From assembly GCA_004292855.1 (NCBI GenBank), contig RDXN01000078.1, forward strand, positions 1-45,100: a stretch of DNA of 45,100 nt, given 5' to 3'. Shown in pieces: positions 1 to 45,100 of the stretch. Below the pieces are notes generated by a model. The model did no database searches. It had not been told where the DNA came from and saw nothing but the letters and a program-made list of their open reading frames with translations. The stretch is from Cytophagales bacterium (lineage in GTDB: Bacteria; Bacteroidota; Bacteroidia; Cytophagales; Spirosomataceae). Numbering within the stretch: the stretch's first letter is position 1; each line of letters starts with the position of its first letter. The position numbers and the translations under genes are program-made.

Positions 1-61
1 CTTTCAAACCTTAGTAGATGGATACAGGATGTCAAAGAACGAGTACTTAAAAACAAACCCC

Positions 62-116
62 CAGACTTGTGGGTAAACCTCACCTGTTTTAGGAGGGGGC
101 TGGGGGGTGGTAAATC
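62..116. repeat. Half copy of the G/C-run palindromic element
   Basis: The run TAGGAGGGGGCTGGGGGGTGG near 94-113 resembles the right half of the palindromic elements found complete at 11328-11420, 21603-21694 and 33373-33505. No left arm of the same quality is visible, so this is a partial or decayed copy. It lies upstream of the first large secreted-protein gene. The rest of 1-241 holds no gene I can support. Confidence 0.45.
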
Positions 117-154
117 TATCAACTGGTAGGTAAAAAATAGGCTACTAACCTTCG

Positions 155-186
155 TGAAACAATAGTACATAAAATGAAACAATAGT
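155..186 (+). promoter_or_regulatory. 12-bp direct repeat upstream of first surface gene
   Basis: TGAAACAATAGT occurs at 155-166 and again at 175-186, a period of 20 bp (about two helical turns), 56 bp before the ATG at 242. Such spacing suits a dimeric regulator binding one face of the DNA, but the role is only inferred. A clear TAnnTTTG box is not visible between the repeat and the start. Confidence 0.3.
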
Positions 187-241
187 GCTAAAGTCGAGCA
201 TGAACAATTGGTCAGATTTGCGGCAGGTAACCCCATCACAC

Positions 242-3200
242 ATGCAAAATCTATCGCTACTTCATCGTTTCTGCGGGCTGACATGCTGCCTTTTCTTTTT
301 TCTCACGGCCCTGACACCCGCCCTCGCCCAAACCATCCGGTATGTGAAACCTACGGCTACCGGCACCGGCACGGGCACGAGCTGGGCCAACGCCAGCGGT
401 GATCTACAGGCCATGATTAACGCCAGTGCCGTGAACGATCAGGTCTGGGTGGCATCGGGCACCTATCGGCCTGCCAACGTCCGCACGGCCAGCTTTACCA
501 TAAAAACAGGCGTGGCTGTTTACGGTAACTTTTGGGGTGGCGAGACGGCCCTAACCCAACGCGCACCCATCACCTATGCCTTCCCTAGTAACAGTATCTT
601 ATCGGGCGATATTGGTGTTTCGGGCAACGTAACCGACAACAGTTACCACGTGGTCCTATTCAGTCAGGCCGGGAACAACACCCGGCTGGATGGGTTCGTG
701 ATTACCCAGGGCAATGCCAATGGGGGGGGCGATAACGATTACGGAGCCGGAATCTTCAACCGGGGTACCGGCACCGGGGCTGCTGGCACGGGAAGCAGCA
801 ATCCGGGCATCGCCAACTGCCAGATCACCAACAACAGGTCGGCATTTAGCGGGGCGGGTATCTACAACGGCGGGCGGTTCGGGGGTAATGCCAGCCCATC
901 CGTCCAGAATTGCGTGTTCACCTACAACAGCACGCAATACGGCGGTGCGCTTTTCAACGACGGCCTGGGATCGCTGGGGTCGGCATCGCCCATCCTGACT
1001 AACTGTATGTTCTGGAACAACACGGCGAGTCAGCGCGGAGGAGCCATGTATAACGATGGCGCGGGGGGCGGGCAATCGTTTCCGTTGCTTCGGTCGTGTA
1101 CGCTGGCAGGCAACACGGCCACCAACGGCGGGGCTGAGGTATTCAACAGTGGCACGGGGGCGGTTCTTTACCTCCAGAATAGTGTTCTTTGGAACCCTGC
1201 CACCGACGCCGTGCCGAGTTCGCATACTGTAGCGGCTTTGTACTCGCTGTTCAGCCCGAACATCACCACCCACAGCGGCCCCGGTCAGGGGGCGTATACC
1301 GGAACGGGTATCATAAAACCAGCCATCTCGCCCTTCGCGAATTTGGCCGGTGGCAACCTGCAACTCGGCTGTAATTCGCCCGGAACAAACGCGGGCGATC
1401 CGGGCATTACCAACACCAACATGCCCGGCCTCGAACTAAACGGCAACGCCCGCGTGGAGGCAGGTCGGGTCGATATGGGGGCGTTCGAGTATCAATCGGT
1501 TTTCCTGGCACAGATTAACGGGGGCAGTATTGGAGGCCCGGCTTTGGTGCCTGCCCCGCAGGAAGTGCCCAACACGCTGACGAGTCAAACGAATGCCTCG
1601 GCAAATGCCACCCCGTTTACCATTCGCTGGCAACAAAGCGACAATAACGGGAGTTCGTGGACGGACATTCCCAACGCAAATGCGCAGTCTATTGCGTTGC
1701 CCACGCTCTCTACGGATGGTTTATCGGCCAAAAACTACCAGTTCCGGCGCATCATCACCAACCTCTGTAGCGTGACGGCCACCACCCCAACCCTCGCGGT
1801 GCGGGCCATCCGTACCGACGGGATTATCCGGGGGCGGGTGGTGAGTGGCGATGGCGTTACGCCCGTCGCCAACGTGACGATCACCGCCGTTCGGAACACC
1901 ACCGGGTTGGCGGGTAGCCCCGGCAGCATGACCTATACGGGCGTGACGGACAGCAACGGCGATTACACCATCGGCAACGTGTATTATGGGTTTCCGCAGG
2001 AAACGATTCCGGCAGCGATTTCGGCCTCGGCCTTTACGCTGACACCCCGGTTCGGCAACCACGTGTTCAGCCCCGCGAGCCTAAGCTTCGTGATGAACCA
2101 GTTCAACAACCCCAGCACCGGGCGCAATTTCACGGACCTCACCACCTTCGGCATTAGCGGGAGCATCAGCCAGTCCTGCCCCGACTGTATTACGGGTTTT
2201 TCGGGCCAAACGCCCCTGATTGGGGTTGTCTCCTGCCCCATCGACACCGTACAGATACGGGCCGATGGAATCGGGTTTACGCGGGTCACGCAAACCGGCC
2301 TCCTGAATGGTAATTATGGGCAATATGCGTTGGTCGTTAACAACCCCGGTACCTATACGCTCACGGCGAGTTACCGGAATCTGAGCTTCACACCATCGCC
2401 CCTGGTGTTGAATGTCAATACCGACGTGTATAACCTGGCGTTCAGCAGTCCTACCTCGCGCACGCTCACGGGCCGGCTCATGGCGGGATGCAACGAACCC
2501 ATCGGGCAGGCCATACTTGAGTTTAGCGACGTGCTGCCAAACGGGCGACCCTCGTGCTTCCGCAAACAGGTAACAACCAACGCGTCAGGCTTTTACACGA
2601 TTACGCTCCCCGCCCGCCGGTATGTGGTGAGTGTGGTAAGTTTCACGCCCACAGGCACCAACCCGGTTAATGCCGCCGACGTACTGGCCTTTTTTACGAA
2701 TATGCCAGCCGCTCAGCGCACCACCGATCTTACGAGTATAACCACCACCGCGCAACTCAATCTCGTTTATCAGCGACCGCCCACGCTCGTCATTCAGGGC
2801 CTGAGTTCGCCTGCCTGTACCACGGCCTACGCGCTCATGACCCAAAACACGCCCGTTTCGCTGTCGGTGGCAGTGTTTCAGGGACCAGCCAACTTCGGGT
2901 GCGCCGTCACGAGCGGCACGGTGCTGGTCGCGACCGATGTGACCGGAACAAGCCAAAATCGTAGCCTGAGCATCGTAAACGGCGTGAGCAGTTTCACGAT
3001 GTTGCCCGGAACCCCCAATATTCTCGGCCAGTTTTACCGGACCATCAACGTGCAGTTTACGGATGCCTACGGCCAATCGGCTACGGACCTCAACCGCAAT
3101 GTGGTCGTGACGGGGGTTCGGTCGGGTACCTCGACCTTTGAGACGGTCTCGCCCGAAATTCCGCTGCTCGTGTTGCACGACCCACCGGGCGATAATAGTT

Positions 3201-5770
3201 TCAGTTTCTGGTCGCAAAGCACCACGCAGGAGCGGGCCATGCGGTTTTTTGCAGGCAAAAGTGCCACCACCGAGGTTTGGGGCGAGGTAAAACTCGGCAC
3301 CAAGTTTCAATCGGGTATTGGCCTAACGGTCGAAACCGAGGTTTGGGGAACCCTCTCGGCGGGGGTGTCGGTGGGGGCGCGGAACAGTTCGAGCAACGAA
3401 AAAATCGTTACTGTTTCTACCGAAAGCTCCATTGCCACGTCGAGCGCACCGGGTGTGGTGGGCGACGATGGCGACGTGTTTATGGGCGGAGCCATGAACA
3501 TTCGCTATGCCATTTCGACCGTTATCGGCTTTAACCCCACCAGTTGCTCGGTCGGATCGTCGCAGCAACTCATCATGGTGCCGCTCGACGTGCGAACGCA
3601 GTATTACTACACGGCGGGCACGATTCGTAGCGCGGTGATTCCGAACCTCAAAACCCTGCGCGATTTGGCTACCGATCCCGTTCAGCGCAACCGGTTTGCC
3701 AATCAGGTGCGGGTTTGGGAGCAGGTGCTGGCCAACAATGAGGCCAACAAAGCAGCAGCTCAGTTTGTAATTAACAAGACGTTTGGGGGCAACGTGGTGG
3801 TTAGTGAGACATCGACCCGCTCGGTGTCGCGGGCCAACACGATTGAGTTTGGCCTGGAGATCGACAACAACGTGGCCGCAGCCCTGGGCTTTGAAACGGC
3901 AGGAACGGGCGCGAGTGGGGGCGTTTCGGTCAATTTTAAAGTCGAAACCGGCGACAGCGAGGTCAACACCGATATTCGTACCACCACCACCGGCTACACG
4001 CTCATGGACGACGATGCCAACGACCGCATATCGGTCGATGTGCTGACCGACCCGGTCTATGGTACGCCCGTGTTTCGAACACTCGGTGGCGAAACGAGTT
4101 GCCCGCCCGAACCCGAAACCGTCCCCCGCGACGATGTGCAGTTCAGCGCACCCGTAACCGTGCAGAGCAACGTACCGGCCAACACAGAGGCTCAGTTTAC
4201 GCTCCGCATGGGCAACATCAGCCAGGTCAGCACCGACAACAACCGGACGTTTCGGCTCTCGTTTGAGGCCGGTAGTAACCCCGATGGTGCGCTGATTTCG
4301 GTGAACGGAAGCCCCTACATTTCGCCATTGCAGTACACCCTAATTCGGCTTGCGCCCGAAACGCAGGTGACGGTTCGGGTGGCTAAAAGCGCGGCTTCGA
4401 CGGTGTTTGCCTACGAAAATCTCCAGTTTAAGCTAACCGATGCCTGCGGGGGGGATTTGGAGAAAACGGTGTCGCTGTCGGTATTTTTCCAGAGTCCGTG
4501 CAGCGCGGTGTCGCTCGTGACGCCCGAACCGGGCTGGATCACAACCCTCGCCGACAATAATCAACTGCCCGTTCAGATTGGCGGCTACACCTGGGCAAAC
4601 GTGGGCAACGTAGCCCTCGAATACTCCCCGGCGGGCAGCAGTAGCTGGTTCACTGCGGTCAACATACCACAAAATCAGCTTGCCAACAGCGCGAACGGAA
4701 CCCTCACGACCTGGACCAACAGCGGCCTTGCCGATGGCGACTACACCCTCCGGCTCAAACTGACCTGCCCGCTCGGCAACGGGGCCACCGGCACCGTTTA
4801 CTCGGCCCGCGTGCCGGGCCGCATCGACCGAACGCGCCCTGCTCTGTTCGGAACGCCCCAACCGGCCAACGACGTGTTTGTGCTGGGTAGCTCCATCGGG
4901 GCCACCTACGACGAACCCCTCGACTGCGCCCGAACCCGCACCGGCAGTACCTCGGCCACCGTTGCGCGGGTCTCGAACGGGCAAACCGTCCCGGTCTCCA
5001 TCGGGTGTGCCAACAACCAGATTATTTTGGTGCCAACAGTGAGTTTGAGTGCCTTGACGGGGGAAATCGTCAGCGTGACGCTCGCGGGCGTGGCCGATTT
5101 AGCGGGCAACCTCCGCACCACACCCGACGTGTGGCGGTTCCAGATCGGCAGTTCCACAGCGGCAACGGGCAACGACGTGGTGTCGCTGGCTCTGAGCGGA
5201 AGCCCCCTCGCCGAAGATGGGGCAGGCATGGCGCGGGTCGTTTTCTCGGTGCCACAGTCTGTTGCCTACAATCGGTTTATCAACTTCGGCGTGGCCGGAA
5301 TCGCCACGTTCCCAACCGATTACACCATTAGCTATGCCAGTTCGGTGGCGCAACCGCTCTCGGCCACCCTCGACGGGGCCGGGGGCAGCATCATGATTCC
5401 ATCGGGCGCGACCTCGGCCACGCTCCTCATCGACCCTACGCCCGACAGCCGTTTCGAGTCCGACGAAACCGTGATTATTACCCTATTATCGGGTGGCAAT
5501 TACCGCGTAGGTAGTCCCGCTTCCGTAACCGCCCTGATCCTGAACGATGATCCTGTAAGCAACATTATCACGAGCATCCGCACGGGTAATTGGGAAGACG
5601 CGAACACCTGGGATTTGGCTCGCGTGCCGGTCGCTACGGACGATGTAGTTCTCGACCCCAATCATACGGTATCGCTCACGGGTATCGGGAACGCCAAAAA
5701 AATCATCAAGCGCAGCAATTCCCGGCTCCGGCTCCAGGCCACGAGTACAAGGTTGCGGCTGGGGTTTTGA
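242..5770 (+). CDS. Giant secreted beta-helix/Calx-beta surface protein
   Basis: Encodes about 1842 residues when started at the ATG at 242, which directly precedes a signal peptide (MQNLSLLHRF, hydrophobic core, cleavage near ALA-QT). A GTG at 185 would add 19 residues that do not look like a signal. Residues 30-420 form a parallel beta-helix rich in Asn/Gly/Ala turns and closing with VDMGAFEYQ, the typical end of choice-of-anchor Q domains. Two carboxypeptidase-regulatory-like domains follow (around 525-590 and 740-800). Next comes a long region (around 960-1420) that I cannot assign, with the motifs HDPPGD and TSCPPEPET. A Calx-beta-like domain lies around 1640-1770. The end (around 1780-1842) is a GNW...W...P...D.V module shared with the phosphatase at 24138-25910. 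It is presumably an exported surface or adhesion protein; its substrate and anchor are unknown. Confidence 0.85.
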   Translation: MQNLSLLHRFCGLTCCLFFFLTALTPALAQTIRYVKPTATGTGTGTSWANASGDLQAMINASAVNDQVWVASGTYRPANVRTASFTIKTGVAVYGNFWGGETALTQRAPITYAFPSNSILSGDIGVSGNVTDNSYHVVLFSQAGNNTRLDGFVITQGNANGGGDNDYGAGIFNRGTGTGAAGTGSSNPGIANCQITNNRSAFSGAGIYNGGRFGGNASPSVQNCVFTYNSTQYGGALFNDGLGSLGSASPILTNCMFWNNTASQRGGAMYNDGAGGGQSFPLLRSCTLAGNTATNGGAEVFNSGTGAVLYLQNSVLWNPATDAVPSSHTVAALYSLFSPNITTHSGPGQGAYTGTGIIKPAISPFANLAGGNLQLGCNSPGTNAGDPGITNTNMPGLELNGNARVEAGRVDMGAFEYQSVFLAQINGGSIGGPALVPAPQEVPNTLTSQTNASANATPFTIRWQQSDNNGSSWTDIPNANAQSIALPTLSTDGLSAKNYQFRRIITNLCSVTATTPTLAVRAIRTDGIIRGRVVSGDGVTPVANVTITAVRNTTGLAGSPGSMTYTGVTDSNGDYTIGNVYYGFPQETIPAAISASAFTLTPRFGNHVFSPASLSFVMNQFNNPSTGRNFTDLTTFGISGSISQSCPDCITGFSGQTPLIGVVSCPIDTVQIRADGIGFTRVTQTGLLNGNYGQYALVVNNPGTYTLTASYRNLSFTPSPLVLNVNTDVYNLAFSSPTSRTLTGRLMAGCNEPIGQAILEFSDVLPNGRPSCFRKQVTTNASGFYTITLPARRYVVSVVSFTPTGTNPVNAADVLAFFTNMPAAQRTTDLTSITTTAQLNLVYQRPPTLVIQGLSSPACTTAYALMTQNTPVSLSVAVFQGPANFGCAVTSGTVLVATDVTGTSQNRSLSIVNGVSSFTMLPGTPNILGQFYRTINVQFTDAYGQSATDLNRNVVVTGVRSGTSTFETVSPEIPLLVLHDPPGDNSFSFWSQSTTQERAMRFFAGKSATTEVWGEVKLGTKFQSGIGLTVETEVWGTLSAGVSVGARNSSSNEKIVTVSTESSIATSSAPGVVGDDGDVFMGGAMNIRYAISTVIGFNPTSCSVGSSQQLIMVPLDVRTQYYYTAGTIRSAVIPNLKTLRDLATDPVQRNRFANQVRVWEQVLANNEANKAAAQFVINKTFGGNVVVSETSTRSVSRANTIEFGLEIDNNVAAALGFETAGTGASGGVSVNFKVETGDSEVNTDIRTTTTGYTLMDDDANDRISVDVLTDPVYGTPVFRTLGGETSCPPEPETVPRDDVQFSAPVTVQSNVPANTEAQFTLRMGNISQVSTDNNRTFRLSFEAGSNPDGALISVNGSPYISPLQYTLIRLAPETQVTVRVAKSAASTVFAYENLQFKLTDACGGDLEKTVSLSVFFQSPCSAVSLVTPEPGWITTLADNNQLPVQIGGYTWANVGNVALEYSPAGSSSWFTAVNIPQNQLANSANGTLTTWTNSGLADGDYTLRLKLTCPLGNGATGTVYSARVPGRIDRTRPALFGTPQPANDVFVLGSSIGATYDEPLDCARTRTGSTSATVARVSNGQTVPVSIGCANNQIILVPTVSLSALTGEIVSVTLAGVADLAGNLRTTPDVWRFQIGSSTAATGNDVVSLALSGSPLAEDGAGMARVVFSVPQSVAYNRFINFGVAGIATFPTDYTISYASSVAQPLSATLDGAGGSIMIPSGATSATLLIDPTPDSRFESDETVIITLLSGGNYRVGSPASVTALILNDDPVSNIITSIRTGNWEDANTWDLARVPVATDDVVLDPNHTVSLTGIGNAKKIIKRSNSRLRLQATSTRLRLGF

Positions 5771-5779
5771 TGAGTTGAC

Positions 5780-5972
5780 GTTGTGCGTAGTGTTCCGAAG
5801 GGGCACTGCGTACTGTTTATGAACGGTCGTTTGCAACGACCAGCCGCAAGGCTAACAACGTTCATTAGCGGTCAAGTCTGATTAGCCTGTCATAGTTAGC
5901 CTTACGGCTTGGCCGTTGCAAACGGCCAGTCATAAACAGTACGCAGTGCCCCTTCGGAACACTACGCACAAC
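5780..5972. repeat. Long inverted repeat between two beta-helix genes
   Basis: Arms at 5780-5856 and 5895-5972 (77 and 78 bp) are nearly perfect reverse complements around a 38-bp centre. Each arm carries its own smaller hairpin (GGTCGT...ACGACC and GGCCGT...ACGGCC). The left arm begins 9 bp after the stop of the first gene and the right arm ends 7 bp before the next ATG, so the element fills the whole gap. No TAnnTTTG box is visible inside it. The downstream gene is therefore probably read through from upstream, or is started by a promoter I do not recognise. It may be a REP- or MITE-like element. Confidence 0.85.
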
Positions 5973-5979
5973 ATCACCA

Positions 5980-8640
5980 ATGCAACCCCATCAAACCCTT
6001 ACAACCATGCCTCATCGTCTTCTCTTGTTTGCACTATTTCTCTGTTCGATAACCACCGCAACGTTAGCACAAACCCGCTTTGTTTCGACCACCGGCACCA
6101 ACACCAATCCAGCCAGCGCGACGAGTTGGGCCACCAGCACCACCAATTTGCAGGGGGCCATCAACGCCAGCGCATCGGGCGATGAAGTTTGGGTGGCCGC
6201 CGGAGTCTATAAACCCACCAGTACAACCAGTCGTTCGGCTAATTTTACGCTCAACAGCAACGTGGCTATTTACGGCGGTTTTGTCGGCTCCGAAACGGCA
6301 CTAAGTGGCCGACCCGCTCTGAATCCCGTTACCGGCCAACCGTCCAGCAGCACGCTGTCGGGCGAGATAGGCGACCCGGCCAGCACCACCGACAACACGA
6401 TTCACGTGGTCATCACCGACAACGCGCCCGTTCTGGACGGGTTTGTGATCACGGGCGCACGCGCCGAAGGGCCGGGGCCGGTCGAGGGATTTGGCGGGGG
6501 GATATTTGCGTTGGGCACCCCCCAAATTCGGAACTGCCTGTTTACGGGCAATTACTCCTTTAACAACGGAGCCGGGGTGTACGTCTCATCAGGAACACCC
6601 TCGTTCACGGACTGCGTGTTTCGCAGCAACAACGCCCGACGATGGGGCGGAGGCATTAGTAACCAAGCGGGGGGCATCGTCGTCAATCGGTGCTTGTTTG
6701 AGGATAATATCGGCATATTCGGGGGGGCGATAGACAATAGTGCAACGGCCACTCTTACCAATTGCGTTTTCAGGCAAAACCAGGCTCGTGAAAGCGGGGG
6801 AGCTATTGCCAATCGCACCTCAAACGTAACTATTACAAATTGTACGTTCCTGAGCAACACAGCTTTAGGTCAGGCATCAACCATACCCGCCGGGGGAGCA
6901 ATAGCCACGTCGGGTAATGCCGGACCGAACATCGTCACCATAAAAAACACCATTTTCTGGGATAACGGGGGCAACATCACCATCGCCAATTTCAACAACC
7001 CGTCGCTTACGACCACGTACTCGTTGTTCGAGTCATCTGTAACGGGTCTTGTGGGCAGCCCTACCAACTTCACCACAAACATGTCGCCCTTCACCGGCCC
7101 CGGCAGTTTCTCGTTGACTACCAGCTCACCGGCCATCGACGCGGGCGATCCTACCACCGTTCTCAGCCTGGTTGGCCCCACCGATGTAGCTGGAGGTTCC
7201 CGCCTGGGAGGGTGCCGGGTCGATATCGGGGCCTACGAGTTTCCAGCCCCACCGCTGCTACCCACCGGCTTCACCAGCAGCGTGGCTTCCGCGTCGGTGG
7301 TCTGTGCAGGAACAAGTATCTCCGTGCCAGTCAGTGTGAGCGGGAGTGGTCCTCGATCTTACCAGTGGTACAACGGCACGACGCCCGTTTCGAGCCAGAC
7401 CACAGCCACCCTGAGCCTCTCAGCCCTAACCACGGGCGATTCGGGCAGCTACTCGGTGGTCGTGACGGGGGCTTGCAACTCCGTTACCAGCACAGCCTTC
7501 AACCTGACGGTCAACGCGCCCTTAACGCTCACGGCCACCAACGGCGGGCAGCTCTCCTGCGCCAACCCCAGCCTGACCCTAACGGCGTCGGGTAATGGAA
7601 ATTACACGTTCTCGGCGGGGGCAACACCCGGCATCGGAGTCAATCAGGCCGTGGTGAGCCAACCCGGCACCTACACTGTTACCAACGATGCCGTGACGGG
7701 TTGCTCCAACACGGCATCGGTTGCCATTACAAACGACCCTGGGCGGCTGGTGGCTGGGTTAACGCCCAATTCGGCCACCGTTTGTGCCAATACCATTACG
7801 CTGAGCCTGACGGCGGCTGGCGGTTCGCCCACAGCAGGCAGTGTTCCTGGCCCCAACATTGTTACACCTAATCCGCCCGGCCCGGACATCATCACACCCG
7901 GCCCGCCCATGCCAATCTTGTACTACAACGCCCGTAGCAGCGACGGGCAAACGTTCCGTATTTATGCAGGAAATCCCCCCATCTCGTTCAATCTGACACC
8001 GGGTATGAACCTGATTTCTGTGACCGTTACCGACGGAGCAGGCTGTTCCGTAGTCGTTACGGCCTCCGTGACGGCCTCGGCGGGGTTTGTGGCCATTACG
8101 CAACAGCCCGCATCGGCCTCAACCGTTTGTAGTGGCACGAACGTAGCGATCCCGGTGGGTGTGTCGGGCGGTGGGGCGCAGTTTCAATGGTACAGGGATG
8201 GTGTCTCGCTCGGCAGTAGTCAACAGGGGACCACTCTGTCGTTGCCCGGTGTACAGGTCGCGCAGGCGGGCAACTACGCGCTCGGCATCACGGGTGGCTG
8301 CAACTCACTCACCAGCAACACGTTCGCACTGACGGTGAACCCCGCACCGGTGGTCACGCTCACGTTTCCCCTCGGCACAACGGTGGTGGGGCCGGGCACG
8401 GGCGTGGCCACCATCACGTTGCCCCCCGGCGGTAATCCGACTACGTTTCAGGCGGCAAGCGGGGTGTTCTACGAGTTCATGCAGATTCTTGACCGCATCA
8501 ATGGCTACGAAATCCGGCAGGTGGACCAGAATACCACCGGCATCTTTACCATCACCCGACCGGGGCCATTTTCGGTGACGGTTACGGGTGCAGGAGGATG
8601 CAAAACGACGGTGCAGGGAGTAGTGCCAGTTACGCCGTAG
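5980..8640 (+). CDS. Secreted beta-helix protein with shared C-terminal domain
   Basis: Encodes 886 residues. The start at 5980 is preferred over the Met at 6007 because the MQP opening matches the starts of the large secreted proteins at 28949 and 44658. A signal peptide ends near TLA-QT. Residues 32-420 form a choice-of-anchor Q type beta-helix ending in VDIGAYEFP, clearly related to the gene just upstream (same ...SWA....LQ.AINAS...DEVWVA.G.Y.P opening). Two Ig-like domains (around 440-520 and 710-790, each with a QWY core) flank a Cys-containing region. The last 95 residues belong to the family that ends in GC..TVQG, shared with the genes at 26811, 33512 and 40195. It is presumably cell-surface or extracellular. 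It converges on the LytTR gene with a 10-bp gap. Confidence 0.85.
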   Translation: MQPHQTLTTMPHRLLLFALFLCSITTATLAQTRFVSTTGTNTNPASATSWATSTTNLQGAINASASGDEVWVAAGVYKPTSTTSRSANFTLNSNVAIYGGFVGSETALSGRPALNPVTGQPSSSTLSGEIGDPASTTDNTIHVVITDNAPVLDGFVITGARAEGPGPVEGFGGGIFALGTPQIRNCLFTGNYSFNNGAGVYVSSGTPSFTDCVFRSNNARRWGGGISNQAGGIVVNRCLFEDNIGIFGGAIDNSATATLTNCVFRQNQARESGGAIANRTSNVTITNCTFLSNTALGQASTIPAGGAIATSGNAGPNIVTIKNTIFWDNGGNITIANFNNPSLTTTYSLFESSVTGLVGSPTNFTTNMSPFTGPGSFSLTTSSPAIDAGDPTTVLSLVGPTDVAGGSRLGGCRVDIGAYEFPAPPLLPTGFTSSVASASVVCAGTSISVPVSVSGSGPRSYQWYNGTTPVSSQTTATLSLSALTTGDSGSYSVVVTGACNSVTSTAFNLTVNAPLTLTATNGGQLSCANPSLTLTASGNGNYTFSAGATPGIGVNQAVVSQPGTYTVTNDAVTGCSNTASVAITNDPGRLVAGLTPNSATVCANTITLSLTAAGGSPTAGSVPGPNIVTPNPPGPDIITPGPPMPILYYNARSSDGQTFRIYAGNPPISFNLTPGMNLISVTVTDGAGCSVVVTASVTASAGFVAITQQPASASTVCSGTNVAIPVGVSGGGAQFQWYRDGVSLGSSQQGTTLSLPGVQVAQAGNYALGITGGCNSLTSNTFALTVNPAPVVTLTFPLGTTVVGPGTGVATITLPPGGNPTTFQAASGVFYEFMQILDRINGYEIRQVDQNTTGIFTITRPGPFSVTVTGAGGCKTTVQGVVPVTP

Positions 8641-8650
8641 ATGAATACCC

Positions 8651-9418
8651 TTACCCATTCAGCCAGTCCTTCAACTCATCGGCGCGGTCGCGGCTCACAA
8701 ACACGTCGTCGGGGGCGGGCGGGAGCAGGTCGAGCTTGAGCCGCCCGTTGAAATGCTTGTGGATGGTGCCAATACTGTCGATGCTCACGATGCACTGCCG
8801 ATTGGCCCGAAAAAATTGGCGCGGGTCGAGCTGGTCGGCGAGCTGGTCGAGGGTTTCGGGGATCGAAAACCACTTGGCGTCAGGGCACACGAGCCGGGTG
8901 ATCTTGTTTTCGGAATAAAAATAGGCCACATCCTCAGCCCGAATGGCTCGGTAGGTGTCGCGGTAGGTGATCAGAAACCGCTGACGGTAGGCCCGCCCTG
9001 CCCCACTCAGCGTTTGCCAAAAGTGGGCCAAATTGGGGGCCAATGGCGGAGCCGGGGCCTGCGCGGTTTGCCGGTTGAATTTGGCGAGGGCCGCCCGCAG
9101 CTCGTCGGACACGATGGGTTTAAGCAGGTAATCGAGCGAGTTGAGCTTGAAGGCCTGCACGGCGTATTCGTCGTAAGCCGTGGTGAAGATTATCGGGCAA
9201 CGCGGCTCCACCTGCCGGAAAGCCTCGAAACTCAAGCCGTCCGATAGTTGAATATCGCTCAAAATCAGGTCGGGATGGGGTTGGGTTTTCAGGTAAGCTA
9301 CCGTATCGGTCACGCTGTCGAGCGCAGGCAGGATGTGCAAGGCAGGGTCGATCTCGTGCAGGAGGTTAGTCAGTCGACGGGCGGCAGGTTGTTCGTCCTC
9401 AATCAACAAAACGGTCAT
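8651..9418 (-). CDS. LytTR-family response regulator
   Basis: Encodes 255 residues from the ATG at 9418 (MTVLLIEDEQ). An upstream in-frame Met at 9451 lies inside the kinase gene and adds non-homologous residues. The N-terminal receiver domain has the acidic pair ED, the phosphoacceptor Asp in LILSDIQLSD, a Thr in FTTAYDEYA and a Lys in LLKPI. The C-terminal LytTR DNA-binding domain spans about 145-253. Its start codon overlaps the stop of the LytS-type kinase gene by ATGA, which suggests translational coupling. It is the last gene of the efflux operon and probably controls it; a 22-bp-period direct repeat upstream of the operon (16421-16455) is a plausible target. Confidence 0.95.
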   Translation of the reverse strand: MTVLLIEDEQPAARRLTNLLHEIDPALHILPALDSVTDTVAYLKTQPHPDLILSDIQLSDGLSFEAFRQVEPRCPIIFTTAYDEYAVQAFKLNSLDYLLKPIVSDELRAALAKFNRQTAQAPAPPLAPNLAHFWQTLSGAGRAYRQRFLITYRDTYRAIRAEDVAYFYSENKITRLVCPDAKWFSIPETLDQLADQLDPRQFFRANRQCIVSIDSIGTIHKHFNGRLKLDLLPPAPDDVFVSRDRADELKDWLNG

Positions 9419-10767
9419 GGCAGAATCAAGGGCAAGTGAACGGTGAAGCACTCAGTGGTTTCGGTGACGGTTGGGCGCACCTGCCCCAGCAATTGGTAGC
9501 GATTCTCAATATTTTTCAACCCAATACCCACCCCCTCAACTAGGCGGGCTTGCCCGTTGGCGAAGATCTTCGGCTGACGGTTATTTTCGACCACTAATTG
9601 CCCCGACGCGTTGACAGTCAGCCGGATCTGCAACGGATTGGCGCGGCTCACTACGTTGTGCTTCACGGCGTTTTCGAGCAGTAGTTGCAGCGTGAGGGGC
9701 GGAATTTGCCGCTCGTGCAGCTCGTCAGGAATGATGATCTCGACCTGAAGGGCCTCACCAAATCGCTGCTGGAGCAAAAACACGTAGGCTTTCACTAACC
9801 GGAGTTCGTCGGCCAGCGGCACAACGGTTTTGTCGCGGTTTTGGAGGATGTAGCGGTACACCAGCGACAGATTTTCCACGAACGACACGGCGGGCGGGTT
9901 GTCTTCCACCAGCGACACAAGCGTGTTGAGGTTATTGAACAGAAAATGCGGATCGAGCTGCGTTTTCAGAGCCTCAAACCGGGCCTCCACCGACTCACGC
10001 TTGAGTCGTTCGGCTTCGAGTCGGGCGTTTTGCCAACGTCGCAGGAAAAACTCACCCGTGTAAATGGCGTTGATAAACAAGGCCATCATACTGCCAATAG
10101 CAATGGTTTGCCGGATGCTCAACTGGTCCGTTTCAGAATATTGATAGTCTGGCTGTTCCAGTTCGGCTATTACCCAAACCATCCCCTGAATAATGGCCAC
10201 ACTAAGCACGCTCAGGCTAACGGTCTGAATTAGCAAGCGCGGTAGTGGGCTTCGCTCCCAGGGTACTACCCGGTTCAGCCCTTTGTCGAGCCAGATACTC
10301 GTTTCTGAAAGTAGCACCGCCCCCACCATACATTCAACAATATCAACGCAGACTTGCGAGAGGCCGCCATATTGGGTGTAATAACTACCAGTCGTGATTA
10401 AATTCGGGTCAATCAGGTAAAAGACTACGTATATCATCACTCCCAGCATGGGTGCTCCCACCACCCGAAACCAGGTATTAAACGACCATTGCACTGAAGT
10501 AACATTCGCCACAGTTGCCCAACGAGTCACGCGCTTCCAGCCTTCCTTGAACCGATTCAGAAACTGCTTCCCCAGTAGCAAACCTGCCAGTAGAAACAAC
10601 ACTTCTCCCGTAACGACGACCCCTGCGCTGAGAGCGGCTTTGGACGTTGCGTTGAGCGTTAGACCAAGAAACGGAATGGCGGCTGCGAGCGGCCAGGCCA
10701 GGCACGATAGGCCAAAGCAGAGCCAACCCAGTTTGGTAGCGAATCGGGAAGAAAGCCAGGTTTGCAT
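9415..10767 (-). CDS. LytS-type sensor histidine kinase
   Basis: Encodes 450 residues from the ATG at 10767; a TTG codon directly before it is less likely to be the start. The N-terminal 270 residues contain several hydrophobic segments, in keeping with a multi-pass membrane sensor. The catalytic part is of the His_kinase (LytS/YpdA) type: LDPHFLFNNLNTL carries the phospho-His, LLLENAVKHN is the N box, and GIGLKNIENRYQLL is the G box. It starts 10 bp after the stop of the RND-TolC gene and overlaps the LytTR gene, so all four genes 8651-16351 are probably one transcript. Inference: it senses a compound or an envelope condition tied to the pump and phosphorylates the LytTR partner. Confidence 0.94.
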   Translation of the reverse strand: MQTWLSSRFATKLGWLCFGLSCLAWPLAAAIPFLGLTLNATSKAALSAGVVVTGEVLFLLAGLLLGKQFLNRFKEGWKRVTRWATVANVTSVQWSFNTWFRVVGAPMLGVMIYVVFYLIDPNLITTGSYYTQYGGLSQVCVDIVECMVGAVLLSETSIWLDKGLNRVVPWERSPLPRLLIQTVSLSVLSVAIIQGMVWVIAELEQPDYQYSETDQLSIRQTIAIGSMMALFINAIYTGEFFLRRWQNARLEAERLKRESVEARFEALKTQLDPHFLFNNLNTLVSLVEDNPPAVSFVENLSLVYRYILQNRDKTVVPLADELRLVKAYVFLLQQRFGEALQVEIIIPDELHERQIPPLTLQLLLENAVKHNVVSRANPLQIRLTVNASGQLVVENNRQPKIFANGQARLVEGVGIGLKNIENRYQLLGQVRPTVTETTECFTVHLPLILP

Positions 10768-10777
10768 CAATAAGCGT

Positions 10778-13700
10778 TTATTGGTTTTGTCCGGTAGCCC
10801 GGTCGAGTTCTACCTCGGCTACACGTAGATCATACACAGCCTGCATCCGGTTGGTTTGCGCCTGCCGAAGGGCCAGTTCGGCGTCGGTAAGTTCGGTAAA
10901 TTTTGCGATTCCCTGTGCGTAACGACCACGAATGAGCGCGTAGCTGCGTTCGGCGGCCTCAACCACCCGCGCCTGTTGGGCAATCCGCTCGTCGGCTTCG
11001 GTGCGAGCATCGAGCGCGGCCTGCACTTCGTTGGTGGCAAGCCGTTTGGCGTAGTTCAGTTGCTCCTGCGCCTGCCGGTAGGCCAGCCGCGCCTGTTGGG
11101 TGCGGGGCGAGGTGGTGGGGTTCCAAATCGGCACGTTCAGTTGCAGCCCCACGAACGCCACAAACGGCCACCGGCTCCCCCGAAAATCAAAATTGTTCAA
11201 TTGGGCCAGCGTGCTTGCCTGCCCCATCAGGCTCAACGTCGGTAGTCGTTTCGTACGCTCACTTTCGACCTGCTGCTGCGCCTGCTGCATGGTTAGGCGG
11301 AGTTGCTGGAGGTCGGGGCGCAGGTCGACCCCACCCCAACCCCTCCCCCGTAGGGAGGGGCTAAATACTCGTGCGTCAGCCACCCCCTCCCCCGTAGGGA
11401 GGGGGCCGGGGGGTGGGGTTTGTAGGGTCAGGGAATCGCTCAGTACCAGCACCCTGCCCAGTTCGAAGCCCAGCAACACGTTTAGTTGACTCATCACCTG
11501 TCGGGCGTCGCGGTCGAGTTTGGAGAGGGACGGGCGCAGGTTTTCGATCTCCACAAAAGCGCGAAGGGTATCGGCGTCGGTGGCGAGTTGGGCACGGTAG
11601 CGGCTGCGGGTTTCGGCCAGTAAGGTTTGCGTGCGGGTCAGGCTGTGTACGAGCAGAGCGCGCTGTTCACGAAGCAACAACAAGCTCATATACAGCCGTT
11701 TGGCATCGGCAGTTTGGCGGATAATGGCCGCCCGGACGGTTTCGCCAGCCATCTGCCGGGCGGTTTGGGCCTGTTGTTTGGCCAGTTTCAGATCGGGCTG
11801 AATAATCGGCATCGCCAGGTTAACGGCTCCGGTATAGGCGTGGGTCAGGGCAGCTTCGATGGGCGTCAGGCGGTTATTGTCGAAGGCGAAACTGCCCGTG
11901 TTAGGGTCGATGTCGAAGGCCGGGAAAAAGAATACTGGTTTGCGAATGTTGTACTGGTACGTGCCCTGCCCGTTGAGCGTGGGCCACCACGACCGCCGAA
12001 CCTCCTCCGCCCGCGCGTCGGCCCGCAACGTTTCGTACTGAGCGGCCCGCACCTCGCCGTTACTTGCTTTGATGATGGAGGAAAGGGAAGAAAGGGATAA
12101 AGGGGAGGAAAGGGAGGAGGGGATTGGTTGAGCTATGGTGGGACTACATACGATCAAACTAACTACCCAAAACGCTGCTACCCAATTTTCCTCCCCTTCA
12201 TCCTTCCTCCTTTCCTCCCTTCTCCCTTTCAACGAATATACCACCGGCACAAACACGAGCGTCAGGATCATGGAGCTAGTCAAGCCCCCAATCAAGGCCC
12301 AGGCGAGGCCCGTTTTGAGTTCGGCACCGGGGCCGGTGGCCAGGGCAATGGGCAACATCCCGATTACCATCGCGAGGGTTGTCATCAAGATGGGGCGCAG
12401 GCGACTTTGGCCTGCTTCGAGCAGGGCGTCGCGAACGGAGAGACCACGTTGCTGACGGTTTTCGTTGGCTCGCTCCACGAGCAGGATGGCGTTTTTGGCC
12501 ACCAGGCCGAGCATCATAATCATACCTAAAATGGTGAACACATTGAGCGAATCCATTGAGAGCGCGAGGGCCAGCAAGGCACCGATAACGGCCACCGGAA
12601 TGGAGAACAAGACCACAAACGGGTCGGTCCAGGAGTTGTAGAGAGCCACCATGATGAGGTACATAAACAGGATGGCTGCGGCAAACACCAGCCCCAGTTT
12701 GCCGAATGAGTCGTCCTGTAATTCGAGGTCGCCCCCGTATGTGACGCGTACCCCGGCGGGCATTTGCAGCGCAGAAACCGCTTTTTTGATATCCTCGCCA
12801 ATGTTGCCCACGGGTCGCCCGACAGCCTGCGCGTAGATCGTCACGGCGTTGCTGCGGTCTTTGCGTTCGAGCACGGCGGGCCGGAACTCCTCCCGAATGT
12901 CGGCCAACTGCGCCAGCCGAACGGGTTGGCCCGTGGGGGTCATCAGGGTGAGTTGACGCAGTTGTTCGGTACGGCTGCGGTCCGCTTCGAGCAGGCGCAC
13001 CCGCACCGTTACCGACTGATCGTTTTGCAACAGTTTTAGGTCATCATAACCCGCCAGAGCCGTGCGGACCGAGGCCCCCACAAGCTCGGTGGTGAGGCCA
13101 TAGCGGGCGAGCTTCTCACGGTCCAAAGCGAGCGTGATTTCGGGCTTGAGCGTCTCGCCCGACAGCCGGACGTCGGCGGTGCCGGGTATTTGGCGCATGG
13201 CTTCGGCAACTCGACGGGCCTGTTGTTGCACCTGCGGATGGTCGGCTCCGTTCACGATAATGATGATGGGTGTTTGCGCGTCGGCCCCCAGAATCCCGAT
13301 GGGTGACACCCGAACCCGCAGGCCCGGCTCTCCGGCCAAAATTTCCTTGATTTCGCGGGTCAGTTGCCCCAGCGTCCGGTCGCGTTCTTCGCGGGGCGAA
13401 AACGTCACGTTTAGTTCGAGCGTGTTTGAGGTTGGGATGCCCCAGCCGTCGGGGTTGGCCCCGGCATTGGTAAACACCTTGCGGACGTCGGGCAGTTGGG
13501 CGATACGCTTTTCGAGCCGTTCGGCCACGCGGGCGGTTTCGTCGAGTTTAGTACCGTCGGGGAGTTGGGCAATTACCTGCACCTCGCCTTTGTCGGCAGG
13601 GGCCGTGAATTCACCCCCCACAAACCCCAGCATCGGCAGGGCCAACGCCCCCACAAACAGCAGGCCCACCACGCCCAGTACCGTTTTCCGATGCCCCAGC

Positions 13701-15277
13701 GACCAGACCAATGCCCCCCGGTAACTGTTGTTCAACCGGTCGAACTGTCGCTCGAACCATAGGCCAAACTTACCCATCAACGTGTTCTTAGTGAGGTGTT
13801 CGAGTTTGCCGAAGCGCGAGGCCAGCATGGGCGTGAGCGTAAACGACACGAGCAGACTGAACAGGGTGGAGATGACCACGACGAGCGCAAACTCGCGCAT
13901 GATGTCGCCAATAAGCCCCGGCGCGAGGGAGAGCGGCACAAACACCACCACATCGACAAGCGTAATCGCAATGGCTGCGAACCCAATGTCGTTGCGCCCA
14001 TTTAAGGCGGCCTCTTCTTTGCCTTCACCTTGCTCCATTCGTCCATAGATGCTTTCGAGCACCACAATCGAGTCATCGACCAGAATCCCGACCACGAGCG
14101 AGAGAGCCAGTAACGTAAGCAGGTTGAGCGAGAAACCGAGCAAGCCCATAAACACGAACGTCGACAGCAGCGAGGCCGGGATTGCCACCATCACGATAAG
14201 CGACGAGCGCAGGCTGTGCAAAAACACGAACATCACCAGCGCAACCAACCCGATGGCCAACCCAAGATCGACCGTCACGGCGTGGGCCGCAGCCAGGGTG
14301 AACTCCGAACCATCCTGCGCCACGTCGAACCGCAAACCCTGCCCCGAAAACTCCGTTTGAAGCCGGGTCATTTCGGCCCGAACGGCCTCGCTCACAGCCA
14401 CATTGTTGCCGCCCGATTGTTTGGTGACGAGCAAGCCCACCGACGCTTTTCCGTTGAATCGGCCCCGATTTTCGGCTTCTTTTGCCACCGTTTGAACGGT
14501 TGCCACCTCGCCCAACCGGATTTTCTGGCCCGACGGTGACATACTCACGACAACGTCGCGCAGGCGGTCGAGATCGTCGGTTTTTCCCGCCACGCGCACC
14601 GAAAATAAGGCGTCGCGGTCGTTGATGCTTCCGGCGGGCACGTTCAGGTTCGACTGTCGGAGGGCGTCCGTCACCTGCAACAGCGACAACCGCCGTTGTT
14701 CGAGCTTGCGGGCATCGACCGACACGGCCACCTCGGCCTCAGGCAGACCAATGAACGTTACCTGTCCCACGCTTGGCACCTGCGCCAACCGGGGTTTAAT
14801 CTGATTCTTGAGCAACGCCCCCAGTTCGAGCGGGGGCAACGAACTCGTTACGGCCACGCGTAACACCGGCATGTCGGCGAGCGAATACTTGCTCACAGTG
14901 GGCGTTTTGCTCTCTTCGGGCAGGGTCGCAATCACGTCGTTCACCCGGCGTTGGGTTTCCTGCAACGCCTTGTCGGGGTCGGCCCCCTGCCGAAACTCGA
15001 CCGTCACGAGTGACACGTTTTCGAGCGATTGCGCCGTGATGCGTTTCACCTTGTCGGCGGTCGAAACGGCCTCTTCGATGGGCCGCGTGATGCCCGTTTC
15101 GAGTTCGCCCGGCGAGGCCCCCGGCCACACGGTCATAACCGTGATATAGGGCGTGTTGATGTTGGGCAGGAGTTCGTAGCGCAGTTGCGTGTACGAGAAC
15201 ACGCCGAGGATGCCCAGTGCCAAAAACAGCACAATAATCAGGATGGGGCGTGAGATGGCCAGTTGGGTGAGTTTCAT
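10778..15277 (-). CDS. RND efflux pump fused to TolC-type outer-membrane factor
   Basis: Encodes 1499 residues. Residues 1-1013 are a complete HAE1/AcrB-type RND transporter with twelve predicted membrane helices and the proton-relay pair in VGILVDDSIVVLES. Residues about 1055-1499 are a TolC-family outer-membrane factor with the usual repeated coiled-coil helices. Between them lies a highly charged purine-coded linker (GRREERRKDEGEEN), then a signal-peptide-like segment (WVAAFWVVSLIVCSPTIAQP) and a Ser-rich stretch. Separate pump and outer-membrane proteins are the norm, although RND-TolC fusions are known in Bacteroidota CusA/CzcA-type pumps. The internal signal peptide suggests later cleavage or a membrane-spanning join. 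Residues about 1286-1317 are encoded by a palindromic repeat inserted in frame. The start lies 3 bp after the adaptor stop. Confidence 0.93.
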   Translation of the reverse strand: MKLTQLAISRPILIIVLFLALGILGVFSYTQLRYELLPNINTPYITVMTVWPGASPGELETGITRPIEEAVSTADKVKRITAQSLENVSLVTVEFRQGADPDKALQETQRRVNDVIATLPEESKTPTVSKYSLADMPVLRVAVTSSLPPLELGALLKNQIKPRLAQVPSVGQVTFIGLPEAEVAVSVDARKLEQRRLSLLQVTDALRQSNLNVPAGSINDRDALFSVRVAGKTDDLDRLRDVVVSMSPSGQKIRLGEVATVQTVAKEAENRGRFNGKASVGLLVTKQSGGNNVAVSEAVRAEMTRLQTEFSGQGLRFDVAQDGSEFTLAAAHAVTVDLGLAIGLVALVMFVFLHSLRSSLIVMVAIPASLLSTFVFMGLLGFSLNLLTLLALSLVVGILVDDSIVVLESIYGRMEQGEGKEEAALNGRNDIGFAAIAITLVDVVVFVPLSLAPGLIGDIMREFALVVVISTLFSLLVSFTLTPMLASRFGKLEHLTKNTLMGKFGLWFERQFDRLNNSYRGALVWSLGHRKTVLGVVGLLFVGALALPMLGFVGGEFTAPADKGEVQVIAQLPDGTKLDETARVAERLEKRIAQLPDVRKVFTNAGANPDGWGIPTSNTLELNVTFSPREERDRTLGQLTREIKEILAGEPGLRVRVSPIGILGADAQTPIIIIVNGADHPQVQQQARRVAEAMRQIPGTADVRLSGETLKPEITLALDREKLARYGLTTELVGASVRTALAGYDDLKLLQNDQSVTVRVRLLEADRSRTEQLRQLTLMTPTGQPVRLAQLADIREEFRPAVLERKDRSNAVTIYAQAVGRPVGNIGEDIKKAVSALQMPAGVRVTYGGDLELQDDSFGKLGLVFAAAILFMYLIMVALYNSWTDPFVVLFSIPVAVIGALLALALSMDSLNVFTILGMIMMLGLVAKNAILLVERANENRQQRGLSVRDALLEAGQSRLRPILMTTLAMVIGMLPIALATGPGAELKTGLAWALIGGLTSSMILTLVFVPVVYSLKGRREERRKDEGEENWVAAFWVVSLIVCSPTIAQPIPSSLSSPLSLSSLSSIIKASNGEVRAAQYETLRADARAEEVRRSWWPTLNGQGTYQYNIRKPVFFFPAFDIDPNTGSFAFDNNRLTPIEAALTHAYTGAVNLAMPIIQPDLKLAKQQAQTARQMAGETVRAAIIRQTADAKRLYMSLLLLREQRALLVHSLTRTQTLLAETRSRYRAQLATDADTLRAFVEIENLRPSLSKLDRDARQVMSQLNVLLGFELGRVLVLSDSLTLQTPPPGPLPTGEGVADARVFSPSLRGRGWGGVDLRPDLQQLRLTMQQAQQQVESERTKRLPTLSLMGQASTLAQLNNFDFRGSRWPFVAFVGLQLNVPIWNPTTSPRTQQARLAYRQAQEQLNYAKRLATNEVQAALDARTEADERIAQQARVVEAAERSYALIRGRYAQGIAKFTELTDAELALRQAQTNRMQAVYDLRVAEVELDRATGQNQ
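11328..11420. repeat. Palindromic element inside the TolC reading frame
   Basis: Two inverted G/C-run units (each with CCCTCCC...GGGAGGGG) flank a short centre. They match the intergenic elements at 21603-21694 and 33373-33505 in layout and sequence. On the minus strand this copy is translated as PPPGPLPTGEG...SPSLRGRGWGG, inserted between the DSLTLQ and RPDLQQL segments of the TolC domain. The reading frame continues on both sides. This is comparable in principle to Rickettsia palindromic elements. Confidence 0.85.
12077..12240. repeat. Polypurine inverted repeat at the RND-TolC junction
   Basis: A polypurine tract (coding strand, 12190-12236) and a polypyrimidine tract (12080-12125) are approximate reverse complements, sharing blocks such as GGAGGAAAGG and AAGGGGAGGAAA. 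The stretch between them encodes the signal-peptide-like segment of the TolC part. The arrangement suggests that a repeat element entered at or near the former end of the RND gene and removed its stop codon. Confidence 0.6.
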
Positions 15278-15280
15278 GGC

Positions 15281-16351
15281 TTATTTTTCGCTGTTTACTA
15301 CCATCCCGTCGCGGAGGCCGGTTGTGCCGCTAACAACTATTTGTTCGTTGACTGTAAGGCCCTGTTTCACAACTAGATTTATCCCTACGGTTTCGCCGGG
15401 TTCGATGGGGCGAAGTTGAACGCGCCCATTGCTGAACGTGTACACGGCGGGCTTGCCGGTCGATTGCACGAGGGCCATGCGCGGGATGGTCAGGGCTGCG
15501 GTGGCGCGGGTATCGGTGCGGACCACGCGGGCGGTCATGCCCACGCGCAGGGGTTGGCCAGCGCGGTTGTTGCGAACCCGAATCTCGACCGGAAACCGGC
15601 CCGTGCTTGCCATGTTGCCGTCGGTGCTTTTCAGGCCAATGTGATGCACCGTACCTCGAAATTGAGCGTCGGGATAGGCCTCGAACTGCATTGGCACGGC
15701 GCGACCCACCGGCCATTGAGTCAACTCATTTTCAGGCACATGAACCGTCACTTTGATGTCCGACACGTCGGTGATGGTTGCCAGCGGGGTGCCGGGTGCG
15801 ATGTACATGCCCCGCTCAACGGGCTTTTCGGTGACGATGCCGCCGATGGGTGCCCGCACCACCGACTCACTCACCTGCTTGCGGAGGGTGGTTAGTTGCA
15901 GTTCGGCGTTTTGCACCTGTAAACGGGCCGTTTCGACCTCGGTAACAGTGGCATTGTTGTCGCGGTGCAGGGCCTCGTAGCGGGCTAAGTCCTGCCGGGC
16001 TTTCTGGAGGGTTGCCCCCGCCACGGTGAGGGCAGCCCGGTTTACCTCCGCGTCGACGGTGAGCAGGGGCTGCCCCGCTCCTACCGGCCCGTTCAGGCGT
16101 ATATTCAGGGTTTGTACGATACCTTGTGTGGTAGCCGTCATGACAATCTCGCGCCAGAACGTGCTTGTACCCACGTACTCGCTCTCGCCCGACAGACGTT
16201 GCGCCCGAACCGGCTCCACCCGCACCGTCACCGGCAACGGGCGCGACGCAGCCGCAACCACAGCCGCTTTACTCTCTTGATTATAAAACAGCCAGAACCC
16301 AATTCCACCCAGAACCAGCAGGCCGACAACGATAGAAGCAATTGATTTCAT
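15281..16351 (-). CDS. RND efflux periplasmic adaptor (membrane fusion protein)
   Basis: Encodes 356 residues from the ATG at 16351 (MKSIASIVVG); an ORF start 30 bp upstream adds non-signal residues and would lie within the promoter region. A single N-terminal membrane anchor or signal is followed by a barrel-sandwich/lipoyl half (GPVGAGQPLLTVDAEVN), a coiled-coil hairpin (ATLQKARQDLARYEALHRDNN...VQNAELQLTTLRKQV), the second lipoyl half (VRAPIGGIVTEKPVERGMYIAPGTPLATI), a beta-barrel and a C-terminal domain. It links the inner-membrane pump to the outer-membrane factor. It is first in the operon. A TACGTTTG box at 16379-16386 would start transcription about 20 bp before the ATG. Confidence 0.95.
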   Translation of the reverse strand: MKSIASIVVGLLVLGGIGFWLFYNQESKAAVVAAASRPLPVTVRVEPVRAQRLSGESEYVGTSTFWREIVMTATTQGIVQTLNIRLNGPVGAGQPLLTVDAEVNRAALTVAGATLQKARQDLARYEALHRDNNATVTEVETARLQVQNAELQLTTLRKQVSESVVRAPIGGIVTEKPVERGMYIAPGTPLATITDVSDIKVTVHVPENELTQWPVGRAVPMQFEAYPDAQFRGTVHHIGLKSTDGNMASTGRFPVEIRVRNNRAGQPLRVGMTARVVRTDTRATAALTIPRMALVQSTGKPAVYTFSNGRVQLRPIEPGETVGINLVVKQGLTVNEQIVVSGTTGLRDGMVVNSEK

Positions 16352-16352
16352 G

Positions 16353-16386
16353 ACGTTTGTCCGTTGTGATTGATGGGACAAACGTA
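16353..16386 (-). promoter_or_regulatory. Efflux-operon promoter with overlapping inverted repeat
   Basis: The minus strand carries TACGTTTG (16379-16386), a perfect match to the Bacteroidota -7 consensus TAnnTTTG. An inverted repeat ACGTTTGTCC/GGACAAACGT (16353-16362 and 16376-16385, 13-bp spacer, perfect arms) covers the box and the probable transcription start. This would suit a repressor site or a 5'-leader hairpin. No convincing -33 element is visible. Confidence 0.5.
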
Positions 16387-16420
16387 GCAGACGAGCGAGG
16401 AGATGCCCGTCTAAATCGTA

Positions 16421-16455
16421 CCGAACCGTCAGAAAATGGGGACCGAATCGTCGGA
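16421..16455 (-). promoter_or_regulatory. Direct repeat with 22-bp period (possible LytTR site)
   Basis: CCGAACCGTCAGA (16421-16433) and CCGAATCGTCGGA (16443-16455) match at 11 of 13 positions with a period of exactly 22 bp. LytTR regulators typically bind paired direct repeats about two helical turns apart. The pair is centred about 56 bp upstream of the centre of the TACGTTTG box of the operon that encodes its own LytTR regulator. Confidence 0.4.
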
Positions 16456-16468
16456 TGGGGTGACCGAC

Positions 16469-17839
16469 TTATGGCCGTTGCCAAGGCACGCGCCCGCCTT
16501 GCTGAATGTGTTGCATCAGCAGCGATTGCAACCGCCGACGCGTCTCGACCTGCTCACTCGCGAGGTTGTGTTCTTCCTTCGGGTCGCGACTCAAATCGTA
16601 CAGAGTCATTGGCTCAAAGGGGCCATTCTGCACCAGCTTCCAGTTGCCTTCACGCAGGGCATAGCTACACTGACCGGCGTAGCGGTCGCCCCCTTCCCGG
16701 CGCGTGAAGTAGAGCGGGCGAGCGTCGTTGGGGGTTGGTGACTGGCCCAAAAGCGTGTTCAAAAAGCCGCGCCCGTCAATGGGGTTTTGCGGCTGCACAT
16801 CGGCCACGGCCAGCAGTGTCGGGTACAGATCCATAGACAGGTTGACTTGCTCCGACACGCTACCGGGCATCACGCGCCCAGGCCAGGCTATGCATGTTGG
16901 CACCCGTAAACCGCCCTCATACATGCTTTCTTTGCCCGCTCGAAACGGCCCGTTGTTGGCCCGCAGGGGCAGGTGGCCGCCGTTGTCGCTGCTGAACACA
17001 ATGAGCGTGTTGTCGTACTGCCCACTTTCGCGCAAGGCCCGGATCACCCGACCAATCCCGTCGTCCATGTGCTCGATGAGGGCAACCAGGGCCGCCCGTT
17101 TGGGGTCGATCCCCGGCTTTCGGGCCGTTACTCGCGCCAACCACTCGGCGGGCGGTTGAATGGGGTCGTGGGGAGCGTTATAGGCCAGATACAGGAAAAA
17201 CGGGCCATTACGGGTGGCCTGTTGCCGCACATAGTCAACGGCCCAGTTGCTGAACAGGTCGGTGGCGTGGCCGGGCGGGTCGATGGTTTGCCGGTTCTCG
17301 CGCATGTAATTGTTGCCATGCCGACGGTGGGTCAGATAATCGTCCATCATGTCGCCGGTCCAGCCTTTGAACAGGTCGAAACCCCGGTCGTTGGGCAGGT
17401 TGGGGGTTTCCAGGCCCAGGTGCCACTTGCCAATCAGGGCGGTGTGATAACCCCGCTTTTTGAGGTGTACGGGCAACAACACCGCGTCGGGCGAGAGATA
17501 CCCCCAACTGTTTCGGGCATCGGTCCGAATCACACCCGGCACCCCCACCCGGTCGGGGTAGCGGCCCGACAAAAGCGCAGCCCGTGTAGGCGAACAAACC
17601 GGGCAGTTAGCGTAGAAATTATCGAACCGCATCCCACTCCGAGCTAGCGAGTCGATGTAGGGCGTCCGCAGATCGTTGGTACCGTAGTATGAGACGTCGT
17701 GATAACCCTGATCGTCGGTCAGAATCAGGAGAATATTGGGGAGTTTGGGAACCACCGAAGTCGGTTGTACAAACGCTAGTCCGAAGCCCAGGGCGGTTAC
17801 CAGCAGGCTTGCGTTGAGCAGCCGAAAATTATGCTTCAT
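16469..17839 (-). CDS. Secreted arylsulfatase-family sulfatase
   Basis: Encodes 456 residues with an N-terminal signal-like hydrophobic segment. Family hallmarks are clear: the metal-binding pair in LILTDDQGYHD, the active-site motif CSPTR with Cys82 (the residue that would become formylglycine), IGKWHLG, and the second metal site SSDNGG. It probably cleaves sulfate esters from carbohydrates or similar molecules in the periplasm or outside. No formylglycine-generating or anaerobic sulfatase-maturing enzyme is encoded in the window, so maturation must depend on a gene elsewhere. It starts 18 bp after the stop of the methyltransferase gene and may be co-transcribed with it. Substrate specificity cannot be read from the sequence. 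Confidence 0.93.
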   Translation of the reverse strand: MKHNFRLLNASLLVTALGFGLAFVQPTSVVPKLPNILLILTDDQGYHDVSYYGTNDLRTPYIDSLARSGMRFDNFYANCPVCSPTRAALLSGRYPDRVGVPGVIRTDARNSWGYLSPDAVLLPVHLKKRGYHTALIGKWHLGLETPNLPNDRGFDLFKGWTGDMMDDYLTHRRHGNNYMRENRQTIDPPGHATDLFSNWAVDYVRQQATRNGPFFLYLAYNAPHDPIQPPAEWLARVTARKPGIDPKRAALVALIEHMDDGIGRVIRALRESGQYDNTLIVFSSDNGGHLPLRANNGPFRAGKESMYEGGLRVPTCIAWPGRVMPGSVSEQVNLSMDLYPTLLAVADVQPQNPIDGRGFLNTLLGQSPTPNDARPLYFTRREGGDRYAGQCSYALREGNWKLVQNGPFEPMTLYDLSRDPKEEHNLASEQVETRRRLQSLLMQHIQQGGRVPWQRP

Positions 17840-17857
17840 ACGGTATAGAGTTAGAAG

Positions 17858-18589
17858 CTACCGTGTCCCCAGCCGTAGAAACACCGGGAATTGCACCAGT
17901 CGTTCGCCCGGCCCCCAGGCTTCGGTGATCGCGTCGGTTAGGGTATCAACGGGGTCGTGACCGTTGGCCGCGATGTACTTCCGCACCGCCGACCACGTGC
18001 GGAGGTAGTTCAGAAACCACTCGGCGGTCCAGTGTCGCTCCACCGTGAAGTCGGCAAATTGGGGGTTGTCGAAATCGAACGGCAGATTGGCGTATCGATT
18101 CTCCACGTGTTCGCGCATGGCGTCCCAATACGAGCCGATCACGTTGGTGTAAAAATCGCTGACCATGGCATCAACGTCGGGACTAACCCGGTTGAGACCA
18201 TAGCCCCACTCAGCCACCACGCCCCCCAGCTTCAGCACCCGCCGGACCTCGCGGTGAAAGGCCTCCACGTCGAACCAATGCAGCGCCTGCCCCACCGTAA
18301 CGAGGTCAAACTGCCCTTCGGCAAAGGGCGTTTGCTCGGCCCGGCTCACCTGATAGCGGATGTTGGGCAGGGCGGGGGCTTGCTCCAGTTGCGTTTGGCT
18401 GATATCGGTGGCCTCGACCTGCAAAAAATGTTGGGCCAATGCGTTGGCTACCTGCCCGTTGCCGGTGGCGCAATCCCAGGCCACAATTCGATTCTGAACA
18501 AACGACAACACGTAGTCATAAAGCGCGTCGGGGTAGTCGATGCGGTAGCGGGCGTAGAGGTCGGCATGGCCGGAGAAACGGTCGAGCAT
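17858..18589 (-). CDS. Class I SAM-dependent methyltransferase
   Basis: Encodes 243 residues. Motif I is WDCATGNGQVANAL; further typical features are VEATDIS (acidic loop), FDLVTVGQALHWFD (motif IV region) and LKLGGVVAEWGYG. This is the Methyltransf_11-type small-molecule methyltransferase fold, of a kind often annotated only as class I SAM methyltransferase. The substrate is unknown. It lies upstream of the sulfatase in the same direction (18-bp gap). A palindromic repeat begins about 11 bp before its start codon and would lie in its leader or promoter. Confidence 0.88.
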   Translation of the reverse strand: MLDRFSGHADLYARYRIDYPDALYDYVLSFVQNRIVAWDCATGNGQVANALAQHFLQVEATDISQTQLEQAPALPNIRYQVSRAEQTPFAEGQFDLVTVGQALHWFDVEAFHREVRRVLKLGGVVAEWGYGLNRVSPDVDAMVSDFYTNVIGSYWDAMREHVENRYANLPFDFDNPQFADFTVERHWTAEWFLNYLRTWSAVRKYIAANGHDPVDTLTDAITEAWGPGERLVQFPVFLRLGTR

Positions 18590-18599
18590 AAAGTAGTAG

Positions 18600-18671
18600 G
18601 CAGTGGGCAGTAAACAGTGGGCAACTGGCTAATTGTAACAACTGCCAACTGCTTACTGCCAACTGCCCACT
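18600..18671. repeat. Imperfect palindrome of AGTGGGCAG/CTGCCCACT units
   Basis: The left part (GTGGGCAGTAAACAGTGGGCA) and the right part (TGCCAACTGCTTACTGCCAACTGCCCAC, shown here only in outline) are reverse complements apart from a 7-bp unit present only on the right. The element sits between two divergent genes, so it is not a terminator. The remainder of 18590-18841 holds the cytochrome promoter and no gene. Confidence 0.75.
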
Positions 18672-18736
18672 CCGATTAAACCTTTGCGGGTAAATCGAGT
18701 CAAACAATCGTTTTATGGGATAAAGATAGGTTTTAA

Positions 18737-18767
18737 TTGGCCTAATGGGCGAAACGCCTTATTTTTG
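18737..18767 (+). promoter_or_regulatory. Promoter for cytochrome c gene
   Basis: TTG at 18737-18739 and TATTTTTG at 18760-18767, 20 bp apart, match the Bacteroidota -33/-7 pattern (TTG, TAnnTTTG). The start codon follows at 18842, which leaves a leader of roughly 65-70 nt. Confidence 0.6.
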
Positions 18768-18841
18768 TCTGTTACAACCAAAAATGGGTTAACCTCCAGA
18801 TTCCCAGCATTAACCACAGTTTTTAACAACCGAATTACCCC

Positions 18842-19195
18842 ATGAAAAAACCATTTGGCTTACTGTTTGCCACGGCCCTGATGGCTGTTGGTTCGCTCAA
18901 CGCACAAGCTCAGGACGATATTCCTGAGGACATGAAGGCTTTAATGACCAAGCACACCTGTATTGCCTGCCACCGCGTGGATCAGCGTTTGGTGGGTCCG
19001 GCTTACAAAGAAGTAGCAAAGAAGAAATATACCGACGCGCAGATTGTCGAGCTGATTTACAACCCAAAGCCAGCCAATTGGCCGGGCTACCCGCCGATGG
19101 CGGCCATGAAGCAGGTGCCGAAAGACGACGCCCTCAAGCTCGCCAAGTGGATCAACTCGATGGGTGGCAAAGCCCCCGCGAAGAAGAAAGCCTAG
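18842..19195 (+). CDS. Secreted monohaem class I cytochrome c
   Basis: Encodes 117 residues. A signal peptide (MKKPFGLLFATALMAVGSLNAQAQ) is followed by a small cytochrome c fold: CIACH binds the haem, and the likely axial Met is in PPMAAMKQV. A short Lys/Ala-rich tail closes the protein. The size fits a c551/c552-like periplasmic electron carrier. No oxidase or reductase partner gene lies nearby, so the redox partner is unknown. The gene converges on the rRNA methyltransferase gene, with a 30-bp-arm palindrome directly after its stop codon that probably terminates both transcripts. Confidence 0.93.
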   Translation: MKKPFGLLFATALMAVGSLNAQAQDDIPEDMKALMTKHTCIACHRVDQRLVGPAYKEVAKKKYTDAQIVELIYNPKPANWPGYPPMAAMKQVPKDDALKLAKWINSMGGKAPAKKKA

Positions 19196-19197
19196 TC

Positions 19198-19270
19198 AGA
19201 TAACAACGAACAGAGATCAACGATCAGTAATGTTTGCCTGCTGATCGTTGATCTCTGTTCGTTGTTATCT
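19198..19270. terminator. Perfect 30-bp palindrome between convergent genes
   Basis: Arms at 19198-19227 and 19241-19270 are perfect reverse complements around a 13-bp loop. The left arm begins 2 bp after the cytochrome stop. The right arm contains the stop codon (19265-19267) and last Arg codon of the rRNA methyltransferase gene. There is no long T-run, but the position suggests a bidirectional terminator or mRNA-stabilising hairpin derived from a repeat element. Confidence 0.75.
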
Positions 19271-20050
19271 GTTCATTGTTTTCTGCCGCACCACTTCATA
19301 CAGCACCACCCCCGTGGCAACCGACACGTTGAGGGAAGCAACGTTGCCCAACAGGGGAATTTTGATGTGCGTATCCACTACTTTGAGGATTTCCGGCGAG
19401 ATGCCATCCTCCTCCGATCCCATCACAATCGCCAACGGCCCCGAGAAATCGGTAGTGGTTTCGTACAGATCGCGGGCTGATTTTTCAGTACAGGCCACGA
19501 CCTGCACACCTGACTTCTGCAAATAACTGATCGTATCGACCAAATCGAACTCGCGACACACCGAGATGTGATTCAACGCGCCCGATGAAGTCTTCATGGC
19601 GTCGGAGCCGATGGCTGCCGACCCTCTCCCCGGAATCACAATACACTGAACACCCGTGCATTCGGCTGTTCGGGCAATGGCCCCGAAGTTGCGTACGTCC
19701 GTGATCCGGTCGAGCAGGAGCAGGAGTGGTGTTTCGCCCCGTTCGTAGACATCGGCCAGCACGTTCGAGAGTTTCACGTACTGCACAGCCGCCACCAGAC
19801 ACACGACGCCCTGATGGTTTTTGCGCGTCAGGCGGTCCAGTTTCTCCACCGGCACCCGCTGAATCGTGACGCGGTTCTGGAAGGCGAGTTGTTGAATTTC
19901 GGGGTGGCTCATCTCCTTCTCCATGTAGAGTTTGTCGATTTGCTGCCCCGACCGGAGCGTTTCCATCACCGACTGAATTCCAAACACCATATCGTCGGCG
20001 TTGGGTTGTGGGCGTGGAGCTTTGTTATAGCGATGTTGTTGGTAGCTCAT
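19265..20050 (-). CDS. rlmB: 23S rRNA 2'-O-methyltransferase, RlmB/TrmH family
   Basis: Encodes 261 residues. The N-terminal substrate-binding domain (VFGIQSVMETLRSG...NHQGVVCLV) is followed by the SPOUT knot with the three family motifs NFGAIARTAECTG, IVMGSEEDGIS and IPLLGNVASLNVSVATGVVLYE. Length and motifs fit RlmB, which methylates G2251 of 23S rRNA; other TrmH paralogues cannot be fully excluded. It starts 7 bp after the GWxTD lipoprotein gene and is probably co-transcribed with it. Its last Arg codon and stop are supplied by the palindrome at 19198-19270. Confidence 0.93.
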   Translation of the reverse strand: MSYQQHRYNKAPRPQPNADDMVFGIQSVMETLRSGQQIDKLYMEKEMSHPEIQQLAFQNRVTIQRVPVEKLDRLTRKNHQGVVCLVAAVQYVKLSNVLADVYERGETPLLLLLDRITDVRNFGAIARTAECTGVQCIVIPGRGSAAIGSDAMKTSSGALNHISVCREFDLVDTISYLQKSGVQVVACTEKSARDLYETTTDFSGPLAIVMGSEEDGISPEILKVVDTHIKIPLLGNVASLNVSVATGVVLYEVVRQKTMNR

Positions 20051-20057
20051 ACTTTGT

Positions 20058-21479
20058 TTATTCCCGGATGGCCCCCGTGCGCCAGGCTTCGACGATGGGG
20101 TACCAGATGGGTTGATATTCGGCGTAGCGAACGAGTTCGTAGTGGTCGTCGACGAACTGATTAGGCTTACGGTTAAAGGTAAAATTGATTTCCGACACGT
20201 TGGCCCGGCGGTTATACACCCACACCTCGCGGTCGCGGCTGCGCTGTACGCGGTCGGGGGGTCCGAGCACGATGTAGATCATGCCCTTGTCGGTTTTCCA
20301 GCCCTCTTTATAGGTCGTAAACAGGTTATTGGCCTCTTCGACCCGGTTAAAATAGGCCCGGATAGCCTTGCGGGCCACCTCTTCATTGCCCGACATCAGC
20401 CCCAGCCAATACTTATCGAACGCTTTTTTAGCATCCGACGAGCCGTTTAGCTCGTTCATTTCGGTGCTCGTACTCACGTACATTACTGGCTTCACGAGCC
20501 GTTCGGGGCGGGTAAGTTTGGGAAACCGGTTGTCGGTCACCATCAGGCCAATGCCGTAGGTGTCGGTGGTGTCTTCGAGGAAAAAGTAAAGGCCCTCTTT
20601 AGGCAGTTGAAACGGCTGATTGGTCGTCACCGTGAGCGTAGAGTCAACGGCGAGGGTGCGGGCCGCCGGGCGGTTGGCCGTGTTCATGGGCGACGAAGCC
20701 GCGTCGAACTCGTGCTTGTATCGGAACCCGTACAGTTGTCGGCTCGTACCGGCTACGTCGCGGATCACAACCGTATCGGTACGGCTTACGAAGTTGCGGA
20801 GCCGGGGGGTTTTGCCATCAGCCTCAAATAGGGTGTAGCGGTCGGTGATGCGGGGCGCGCGAAACCGCAATTGCAGATCGTTAAGGGCCTTTTTGCCGGA
20901 ATTAACTTCCGTTATTTCGGTCAGCATCACGGCCCCGATGGCGTCTTTAGGGCGTTTCACCTCGTAGGTCAGCACGAGGTGATCGCCCTGCACGCTGAGG
21001 TTTTCGGCGGTAGCCTGCACGTTGCCGTAGCCGAGCCGTTCACGGTTATTATAGTCGGGATACAGCACGTAGTTGACCAGGAACCGCGTCCCGAAATCAC
21101 CCACCGAACGAACCGGATTCCCGTCGGGTGTGCGGGCGTAGATATTCAGGTACACGCGGGCGGCTGTGCTGTCGACGGCCAGAAACTTGCCTTTAATGGC
21201 CGTAATGGCATACGTACTTACCACCGAACTAGTGCTAGCCGGGGCCGACCCATCGGGTGCGTTTTGCCGGAACGTAACGGCGGGGCGCGTTGAATTCGGG
21301 TCGGCATTGAGCGGGCGTTGCACCTGCACCGAGGGGCTGTTTTGAGCCTGCTGGTTAGCGGTTATCTGTCGTGACCCCGACGAGGCCGTTGGCGACTGCC
21401 GTGCGGTCGAACTCGTCTTCTTCGAGCTGGAGCAGGCCGCTATACATAGAGCAATTAGAAGTACTAAATAGGTGCGCAT
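20058..21479 (-). CDS. GWxTD-domain lipoprotein
   Basis: Encodes 473 residues from the ATG at 21479; the 29 codons upstream in the open frame do not look like a signal. The N-terminus MRTYLVLLIALCIAAC is a lipoprotein signal with Cys at the lipobox, followed by a low-complexity Ser/Thr/Gln linker. The central beta-rich region is unassigned. The C-terminal third carries the GWxTD domain: FDKYWLGLMSGNEEVARKAI, then YKEGWKTDKGMIYIVLGPPD and VWVYNR. GWxTD proteins are typical of Bacteroidota and related phyla, and their function is not established. It is probably anchored in the outer membrane and leads a two-gene transcript with rlmB. Confidence 0.9.
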   Translation of the reverse strand: MRTYLVLLIALCIAACSSSKKTSSTARQSPTASSGSRQITANQQAQNSPSVQVQRPLNADPNSTRPAVTFRQNAPDGSAPASTSSVVSTYAITAIKGKFLAVDSTAARVYLNIYARTPDGNPVRSVGDFGTRFLVNYVLYPDYNNRERLGYGNVQATAENLSVQGDHLVLTYEVKRPKDAIGAVMLTEITEVNSGKKALNDLQLRFRAPRITDRYTLFEADGKTPRLRNFVSRTDTVVIRDVAGTSRQLYGFRYKHEFDAASSPMNTANRPAARTLAVDSTLTVTTNQPFQLPKEGLYFFLEDTTDTYGIGLMVTDNRFPKLTRPERLVKPVMYVSTSTEMNELNGSSDAKKAFDKYWLGLMSGNEEVARKAIRAYFNRVEEANNLFTTYKEGWKTDKGMIYIVLGPPDRVQRSRDREVWVYNRRANVSEINFTFNRKPNQFVDDHYELVRYAEYQPIWYPIVEAWRTGAIRE

Positions 21480-21602
21480 ACACAACGAGTGAGCAACGTC
21501 TTTGAAATGAGTCTGGTAAAGTAACGAAAAAAGGGGGCGTTGTGGGTAAAAATCAATCGAAAACATACCAATCAGATGATTAGCAGGCTAATTTTGTAGG
21601 CT

Positions 21603-21694
21603 CAACCCCACCCCAACCCCTCCCCAATAGGGAGGGGCTAAAAAACGCTCAAGCTAAAGCCCCTCCCTATTGGGGAGGGGTTGGGGTGGGGTTG
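21603..21694. repeat. Perfect G/C-run palindromic element (37-bp arms)
   Basis: Arms at 21603-21639 and 21658-21694 are exact reverse complements around an 18-bp loop. Each arm has an inner hairpin (CCCCTCCC...GGGAGGGG). The right arm carries four G4 runs separated by 1, 2 and 1 nt (21672-21691), and the left arm the same on the other strand, so both strands could form a G-quadruplex. It lies between divergent genes, 11 bp before the methyltransferase ATG, so it is not a shared terminator. A TAATTTTG box at 21589-21596 would place it in the leader of that gene. Confidence 0.9.
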
Positions 21695-21705
21695 ACGACA
21701 TAACT

Positions 21706-22473
21706 ATGTACAAGACCACCGAGATTACCTCCGCCGAGATCACGTCGGACAACCCCGTTCATCAGCGGTTGCTGTTTCCGTATGTAGAAGCCGCGCAGAT
21801 GGTTCACGGGAACGTACTCGAAATTGGCTGCGGCTGGGGTCGGGGCCTCGAATTGCTCACGCAGGCCGCCGATCATTATACGGGCATCGACAAAAACGAA
21901 GACCTGATCGGCTCGCTCCAGCGCGAGTACCCCCAATCGACGTTTATCGCGGCTAACATTCCGCCCCTCAGCGGCTTAGCCGACAATACGTTTGATTTTA
22001 TCGTGACGTTTCAGGTGATCGAGCACATCGAGAACGACAGTCTGTTTGTGAAAGAAGCCCACCGGGTGCTCAAACCGGGTGGTAAGTTGTTGCTCACCAC
22101 CGTCAACAAGACCTTCTCGCTCACGCGCAACCCCTGGCACGTGCGCGAGTATGTAGCCGATGAACTGCGGGCATTGATGGGTCAGCATTTTCCGGTTATC
22201 GAAACGCGCGGCATTCACGGCAACGACAAGGTGATGACCTACTACGAGCAGAACAAACGTTCGGTGGAGCGATTCACGCGCTGGGATATTTTCAACCTAC
22301 AATACCGCTTGCCCCGCCGACTTCTGCAAGTGCCCTACGACATTGCCAACCGCATGAACCGCAACCGACTCCTGCAACAGGATGGCCTTGCCGCCGAAAT
22401 CCTCCACACCGATTACCTGGTCAGCGAGAATCCGGCGGGGAGTTTGGATTTCTTTTACGTAGCAACGAAGTAG
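21706..22473 (+). CDS. Class I SAM-dependent methyltransferase
   Basis: Encodes 255 residues from the ATG at 21706; the open frame extends back to 21670, but those residues (GRGWGGVDD) come from the palindromic repeat. Motif I is VLEIGCGWGRGLELL, the acidic loop is YTGIDKNEDLI, motif IV is FDFIVTFQVIEHIEND, and post-motif is VLKPGGKLLLTTVNK. It belongs to the Methyltransf_11/25 group; the substrate is unknown. It stands alone and converges on the HxlR regulator, with a perfect palindrome between the two ends. Confidence 0.88.
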   Translation: MYKTTEITSAEITSDNPVHQRLLFPYVEAAQMVHGNVLEIGCGWGRGLELLTQAADHYTGIDKNEDLIGSLQREYPQSTFIAANIPPLSGLADNTFDFIVTFQVIEHIENDSLFVKEAHRVLKPGGKLLLTTVNKTFSLTRNPWHVREYVADELRALMGQHFPVIETRGIHGNDKVMTYYEQNKRSVERFTRWDIFNLQYRLPRRLLQVPYDIANRMNRNRLLQQDGLAAEILHTDYLVSENPAGSLDFFYVATK

Positions 22474-22482
22474 TGACGCGGC

Positions 22483-22575
22483 TTTTTGTCATCCCGACGC
22501 AGGAGGGATCTACTTCTGAGATAGTCAAATTGATTACAATCAAAGTAGATCCCTCCTGCGTCGGGATGACAAAAA
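22483..22575. terminator. Perfect 33-bp palindrome between convergent genes
   Basis: Arms at 22483-22515 and 22543-22575 are exact reverse complements and begin/end with T5/A5, so either strand would give a stem followed by a short U-run. It lies 9 bp after the methyltransferase stop and 11 bp after the HxlR stop, and probably terminates both. The core GTCATCCCGACGCAGGAGGG resembles a dispersed genomic repeat rather than a plain terminator. Confidence 0.85.
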
Positions 22576-22586
22576 CTACCGCTTCC

Positions 22587-22961
22587 TCACCCCTCCACTC
22601 CAATCAATTCCCCCTCCCGCGCCCCCAATTCCCGGCCCCAACGGGCAATCTCTTCGAGGGCCGGGACCAGCGTACGCCCGAAGTCGGTGAGTGCGTACTC
22701 TACGCGGGGCGGCACTTCGGCGTAGACCGTGCGGCTCACGATCCCGTCTTCTTCCAGAGCCTTCAGTTGCAGACTCAACATCTTCTCCGTGATGTCGGGG
22801 ATGTGTTTTTTGAGTTCGCTGAACCGCTTTTTCTCATTGCGGAGATACCACAACACCACCGCTTTCCATTTGCCGCCAATAAACGACATGGTTACGTCGA
22901 GGGCACAATGATAGGTTTCGCCCCGGAGCCTGATTCGCTTTTCTTCGCCGTTAATTAACAT
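22587..22961 (-). CDS. HxlR-family winged-helix transcriptional regulator
   Basis: Encodes 124 residues. Family hallmarks are a Cys near the N-terminus (YHCALDVTMSFIGGKWKAVVLWYL), the recognition region KRFSELKKHIPDITEKMLSLQLKALEEDGIV, and the wing VPPRVEYALTDFGRTL. HxlR proteins often respond to aldehydes, quinones or redox stress through the N-terminal Cys and control a neighbouring oxidoreductase. Here it is divergent from an F420-reductase-like gene across a 437-bp gap that contains a perfect 7-bp-arm inverted repeat (23217-23234). Control of that neighbour is a reasonable inference. Confidence 0.95.
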   Translation of the reverse strand: MLINGEEKRIRLRGETYHCALDVTMSFIGGKWKAVVLWYLRNEKKRFSELKKHIPDITEKMLSLQLKALEEDGIVSRTVYAEVPPRVEYALTDFGRTLVPALEEIARWGRELGAREGELIGVEG

Positions 22962-23000
22962 ACGTTTAGTTTTTAAAAAAGTGGTATTGGTTTCTTAAAC

Positions 23001-23137
23001 CTGCCAGTGGTCTGCAAGACCCTGGCAGGGGTTGTTCACTAGAACAGGTTAATCCATTGCCAATGGTCTGTGGACCCTAACAATGGTTTTAGAACTACGC
23101 GCTAGCACCACTGCCAGGGTCTGCGACCACTGGCAGG
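23001..23137. repeat. Cluster of three CTGCCAG/CTGGCAG hairpin units
   Basis: Units near 23001-23029, 23053-23085 and 23108-23137 are related hairpins of the form CTGCCAG...GGTCT...GACC...CTGGCAG; the middle one has diverged and the third is inverted. They lie in the gap 22962-23398 between the divergent HxlR and F420-reductase-like genes. The rest of that gap holds the operator and promoter listed separately, and no gene. Confidence 0.7.
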
Positions 23138-23216
23138 GTGTGAACCAGATAATTAAATTTACAAATTTACTGATCACAACTGCCTCATTATCAAGATATT
23201 ATCATGAATCACACAG

Positions 23217-23234
23217 ACTGTCACTCTTGACAGT
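23217..23234. promoter_or_regulatory. Candidate HxlR operator
   Basis: ACTGTCA-CTCT-TGACAGT is a perfect inverted repeat with 7-bp arms, placed 3 bp upstream of the TTG of a candidate promoter for the plus-strand gene. Its size and position suit a dimeric winged-helix repressor or activator such as the divergently encoded HxlR protein. Confidence 0.5.
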
Positions 23235-23237
23235 ATC

Positions 23238-23269
23238 TTGTTTTTGCTGAAAACCTTGCCTTATATTTG
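23238..23269 (+). promoter_or_regulatory. Promoter for F420-reductase-like gene
   Basis: TTG at 23238-23240 and TATATTTG at 23262-23269 (21-bp spacing) fit the Bacteroidota pattern. The leader to the ATG at 23399 would be about 120 nt. Confidence 0.5.
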
Positions 23270-23398
23270 CTATACTTTTTACAGTAGCACACAAAAGTAA
23301 AGTTAATTGACTTCACACCGAAGCTTCACGCCAGAAAAATCCCGGAGGGATTCAACAGCGTAGCATCGGTAGAGAATCATCATAAACCTCCAACTAAA

Positions 23399-24097
23399 AT
23401 GAACATTGCCGTATTAGGAACAGGCTCCGTTGGGCAGGCGTTGGCCGGTCGGTTGGCCGGACTAGGTCATCAGGTTGTCATGGGCACACGCGACGTGGCC
23501 GCTACCCTCACCCGCACCACCCCCGACGGATGGGGCAATCCGGCCATTGGCACCTGGGCCGCTGCCAACCCGCAGATTAAACTCGTTACGTATGCAGAAG
23601 CAGCCGCCTTTTCGGATGGCATCATCGTCCACGCCATGAACGGACACGCGGCCATCGACGCGCTGCATCAAGCCGGGGAAGCCAATCTGGCGGGCAAAAT
23701 TCTGATCGACATTACCAACCCGCTCGATTTCTCAAAAGGATTTCCGCCTTCGCTGTTCGTGAGCAATACCGACAGCCTGGGTGAGCAGATTCAGGCCGCT
23801 TTCCCGGCCCTGAAGGTGGTCAAAAGCCTGAACACGATGAGCAATCCGATCATGATAAACCCAGCCGCCGTGCCGGGCGATCATACCGTGTTTGTGAACG
23901 GCAACGATGCCGACGCCAAAGTAGCGGTCGCCGAACTCCTCAAAAGCTTTGGCTGGACCGACGCAAACATTTTTGATCTGGGCGACATTACGGCCTCGCG
24001 GGGTGTGGAGATGGTTTTACCCTTGTGGGTACGGATTTATGGCAAAACCCAAACGCCGTTTTTCAACTTCAACATTAACTTCGCACCAAAGGGCTGA
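23399..24097 (+). CDS. NADPH-dependent F420-reductase-like oxidoreductase
   Basis: Encodes 232 residues. The N-terminal Rossmann motif GTGSVGQALAGRLAGLGHQVVMGTR binds NADP, with the Arg after the second strand suiting a phosphate. The middle (KILIDITNPLDFSKGFPPSLFVSNTDSLGEQIQ and VVKSLNTMSNPIM) matches F420_oxidored/FNO-like proteins. Members outside F420-using organisms are usually uncharacterised reductases. The divergent HxlR regulator suggests induction by an electrophile or redox signal. The next gene begins 40 bp downstream and could share the transcript. Confidence 0.88.
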   Translation: MNIAVLGTGSVGQALAGRLAGLGHQVVMGTRDVAATLTRTTPDGWGNPAIGTWAAANPQIKLVTYAEAAAFSDGIIVHAMNGHAAIDALHQAGEANLAGKILIDITNPLDFSKGFPPSLFVSNTDSLGEQIQAAFPALKVVKSLNTMSNPIMINPAAVPGDHTVFVNGNDADAKVAVAELLKSFGWTDANIFDLGDITASRGVEMVLPLWVRIYGKTQTPFFNFNINFAPKG

Positions 24098-24137
24098 TGC
24101 GGCAAGGGGCGGCATCAGTTGCCCCAACGCACACATC

Positions 24138-25910
24138 ATGATCCGTAGATTGCTTCTCCTCCTCTTCATTGCCCAAACCACTCTCGCCCAAACCGTTACG
24201 CGGGGTCCGTATCTCCAGATGGGCACCCAGACTGCCGCCACTATCCGTTGGCGCACCGACATGCCCACGGTGGGGCGGGTTACGTATGGGCTTGCGGCTA
24301 ACTCGCTCACGGACAGCGCGACGGAGTCGGAGAGTACCACCGAACACGAGGTTCGAATTACGGGCCTCACCCCCGACCGGCAGTATTTCTACAGCGTCGG
24401 CACGACCGATGCCGTGCTGCAACAGGGGCCGGACCATTATTTTCTGACGGCCCCACCCGCCGATACCAAACGTAAAATCCGCGTTGCTTCGTTCGGCGAT
24501 TGCGGGTTTACGTGGATTGGTACCAATCAGGCCGACGTACGGAATGGGTTCCTGAGCTTTAAGGGCAACACACCCGTTGACCTCTGGAACCTGATCGGCG
24601 ACAACTCATACGAGGGCGAAGACGCTCATTTCCAATACAATTTCTTCACGCCCTTCGGCCCTACCCTACTCCGTAATCAAATGCTGTTTGCCGTGCCCGG
24701 CAACCACGACTACAGCAACCGACCGGATTTGGCGGCAAGCCAAGCCATTCCGTACTACGACATCTTTACCTTCCCCACCAACGGCGAGGTGGGCGGGGTG
24801 CCGTCGGGTACGGAACAATGGTACTCGTACGACTACGGCCCCATCCATTTTGTGATGCTCGACGGCTTCGGCACCCGGACCATCGACGGCGTGGAACGGA
24901 AGTTATACGACGATACTACGAGCCACCCGCAGGTACAATGGCTCAAAGCGGATTTGGCCGCCAACACCAAAAAGTGGACTATCGTGTACCAGCACTTCCC
25001 GGCCTACTCGCAGGGATCGCACAACTCCGAAACCGAGGCCGATCTGGTGGCCATCCGGCAGCGCATCAACCCCATTCTCGAACGCTACGGGGTCGATTTA
25101 GTGCTCAATGGCCACAGCCACGACTACGAACGCTCGTGGCCCATCCACGACCATTACGGCCCCATGAGCGACTTCACCAGTAATCCTTCGGCCTACCGTT
25201 TTCCGCAACACAACAGCACGGGCCGCTACGACGGGTCGGCGGGGTCGTGCCCATACGTGACCACGAGTGAGAAGCGCAAGCAAGGGACCGTTTACGTGGT
25301 CAGCGGCTCGGCGGGGGCGTTTAACCCCAACCCCACGCCAAACACGCACCCAATCATGGTGAAAACCGAAAAAGTGATTGGCGGCTCGTTTTTCCTCGAA
25401 ATTGAAGATAACCGGCTCGATGCCAAGTTTATCCAGAATAACCCACCCGGCTATGTGATTGGCGATCAGTTTACGATCATGAAAGACGTAACCCGCACCA
25501 CAACCTACCCCCTCACGGCGGGCGAATCGGCGACGTTAACAGCCTCGTATATTGGCGATTACAGTTGGAGTAGTTCGGACAACGCATCCTTTTCGGGCAC
25601 GGGCCGAAGCGTGACGGTGTCGCCCACAACGAGCCAAACCTACGTGGTGAGCGACGGGCACGGCTGCGTGCAGGACGTGTTTGTGGTGAGCGTTGCCTGT
25701 GGCAGCCCGATGTACACCGTACGAACTGGAAACTGGACCGACCCGAGCGTTTGGTCCTGCAACCGGATTCCCACTGCGTCCGACGAGGTACACCTGCGCC
25801 ACCGGATTGGTATTCCAAGCGGACATACCGCCCACGTCAAGCACGTTATAGTCGATCCGGGTGTCCGAATTCAGTATGGCTATGGTGGTCGGTTAGTGTT
25901 GGGGGAGTGA
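24138..25910 (+). CDS. Secreted purple-acid-phosphatase-like metallophosphoesterase
   Basis: Encodes 590 residues from the ATG at 24138, directly before a signal peptide (MIRRLLLLLFIAQTTLAQ). The longer open frame starting at 23949 overlaps the preceding gene and adds unrelated residues. Residues 20-110 are the fibronectin-like N-terminal domain of purple acid phosphatases (VTRGPYLQMG...). The metallophosphoesterase motifs follow: GDCGF (around 121), GDNSYEG (154), GNHDYSN (188), YQHFPAYSQGSHN (around 290) and NGHSHDYERS (324). After a beta-rich linker the protein ends in a GNW..PSVW...P...DEV module (around 531-590) shared with the first gene of the window. It presumably releases phosphate from organic esters outside the cell. 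Confidence 0.9.
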   Translation: MIRRLLLLLFIAQTTLAQTVTRGPYLQMGTQTAATIRWRTDMPTVGRVTYGLAANSLTDSATESESTTEHEVRITGLTPDRQYFYSVGTTDAVLQQGPDHYFLTAPPADTKRKIRVASFGDCGFTWIGTNQADVRNGFLSFKGNTPVDLWNLIGDNSYEGEDAHFQYNFFTPFGPTLLRNQMLFAVPGNHDYSNRPDLAASQAIPYYDIFTFPTNGEVGGVPSGTEQWYSYDYGPIHFVMLDGFGTRTIDGVERKLYDDTTSHPQVQWLKADLAANTKKWTIVYQHFPAYSQGSHNSETEADLVAIRQRINPILERYGVDLVLNGHSHDYERSWPIHDHYGPMSDFTSNPSAYRFPQHNSTGRYDGSAGSCPYVTTSEKRKQGTVYVVSGSAGAFNPNPTPNTHPIMVKTEKVIGGSFFLEIEDNRLDAKFIQNNPPGYVIGDQFTIMKDVTRTTTYPLTAGESATLTASYIGDYSWSSSDNASFSGTGRSVTVSPTTSQTYVVSDGHGCVQDVFVVSVACGSPMYTVRTGNWTDPSVWSCNRIPTASDEVHLRHRIGIPSGHTAHVKHVIVDPGVRIQYGYGGRLVLGE

Positions 25911-26020
25911 TTAGTTTTTCACAATCTCGCCCTGCACCGTGCGGCTGCAACCTGTGCCGTCGCGGACGATGATGATGATGATGAAGGGGCCACCCCGCTT
26001 GATGGTGAACACCAGCGCGG
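25911..26020 (-). pseudogene. Remnant of shared surface-protein 3' end (copy 1)
   Basis: The minus strand reads VFTIKRGGPF, then five Ile codons, then VRDGTGCSRTVQGEIVKN and a stop at 25911-25913. This is the last third of the roughly 95-residue C-terminal domain of the genes at 26811, 33512 and 40195, in an open frame but without the rest of a gene. The (ATC)5 run is an expansion not present in the intact copies. The upstream part has been replaced by the promoter of the PD-(D/E)XK-like gene at 26076. Confidence 0.8.
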
Positions 26021-26047
26021 AAGTAGGCGTTGTTGCTCTGAACGTCG

Positions 26048-26055
26048 TATCTTTG
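26048..26055 (+). promoter_or_regulatory. -7 box of PD-(D/E)XK-like gene, copy 1
   Basis: TATCTTTG matches TAnnTTTG, 20 bp before the ATG at 26076. A TTG at 26030-26032 is somewhat close (15 bp) for a -33 element. From about this box onward the sequence is duplicated at 38583-39340. Confidence 0.45.
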
Positions 26056-26075
26056 CCTATAAACCGAATAAGGCA

Positions 26076-26723
26076 ATGACCACGCTGGAAAAATCATTTG
26101 TCACCTGTACGATCAAGTATCTTGAAAAAACCTTCAAGCTACAGGAACAAAATACACTGCCCTCGCTCGATGCCTGGTTGGCGATAGAAACTCCCATTTC
26201 GGACTTTGAACGGCAGGCTTTGCTGCATTACCAGCAAGTGCTTCAATTCAATTACCGAGACTGGTACGAAACCGAATTAGACTCTCACTTCATCGGTCCC
26301 ATATTTGCCCTTGTCAATTTCTCAACTCCCCTTTTCAATCATTTCGAGGAGCGTGAACTCTCGGCAGTGGTCGATGATATTCGGCTCTTTGGCCGTCCTG
26401 ATGGTCTCATAGCCAGTGGCCGGCGCGACCCAGAGGCTCCTTACTTCGCCTTTCAAGAGTACAAACGAAATATTGATCCTAACGGAGACCCAGCCGGCCA
26501 GTGCCTTGCCGCTATGCTGGTGGGCCAGACTCTAGGCGACAACCCCATGCAACCGCTGTATGGTTGCTTTGTGGTGGGTGACCGCTGGCAGTTTATGACA
26601 CTCGAAGGCCGCCATTACGCCATCAGTCCCGGCTTTCTGGCTACCTCTGATGATCTATTTGGCATTTTTCGTATTCTTAAAGCCCTCAAACAAATCGTCG
26701 CCGAGCGTGTAGGTGCGGTTTAA
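26076..26723 (+). CDS. PD-(D/E)XK-like protein, copy 1
   Basis: Encodes 215 residues, not recognised as a named family. The segment RPDGLIAS (Asp109), then an 18-residue gap, then FQEYK (Glu128, Lys130) followed by a helix beginning GQCLAAML fits the core of the PD-(D/E)XK nuclease superfamily, so a nuclease-like fold is inferred. No signal peptide or membrane segment is present, so it is cytoplasmic. A second copy at 38610-39257 differs at only 9 residues. Both copies lie on the plus strand among minus-strand surface-protein genes, each preceded by a remnant of their shared 3' end and followed by the same terminator hairpin. This points to segmental duplication or a mobile cassette. Confidence 0.82.
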   Translation: MTTLEKSFVTCTIKYLEKTFKLQEQNTLPSLDAWLAIETPISDFERQALLHYQQVLQFNYRDWYETELDSHFIGPIFALVNFSTPLFNHFEERELSAVVDDIRLFGRPDGLIASGRRDPEAPYFAFQEYKRNIDPNGDPAGQCLAAMLVGQTLGDNPMQPLYGCFVVGDRWQFMTLEGRHYAISPGFLATSDDLFGIFRILKALKQIVAERVGAV

Positions 26724-26751
26724 GACCAGAGCAAATCACTTACCGATCCCC

Positions 26752-26783
26752 AAAAAAAACGCCTGACTCAGTGAGTCAGGCGT
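26752..26783. terminator. Bidirectional terminator hairpin, copy 1
   Basis: ACGCCTGACTCA / TGAGTCAGGCGT (26759-26770, 26772-26783) follows an A8 run. On the minus strand this gives a stem followed by T8, a good intrinsic terminator for the NHL gene ending at 26811; it also closes the plus-strand gene ending at 26723. The same hairpin recurs at 39297-39321 and 40148-40172. Confidence 0.85.
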
Positions 26784-26810
26784 TTCCGGTTTAAATGCAT
26801 TCCTACTCTA

Positions 26811-28949
26811 CTATCGTACCACAATTTCCCCCTGCACCGTGCGGCTACAACCTGTGCCGTCGCGGACGAGGATCGTGAAAGGGCCACCCCGTTGGATGGT
26901 GAAGATACCGTTGTCGCTAAAGAAAATCTGGGTAATCTGGAAGCCGTTGATTCGGTCCAGCACTGACCCATACTCGAAACTGCTGCCCCCCAACACCTGA
27001 AACTGCTGCCCCGGTGTGCCCGGAACCGTGATCGTGGCCGTGCCTGCACCTGCCACCACCGTCGCGGAGTTGTTGAACACCATTGTCACGGCAGGAAGCG
27101 GAATGCCAATGCCGCCGATGGTGAGTGAGGTAGCCGTGGCCGAACAGCCGTTGGTGGCCGTAGCACTCAGGCCGTAAGTCCCGGAAACCGACACCACCCG
27201 CGTGGGCGCACTGCTGGCATCGTCCCACCCAACGGTGACTCCCGGCTGCACATTGGCCGTAAGCGTGATCGAAGGTATGCCACAACTCAGACCCGATGCC
27301 GAAGCCCCAATGCTCACTACGGGCGGGGCCGTGTTGCTCTGCACCGTGGTGGTGGTGCTGCTGTTACAGCCGGTGGTGAGGTTAGTGATGGTCACCGAAT
27401 AGGGACCGTTGCCAGCAACGGTGGCCGTGCCAGCCGTGGGGTTCGGGCTGGTGAGACCCGTACCGGCAAAAGCATAAGAAAACGACCCCGCGCTGCTGGT
27501 GGTGGCCGTAAGTGTAACGGCGGTTTGGGCGCAGGTGAGCGTGCCGCCAGCCACCAGCGAGGGGTTGGCGGGTGGCGCGCCGACCGTGAGGCTCACCGTG
27601 GCCGTAGCCGTGTTGGAGGCCATATCCGAAAGGGTGACGGTGAGCGTTTGCACGCCCGTTACGCCCGAATTGGCCGACACCGACACCGCCGAGGTAGAAC
27701 CCCCTGCCGTGATGGCAATGCCTGCCGGAGCCACCCAAGTGTAGGAGTAGGAGTCGGACGGCAGGCCGAGGTATCCGCCCGAAGCCGTAACCGAGGCTAT
27801 GCTGGTGGGGGTGCAGGTGGGGTTGGGACTGGCCGAGGTGCTAAGGCTGAGGGGGGCCACAAACTGCTGAATCCGGTTGTTGTACTCGTCCGCCACAAAG
27901 AGATCGCGACCTTTCACAAACACAGTCCTGGGGGCATATAACTGATTGGCAGCCGAGCCGTAGCCCCCGGCCACGGTGATGCCATTGGTGCTGGAGGTGG
28001 AGTTGGGCGGAAACTGCTGGATCCGGTGGTTGTTAAAGTCCGCTACAAGCAGGTTGCCCGACCCGTCCACACACACACCCAAAGGGGCTTTTAACTGATT
28101 GGCATCCGAGCCGACGCCATTGCCCCCGGCCACGGTAGAACCGTTCGTACCGGCGGTAGAGGTGGGCGGAAATTTCTGAATCCGATTGTTGCGTGAATCC
28201 GCCACATAGATATTGTCCGCCCCATCCACATACACCCCAAAAGGGGAATTCAACTCATTGGCTGCCGAGCCGGAGGTTGGCCCCCCGGCCACGGTGGAAC
28301 CGGCGGTGCCGGCAGTGGAGGTGGGCGGAAACTTCTGGATCCGGTTGTTGTTATTGTCCGTTACATAAATATAGCCTCCTGTGTCCACAAATAGACCATA
28401 AATGCCATCCAACTCATTGGCTCCTGAACCACTGGTTCCTGTTCCGGCCACGGTGGAACCGGCGGTGCCGGCGGTAGAGTTGGGCGGGAATTTCTGAATC
28501 CGATAGTTGGACAGGTCCGCCACATAGATATAGCCCTCTCTATCCACAAACACACAAGTAGGTCTGGTCAATTGATTGGGTGCCGAGCCAGAGGTTCCTG
28601 TTCCGGCCACGGTGGAACCATTGGTGGTGGAGGTAGAATTAGGTGGAAACTTCTGGACCCGGTCGTTGCGGAAGTCTGCCACATAGACATAGCCCGCCCC
28701 ATCCACAAATACACTATGAGGGAGATCCAACTGATTGGCTGCTGTGCCGGAGGTTGGACTACCCGCACGGGTGATGCCGTTGGGATAGTAGGTCTGGGCC
28801 TGAACGGTGGTTGCTATCAGCAGGGCTATACTCAGCACCAGAAGCCAGCCCCAGGCCAACAAATGAAAAAGCCCAGACGCATTGGCGGGGCTAAAACAGG
28901 AGAAAAAAGACGCGGCACGTAGCCAGTGGTTTGGTAAAGTGGGTTGCAT
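26811..28949 (-). CDS. Secreted six-bladed NHL-propeller surface protein
   Basis: Encodes 712 residues. The signal peptide is unusually long: MQPTLPNHWLRAASFFSCF... with about 30 residues before the hydrophobic core and cleavage near VQA-QT. It resembles those of the genes at 33512 and 40195. Residues about 60-360 are six NHL repeats of about 53 residues (ANQL..P..VFVD..GY.YVAD..N.RIQKFPP), giving a six-bladed propeller. Three beta-sandwich stalk domains follow (SYTWVAPAGI..., LTCAQTAVTLTA..., LSCGIPSITLTAN...), very similar to the glycine-rich protein at 33512. The last 95 residues are the shared TVQG-ending domain. It is presumably at the cell surface; the ligand is unknown. No TACCCG palindrome is visible upstream. 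Confidence 0.88.
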   Translation of the reverse strand: MQPTLPNHWLRAASFFSCFSPANASGLFHLLAWGWLLVLSIALLIATTVQAQTYYPNGITRAGSPTSGTAANQLDLPHSVFVDGAGYVYVADFRNDRVQKFPPNSTSTTNGSTVAGTGTSGSAPNQLTRPTCVFVDREGYIYVADLSNYRIQKFPPNSTAGTAGSTVAGTGTSGSGANELDGIYGLFVDTGGYIYVTDNNNNRIQKFPPTSTAGTAGSTVAGGPTSGSAANELNSPFGVYVDGADNIYVADSRNNRIQKFPPTSTAGTNGSTVAGGNGVGSDANQLKAPLGVCVDGSGNLLVADFNNHRIQQFPPNSTSSTNGITVAGGYGSAANQLYAPRTVFVKGRDLFVADEYNNRIQQFVAPLSLSTSASPNPTCTPTSIASVTASGGYLGLPSDSYSYTWVAPAGIAITAGGSTSAVSVSANSGVTGVQTLTVTLSDMASNTATATVSLTVGAPPANPSLVAGGTLTCAQTAVTLTATTSSAGSFSYAFAGTGLTSPNPTAGTATVAGNGPYSVTITNLTTGCNSSTTTTVQSNTAPPVVSIGASASGLSCGIPSITLTANVQPGVTVGWDDASSAPTRVVSVSGTYGLSATATNGCSATATSLTIGGIGIPLPAVTMVFNNSATVVAGAGTATITVPGTPGQQFQVLGGSSFEYGSVLDRINGFQITQIFFSDNGIFTIQRGGPFTILVRDGTGCSRTVQGEIVVR

Positions 28950-29001
28950 AAAGTATATGAGAGAGGCTTAGATTTGATTACGGTGATTGAGGGGGTAAAA
29001 G

Positions 29002-29117
29002 GGGCTGACGCATAGCCCTTCGACAGGCTCAGGGTGACAGTCACCTTGTAAGTTAGTAGGGAAATAGATTCAATTTCCCGGTCACCCTGAGCTTGTCGAA
29101 GGGCTATGCGTCAGCCC
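29002..29117. repeat. Inverted repeat with 37-bp arms (CTTCGACA..CTCAGGGTGAC type)
   Basis: Arms at 29002-29038 and 29081-29117 match with one mismatch around a 42-bp centre. The core (CCCTTCGACA.GCTCAGGGTG) resembles a repeat known to be widely dispersed in many bacterial genomes. It begins 20 bp beyond the stop of the metalloprotease gene (29137) and probably serves as its terminator, upstream of the NHL gene. Confidence 0.85.
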
Positions 29118-29136
29118 TTTTCTTCTAAAAAATCCA

Positions 29137-32100
29137 TTACTCCTTCACCACCTTCACGCTCTGGCTATGCTGCTCGTCGGTGGCCCGCAAAATGAACAGG
29201 CCGCCAGGCTGCGCCGAGAGATCGAAGGTCTCGCGGTGGTCGGCGGTTTGCGGCTGCACCCGGCGGGTGGCCACCTTCCGGCCCGATACGTCCACCACTG
29301 ATAACTCCAGCGATTTGCCCTGTGCGCCCGCTACCACAACCTCCAGCGGGCCGCGCGTTGGGTTGCCGTTCACCGACACCTGCCAGAGCGTGGTTTCCTC
29401 CGCCATGCGGGCCATGCCCATACCGCAGGCCGCCCGGATATTCCAGGTGAAGTACGCCGAGCGCGTGGCCGCGTCCTGTACCGTCAAGGTGCTCACGTTG
29501 CGGTCGAAGGGGAAGCTGTAGCGCGTACCCACTTGCCCGTTGCCCGTGACGCCCACAATCAGAAGCGGGTTGAAGGGCACCAGCGTGGCTACCGTTGGGG
29601 TCACCACAAAGTCGACCCGGCTCAACATGGGCGAAGGATTGATGGTGCAGGTGAAACTATTGATTGTCAGGCTCGACGCAGGCGTGGGCGGTACAACAAC
29701 GGTTGGCGAAGGCGGCACGACCACCGTAGGCGAAGGCGGTTGCGTGGTACCGCAAGCTGCCCGGATGTCCCACACAAAATAGGTGGAGCGGTTCGTTGCA
29801 TTCTGCACCGTGATGCTGTTCACGTTGCGGTCGAAGGGGAAGCTGTAGCGTTGCCCTAATTGGCCGTTGCCCGTAACGCCCACCATCAGGATTGGGGGCA
29901 GGGCGGGCACAAACGTTCCGTTTTTATAACCCAGCACAAAGTCCACCCGGCTCAGAGCTGTTGTATTGCTCAGGTTACAGGTAAAGCTCGTCACGGTCAG
30001 GTTTTCCGGCGTGCTGGGCGTGACTGGCGGGGTTGGCGCATCGCCCAGGATGGTAATCAGGGCCGAGCCTTCGGCGGGGTCCAGGTCGTAGCCCTCCTCG
30101 TCAATCAGCGTAATCAGGATGGTCTCGTCCTGTTCCGACGAATTTTCGTCCACAATCGGGATAATCCGCACATCGACCGTGCGTTGTCCGTCGAGGAAAG
30201 TCAGCGAACCGGGCAGTTCTACATAGTCTACCCCCGGAATGGCCGAGCCTTCGATGGCATAATCGATCACCAGCCGCCCTCTCGATGAGTTGCGTTCAAA
30301 CTGAACGATGCCCTCATCTACGTTACCGGCATCGGCAGCCACACGAGCACCCTGCGCGGGCTTGGAGGTAGTCCGGCGTTCGCTCGCCGTTGCATCGGTG
30401 GCTTGCACACCCACCACAGGCGCAGCCCCAGGGGCCGTTGCTGTAATGGTTACGGTTGCCGTTACGGTCTGATTGGTGGGTGGTGTTGCGTCCGTCACCA
30501 CAATCGTAAAGGTCTGCACACCGGGATCGATGCTATTAAACGTAACGACATTGCCACTGGACGAGAACCCGGCCAACGCACCATTCAGCCTGAAATTGTA
30601 AGCATAGGGTGCGCGTCCGCCCGATGCCACTACCGTAACGCTCAAGGTGGTGCTGGTGATGTTCGTTGCCGAGGGAATCAGGTTTACCACCATCGGAATG
30701 GGGGCTACGGTAAACAAAAATGTCGAAGCGACTGTCAGGTTGCCGGGGTCCGTAGCAATGACCGTTACCGTTTGCGGACCCGACGTACCGGGCTTGCCGC
30801 TAATGACGCGGGTGTCGGGGTTGATCGACATTGACGCGGGCAGGCCACGGGCCGTGTAGGTCAACGCCTGATTTTCAGGATCGCTGAACGCTGGTACAGT
30901 AAACGTAAAGTCGGTATCCATCGTACCCGTCTGGTTCGGGATGGCTACGGCAACGGGTGGCTGGTTGGCTGGATCGGCGATGGTGAAGTTCACGTTCGAG
31001 ATGTCGAAGAAAATGTTCCCTACGGCCTCTACCTTGATCCGGCACCGATTGTTCGTTATACTAGGAAGCGTGATGGGTTCGCTGCCGTCGTTGGGTGTAC
31101 TGGCCAGCAACTCGGTTGAGAAGGTTTGTCCGCCGTCGGTCGAGAGTGAAATCCGCACGTTGGCGCAGTTGATCGGAGCCTTATCGGTATCGACCACGTT
31201 CCAGGTCACGGTCTGCTGGTTTCCGCCGACTAGCTGCGAATAGCTGTCGAACGACGTCAACCGAAACGCGCCGGGCGTGTTCACAACCGTCACGGTGGTG
31301 GCGGCTTCGGCATTGCCCCCGCGCCGGTCCCGCACCGAAACGCGGAAGTTCATTGTCCGGGCCACTGTTGGGAGCCGCTCGCCCAGCACGCACGTTTTTC
31401 CATCCTGGCAAAAAGCTCCCGGTGCCCCCGTTGGGTGAATACCCTGATAGGTAAGCGAGGGCTGGTTTTCGCCGGGGGTGGCATTAGCCTGTGGATTCAG
31501 AATAAACGCCAGGCTGGGGAACGTGCGTTGATTGCTTGCAACGGGCGAATAAGCCCGGAACAAAGGCCGCAACACGCCATCATCGTCCACATCGTAGGTA
31601 TTGACCGGCACGCCCCGCACACCCGAAGCCGAGGGTGCCCGGTCGAATTGTTCCCAGGAATACAGCAGGTTGGGTACGTCGGTAGCATCGGCATCATTGC
31701 CCGTTGCTGTTAGCGTGAAGGGCGTTAGCCGGGGAATGCTATAGGCTGGTCCTGCCGAGATGGTCGGAATGGCGTTGGTGCCCGCCGACGTTCCGCAACC
31801 AGCAGCCCCACCGTTCTCAGCCGAGTTGTTCAAATGGTACTGTGCCTGTTTGAGGCTGGCGATGTGAAAAGGAGGCAGGACCGGGTCGACGTACCGCTGG
31901 AGGTTTCGGTCCGAGCAGATACCCACATAACTCATAATAGTCGAACCCGAAGCGGTTTCGTAGGCCTGAGCACCCTCGCGGGTGGTGCAGGCTCCCGACG
32001 CATCGGACTGGTTGTAGGTGTGGTCCATACCAAACTGATGGCCAATTTCGTGGGCCACATAATCCACCACAAAGGGGTCGCCCGTGTCGGTGCCACGGGC

Positions 32101-33168
32101 ACTATAGCCCTGTCCTTTACTAGCGTTATCGCACAACGACGATTTAGCGGCTACCCCCCCCCCGGTTGTTCCGTAGAGGTGTCCGATGTCGTAGTTGGCG
32201 GCCCCAACCCGGCTGTTCAGGGTATTGTGATTAACGGTTAGCTGGGTGCTATTATCCGTATTGTCGTAGGGGTCGGTAGCGGGGTCGTCGTACAGGATAT
32301 TGTTCGCGCCCGAAACCGCTGGATTGGCCAGCATAAAACTCGACGAAAGTTCCCGCTCAAAGATGCCATTGAGCCGGTTCACGGTGGTAACCAGCACGGC
32401 CAGCGCGTTGGTCCGAACCTGCGCCATGTCTGTTACCCTGGGGAAGCCCCCGGCGTTGCGTGTCCATTCGCCGGTAGTGGCCACAGCCAACCGAAACGTC
32501 CGGCGGGTGGCACCGAGTTTCACCACCACCGTATCGCTCGGTACGGTGTTAGCCATCCGGGCCGTACCCGTTTTCAGGCCCGGCAGTTCGGGCTTTCCGG
32601 TAGTGCTCACCGAGCCGCAGCGGAGCATCCCAAACCCCTTAGCCTCGACTACTTTGCGGGCATCGCGGGCAAAATAGCTCGTATGCACGTTGCTGGCGGC
32701 ATCGAACGAGGTCTTCTTGATGTAGACCGCGTCGCCATCGACGCCCCAGATCAGGGCTTCAAAGCCCAGGCTCGTCAAACTCATCCGAATCACGTAATTA
32801 GGATGCGTGATACCTTGCCCCTCGTAGGTTTTGAACGTGGGGTTTTCGGCGGCCAACGCGGGCGACAGCACCTGCGTCTCGCGAACGGTAAAGGTTTCTG
32901 TGGTCCCGTTGGGCATGGGAAGTTCTAACCGAAGCCCACGGGCCGAGGATTGCGTTGGCCGGGGGGCCTGGGTCAGATAGGCGCGAAGTGACGTTATCTG
33001 GACCTGATAAAAGCGGGCATTGGCGATGCCGGGATCAGTGGTCGTGGCCACCCGCGCCTGCCCCGACGATAGGGGCGTGAAATAGCCCGTTTGGGCCTGA
33101 ATAGTAGTTGCGATCAGCAGCAGCATCGGCAGCAGCCACTGACCACGCAGTAAAGGTTTGGCACTCAT
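29137..33168 (-). CDS. T9SS-exported reprolysin-like metalloprotease
   Basis: Encodes 1343 residues with a signal peptide (cleavage near IQA-QT). The catalytic zinc motif HEIGHQFGMDH lies near residue 372, in a reprolysin/M12B-like domain, with many Cys residues nearby. Downstream come Ig/cadherin-like beta domains (around 736-826, PDTRVISGKPG), a Calx-beta-like domain (around 935-1045), and two tandem roughly 90-residue repeats (around 1060-1250; NGQ.G.RYSFPFDRNV..) joined by a Pro/Thr/Val linker (PPSPTVVV repeated). The C-terminal 80 residues (LELSVVDVSGRKVATRRV...GGLFILRATDEQHSQSVKVVKE) are a type A T9SS sorting domain, so it should be exported by T9SS. A candidate operator and -7 box lie upstream (33250-33303). 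Confidence 0.93.
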   Translation of the reverse strand: MSAKPLLRGQWLLPMLLLIATTIQAQTGYFTPLSSGQARVATTTDPGIANARFYQVQITSLRAYLTQAPRPTQSSARGLRLELPMPNGTTETFTVRETQVLSPALAAENPTFKTYEGQGITHPNYVIRMSLTSLGFEALIWGVDGDAVYIKKTSFDAASNVHTSYFARDARKVVEAKGFGMLRCGSVSTTGKPELPGLKTGTARMANTVPSDTVVVKLGATRRTFRLAVATTGEWTRNAGGFPRVTDMAQVRTNALAVLVTTVNRLNGIFERELSSSFMLANPAVSGANNILYDDPATDPYDNTDNSTQLTVNHNTLNSRVGAANYDIGHLYGTTGGGVAAKSSLCDNASKGQGYSARGTDTGDPFVVDYVAHEIGHQFGMDHTYNQSDASGACTTREGAQAYETASGSTIMSYVGICSDRNLQRYVDPVLPPFHIASLKQAQYHLNNSAENGGAAGCGTSAGTNAIPTISAGPAYSIPRLTPFTLTATGNDADATDVPNLLYSWEQFDRAPSASGVRGVPVNTYDVDDDGVLRPLFRAYSPVASNQRTFPSLAFILNPQANATPGENQPSLTYQGIHPTGAPGAFCQDGKTCVLGERLPTVARTMNFRVSVRDRRGGNAEAATTVTVVNTPGAFRLTSFDSYSQLVGGNQQTVTWNVVDTDKAPINCANVRISLSTDGGQTFSTELLASTPNDGSEPITLPSITNNRCRIKVEAVGNIFFDISNVNFTIADPANQPPVAVAIPNQTGTMDTDFTFTVPAFSDPENQALTYTARGLPASMSINPDTRVISGKPGTSGPQTVTVIATDPGNLTVASTFLFTVAPIPMVVNLIPSATNITSTTLSVTVVASGGRAPYAYNFRLNGALAGFSSSGNVVTFNSIDPGVQTFTIVVTDATPPTNQTVTATVTITATAPGAAPVVGVQATDATASERRTTSKPAQGARVAADAGNVDEGIVQFERNSSRGRLVIDYAIEGSAIPGVDYVELPGSLTFLDGQRTVDVRIIPIVDENSSEQDETILITLIDEEGYDLDPAEGSALITILGDAPTPPVTPSTPENLTVTSFTCNLSNTTALSRVDFVLGYKNGTFVPALPPILMVGVTGNGQLGQRYSFPFDRNVNSITVQNATNRSTYFVWDIRAACGTTQPPSPTVVVPPSPTVVVPPTPASSLTINSFTCTINPSPMLSRVDFVVTPTVATLVPFNPLLIVGVTGNGQVGTRYSFPFDRNVSTLTVQDAATRSAYFTWNIRAACGMGMARMAEETTLWQVSVNGNPTRGPLEVVVAGAQGKSLELSVVDVSGRKVATRRVQPQTADHRETFDLSAQPGGLFILRATDEQHSQSVKVVKE

Positions 33169-33249
33169 CGAGAAATAGAGAAAATGATTGAAAGATAGAA
33201 CCGATTAAAAGCAGTGCCGTAGGGTGCGAAACTGCCAGGGAAAGTTGGG

Positions 33250-33257
33250 CAAACGTA
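33250..33257 (-). promoter_or_regulatory. -7 box of the metalloprotease gene
   Basis: Minus-strand TACGTTTG is a perfect match to TAnnTTTG, 82 bp before the start codon. Its centre is 34 bp from the centre of the upstream palindrome at 33280-33295, almost the same distance as for the histidine kinase gene. This gap (33169-33511) holds the promoter, the operator and the palindromic element, and no gene. Confidence 0.6.
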
Positions 33258-33275
33258 AGGGTTACTCAGGCGAAA

Positions 33276-33303
33276 ACCCCTACCCGAACGGGTAGTTTTG
33301 GGG
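33276..33303. promoter_or_regulatory. Candidate operator, copy A (CTACCCG-AA-CGGGTAG)
   Basis: A 28-bp stretch identical to 38339-38366 contains the perfect palindrome CTACCCGAACGGGTAG (33280-33295) followed by TTTTGGGG. With the TACGTTTG box at 33250-33257 it would be centred near -42 relative to transcription start, the classical place for an activator overlapping the -33 region. The likeliest binder is the LuxR-type response regulator encoded at 35748-36395. Confidence 0.6.
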
Positions 33304-33372
33304 GTAGTTTGGGCGAAAAAGGGCTGTTTTTTCAGTGAAATAATGATGTGGTAAACATTCCGTTGCTGGATC

Positions 33373-33505
33373 AACCCCACCCCAACCCCTCCCCATTAGG
33401 GAGGGGCTTTTCCAAATGTCAATCTCTTTTTGTTCTGGTTAGCCCATTACGGGAAAGCAGATTGACGTTTGCCCCTCCCTAATGGGGAGGGGTTGGGGTG
33501 GGGTT
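33373..33505. repeat. Perfect G/C-run palindromic element (35-bp arms)
   Basis: Arms at 33373-33407 and 33471-33505 are exact reverse complements. The 63-bp centre holds a second inverted repeat (CAAATGTCAATCT / AGATTGACGTTTG). The arm family is the same as at 21603-21694 and 11328-11420, with four G4 runs at 33484-33503. It lies 6 bp beyond the stop of the glycine-rich protein gene and may end its transcript. Confidence 0.9.
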
Positions 33506-33511
33506 ATCCCT

Positions 33512-35641
33512 TTACCGACTTTCAATAACTCCCTGCACGGTGCGGCTACAGCCGTTACCATTCCGAACGGTGATTCGGAAGGCACCCTCCCTGACGGTGA
33601 AAATACCCGTGTTGTTGCTATCGAACTGGTTAATCTGGTAACCGTTGACGCACACCATTGCCCCCTGATACTCGTAACTGGTGCCGCCAAACACTTGAAA
33701 CTGCTGCCCCGGCGTGGCCGGAATCGTTACGGTGGGCGCACCGGCCACCACCGTGCCATTGTTGAACACCAGCGTTACGGTGGGCAGTGTGCCACCGCCT
33801 GTACCAATAGTTATCGGGGTGGCCGTGGCCGAACATCCGCTGGTGGCCGTGGCACTTAGGCCGTAGGTACCTGCCGACATCACCACCCGCGTGGGTGCGG
33901 TGCTGTTATCGTCCCAGAGGTAGGTGGTCCCCGCTGGCCCGTTGGCCGTGAGCGTGATCGACGTGATTTCGCAACCAAGGGCCGGGGCACTCGCCCCGAT
34001 GCTCACGGCGGTCAGGGCCGTATTGATTTGTACCGTAGTAGTGGTGCTGCTGGTGCAACCCGTGCTTAGGTCGGTGATAGTCACTGAGTAGGGGCCGGTA
34101 TCGGCGGCTGTGGCTGTACCTGCTGTAGCATTGGGGCCAGTAAGGCCGGTGCCAGCGAAGGCGTAGGTGAACGAACCCGCGCTACTGGTGGAGGCCGTGA
34201 GCGTAACGCTGGTTTGGGTGCAGGTAATGGGGCCACTGGCTACCAGCGAGGGGTTAGCCGGGGGCACGCCCACGGTTAGGCTCGCAACGGTAGTACCGGT
34301 GAGCGGAGTTGGCGTTGTCGCATCGGCAACCGTGACCGTGAGCGTTCGGATACCCGACACGCCCGCCCCTGCCGTTGCCACCACCGTGGTGCCGGTAGCG
34401 GAGGTGGAACCGCCCGCAAACGTTATGCCCGCCGGTGCTACCCACGTATAGGTGTAGGGAGCCGTGCCATTTGCTCCCGATGCGGTGAGGGTCGTACTCT
34501 GGCCCGTGCAGAAGGCAAGGTTACCGCTAACGGTGGCCGTGGCGGAGGTTATTGGCGTAATGGTGATGAAACCGTTTGCATTTATTCCATCACTTCCCGT
34601 TGCTCCGATTGAGGTAAACGTGGGACCAATAAAGCTGGAACCACCACCACCACCACCGCCAAAAATCATCTGCTTTCGTCCAACGTAAGTGCCACTTGCA
34701 CCGCTGCCACCGCCATAATAACCACCACCACCACCGCCAGCTAATGCTGTACCAGCCGTAGATAGCGTAGCCTCGGCTCCCTGGCCTAAACTTCCTGCCA
34801 CACCTGCGGTAGTCTGTGAAATGGTTACAGTTACAGTAGCCGGAATAGGACCAGACGTTTGGAAAACACCAGCCAGTCCGCCAGCGGCATCAGTACCACC
34901 ATGCCCACCGGCATTAATTCTAATGGTTTCCGATGCGGGGACCCCTCCGGGGTGGCTATCTTCGAAACCACTACCAGAACCACCCGGATATGGGGTCGAA
35001 AACGCACCACCATATCCGCCCGCGCCCATTCTGCGATTCGGGTCATCCGTTGCCTCACTAGCTGTACTAATTAATTCAGCCCCCGAACCACCACCGCCAC
35101 CAGCAACAACGACCCGGTTACTTAGAGCAGTACCGCCAACCCGGATATCAGAACCGCCACCCCCGCCATTCGAAAACATATTTATACTCGCCGTAAGACT
35201 TGCCCTATCTGTAACATTAGCCACACTACCACCGCCGTTGAAACCGCCAACTCCTCCTGCGCTTGCTGTACAGCCAACGTAGAGATTGAGGACCTGCCCG
35301 GGAGTCACGGAGAGTCTCCCATTAATCAATGCTCCTCTACCACCGGAATGTCCGATTACAGTTGAAAGGAGAGGTGCTGAGGTATATTGACTCATCCCCC
35401 CGTCGGCTCCTTTCACCGTTACACTAAGTGAAGTGATGCCAGCCGGCACGGTATAGGTTTGGGCCGCCCCCGTGCAGGTAAACGAGGTGGTCTGAGAAAA
35501 GGCGGGACGGGCTGTGCCCAGGACGAGGAGGGTGAACAGGAGTCCACCCCAAAAGTAGAACAAATTGCGCCCACGAGCGGGGCCAGACAAAGAGAGAAAA
35601 GACGCGGCCCAAAGCCGGTAGTGGAGTAGAGAGGTTTGCAT
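33512..35641 (-). CDS. Secreted glycine-rich surface protein with shared stalk
   Basis: Encodes 709 residues from the ATG at 35641; a GTG two codons upstream is less likely. It has a long signal peptide of about 50 residues (MQTSLLHYRLWAASF...FWGGLLFTLLVLGTARPAFSQT), closely related to that of the SBBP protein. Residues about 50-350 are a glycine-rich domain with repeated GGGGGGS-type runs, reminiscent of the Gly-rich domains of ALK/LTK-like and bacterial surface proteins. Three stalk domains follow (TYTWVAPAGI..., ITCTQTSVTLTA..., LGCEITSITLTAN...), nearly parallel to those of the NHL protein. The TVQG-ending 95-residue domain closes it. It lies downstream of the response-regulator gene on the same strand. 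Confidence 0.87.
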   Translation of the reverse strand: MQTSLLHYRLWAASFLSLSGPARGRNLFYFWGGLLFTLLVLGTARPAFSQTTSFTCTGAAQTYTVPAGITSLSVTVKGADGGMSQYTSAPLLSTVIGHSGGRGALINGRLSVTPGQVLNLYVGCTASAGGVGGFNGGGSVANVTDRASLTASINMFSNGGGGGSDIRVGGTALSNRVVVAGGGGGSGAELISTASEATDDPNRRMGAGGYGGAFSTPYPGGSGSGFEDSHPGGVPASETIRINAGGHGGTDAAGGLAGVFQTSGPIPATVTVTISQTTAGVAGSLGQGAEATLSTAGTALAGGGGGGYYGGGSGASGTYVGRKQMIFGGGGGGGSSFIGPTFTSIGATGSDGINANGFITITPITSATATVSGNLAFCTGQSTTLTASGANGTAPYTYTWVAPAGITFAGGSTSATGTTVVATAGAGVSGIRTLTVTVADATTPTPLTGTTVASLTVGVPPANPSLVASGPITCTQTSVTLTASTSSAGSFTYAFAGTGLTGPNATAGTATAADTGPYSVTITDLSTGCTSSTTTTVQINTALTAVSIGASAPALGCEITSITLTANGPAGTTYLWDDNSTAPTRVVMSAGTYGLSATATSGCSATATPITIGTGGGTLPTVTLVFNNGTVVAGAPTVTIPATPGQQFQVFGGTSYEYQGAMVCVNGYQINQFDSNNTGIFTVREGAFRITVRNGNGCSRTVQGVIESR

Positions 35642-35696
35642 AAACACAGTTTAGTTTTACAAACCCCAAAGAACTTAGCATTTTTACCCAAAAAAA

Positions 35697-35714
35697 ATAC
35701 CCGGTATCGGGTAT
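35697..35714. terminator. Palindrome ATACCCG-GTAT-CGGGTAT after response-regulator gene
   Basis: On the minus strand this stem is preceded by A-rich sequence and followed by T8, so it is a good intrinsic terminator for the kinase/regulator operon ending at 35748. It also resembles the candidate operator (TACCCG...CGGGTA, spacer 4 instead of 2) and is centred 35 bp from GTTCTTTG (35667-35674), a poor -7 box, upstream of the glycine-rich protein gene. It may serve both functions; the terminator role is the safer reading. Confidence 0.6.
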
Positions 35715-35747
35715 TTTTGATTAAAAAATGAGGGTGTTTTTTTAATC

Positions 35748-36395
35748 TCAATCACTTTCTGTTAGCTTATCCTCCAGCTTGTTTAGAAAATCGTAGAACT
35801 GCTTTTCGGTATTGAACGGGAGCTTTCGTTTAATATTCCGCCGATGGGCCTGTACCGTGTGGTAGCTTAGTGAAAGCTGGTCGGCCATCTGCTCCGACGA
35901 TAGCCCCGCTTTGACCAGTTTCAGAATCTCCACTTCGCGCCGGGTGAGCTGGTATTTGAGCCAGAAATAGTCGGGCGGCACCGACGGCGACACACTCACA
36001 ACGTCGGTCTCGAACACCCGCTCACCCAGCATCACCCATTCGAGCAACAGCAGCAGCCGCCTGGCTGAAATCGACTTGGCCAGGTAGCCATCCACGTGCA
36101 GGGCGTCGAAGCGGGCAACTTCCGCTGGCTCGGCATACATGCTCACCACCACAATCCGGCAGGGGAAAGACAGTTGCCGGATCTGCCGCACCACGGCCAA
36201 CCCATCCAGATTAGGCATGTTAAAATCCACCAGTACCAGGTCGGGTTTGTGTTGCGCACAAACGGCCTGCGCCTGTCGGCTGTCGTAGACCTGCTCCACC
36301 ACCCTGAAGTCAGTGGTGTCGTTGAGGATCGTTTTGAGGCCATCGCTAAAGAGCTGATGATCGTCGATGAGGATGGTTCGGTAGGGCTTCGTCAT
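35748..36395 (-). CDS. LuxR/NarL-type response regulator
   Basis: Encodes 215 residues. The receiver domain has the acidic pair in LIDDHQLF, the phosphoacceptor Asp in LVLVDFNMPNLDG, and the late Lys in YLAKSIS. The LuxR-type helix-turn-helix is LTRREVEILKLVKAGLSSEQMADQLSLSYHTVQAHRRNIKRKL. The gene overlaps the end of the 7TMR-DISM kinase gene by 50 bp, so the two are surely co-expressed partners. Candidate targets are the identical palindromes upstream of the kinase gene and the metalloprotease gene. Confidence 0.96.
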   Translation of the reverse strand: MTKPYRTILIDDHQLFSDGLKTILNDTTDFRVVEQVYDSRQAQAVCAQHKPDLVLVDFNMPNLDGLAVVRQIRQLSFPCRIVVVSMYAEPAEVARFDALHVDGYLAKSISARRLLLLLEWVMLGERVFETDVVSVSPSVPPDYFWLKYQLTRREVEILKLVKAGLSSEQMADQLSLSYHTVQAHRRNIKRKLPFNTEKQFYDFLNKLEDKLTESD

Positions 36396-38286
36396 GGTGA
36401 ATGGTTAAAAGAACGCTCGTTCCGGTGGGGGCCGGGTCGAAGAGAAGGTCAATCTGAGCCAGTTCGGCCCGTTTCGTCATGTTTTGCAGGCCAACGCCAT
36501 TGGTACGGGCCGAGTCGAAGTCGAAACCAACCCCGTCGTCTTCCACCGACACCTCTACTGAGTCATCATCCCCGAAAAACTGTACGTACACCTGGCTCGC
36601 GCCCGAATGCCGCACAATATTAGTAAACAACTCCTGCACAATGTGATAAATGCTCTGTTGCTGAAGGGTAGGCAGTTGGTTGGCCCGGTTGTTGGAATGA
36701 TCTTTAAACACAAACCGGATGTCGGAGAAATCATTGAACCGCCCCACCAGCGTTTCCACTTTCTCGGTCAGGGTGCGGTTGTTATCTTTGATCAGGTTAT
36801 GGCTTAGAAAACGCAGTTCGGTAATGGCGGTATGAATAAGCTGGAGGCTCTTGTCGGCGTCGGCCTGCGGGCGGCTGAGGTAGCCCTTAGCCGCAGCCAG
36901 GGTGTTGCCCACCTGATCGTGCAGGTCGCGGCCAATGCGTTCGACCTCGGCCCGGCGTAGGGCGTTAGCTTCCGCCCGCGCCTGCCGAACCTCTTTCAGC
37001 ATCTGCCGTTTGCTGATGTGCTCTCGTCGAAATTGCACCACGGTCAGGTAGGTGAGCAACCCAATGAGCAAGAGGGGGTTTTGGGCCGGGGCTGGGTATT
37101 TAAGCAACGACACGTTGTGGGTCATCAGGAACTCAACCGCTTTGGTCACGACCATATCACCCGCAAACAGCAACATAAATACCCCCATGTAGGCAATCCC
37201 TTTCCGCCGATAGGCCAGAAAACTGAAATAAGCCATCCAGCACAAGCCAATATGAGTCATCACCATCAGGGTCCGGTTGATGGGTACGTTCAGGTATGCG
37301 TAAACCGGGGGTGGCAACAAATGCAGTAATACGCAAGCCAGATTAACCCCAATGATGGTCCACATAGCGGGTTTGTACCAGCGCAAGCCCCGAACAGCCG
37401 ACTTAAAGGCCTGATACAGATACAGTTGCGCTATAGCGTTGAGTAGGAACCAGAAACAGGAGCTAATGTTACTGCTGTTGAACGACAGGAAGTTGGGATA
37501 CGGAAGCCCGCTCAGGTAGCCGTAATAGGCACAGGCCATCAGCATGGTCACCAGCATCACGTAGCCGTAGGTACGCATGAGCAGACTGGGGGTGGCAAGC
37601 CCAACCACCAGCGAAACCAGCCCAATGATCAGGCAACTGAATATAACCAGCAATTCTTCCATCGTGTTGGCCAGCAATCGCCCCGTAAAGAAGCTCCGAA
37701 GGCTCAGTTGCAGATCGAACTCGTGGTAGCCTACATAGCCATTGGTTCGGAGTAATATCCCCGTGGTTTGGCCCGGTGGCAGGATGAGGGGGAAGGCATA
37801 TCGATAACTGAGAAAGAACCGATCTGCCAGGGGCGTACTCTGGCGGAGGGTGGCCACTGAGTCGAGCCGAGCCAATCGTGGCCCGACCTGTACCAGAAAC
37901 AGCGTGGCCCGCCCGCAGCGATAGGGCGGGAACGACAGCACCACCTCTTTGGGTGTAGCGGTGGGGTTGGTCAGCGGAAAATAAACCCAGCCTTCCGGCA
38001 CGTTGGACGAGTGTCCGTGTATAACCGCATGAGGGTATTCATTGGGTTTGAACACCCGCCCGATTCGTTGCCGGAGCGTGTCCGTTGACTCACCCGGAAT
38101 GGGCCGAAAGTCCGGTGCCGCCAGCACCCGGTTGTTGAGCGAAACCCGTTCAAACGAATCGGTCAGGCGGTAGCCAACCCCGTCTGGGATAACGGTCGAT
38201 GGTCGGGAAACCAGATTCAGAAGCGTTACGGTCAGCAGGCCTATTCCGTACAGAATCAGGCCAACGCGCAATCGAAGCAGAGACAT
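36346..38286 (-). CDS. 7TMR-DISM sensor histidine kinase (HisKA_3 type)
   Basis: Encodes 646 residues from the ATG at 38286 (MSLLRLRVGLIL); the open frame runs further upstream only because it joins a surface-gene remnant. After one N-terminal helix comes a periplasmic 7TMR-DISMED2-like domain (around 40-200: EGWVYFPLTNPT...VVLSFPPYRCGRATLF), then seven membrane helices (around 205-425), a short coiled coil, and a HisKA_3 domain with the phospho-His in ERIGRDLHDQVGNTLAAAKGY (near 454). The NarL-type ATPase domain (FTNIVRHSGAS, VEDDGVGFD, GLQNMTKRAE) ends it. DISM receptors are thought to sense carbohydrates or other small ligands. Its promoter carries the operator copy B, so it is probably autoregulated. 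Confidence 0.95.
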   Translation of the reverse strand: MSLLRLRVGLILYGIGLLTVTLLNLVSRPSTVIPDGVGYRLTDSFERVSLNNRVLAAPDFRPIPGESTDTLRQRIGRVFKPNEYPHAVIHGHSSNVPEGWVYFPLTNPTATPKEVVLSFPPYRCGRATLFLVQVGPRLARLDSVATLRQSTPLADRFFLSYRYAFPLILPPGQTTGILLRTNGYVGYHEFDLQLSLRSFFTGRLLANTMEELLVIFSCLIIGLVSLVVGLATPSLLMRTYGYVMLVTMLMACAYYGYLSGLPYPNFLSFNSSNISSCFWFLLNAIAQLYLYQAFKSAVRGLRWYKPAMWTIIGVNLACVLLHLLPPPVYAYLNVPINRTLMVMTHIGLCWMAYFSFLAYRRKGIAYMGVFMLLFAGDMVVTKAVEFLMTHNVSLLKYPAPAQNPLLLIGLLTYLTVVQFRREHISKRQMLKEVRQARAEANALRRAEVERIGRDLHDQVGNTLAAAKGYLSRPQADADKSLQLIHTAITELRFLSHNLIKDNNRTLTEKVETLVGRFNDFSDIRFVFKDHSNNRANQLPTLQQQSIYHIVQELFTNIVRHSGASQVYVQFFGDDDSVEVSVEDDGVGFDFDSARTNGVGLQNMTKRAELAQIDLLFDPAPTGTSVLLTIHHDEALPNHPHRRSSAL

Positions 38287-38311
38287 TGACGGTGGGTGAT
38301 TGAGGCAATGG

Positions 38312-38319
38312 CAAATATA
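38312..38319 (-). promoter_or_regulatory. -7 box of the kinase/response-regulator operon
   Basis: Minus-strand TATATTTG is a perfect TAnnTTTG match, 26 bp before the start codon at 38286. Its centre lies 35 bp from the centre of the palindrome at 38343-38358, and no separate -33 TTG is visible, as expected for an activator-dependent promoter. Confidence 0.6.
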
Positions 38320-38338
38320 CGTATCGCAAACTAAGCAT

Positions 38339-38366
38339 ACCCCTACCCGAACGGGTAGTTTTGGGG
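38339..38366. promoter_or_regulatory. Candidate operator, copy B (CTACCCG-AA-CGGGTAG)
   Basis: This 28-bp stretch is identical to 33276-33303, including the flanks ACCC and TTTTGGGG. It lies directly upstream of the kinase promoter, centred near -42 by the TATATTTG box. The same placement at two otherwise unrelated promoters argues for a functional site rather than a dispersed repeat. Confidence 0.6.
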
Positions 38367-38385
38367 TTGAACGGTCGTAAAACGG

Positions 38386-38540
38386 ACAAAAAAAACGCCT
38401 GACTCCCTGCACCGTGCGGCTGCAACCCGTAGCGTCGCGCGCGATGGATGATAACGAAGGGGCCACCTCGTTTGATGGTGAAAATGCCATTCGTATTTCG
38501 TCGGTCTGCCGAATCTCGTAGCCGTTGGTATGGTAGTGTC
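38386..38540 (-). pseudogene. Remnant of shared surface-protein 3' end (copy 2)
   Basis: The minus strand shows NGYEIRQTD, then after one frameshift TNGIFTIKRGGPFVII, then after another RDATGCSRTVQGV, so it is a decayed copy of the C-terminal domain. Its stop codon is gone: the sequence joins half of the ACGCCTGACTC hairpin (38386-38404) with the other half deleted. This gap (38287-38609) holds the kinase promoter and operator, this remnant, and the promoter of the PD-(D/E)XK-like gene copy 2; no intact gene is present. Confidence 0.82.
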
Positions 38541-38562
38541 AAAAGTCCTTTAGCCAGGTGGG

Positions 38563-38590
38563 TTGTTCTTAAAAAATGACTGTAACTTTG
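38563..38590 (+). promoter_or_regulatory. Promoter of PD-(D/E)XK-like gene, copy 2
   Basis: TTG at 38563-38565 and TAACTTTG at 38583-38590, 17 bp apart, fit the Bacteroidota pattern. The ATG follows at 38610, giving a leader of about 13 nt. The -7 box and the ATAAACCGA after it are shared with copy 1; the -33 region is not. Confidence 0.55.
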
Positions 38591-38609
38591 TCATAAACCG
38601 ACTCAGACA

Positions 38610-39257
38610 ATGACCACGCTGGAAAAATCATTTGTCACCTGTACAATTAAGTATCTCGAAAAAACCTTCAAACTACAGGAGCAAAACGCGCTACCCTCGC
38701 TCAATGCCTGGTTGGCGATAGAGGCTCCTATCTCCGACTTTGAACGGCAGGCTTTGCTGCATTACCAGCAAGTACTTCAATTCAATTACCGAGACTGGTA
38801 CGAAACCGAATTAGACTCTCACTTTATCGGTCCCATATTTGCCCTTGTCAATTTCTCAACTCCCCTTTTCAATCACTTCGAGGAGCGTGAACTCTCGGCA
38901 GTGGTCGATGATATTCGGCTCTATGGACGTCCCGATGGCCTCATAGCCAGCGGTCGGCGCGACCCGGAAGCTCCTTACTTTGCGTTTCAGGAATACAAAC
39001 GAAATATCGACCCCAATGGCGATCCCGCCGGGCAGTGCCTTGCGGCTATGTTGGTTGGCCAAACTCTGGGCGACGACCCCATGCAACCGCTCTATGGTTG
39101 CTTTGTGGTGGGTGACCGCTGGCAGTTTATGGCCCTTGAAGGCCGCCACTACGCCATTAGTCCTGGCTTTTTGGCCACCTCCGACGACCTATTTGCTATC
39201 TTCCGCATCCTCAAAGTCCTCAAACAACTAGTAGCCGAGCGAGTAGGCGCGGTTTAA
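38610..39257 (+). CDS. PD-(D/E)XK-like protein, copy 2
   Basis: Encodes 215 residues that differ from the copy at 26076-26723 at nine positions (27, 32, 39, 105, 155, 175, 196, 203, 207), all conservative or mild and none in the putative core Asp109/Glu128/Lys130. Many DNA differences are synonymous, which suggests that both copies are under selection for the protein. The similarity extends past the stop through the sequence TTAAGAC.AGAGCAAAT to the shared hairpin and into a surface-gene 3' end. That 3' end is intact downstream of copy 1 but truncated here by vapC. Function unknown; a nuclease-like fold is inferred. Confidence 0.82.
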   Translation: MTTLEKSFVTCTIKYLEKTFKLQEQNALPSLNAWLAIEAPISDFERQALLHYQQVLQFNYRDWYETELDSHFIGPIFALVNFSTPLFNHFEERELSAVVDDIRLYGRPDGLIASGRRDPEAPYFAFQEYKRNIDPNGDPAGQCLAAMLVGQTLGDDPMQPLYGCFVVGDRWQFMALEGRHYAISPGFLATSDDLFAIFRILKVLKQLVAERVGAV

Positions 39258-39288
39258 GACTAGAGCAAATTACCTGCTGATAACCCCC

Positions 39289-39321
39289 CAAAAAAAACGC
39301 CTGACTCAGGGAGTCAGGCGT
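39289..39321. terminator. Bidirectional terminator hairpin, copy 2
   Basis: After an A8 run, ACGCCTGACTC/GAGTCAGGCGT (39297-39321) forms the same hairpin as at 26759-26783. It closes the plus-strand PD-(D/E)XK-like gene and would terminate minus-strand transcription arriving from vapBC. Confidence 0.82.
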
Positions 39322-39342
39322 TTCCGGTTTTGCCTATTTACA

Positions 39343-39424
39343 CTACCTCACCACCAGCACCCCCTGCACCGTGCGGCTGCAACCCGTAGCGTCGCGCACG
39401 GTGATCGTGAAGGGGCTACCTCGC
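39343..39424 (-). pseudogene. Remnant of shared surface-protein 3' end (copy 3)
   Basis: Minus strand reads RGSPFTITVRDATGCSRTVQGVLVVR and a stop (39343-39345) without frameshift. It is the last 26 codons of the shared C-terminal domain. The rest of the gene is missing: the stop of the VapC-type toxin gene lies 4 bp upstream of the break. The fragment could still be translated only if read through from another gene. Confidence 0.82.
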
Positions 39425-39428
39425 ACGA

Positions 39429-39818
39429 CTACAACACCGCAGGATTAATGTACTTTAACCCAGAAACACGTTTGAAGTCAGCGTCATTATCGGCCAGTAG
39501 TGTCAGATTATAGACGAGGGCAGTAGCCGCAATAATGGCATCGGGCAATCTTATTTTGATGCCCCGCCGGATCTTGATCGTCCGATCAATGACGGCTTCG
39601 GTCAGGGGAAACTCATAACCACTGGCGATAATGGCCGCAATTCCCTCTTTTTGCGAGGTTGTGTCGGGTTTAAAACTGAGTAGCTCAATACGAACAATGA
39701 CCGAGTAATTAATCTCGCTATCAAAAACAGTTTGCATGAAAGCCAGCCCATTGGTCGGGAACGCATTAGACAGGGCTTTGCTGATGCAACTCGTATCTAG
39801 AAGGTATCTCTCTCCCAT
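39429..39818 (-). CDS. vapC: PIN-domain toxin (VapC/FitB type)
   Basis: Encodes 129 residues from the ATG at 39818 (MGERYLLDTS); the open frame extends 22 codons further upstream into the antitoxin gene. PIN-domain acidic residues are in place: Asp8 in LLDTS, Glu45 in VRIELLSF, Asp93 in RLPDAIIAATAL and Asp110/Asp112 in LLADNDADF. VapC toxins are Mg-dependent ribonucleases, often cutting tRNA. The gene overlaps the upstream antitoxin gene by 22 bp, the usual order for a toxin-antitoxin operon. It ends 4 bp before a truncated surface-gene remnant, so its arrival may have caused that truncation. Confidence 0.88.
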   Translation of the reverse strand: MGERYLLDTSCISKALSNAFPTNGLAFMQTVFDSEINYSVIVRIELLSFKPDTTSQKEGIAAIIASGYEFPLTEAVIDRTIKIRRGIKIRLPDAIIAATALVYNLTLLADNDADFKRVSGLKYINPAVL

Positions 39819-40102
39819 GAATCTCGAATAGATCGCAGTTGCTCGTCCATGTCTTTCCGTTGTTCGGTTGTCAGATGCCCCCAACTCCCCACCAGATGGC
39901 CCAAGTTCGCTTTTTTCCGGGGTGGCAGTTCAGGTAGCTCCCCGGCTTTTGCCCTGGGCACGGGGAATTCGTCGTCTGCATCACCCCACTCGTCAACGCC
40001 AATCACCACATTAACTTCTACCTGACGATTGTTCAGGCTGGTAGGCATGGGAATCTGAAGAATCCCATCTTTGACAACGGCGTGTTTTCGAATGATCTGC
40101 AT
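39797..40102 (-). CDS. Antitoxin partner of the PIN-domain toxin
   Basis: Encodes 101 residues from the ATG at 40102 (MQIIRKHAVVKDGILQIPMP). The N-terminal part resembles short beta-strand DNA-binding or DUF2281-like antitoxins; the middle is Pro/acidic and the C-terminus (TTEQRKDMDEQLRSIRDSW) is an amphipathic helix that could wrap the toxin. Position directly upstream of, and overlapping, the VapC-type gene supports the antitoxin call more than sequence does. A perfect inverted repeat TTTGTTGT-N7-ACAACAAA (40114-40136) just upstream is a good candidate for autoregulation. Confidence 0.75.
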   Translation of the reverse strand: MQIIRKHAVVKDGILQIPMPTSLNNRQVEVNVVIGVDEWGDADDEFPVPRAKAGELPELPPRKKANLGHLVGSWGHLTTEQRKDMDEQLRSIRDSWERDTF

Positions 40103-40113
40103 GGCCTGTTTCC

Positions 40114-40136
40114 TTTGTTGTAAAGTTAACAACAAA
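40114..40136. promoter_or_regulatory. Candidate toxin-antitoxin operator
   Basis: TTTGTTGT and ACAACAAA form perfect 8-bp arms around 7 bp, beginning 12 bp upstream of the antitoxin ATG. Toxin-antitoxin complexes commonly bind such a palindrome at their own promoter. Confidence 0.55.
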
Positions 40137-40142
40137 TCCCAC

Positions 40143-40172
40143 AAAAAACGCCTGACTCAGGGAGTCAGGCGT
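40143..40172. terminator. Intrinsic terminator hairpin, copy 3
   Basis: ACGCCTGACTC/GAGTCAGGCGT (40148-40172) with an A6 run on the left gives, on the minus strand, a stem followed by T6, ending the SBBP gene (stop at 40195). It is the third full copy of this hairpin; vapBC begins immediately beyond it. Confidence 0.85.
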
Positions 40173-40194
40173 TTCCGGTTTTTATGCATTCCCA

Positions 40195-43100
40195 CTACCG
40201 ACTCTCGATCGTTCCCTGCACCGTGCGCTGGCAGCCGTTGGCTCCTGTGACGGTGATGGTATATTGACCTACGCGCTGGATGTTGAATACGCCCGTGGTG
40301 TTGGTGTCCACCTGACGAATCTCATAGCCACTCACACGGTCGATCACATTTCTGCGCTCAAACATCATTCCGCCAAAGACCTGGAAAGAAGGCAGGTTGT
40401 TGGGGTCTATGGGGCGGGTGAGCGTAATGAGCGGCATTCCCGGACCAATCATACTCTGCGTGGCTCCACCAAAGAGCAACGTCACGGTAGGTTGGGGAAT
40501 CACCGTCAGGCTGAAAGCCGACGTGGTGGCCGACGTAACGCCATCGCTCACCACCAGCGAGTAGTTGCCGCTTTGCGTGGTCAACACCCCACCCAGCGAC
40601 AGCGTGGCCGTTCGTTGCGCCGTTCCCAACGACGCGCCGTCTTTATACCACTGATACGACGTAACGGGGCTATTGGTGGTGCCGACAACCGAGACCATGC
40701 CCCCCTCGCACACCAGACTGCCACTGGCCGAGAGCGTGGGCGCAACAACCGCTGCCACCACGACCACAGCCGCACTCGCCGTGTTGGAGCAAAGCCCCGA
40801 AACGCCCGTAACCGAGAGCGTGGTGGCCGAGGTCACGCCAGTTAAGATGAGCGGATTCGCGGTCGAATTATCACTCCATGTATAGCTCGTGGCTCCCGAT
40901 GCCGTGAGCGTGACCGAACCGCCCGGCGCAATCGTGAGCGAAGGCGTGGCCGTGATGCTCACCGACACCCCGGCGAAGGTCAGATTAACCGTGGCCGTGG
41001 TTCTAACAGGCGGAGCCGCACCATCTTCCACAATGACCGTCAGGGTGCGAACACCCGAAATGCACACGTTGGCCGCAGCCTGCACCGATGAGCTGTTGGT
41101 GCCGGGTGTCAGCGTAATATCCGACGGGGCCACCCAGGTATAGCTGTAGGGGCCGGTTCCGTTGGTAGCCGTGACGGAGGCCGTGGCCGAGCCGTTGGTG
41201 ACGGGCGTAGCTCCCACCGTGAGCGACAACATGGCGGTTACGCTCACCACTGCCCTTGCCGTGTTGGAACAAAGCCCCGATACGCCCGTGACCGAGAGCG
41301 TGGTGGCCGAGGTCACACCACTCAGCACCACGCTCGTGCTTTGGGTGCCATCGCTCCACGTATAACTAGTTGCCGGTTGGCCGCTGCCACCTGATGCCGT
41401 GAGCGTGACCGAGCCACCCGGCGCAATCGTGAGCGAGGGCGTGGCCGTGACCGTGACCGACACCCCCACAAACGTGAGGCTTACCGTGGCCGAGGTGGTG
41501 ACGGGCGGAGACGCACCCGTATCCGTTGCCAGAACCGTCAGCGTTTGCTGACCCGTAACGCAGGCCGTGGTTGAGACCTGCACCGACGAGCCATTGCCAA
41601 CGGGTGTCAGCACAATTCCCGTTGGGGCTGTCCAGGTGTAGCTATAGGGGCCGGTCCCGTTGACTGCCGTAACGGAAGCCGTGGCCGTGCCACTAGTGAC
41701 GGGCGTAGCCGCCACCGTGAGCGACAACGGGAGGGGGTTCGTAAAGCGGGCCAAGAAATAATCAATAGCCCCTGTTGAAACGAGCGTGTTGCTGGCGGTG
41801 CTGGTCGGTGTGTTGAAGTCGGCGGTGTTCTGGAACTCCCCCGTTACATAAACGCCATCGGTATTGACAGCAATTCCGGAACCAGTTTCGTTGCCTGTTC
41901 CCCCGGCCCGGCGTTGCCACATGGGGGTGCCGGCGTTGTCGTATTTAGCTACGAACACATCCTGCCCACCCGCCCCGATCAGGGTGTTGCTGGCGATGCT
42001 GGTAGGCGTGTTGAAGTCAACAACACCAGCAAACTGCCCCGTTACATAGCTCCCGCTGGCATCGACTGCCAATCCTTGTCCGATATCAAAACCAGTTCCC
42101 CCGGCCCGGCGCAGCCAATTAACCGTTCCTGTGGGGCTATACTGTGCCAGAAATATATCGGCCACACCACTCGCGACAAGGGTGTTGGTGGCCGGGTTAG
42201 ACGTAGGGCTGTTGAAGTCGGCAGTATTCCGGAAGTACCCGGCTACATAAACCCCCATTGCATTCACGCCAATGCCATTACTACCGTCGGTACCTGTTCC
42301 TCCGGCTCGGTTTTGCCACTGCGGGGCGCCAGTTGCGGCATCGTATTTAGCGACGAAGATATCCTGCCCCCCCGCCGACACCAGTGTGTTGGTGGCCGGA
42401 GCTGAGGGCGTGTTGAAGTTGGCCGTATTACTGAATGCCCCTGTCACATAGACATCCGTCGCTGTGGCTGCAATCCCAAAGCCAGCATCACCCGCAGTTC
42501 CTCCGGCCCGGCGCAGCCACTGCAAAGCACCTGAGTTGTTGAATTTAGCCACAAAAATGTCAGTAGATCCATCCGAGATGAGTGTGTTACTGGCTGGATT
42601 TGAAGGTGTCTCGAAATTGGCTGTACTCTGGAACTGCCCTGTCACATAAATATCCGTTCCATTTACTGCAATCGCTTCGCCACGATCAATGATCGTCCCT
42701 CCGGCGCGTTTGAGCCACACCAAATTGCCTGTTGCAGCATCGTATTTGGCCACGAAGATATCCTGCACACCCGCCGAGACAAGTAGCGAACTGCTGGCCG
42801 GGTTAGAGGGAGTCTCGAAGTTGGCCGTGCTGCTGAAGAAGCCCGTTACATAGACCTCCGACCCCGACACAGCAATGCCTTTACCCCAATCAACGCCCGT
42901 TCCTCCGGCGCGTTTGAGCCACTGCAACACACCCGCTGAGTTGTATTTGACCACAAAGATGTCCTCTCCACCCGCCGAGGTAACAGCAGAGCCGCTAATG
43001 ACGGCATCACCCGTGAAGTAGCCCGTCACATACACATTGCCCGATGCGTCGGTGGCCGTTGCCAACCCGGCATCATTGCCCGAGCTGCCTGCGCCACCGC

Positions 43101-44658
43101 CAGATTGGAGCCAGCCCGTTGCCCCCGTGCTGCCGTTGAAATTGGCCAGGAAGATGTCGGTCCCGCCAACGGAGGTAATCTCATTGCTGCCCGTTGCCGA
43201 GGGCGTGTTGAAGTTGGCCGTTCCCTGGAACGAACCCGCCACATAGACCTGTGTGCCAGAAACCGCAATGCCGTAGCCAATATCAGAAACCGAAGACGTT
43301 GCACCCGATGCCCCTGCGCGTTTCTGCCACTGGATGGCACCTGAGGAGCTATACTTGGCCACAAAGATGTCGTAGGTCCCCGACGCGGTCAGCGTATTGG
43401 TGCCTGGGGCTGTGGGGTTGAAATCAGCCGTGCCCGTGAAATAGCCCGTTACATAGACGTTGCCCGATGCATCGGCCACAATCCCCTGACCAGCATCACT
43501 ACCTACTGACTTGACCTGTTTCACCCATACCAAACTCCCCCCCGTAGCAGCATCGTAATTGGCCACGAAAATGTCATTACCACTTGATGCGGTAAGCGAA
43601 AGGGAGGACGAAAACTCCGTGGTACCGCCAAAACTCCCCGTCACATACACGAAACCGCTACGCGTTGCAATCCCATAGCCATACGTACTGTTCGTGCTGC
43701 CTCCTCCGGCGCGTTGCTGCCACAGCGGGCTGCCCGATAGGTCGTACCCAGCCACGAACATATCACTAAAATTACTCGACGCAATCAACTCATTGGAGCC
43801 GGGTGCCGAGGGGGTATTGAAGTTGACCGTGCCACTGAAGGTTCCCGTTATATAAACCCCGTTGCCGTCGAGGGCAATACCGTAGCCCCTTCCTCCGGCG
43901 CGTTTGAGCCATGCTACACCGCCTGCGGCATCGTATTTGACCACGAAGCCGTTACCACCTGCCGAGACGAGGGTGTTGGTGGCGGGGTTAGAAGGCGTAT
44001 TGAAGTTGGCCGTGCTGGAGATATAGCCCGTTACATAAACGTTTTCCGAGGCATCGGCGGTAATGCCCGCGCCCTCATCCGAACCGGTTCCACCGGCGCG
44101 TTGCAGCCGCAACACATTGCCATTGAGGTCGTATTTGGCCACGAATATATCCCTGAACCCGTCGGCGACGAGGGTGTTACTGGCCGGGTTGGACGGGGTG
44201 TTGAAGTTGGCCGTGCTGGCAATGTAGCCTGTCACATAAACCGCCGTCGTGCTAACGGCAATGCTCAGGCCCGCGTCGTCGCCCGTACCCCCGGCGCGTT
44301 TGATCCACTGTAGCGTGCCGGAGGAGTTGTACTTGGCGACGAAGATGTCGGTCCCGCCCGCCGAGGCAACCGCGCTGCCACTGATAGTCGCATTGCTGAG
44401 GAAGTAGCCCGTTACATAGACGTTGCCCGATGCATCGGTGGCCGTTGCCAGCCCGGCATCGTCACTCGATACCACCGGGCCACCTCCCCCGGTGAGGAGG
44501 TCAACGGTTTGGGAGAATGCCGGTCCGGCGGTTGCCAGCACCAGCAGGGTGAGCAGCAGGCCACCCCAAAACGAGAACAGATTGCCCCCACGAACGGGGC
44601 CAAAACAGGAGAGAAAATGCGCGGCTCGTAGCCGGTTAGTAGGTAGATTGGGTTGCAT
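40195..44658 (-). CDS. Giant secreted SBBP beta-propeller surface protein
   Basis: Encodes 1487 residues from the ATG at 44658; an open-frame start at 44715 adds 19 unrelated residues. The long signal peptide (MQPNLPTNRLRAAHFL...FWGGLLLTLLVLATAGPAFSQT) matches that of the glycine-rich protein. Residues about 60-1000 hold 14 SBBP-type blades (VYVTGYF...FNTP...DIFVAKYD..G...W..RAGG). Blades 1 and 8 resemble each other most (DAGLATATDASGNVYVTGYF and ISGSAV), so two seven-bladed propellers arose by duplication. Two repeated PKD-like domains (SYTWTAPTGI, SYTWVAPSDI), two Ser/Thr-rich beta domains and an Ig-like domain (SYQWYKDG) form a stalk. The shared TVQG-ending 95-residue domain closes the protein. 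It is presumably on the cell surface. Confidence 0.88.
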   Translation of the reverse strand: MQPNLPTNRLRAAHFLSCFGPVRGGNLFSFWGGLLLTLLVLATAGPAFSQTVDLLTGGGGPVVSSDDAGLATATDASGNVYVTGYFLSNATISGSAVASAGGTDIFVAKYNSSGTLQWIKRAGGTGDDAGLSIAVSTTAVYVTGYIASTANFNTPSNPASNTLVADGFRDIFVAKYDLNGNVLRLQRAGGTGSDEGAGITADASENVYVTGYISSTANFNTPSNPATNTLVSAGGNGFVVKYDAAGGVAWLKRAGGRGYGIALDGNGVYITGTFSGTVNFNTPSAPGSNELIASSNFSDMFVAGYDLSGSPLWQQRAGGGSTNSTYGYGIATRSGFVYVTGSFGGTTEFSSSLSLTASSGNDIFVANYDAATGGSLVWVKQVKSVGSDAGQGIVADASGNVYVTGYFTGTADFNPTAPGTNTLTASGTYDIFVAKYSSSGAIQWQKRAGASGATSSVSDIGYGIAVSGTQVYVAGSFQGTANFNTPSATGSNEITSVGGTDIFLANFNGSTGATGWLQSGGGAGSSGNDAGLATATDASGNVYVTGYFTGDAVISGSAVTSAGGEDIFVVKYNSAGVLQWLKRAGGTGVDWGKGIAVSGSEVYVTGFFSSTANFETPSNPASSSLLVSAGVQDIFVAKYDAATGNLVWLKRAGGTIIDRGEAIAVNGTDIYVTGQFQSTANFETPSNPASNTLISDGSTDIFVAKFNNSGALQWLRRAGGTAGDAGFGIAATATDVYVTGAFSNTANFNTPSAPATNTLVSAGGQDIFVAKYDAATGAPQWQNRAGGTGTDGSNGIGVNAMGVYVAGYFRNTADFNSPTSNPATNTLVASGVADIFLAQYSPTGTVNWLRRAGGTGFDIGQGLAVDASGSYVTGQFAGVVDFNTPTSIASNTLIGAGGQDVFVAKYDNAGTPMWQRRAGGTGNETGSGIAVNTDGVYVTGEFQNTADFNTPTSTASNTLVSTGAIDYFLARFTNPLPLSLTVAATPVTSGTATASVTAVNGTGPYSYTWTAPTGIVLTPVGNGSSVQVSTTACVTGQQTLTVLATDTGASPPVTTSATVSLTFVGVSVTVTATPSLTIAPGGSVTLTASGGSGQPATSYTWSDGTQSTSVVLSGVTSATTLSVTGVSGLCSNTARAVVSVTAMLSLTVGATPVTNGSATASVTATNGTGPYSYTWVAPSDITLTPGTNSSSVQAAANVCISGVRTLTVIVEDGAAPPVRTTATVNLTFAGVSVSITATPSLTIAPGGSVTLTASGATSYTWSDNSTANPLILTGVTSATTLSVTGVSGLCSNTASAAVVVVAAVVAPTLSASGSLVCEGGMVSVVGTTNSPVTSYQWYKDGASLGTAQRTATLSLGGVLTTQSGNYSLVVSDGVTSATTSAFSLTVIPQPTVTLLFGGATQSMIGPGMPLITLTRPIDPNNLPSFQVFGGMMFERRNVIDRVSGYEIRQVDTNTTGVFNIQRVGQYTITVTGANGCQRTVQGTIESR

Positions 44659-44724
44659 AGAATTTGTGTTAAAACATGCAACCGCAAATAAATTAGAATT
44701 TTTCGGGACAATCAAAAGGCGGGC

Positions 44725-44742
44725 ATACCGGATACCCGGTAT
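44725..44742. promoter_or_regulatory. Operator-like palindrome upstream of SBBP gene
   Basis: ATACCGG-ATAC-CCGGTAT is a perfect inverted repeat 67 bp upstream of the SBBP start. It shares ATACCCGGTAT with the palindrome at 35697-35714. Its centre is 45 bp from TTTATTTG (44685-44692), a one-mismatch -7 box, which is one helical turn further than in copies A and B. Relation to those copies is possible but weak. Confidence 0.35.
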
Positions 44743-44793
44743 TTGAGATGAAAATACAATTAAAATTGGCGTTTTTTAGGGGTTTAGTAAATG

Positions 44794-44827
44794 AAAAACC
44801 CCGCAGAAGTTTCAAATTTCTGCGGGG
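44794..44827 (-). terminator. Intrinsic terminator of the gene at the window end
   Basis: CCCCGCAGAA (44799-44808) and TTCTGCGGGG (44818-44827) form a 10-bp perfect stem. On the minus strand it is followed by T5, 29 bp beyond the stop codon at 44857. Confidence 0.88.
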
Positions 44828-44856
44828 CTTGCGGGTCAAGCGAGTGAGTTCACCGG

Positions 44857-45100
44857 TTAGGCGGGCTGCGAAAAGTCGCGCGGAGTGAAGGGCGTGGTCG
44901 TGTCTAAGTCAAATAGATCGTCGTGAATATGGGCTACGTACAGACCTGAATCCAGCGCCATCTGCCGGGTTTCGTCTGAGCCATCCACGTAGGCCATTAT
45001 ACCATACAGTTTCTTGCCTTTGTGTTCAGGAAAAAACTCCGTGAAGCGGTGCATCAGCCGCAGCATCTGCTCAATGTCGCGCTCTTTAAAATGGCTTTTT
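44857..45100 (-). CDS. 3' part of a DUF3782/PD-(D/E)XK-like gene (partial)
   Basis: The open frame runs in from beyond the window end (SHFKERDIEQMLRLMHRF...) and stops at 44857. The residues FFPEHKGKKLYGIMAYVDGSDETRQMALDSGLYVAHI and the end PFTPRDF resemble the C-terminal part of DUF3782/PD-(D/E)XK-like proteins of Bacteroidota and cyanobacteria. Only about 80 residues are visible, so this assignment rests on pattern recognition alone. A Met at 45066 is internal, not the start. Confidence 0.6.
   Translation of the reverse strand, partial: KSHFKERDIEQMLRLMHRFTEFFPEHKGKKLYGIMAYVDGSDETRQMALDSGLYVAHIHDDLFDLDTTTPFTPRDFSQPA

What the first reader, a model, noticed from the sequence alone, without database searches (positions are those of the whole stretch)
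25911..44658. A shared ~95-residue C-terminal domain in four large secreted proteins, with three decayed copies nearby
The genes ending at 8640, 26811, 33512 and 40195 all finish with one domain: P..TVTL.F, QFQVFGG..FEY, a DRINGYEIRQVD-like stretch, GIFTI.RGGPFTI, then GC.RTVQG and a short tail at the stop. It is not the T9SS type A domain seen on the metalloprotease, nor one I can name. Remnants at 25911-26020, 38386-38540 and 39343-39424 make seven copies in 45 kb. A conserved end on proteins with unrelated heads suggests an undescribed sorting, anchoring or attachment domain.
Basis: partly seen in the sequence, partly recalled or inferred. Interest (0 to 1): 0.78.

Follow-up and report, generated by a model that had tools for sequence, protein, structure and literature searches.

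The report
Ig-derived C-terminal domain, probable secretion signal
This bacterium ends about twenty of its large exported proteins with the same unnamed domain of about 95 residues, which seems to have grown out of an ordinary repeat and probably acts as a tag for getting proteins out of the cell.

Summary
Copies of at least 55 bits number 21 in the own genome, 42 in a probably mislabelled relative (Flavobacterium sp. SUN052) and 3 in a Rudanella MAG. In 65 of 66 the match ends 0-7 residues before the stop. Strong copies were found in no other of 121 family and 395 phylum genomes sampled, and no T9SS or other convincing family match was found.

By profile comparison it is not a T9SS type A or B signal, although A and B find each other. 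It is a modified Ig-like repeat with an inserted stretch and one invariant cysteine. AlphaFold gives a confident beta-sandwich.

Two related enzyme heads elsewhere carry a type A signal in its place, others carry unnamed tails or none recognised. None of the 66 proteins also has a type A or B signal. Most likely it is a lineage-specific T9SS signal (0.6); secretion is inferred, not shown. A stand-alone adhesion cap is the main rival.

The parts
8338..8637 (+). intact C-terminal domain of gene 5980-8640 (Ig-like domains, head pectin-lyase-like by eye)
26814..27107 (-). intact C-terminal domain of gene 26811-28949 (NHL repeat head); modelled
33515..33796 (-). intact C-terminal domain of gene 33512-35647 (ALK/LTK-type Gly-rich head)
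40198..40500 (-). intact C-terminal domain of gene 40195-44715 (SBBP repeat head)
25911..26042 (-). remnant: last 40 model positions and its own stop
38386..38541 (-). remnant split over two frames; its last part lies in the frame of the kinase ORF 36346-38490, upstream of the likelier start at 38286
39343..39429 (-). remnant: model positions 70-96 and stop
28885..28952 (-). DNA repeat D19 at the start of gene 26811-28949, coding an extended signal-peptide start; shared with 35577-35644 (75%) and 44594-44661 (79%), the starts of the two other minus-strand domain genes
26076..26723 (+). 215-aa ORF with a PDDEXK_12 match below cut-off (16.5 of 27 bits); copy 1 of a unit between a remnant and a domain 3' end
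38610..39257 (+). second copy of the 215-aa ORF (95.8% protein identity), between two remnants
29146..29364 (-). contrast: T9SS type A sorting domain of the metalloprotease 29137-33168

Best explanation
[quoted passage not shown] It evolved from the Ig-like repeats that fill these proteins. The proteins cross the inner membrane by the Sec route through their signal peptides. The terminal beta-sandwich is then recognised by the T9SS translocon. With 21 such proteins in the own genome and no PorP/SprF gene linked to them, it is most likely handed on by a general shuttle of the PorV kind rather than by dedicated PorP/SprF partners. The protein ends up on the cell surface or outside. Shown here: the domain, its terminal position, its relation to Ig-like repeats, its predicted fold, the absence of type A and B domains from the same proteins, and type A at its place on two related heads. 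Inferred: recognition by T9SS, use of PorV, final place. Not addressed: cleavage, and the role of the single invariant cysteine.
For: 65 of 66 copies end 0-7 residues before a stop. 51 of 58 testable frames pass a crude signal-peptide test. The own genome has 52 type A and 15 type B matches at E<=0.001, one strong PorV and four PorP/SprF. 0 of 66 proteins match type A or B models at E<=0.01. Related heads carry type A at the same place: GH13 in G008 (53% identical head, PF18962 30.4 bits) and M43 in G005 (42%, 28.3 bits), cut-off 27. Confident ~95-residue beta-sandwich, pLDDT 92.6; type A signals are ~100-residue, seven-stranded Ig-like sandwiches (PMC10202324 passage; PMC12618676 passage). 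The same paper says that the several CTD families suggest T9SS recognises multiple signals.
Against: No detectable sequence relation to type A or B (hhalign probability 2.0 and 1.6). No T9SS signal among the 50 of 1356 Foldseek rows shown. PorV and PorP/SprF numbers are alike in members of the genus with and without the domain, so nothing seen in the machinery co-varies with it. The translocon and motor genes themselves were not searched for. The same heads more often carry tails of unknown role, or none recognised by my five models, so a swap does not prove equivalent function. The domain shares ancestry with internal repeats that are not signals.
Confidence: 0.6

Rival explanations
1. A stand-alone terminal Ig-like cap or adhesion module: it binds sugar, matrix or another copy of itself at the end of large surface proteins, and export relies on something else.
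For: Homology to the internal Ig-like repeats, hhalign probability 96.8; mostly Ig-, PKD- and other sandwich-domain neighbours in Foldseek; one invariant cysteine, which could link copies.
Against: No type A or B domain in any of the 66 proteins, and 65 of 66 copies terminal, although ordinary Ig-like modules are internal; type A takes its place on two related heads.
Confidence: 0.22
2. A retention or anchoring domain, holding proteins in the periplasm or at the outer membrane, independent of T9SS.
For: Terminal position and signal peptides fit; invariant cysteine as a possible attachment point.
Against: Heads look extracellular (NHL, SBBP, amylase, protease). The largest families recurring near the copies are regulators (8, 5 and 4 ORFs); smaller ones (2-4 ORFs) suggest no anchoring partner by eye (G054 loci and two SUN052 locus sets not included).
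Confidence: 0.1
3. A passively spreading gene end: tandem duplication and recombination among repeat-rich genes copied a 3' end with no selected role.
For: Tandem clusters, remnants and small-contig fragments; related heads with unlike domains (51% identical heads, 38% identical domains).
Against: Mean pairwise identity is only about 48%, yet two columns are invariant and twelve more are at least 90% conserved in 54 rows; well-supported sub-families span genomes.
Confidence: 0.05

Closest known systems
T9SS type A C-terminal domain (PF18962, TIGR04183)
   Same: C-terminal, similar size, on signal-peptide multidomain proteins, Ig-like sandwich (literature), found on related GH13 and M43 heads
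   Different: no profile similarity; 27 of 28 type A rows have no cysteine, the new domain has one invariant
T9SS type B C-terminal domain (PF13585 CHU_C, TIGR04131)
   Same: C-terminal on large exported proteins
   Different: no profile similarity; type B substrates rely on cognate PorP/SprF shuttles in F. johnsoniae (PMC12618676 passages), here no linkage and no extra PorP in the own genome
T9SS type C C-terminal domain (ChiA type, cl41395)
   Same: precedent for a further signal family (PMC10202324 passage)
   Different: no NCBIfam T9SS model hit for any of 20 copies at E<=1, only four unrelated single hits; no direct comparison made
Bacterial Ig-like/PKD/SprB-type repeats
   Same: profile homology over the second half, E 2.5e-10
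   Different: inserted stretch (the DRINGYEIRQVD region), usually one cysteine instead of two, and terminal place
Tail-2, an unnamed C-terminal Ig-like tail ending VTGxxC (alignment A3)
   Same: terminal, related to Ig-like repeats, eight matches in one relative (G029)
   Different: other motif and a late second cysteine; profile link to the new domain 94.5, but 38.4 with the G029 rows alone

Membership tests
T9SS type A CTD | matches PF18962/TIGR04183 | tested here: not met
   neither model hit by any of 20 copies at E<=1; hhalign probability 2.0 against 28 type A rows, while type A against type B gives 94.8
T9SS type A CTD | PorV-dependent secretion | not testable with these tools
   PorV gene present; needs a mutant
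T9SS type B CTD | matches PF13585/TIGR04131 | tested here: not met
   neither model hit by any of 20 copies at E<=1; hhalign probability 1.6 against 17 type B rows
T9SS type B CTD | cognate PorP/SprF shuttle, often linked | tested here: not met
   own genome only: four PorP/SprF, on C26 (two), C1:275144 and C98, none inside a fetched domain locus; the same number in domain-free relatives. SUN052 not searched for PorP/SprF. Some known type B substrates are orphans too.
T9SS type C (ChiA) CTD | matches the ChiA-type model | tested here: inconclusive
   no T9SS model hit in NCBIfam, but I did not verify that this model is in the library
T9SS C-terminal signals in general | C-terminal on signal-peptide proteins in a T9SS-bearing genome | tested here: met
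   T9SS judged from type A and B domains, PorV and PorP/SprF, translocon not searched
T9SS C-terminal signals in general | necessary and sufficient for secretion of a fused reporter | not testable with these tools
   bench experiment
Ig-like repeat superfamily | profile homology and Ig-like sandwich | tested here: met
   hhalign probability 96.8; AlphaFold sandwich, pLDDT 92.6; Foldseek best E 4.1e-3 to an Ig-domain protein, none <=0.001

The most novel reading that the evidence does not exclude
T9SS signals turn over: in this family of bacteria new C-terminal signal classes keep arising from ordinary Ig-like repeats (this domain in the Rudanella-like lineage, tail-2 in G029), take the place of type A signals on existing enzymes, and then spread to dozens of proteins. 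The translocon would then read a terminal sandwich shape rather than a fixed sequence, and the single invariant cysteine would be a new covalent handle.
Probability: 0.25. Interest if true: 0.8.

Novelty: new variant of a known kind. Interest (0 to 1): 0.58.

Why it matters
Secreted proteins of Bacteroidota are commonly listed by their type A and type B domains. A genome with 21 or 42 proteins bearing an unnamed terminal domain would have that part of its exported proteome overlooked. If the domain is a T9SS signal, it offers a natural test of what the translocon recognises, since two enzyme families carry type A in one relative and this domain in another, and it would show how a secretion signal can be born from a common repeat.

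Tried and rejected
Rejected: membership of type A or B; a dedicated PorP/SprF partner in the own genome. Plasmids: no match for the domain or for the 215-aa ORF; no PHROG match for the ORF. The 215-aa ORF was considered as a homing element targeting the domain's 3' end. The two units (26047-26891 and 38582-39423) align at 87%, including a hairpin and the last 27 codons of the domain, stop counted, which one segmental duplication explains as well; copies elsewhere in the genome were not searched for. A third head (from L009) had no match at E<=1e-40 in the 118 other genomes, so it gave no swap evidence.

Limits and dropped rows. GH13: two of five relatives (G002, G038) have no recognised tail. 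M43: of 31 matches 18 were classified: 2 new domain, 9 SGNW tail, 1 type A, 5 not recognised by my five models, and 1 tail-2 judged only from frame length, contig and strand; 13 were not read. Seven of those nine SGNW tails, the G028 GH13 tail and the G029 GH13 tail were rows of the models that scored them. The tail-2 model also hits 37 of the 66 domain proteins, largely through Ig-like repeats, and the SGNW model hits 4 (those shown are internal). One tail-2 match, in G054 (L173), was not read in the right frame. One search dropped 38 matches under 55 bits: mostly Ig-like repeats and tail-2, but also real fragments (two pieces in L014, one in L046, one in L001, the 25911 and 38386 remnants). 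The 66 include L012 (disrupted), three short frames (L053, L060, L136) and 11 SUN052 copies that lack at least the first 13 model positions. A2 used 54 of the 66. The phylum search scored only 12 candidates per genome, the family search up to 42. The pattern that collected the 57 Ig-like repeats favours a late GC motif, so their cysteine count (49 with two) is biased. The signal-peptide test is a home-made hydrophobicity scan: its 51 passes include a 104-aa fragment and frames with doubtful starts; of its seven failures two are fragments and three look like signal peptides by eye. The tree has few columns and its bootstrap had not settled. PF06832 (BiPBP_C) matched 4 of 20 copies weakly, best E 0.0078.

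Papers: PMC12618676, abstract and passages; PMC10202324, passages and section 11; the rest only as search listings. In those listings I saw no description of this domain; subscription papers and preprints are not covered. Recalled, from no call: usual low GC of Flavobacterium, the family name Spirosomaceae, the gene names sprA and porV as deletion targets.

Full report
OBSERVATION. The window is bases 1-45100 of contig C29 of a 6.25-Mb draft genome in 108 contigs. The four genes end as described. A profile of 20 own-genome copies, these four among them, scores the four at 118-130 bits and finds the three remnants at E 4.3e-7, 9.0e-6 and 6.8e-4. The seven copies are real.

HOW WIDESPREAD. A single-sequence search found 25 places in the own genome at E<=0.01. 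With the profile, 33 of 121 family genomes match at E<=0.001, but hits over 100 bits occur only in the own genome (21) and in G054 of the same genus (3). The next best anywhere is 38.5 bits, in G002, a near-complete member of the same genus, and covers part of the model inside a 1678-aa frame. In 395 genomes of the phylum only the own genome matched at E<=1e-7, with 12 candidates scored per genome. A scan of 84,980 species genomes with one peptide pattern gave 19 loci: 16 in 'Flavobacterium sp. SUN052' and 3 in the MAG 'Rudanella sp. CAN_BIN22', which is G054 by contig number and position. The SUN052 loci have 50-57% GC. Of four gene pairs near the copies that I compared between SUN052 and the own genome, two are 75-76% identical and two, probably not orthologous, 25-26%. 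I infer that the Flavobacterium label is wrong. SUN052 has 49 matches at E<=0.001.

POSITION AND EXPORT. I collected 66 non-identical copies of at least 55 bits: 21 own, 42 SUN052, 3 G054. In 65 the stop codon follows 0-7 residues after the matched end. The exception, L012, is on a 4.2-kb contig and runs on for 84 residues. Of 58 frames whose start lies inside the fetched DNA, 51 have a strong hydrophobic stretch near the start and 46 of these an AxA-type site (crude test). Heads include NHL, SBBP, ALK/LTK-type Gly-rich, GH13 and M43 and others by eye. Three window genes share an extended signal-peptide start, seen by eye in L001 too.

WHAT IT IS. No convincing NCBIfam, Pfam or PDB-sequence relation was found: searches give only a few weak hits to unrelated families (best E 0.0013; BiPBP_C in 4 of 20), none at E<=1. 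Profile comparison gives probability 2.0 to type A and 1.6 to type B T9SS domains taken from the same genus, but 96.8 (E 2.5e-10) to 57 Ig-like repeats taken from the bodies of the same proteins. As a positive control, type A against type B gives 94.8. The alignment shows a repeat with an inserted stretch (the DRINGYEIRQVD region). Of the repeats 49 of 57 have two cysteines (biased sample). The domain has exactly one in 62 of 66 copies and two in four, and one cysteine is invariant in all 54 aligned rows. AlphaFold on 54 rows gives a nine-stranded sandwich, pLDDT 92.6, pTM 0.81; on 20 rows and another copy it gave pLDDT 81.3. Foldseek finds mostly Ig-, PKD- and other sandwich domains, best E 8.5e-3 and 4.1e-3, none at E<=0.001 (50 rows shown each).

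HISTORY. On a tree of 54 copies the three genomes interleave (17 label changes; shuffled mean 18.8, as low in 42 of 200), and several starred groups span genomes, although columns are few and the bootstrap had not settled. I infer that the family diversified before these genomes parted (exchange between them would look alike) and then grew by tandem duplication, for example on SUN052 C35. Heads 51% identical over 707 residues can carry domains only 38% identical, below the all-pair mean of 48%, so heads and tails have been reshuffled.

TAIL SWAPS. The GH13 head has five relatives among 58 other genomes. Their ends are type A in G008 (PF18962 30.4 bits, cut-off 27), an unnamed SGNW tail in G028, tail-2 in G029, and nothing recognised in G002 and G038. 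The M43 head has 31 matches in 19 of 59 genomes, five of them in the own genome. Of 18 classified ends, two are the new domain, nine SGNW, one type A (G005, 28.3 bits), one tail-2 and five not recognised; 13 were not read. A known T9SS signal thus takes the place of the new domain once in each of two enzyme families, and other tails do so more often.

MACHINERY. Type A matches at E<=0.001 number 52 in the own genome against 42, 41 and 31 in the three others of the genus (G038, G002, and G054, which is 71% complete); type B 15 against 12, 11 and 9; PorP/SprF four in each (two of those in G054 may be pieces of one gene); PorV one strong and one weak in each. The translocon and motor genes were not searched. 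None of the 66 proteins matches my type A or B models at E<=0.01, while the type A model finds the window's metalloprotease. Among 278 ORFs of own and SUN052 domain loci, the largest recurring families are two-component sensors (8), LytTR (5) and NarL-type (4) regulators; smaller ones exist, and no obvious partner stands out.

INTERPRETATION. Terminal place, export, absence of type A and B from the same proteins, and type A in its place on related heads make a T9SS signal the best explanation (0.6). Type A and B signals differ in using one general shuttle or specific ones (PMC12618676 abstract and passages). With 21 substrates and no linked PorP/SprF in the own genome, the general route fits better. 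A terminal adhesion cap (0.22) is the main rival, because the domain is related to Ig-like repeats and tails of unknown role can sit in its place. A third signal family, type C, is already in print (PMC10202324 passages), so a further signal class would be a new variant of a known kind.

REMNANTS. The units 26047-26891 and 38582-39423 are 87% identical. Each holds a 215-aa ORF (PDDEXK_12 match below cut-off for the first copy), a hairpin and the last 27 codons of the domain, and each has a further remnant on its other side. One segmental duplication explains this; a homing-like insertion is not excluded.

Noticed in passing
window 5543-5767 (+) and 25683-25907 (+); alignment A4: A second unnamed C-terminal tail (GNWxDPxxWSCxRVP...RLxLG) ends the genes 185-5770 and 23949-25910 and nine fetched M43 relatives; the two window copies have no Pfam or NCBIfam match.
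   Followed up: partly
L015:5448-5732, L163:18888-19172, G029 loci L172, L180, L182-L187; alignment A3: Tail-2, an Ig-like C-terminal tail ending VTGxxC, with eight matches in G029 (one strong, seven at 33-41 bits), all at the C-terminus.
   Followed up: partly
window 36346-38490 (-): The first 68 codons of the histidine kinase frame include part of a decayed copy of the domain, so the longest-frame start is probably wrong; likelier start at 38286.
   Followed up: yes
window 26076-26723 and 38610-39257 (+): Two nearly identical 215-aa nuclease-like ORFs, each flanked by pieces of the domain; possibly a mobile unit.
   Followed up: partly
G143 loci L057, L138-L141, L157, L158, L160, L163; window 8654-9451 and 35751-36395: Domain-bearing genes often lie near sensor proteins and LytTR or NarL-type response regulators; no background rate was computed.
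   Followed up: partly
window 28998-29121: Inverted repeat with 41-nt arms, 95% complementary, between two of the genes.
   Followed up: no
window 10778-15277 (-): One 1499-codon frame looks by eye like an RND efflux pump fused to a TolC-like protein, with a stretch (PGPLPTGEG...GRGWGGV) that resembles a translated intergenic repeat also seen at 21670 and at the start of a frame in L003.
   Followed up: no
L012 (G000:C85) and L014 (G000:C72): Two small contigs hold disrupted copies of the domain, which suggests that the assembly may break at these repeats.
   Followed up: no
L144, L153, L155, L156 C-termini: M43 relatives ending in a dockerin-like double D-x-N-x-D-G stretch by eye; Pfam did not match it in the two that were scanned, L144 and L155.
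   Followed up: no
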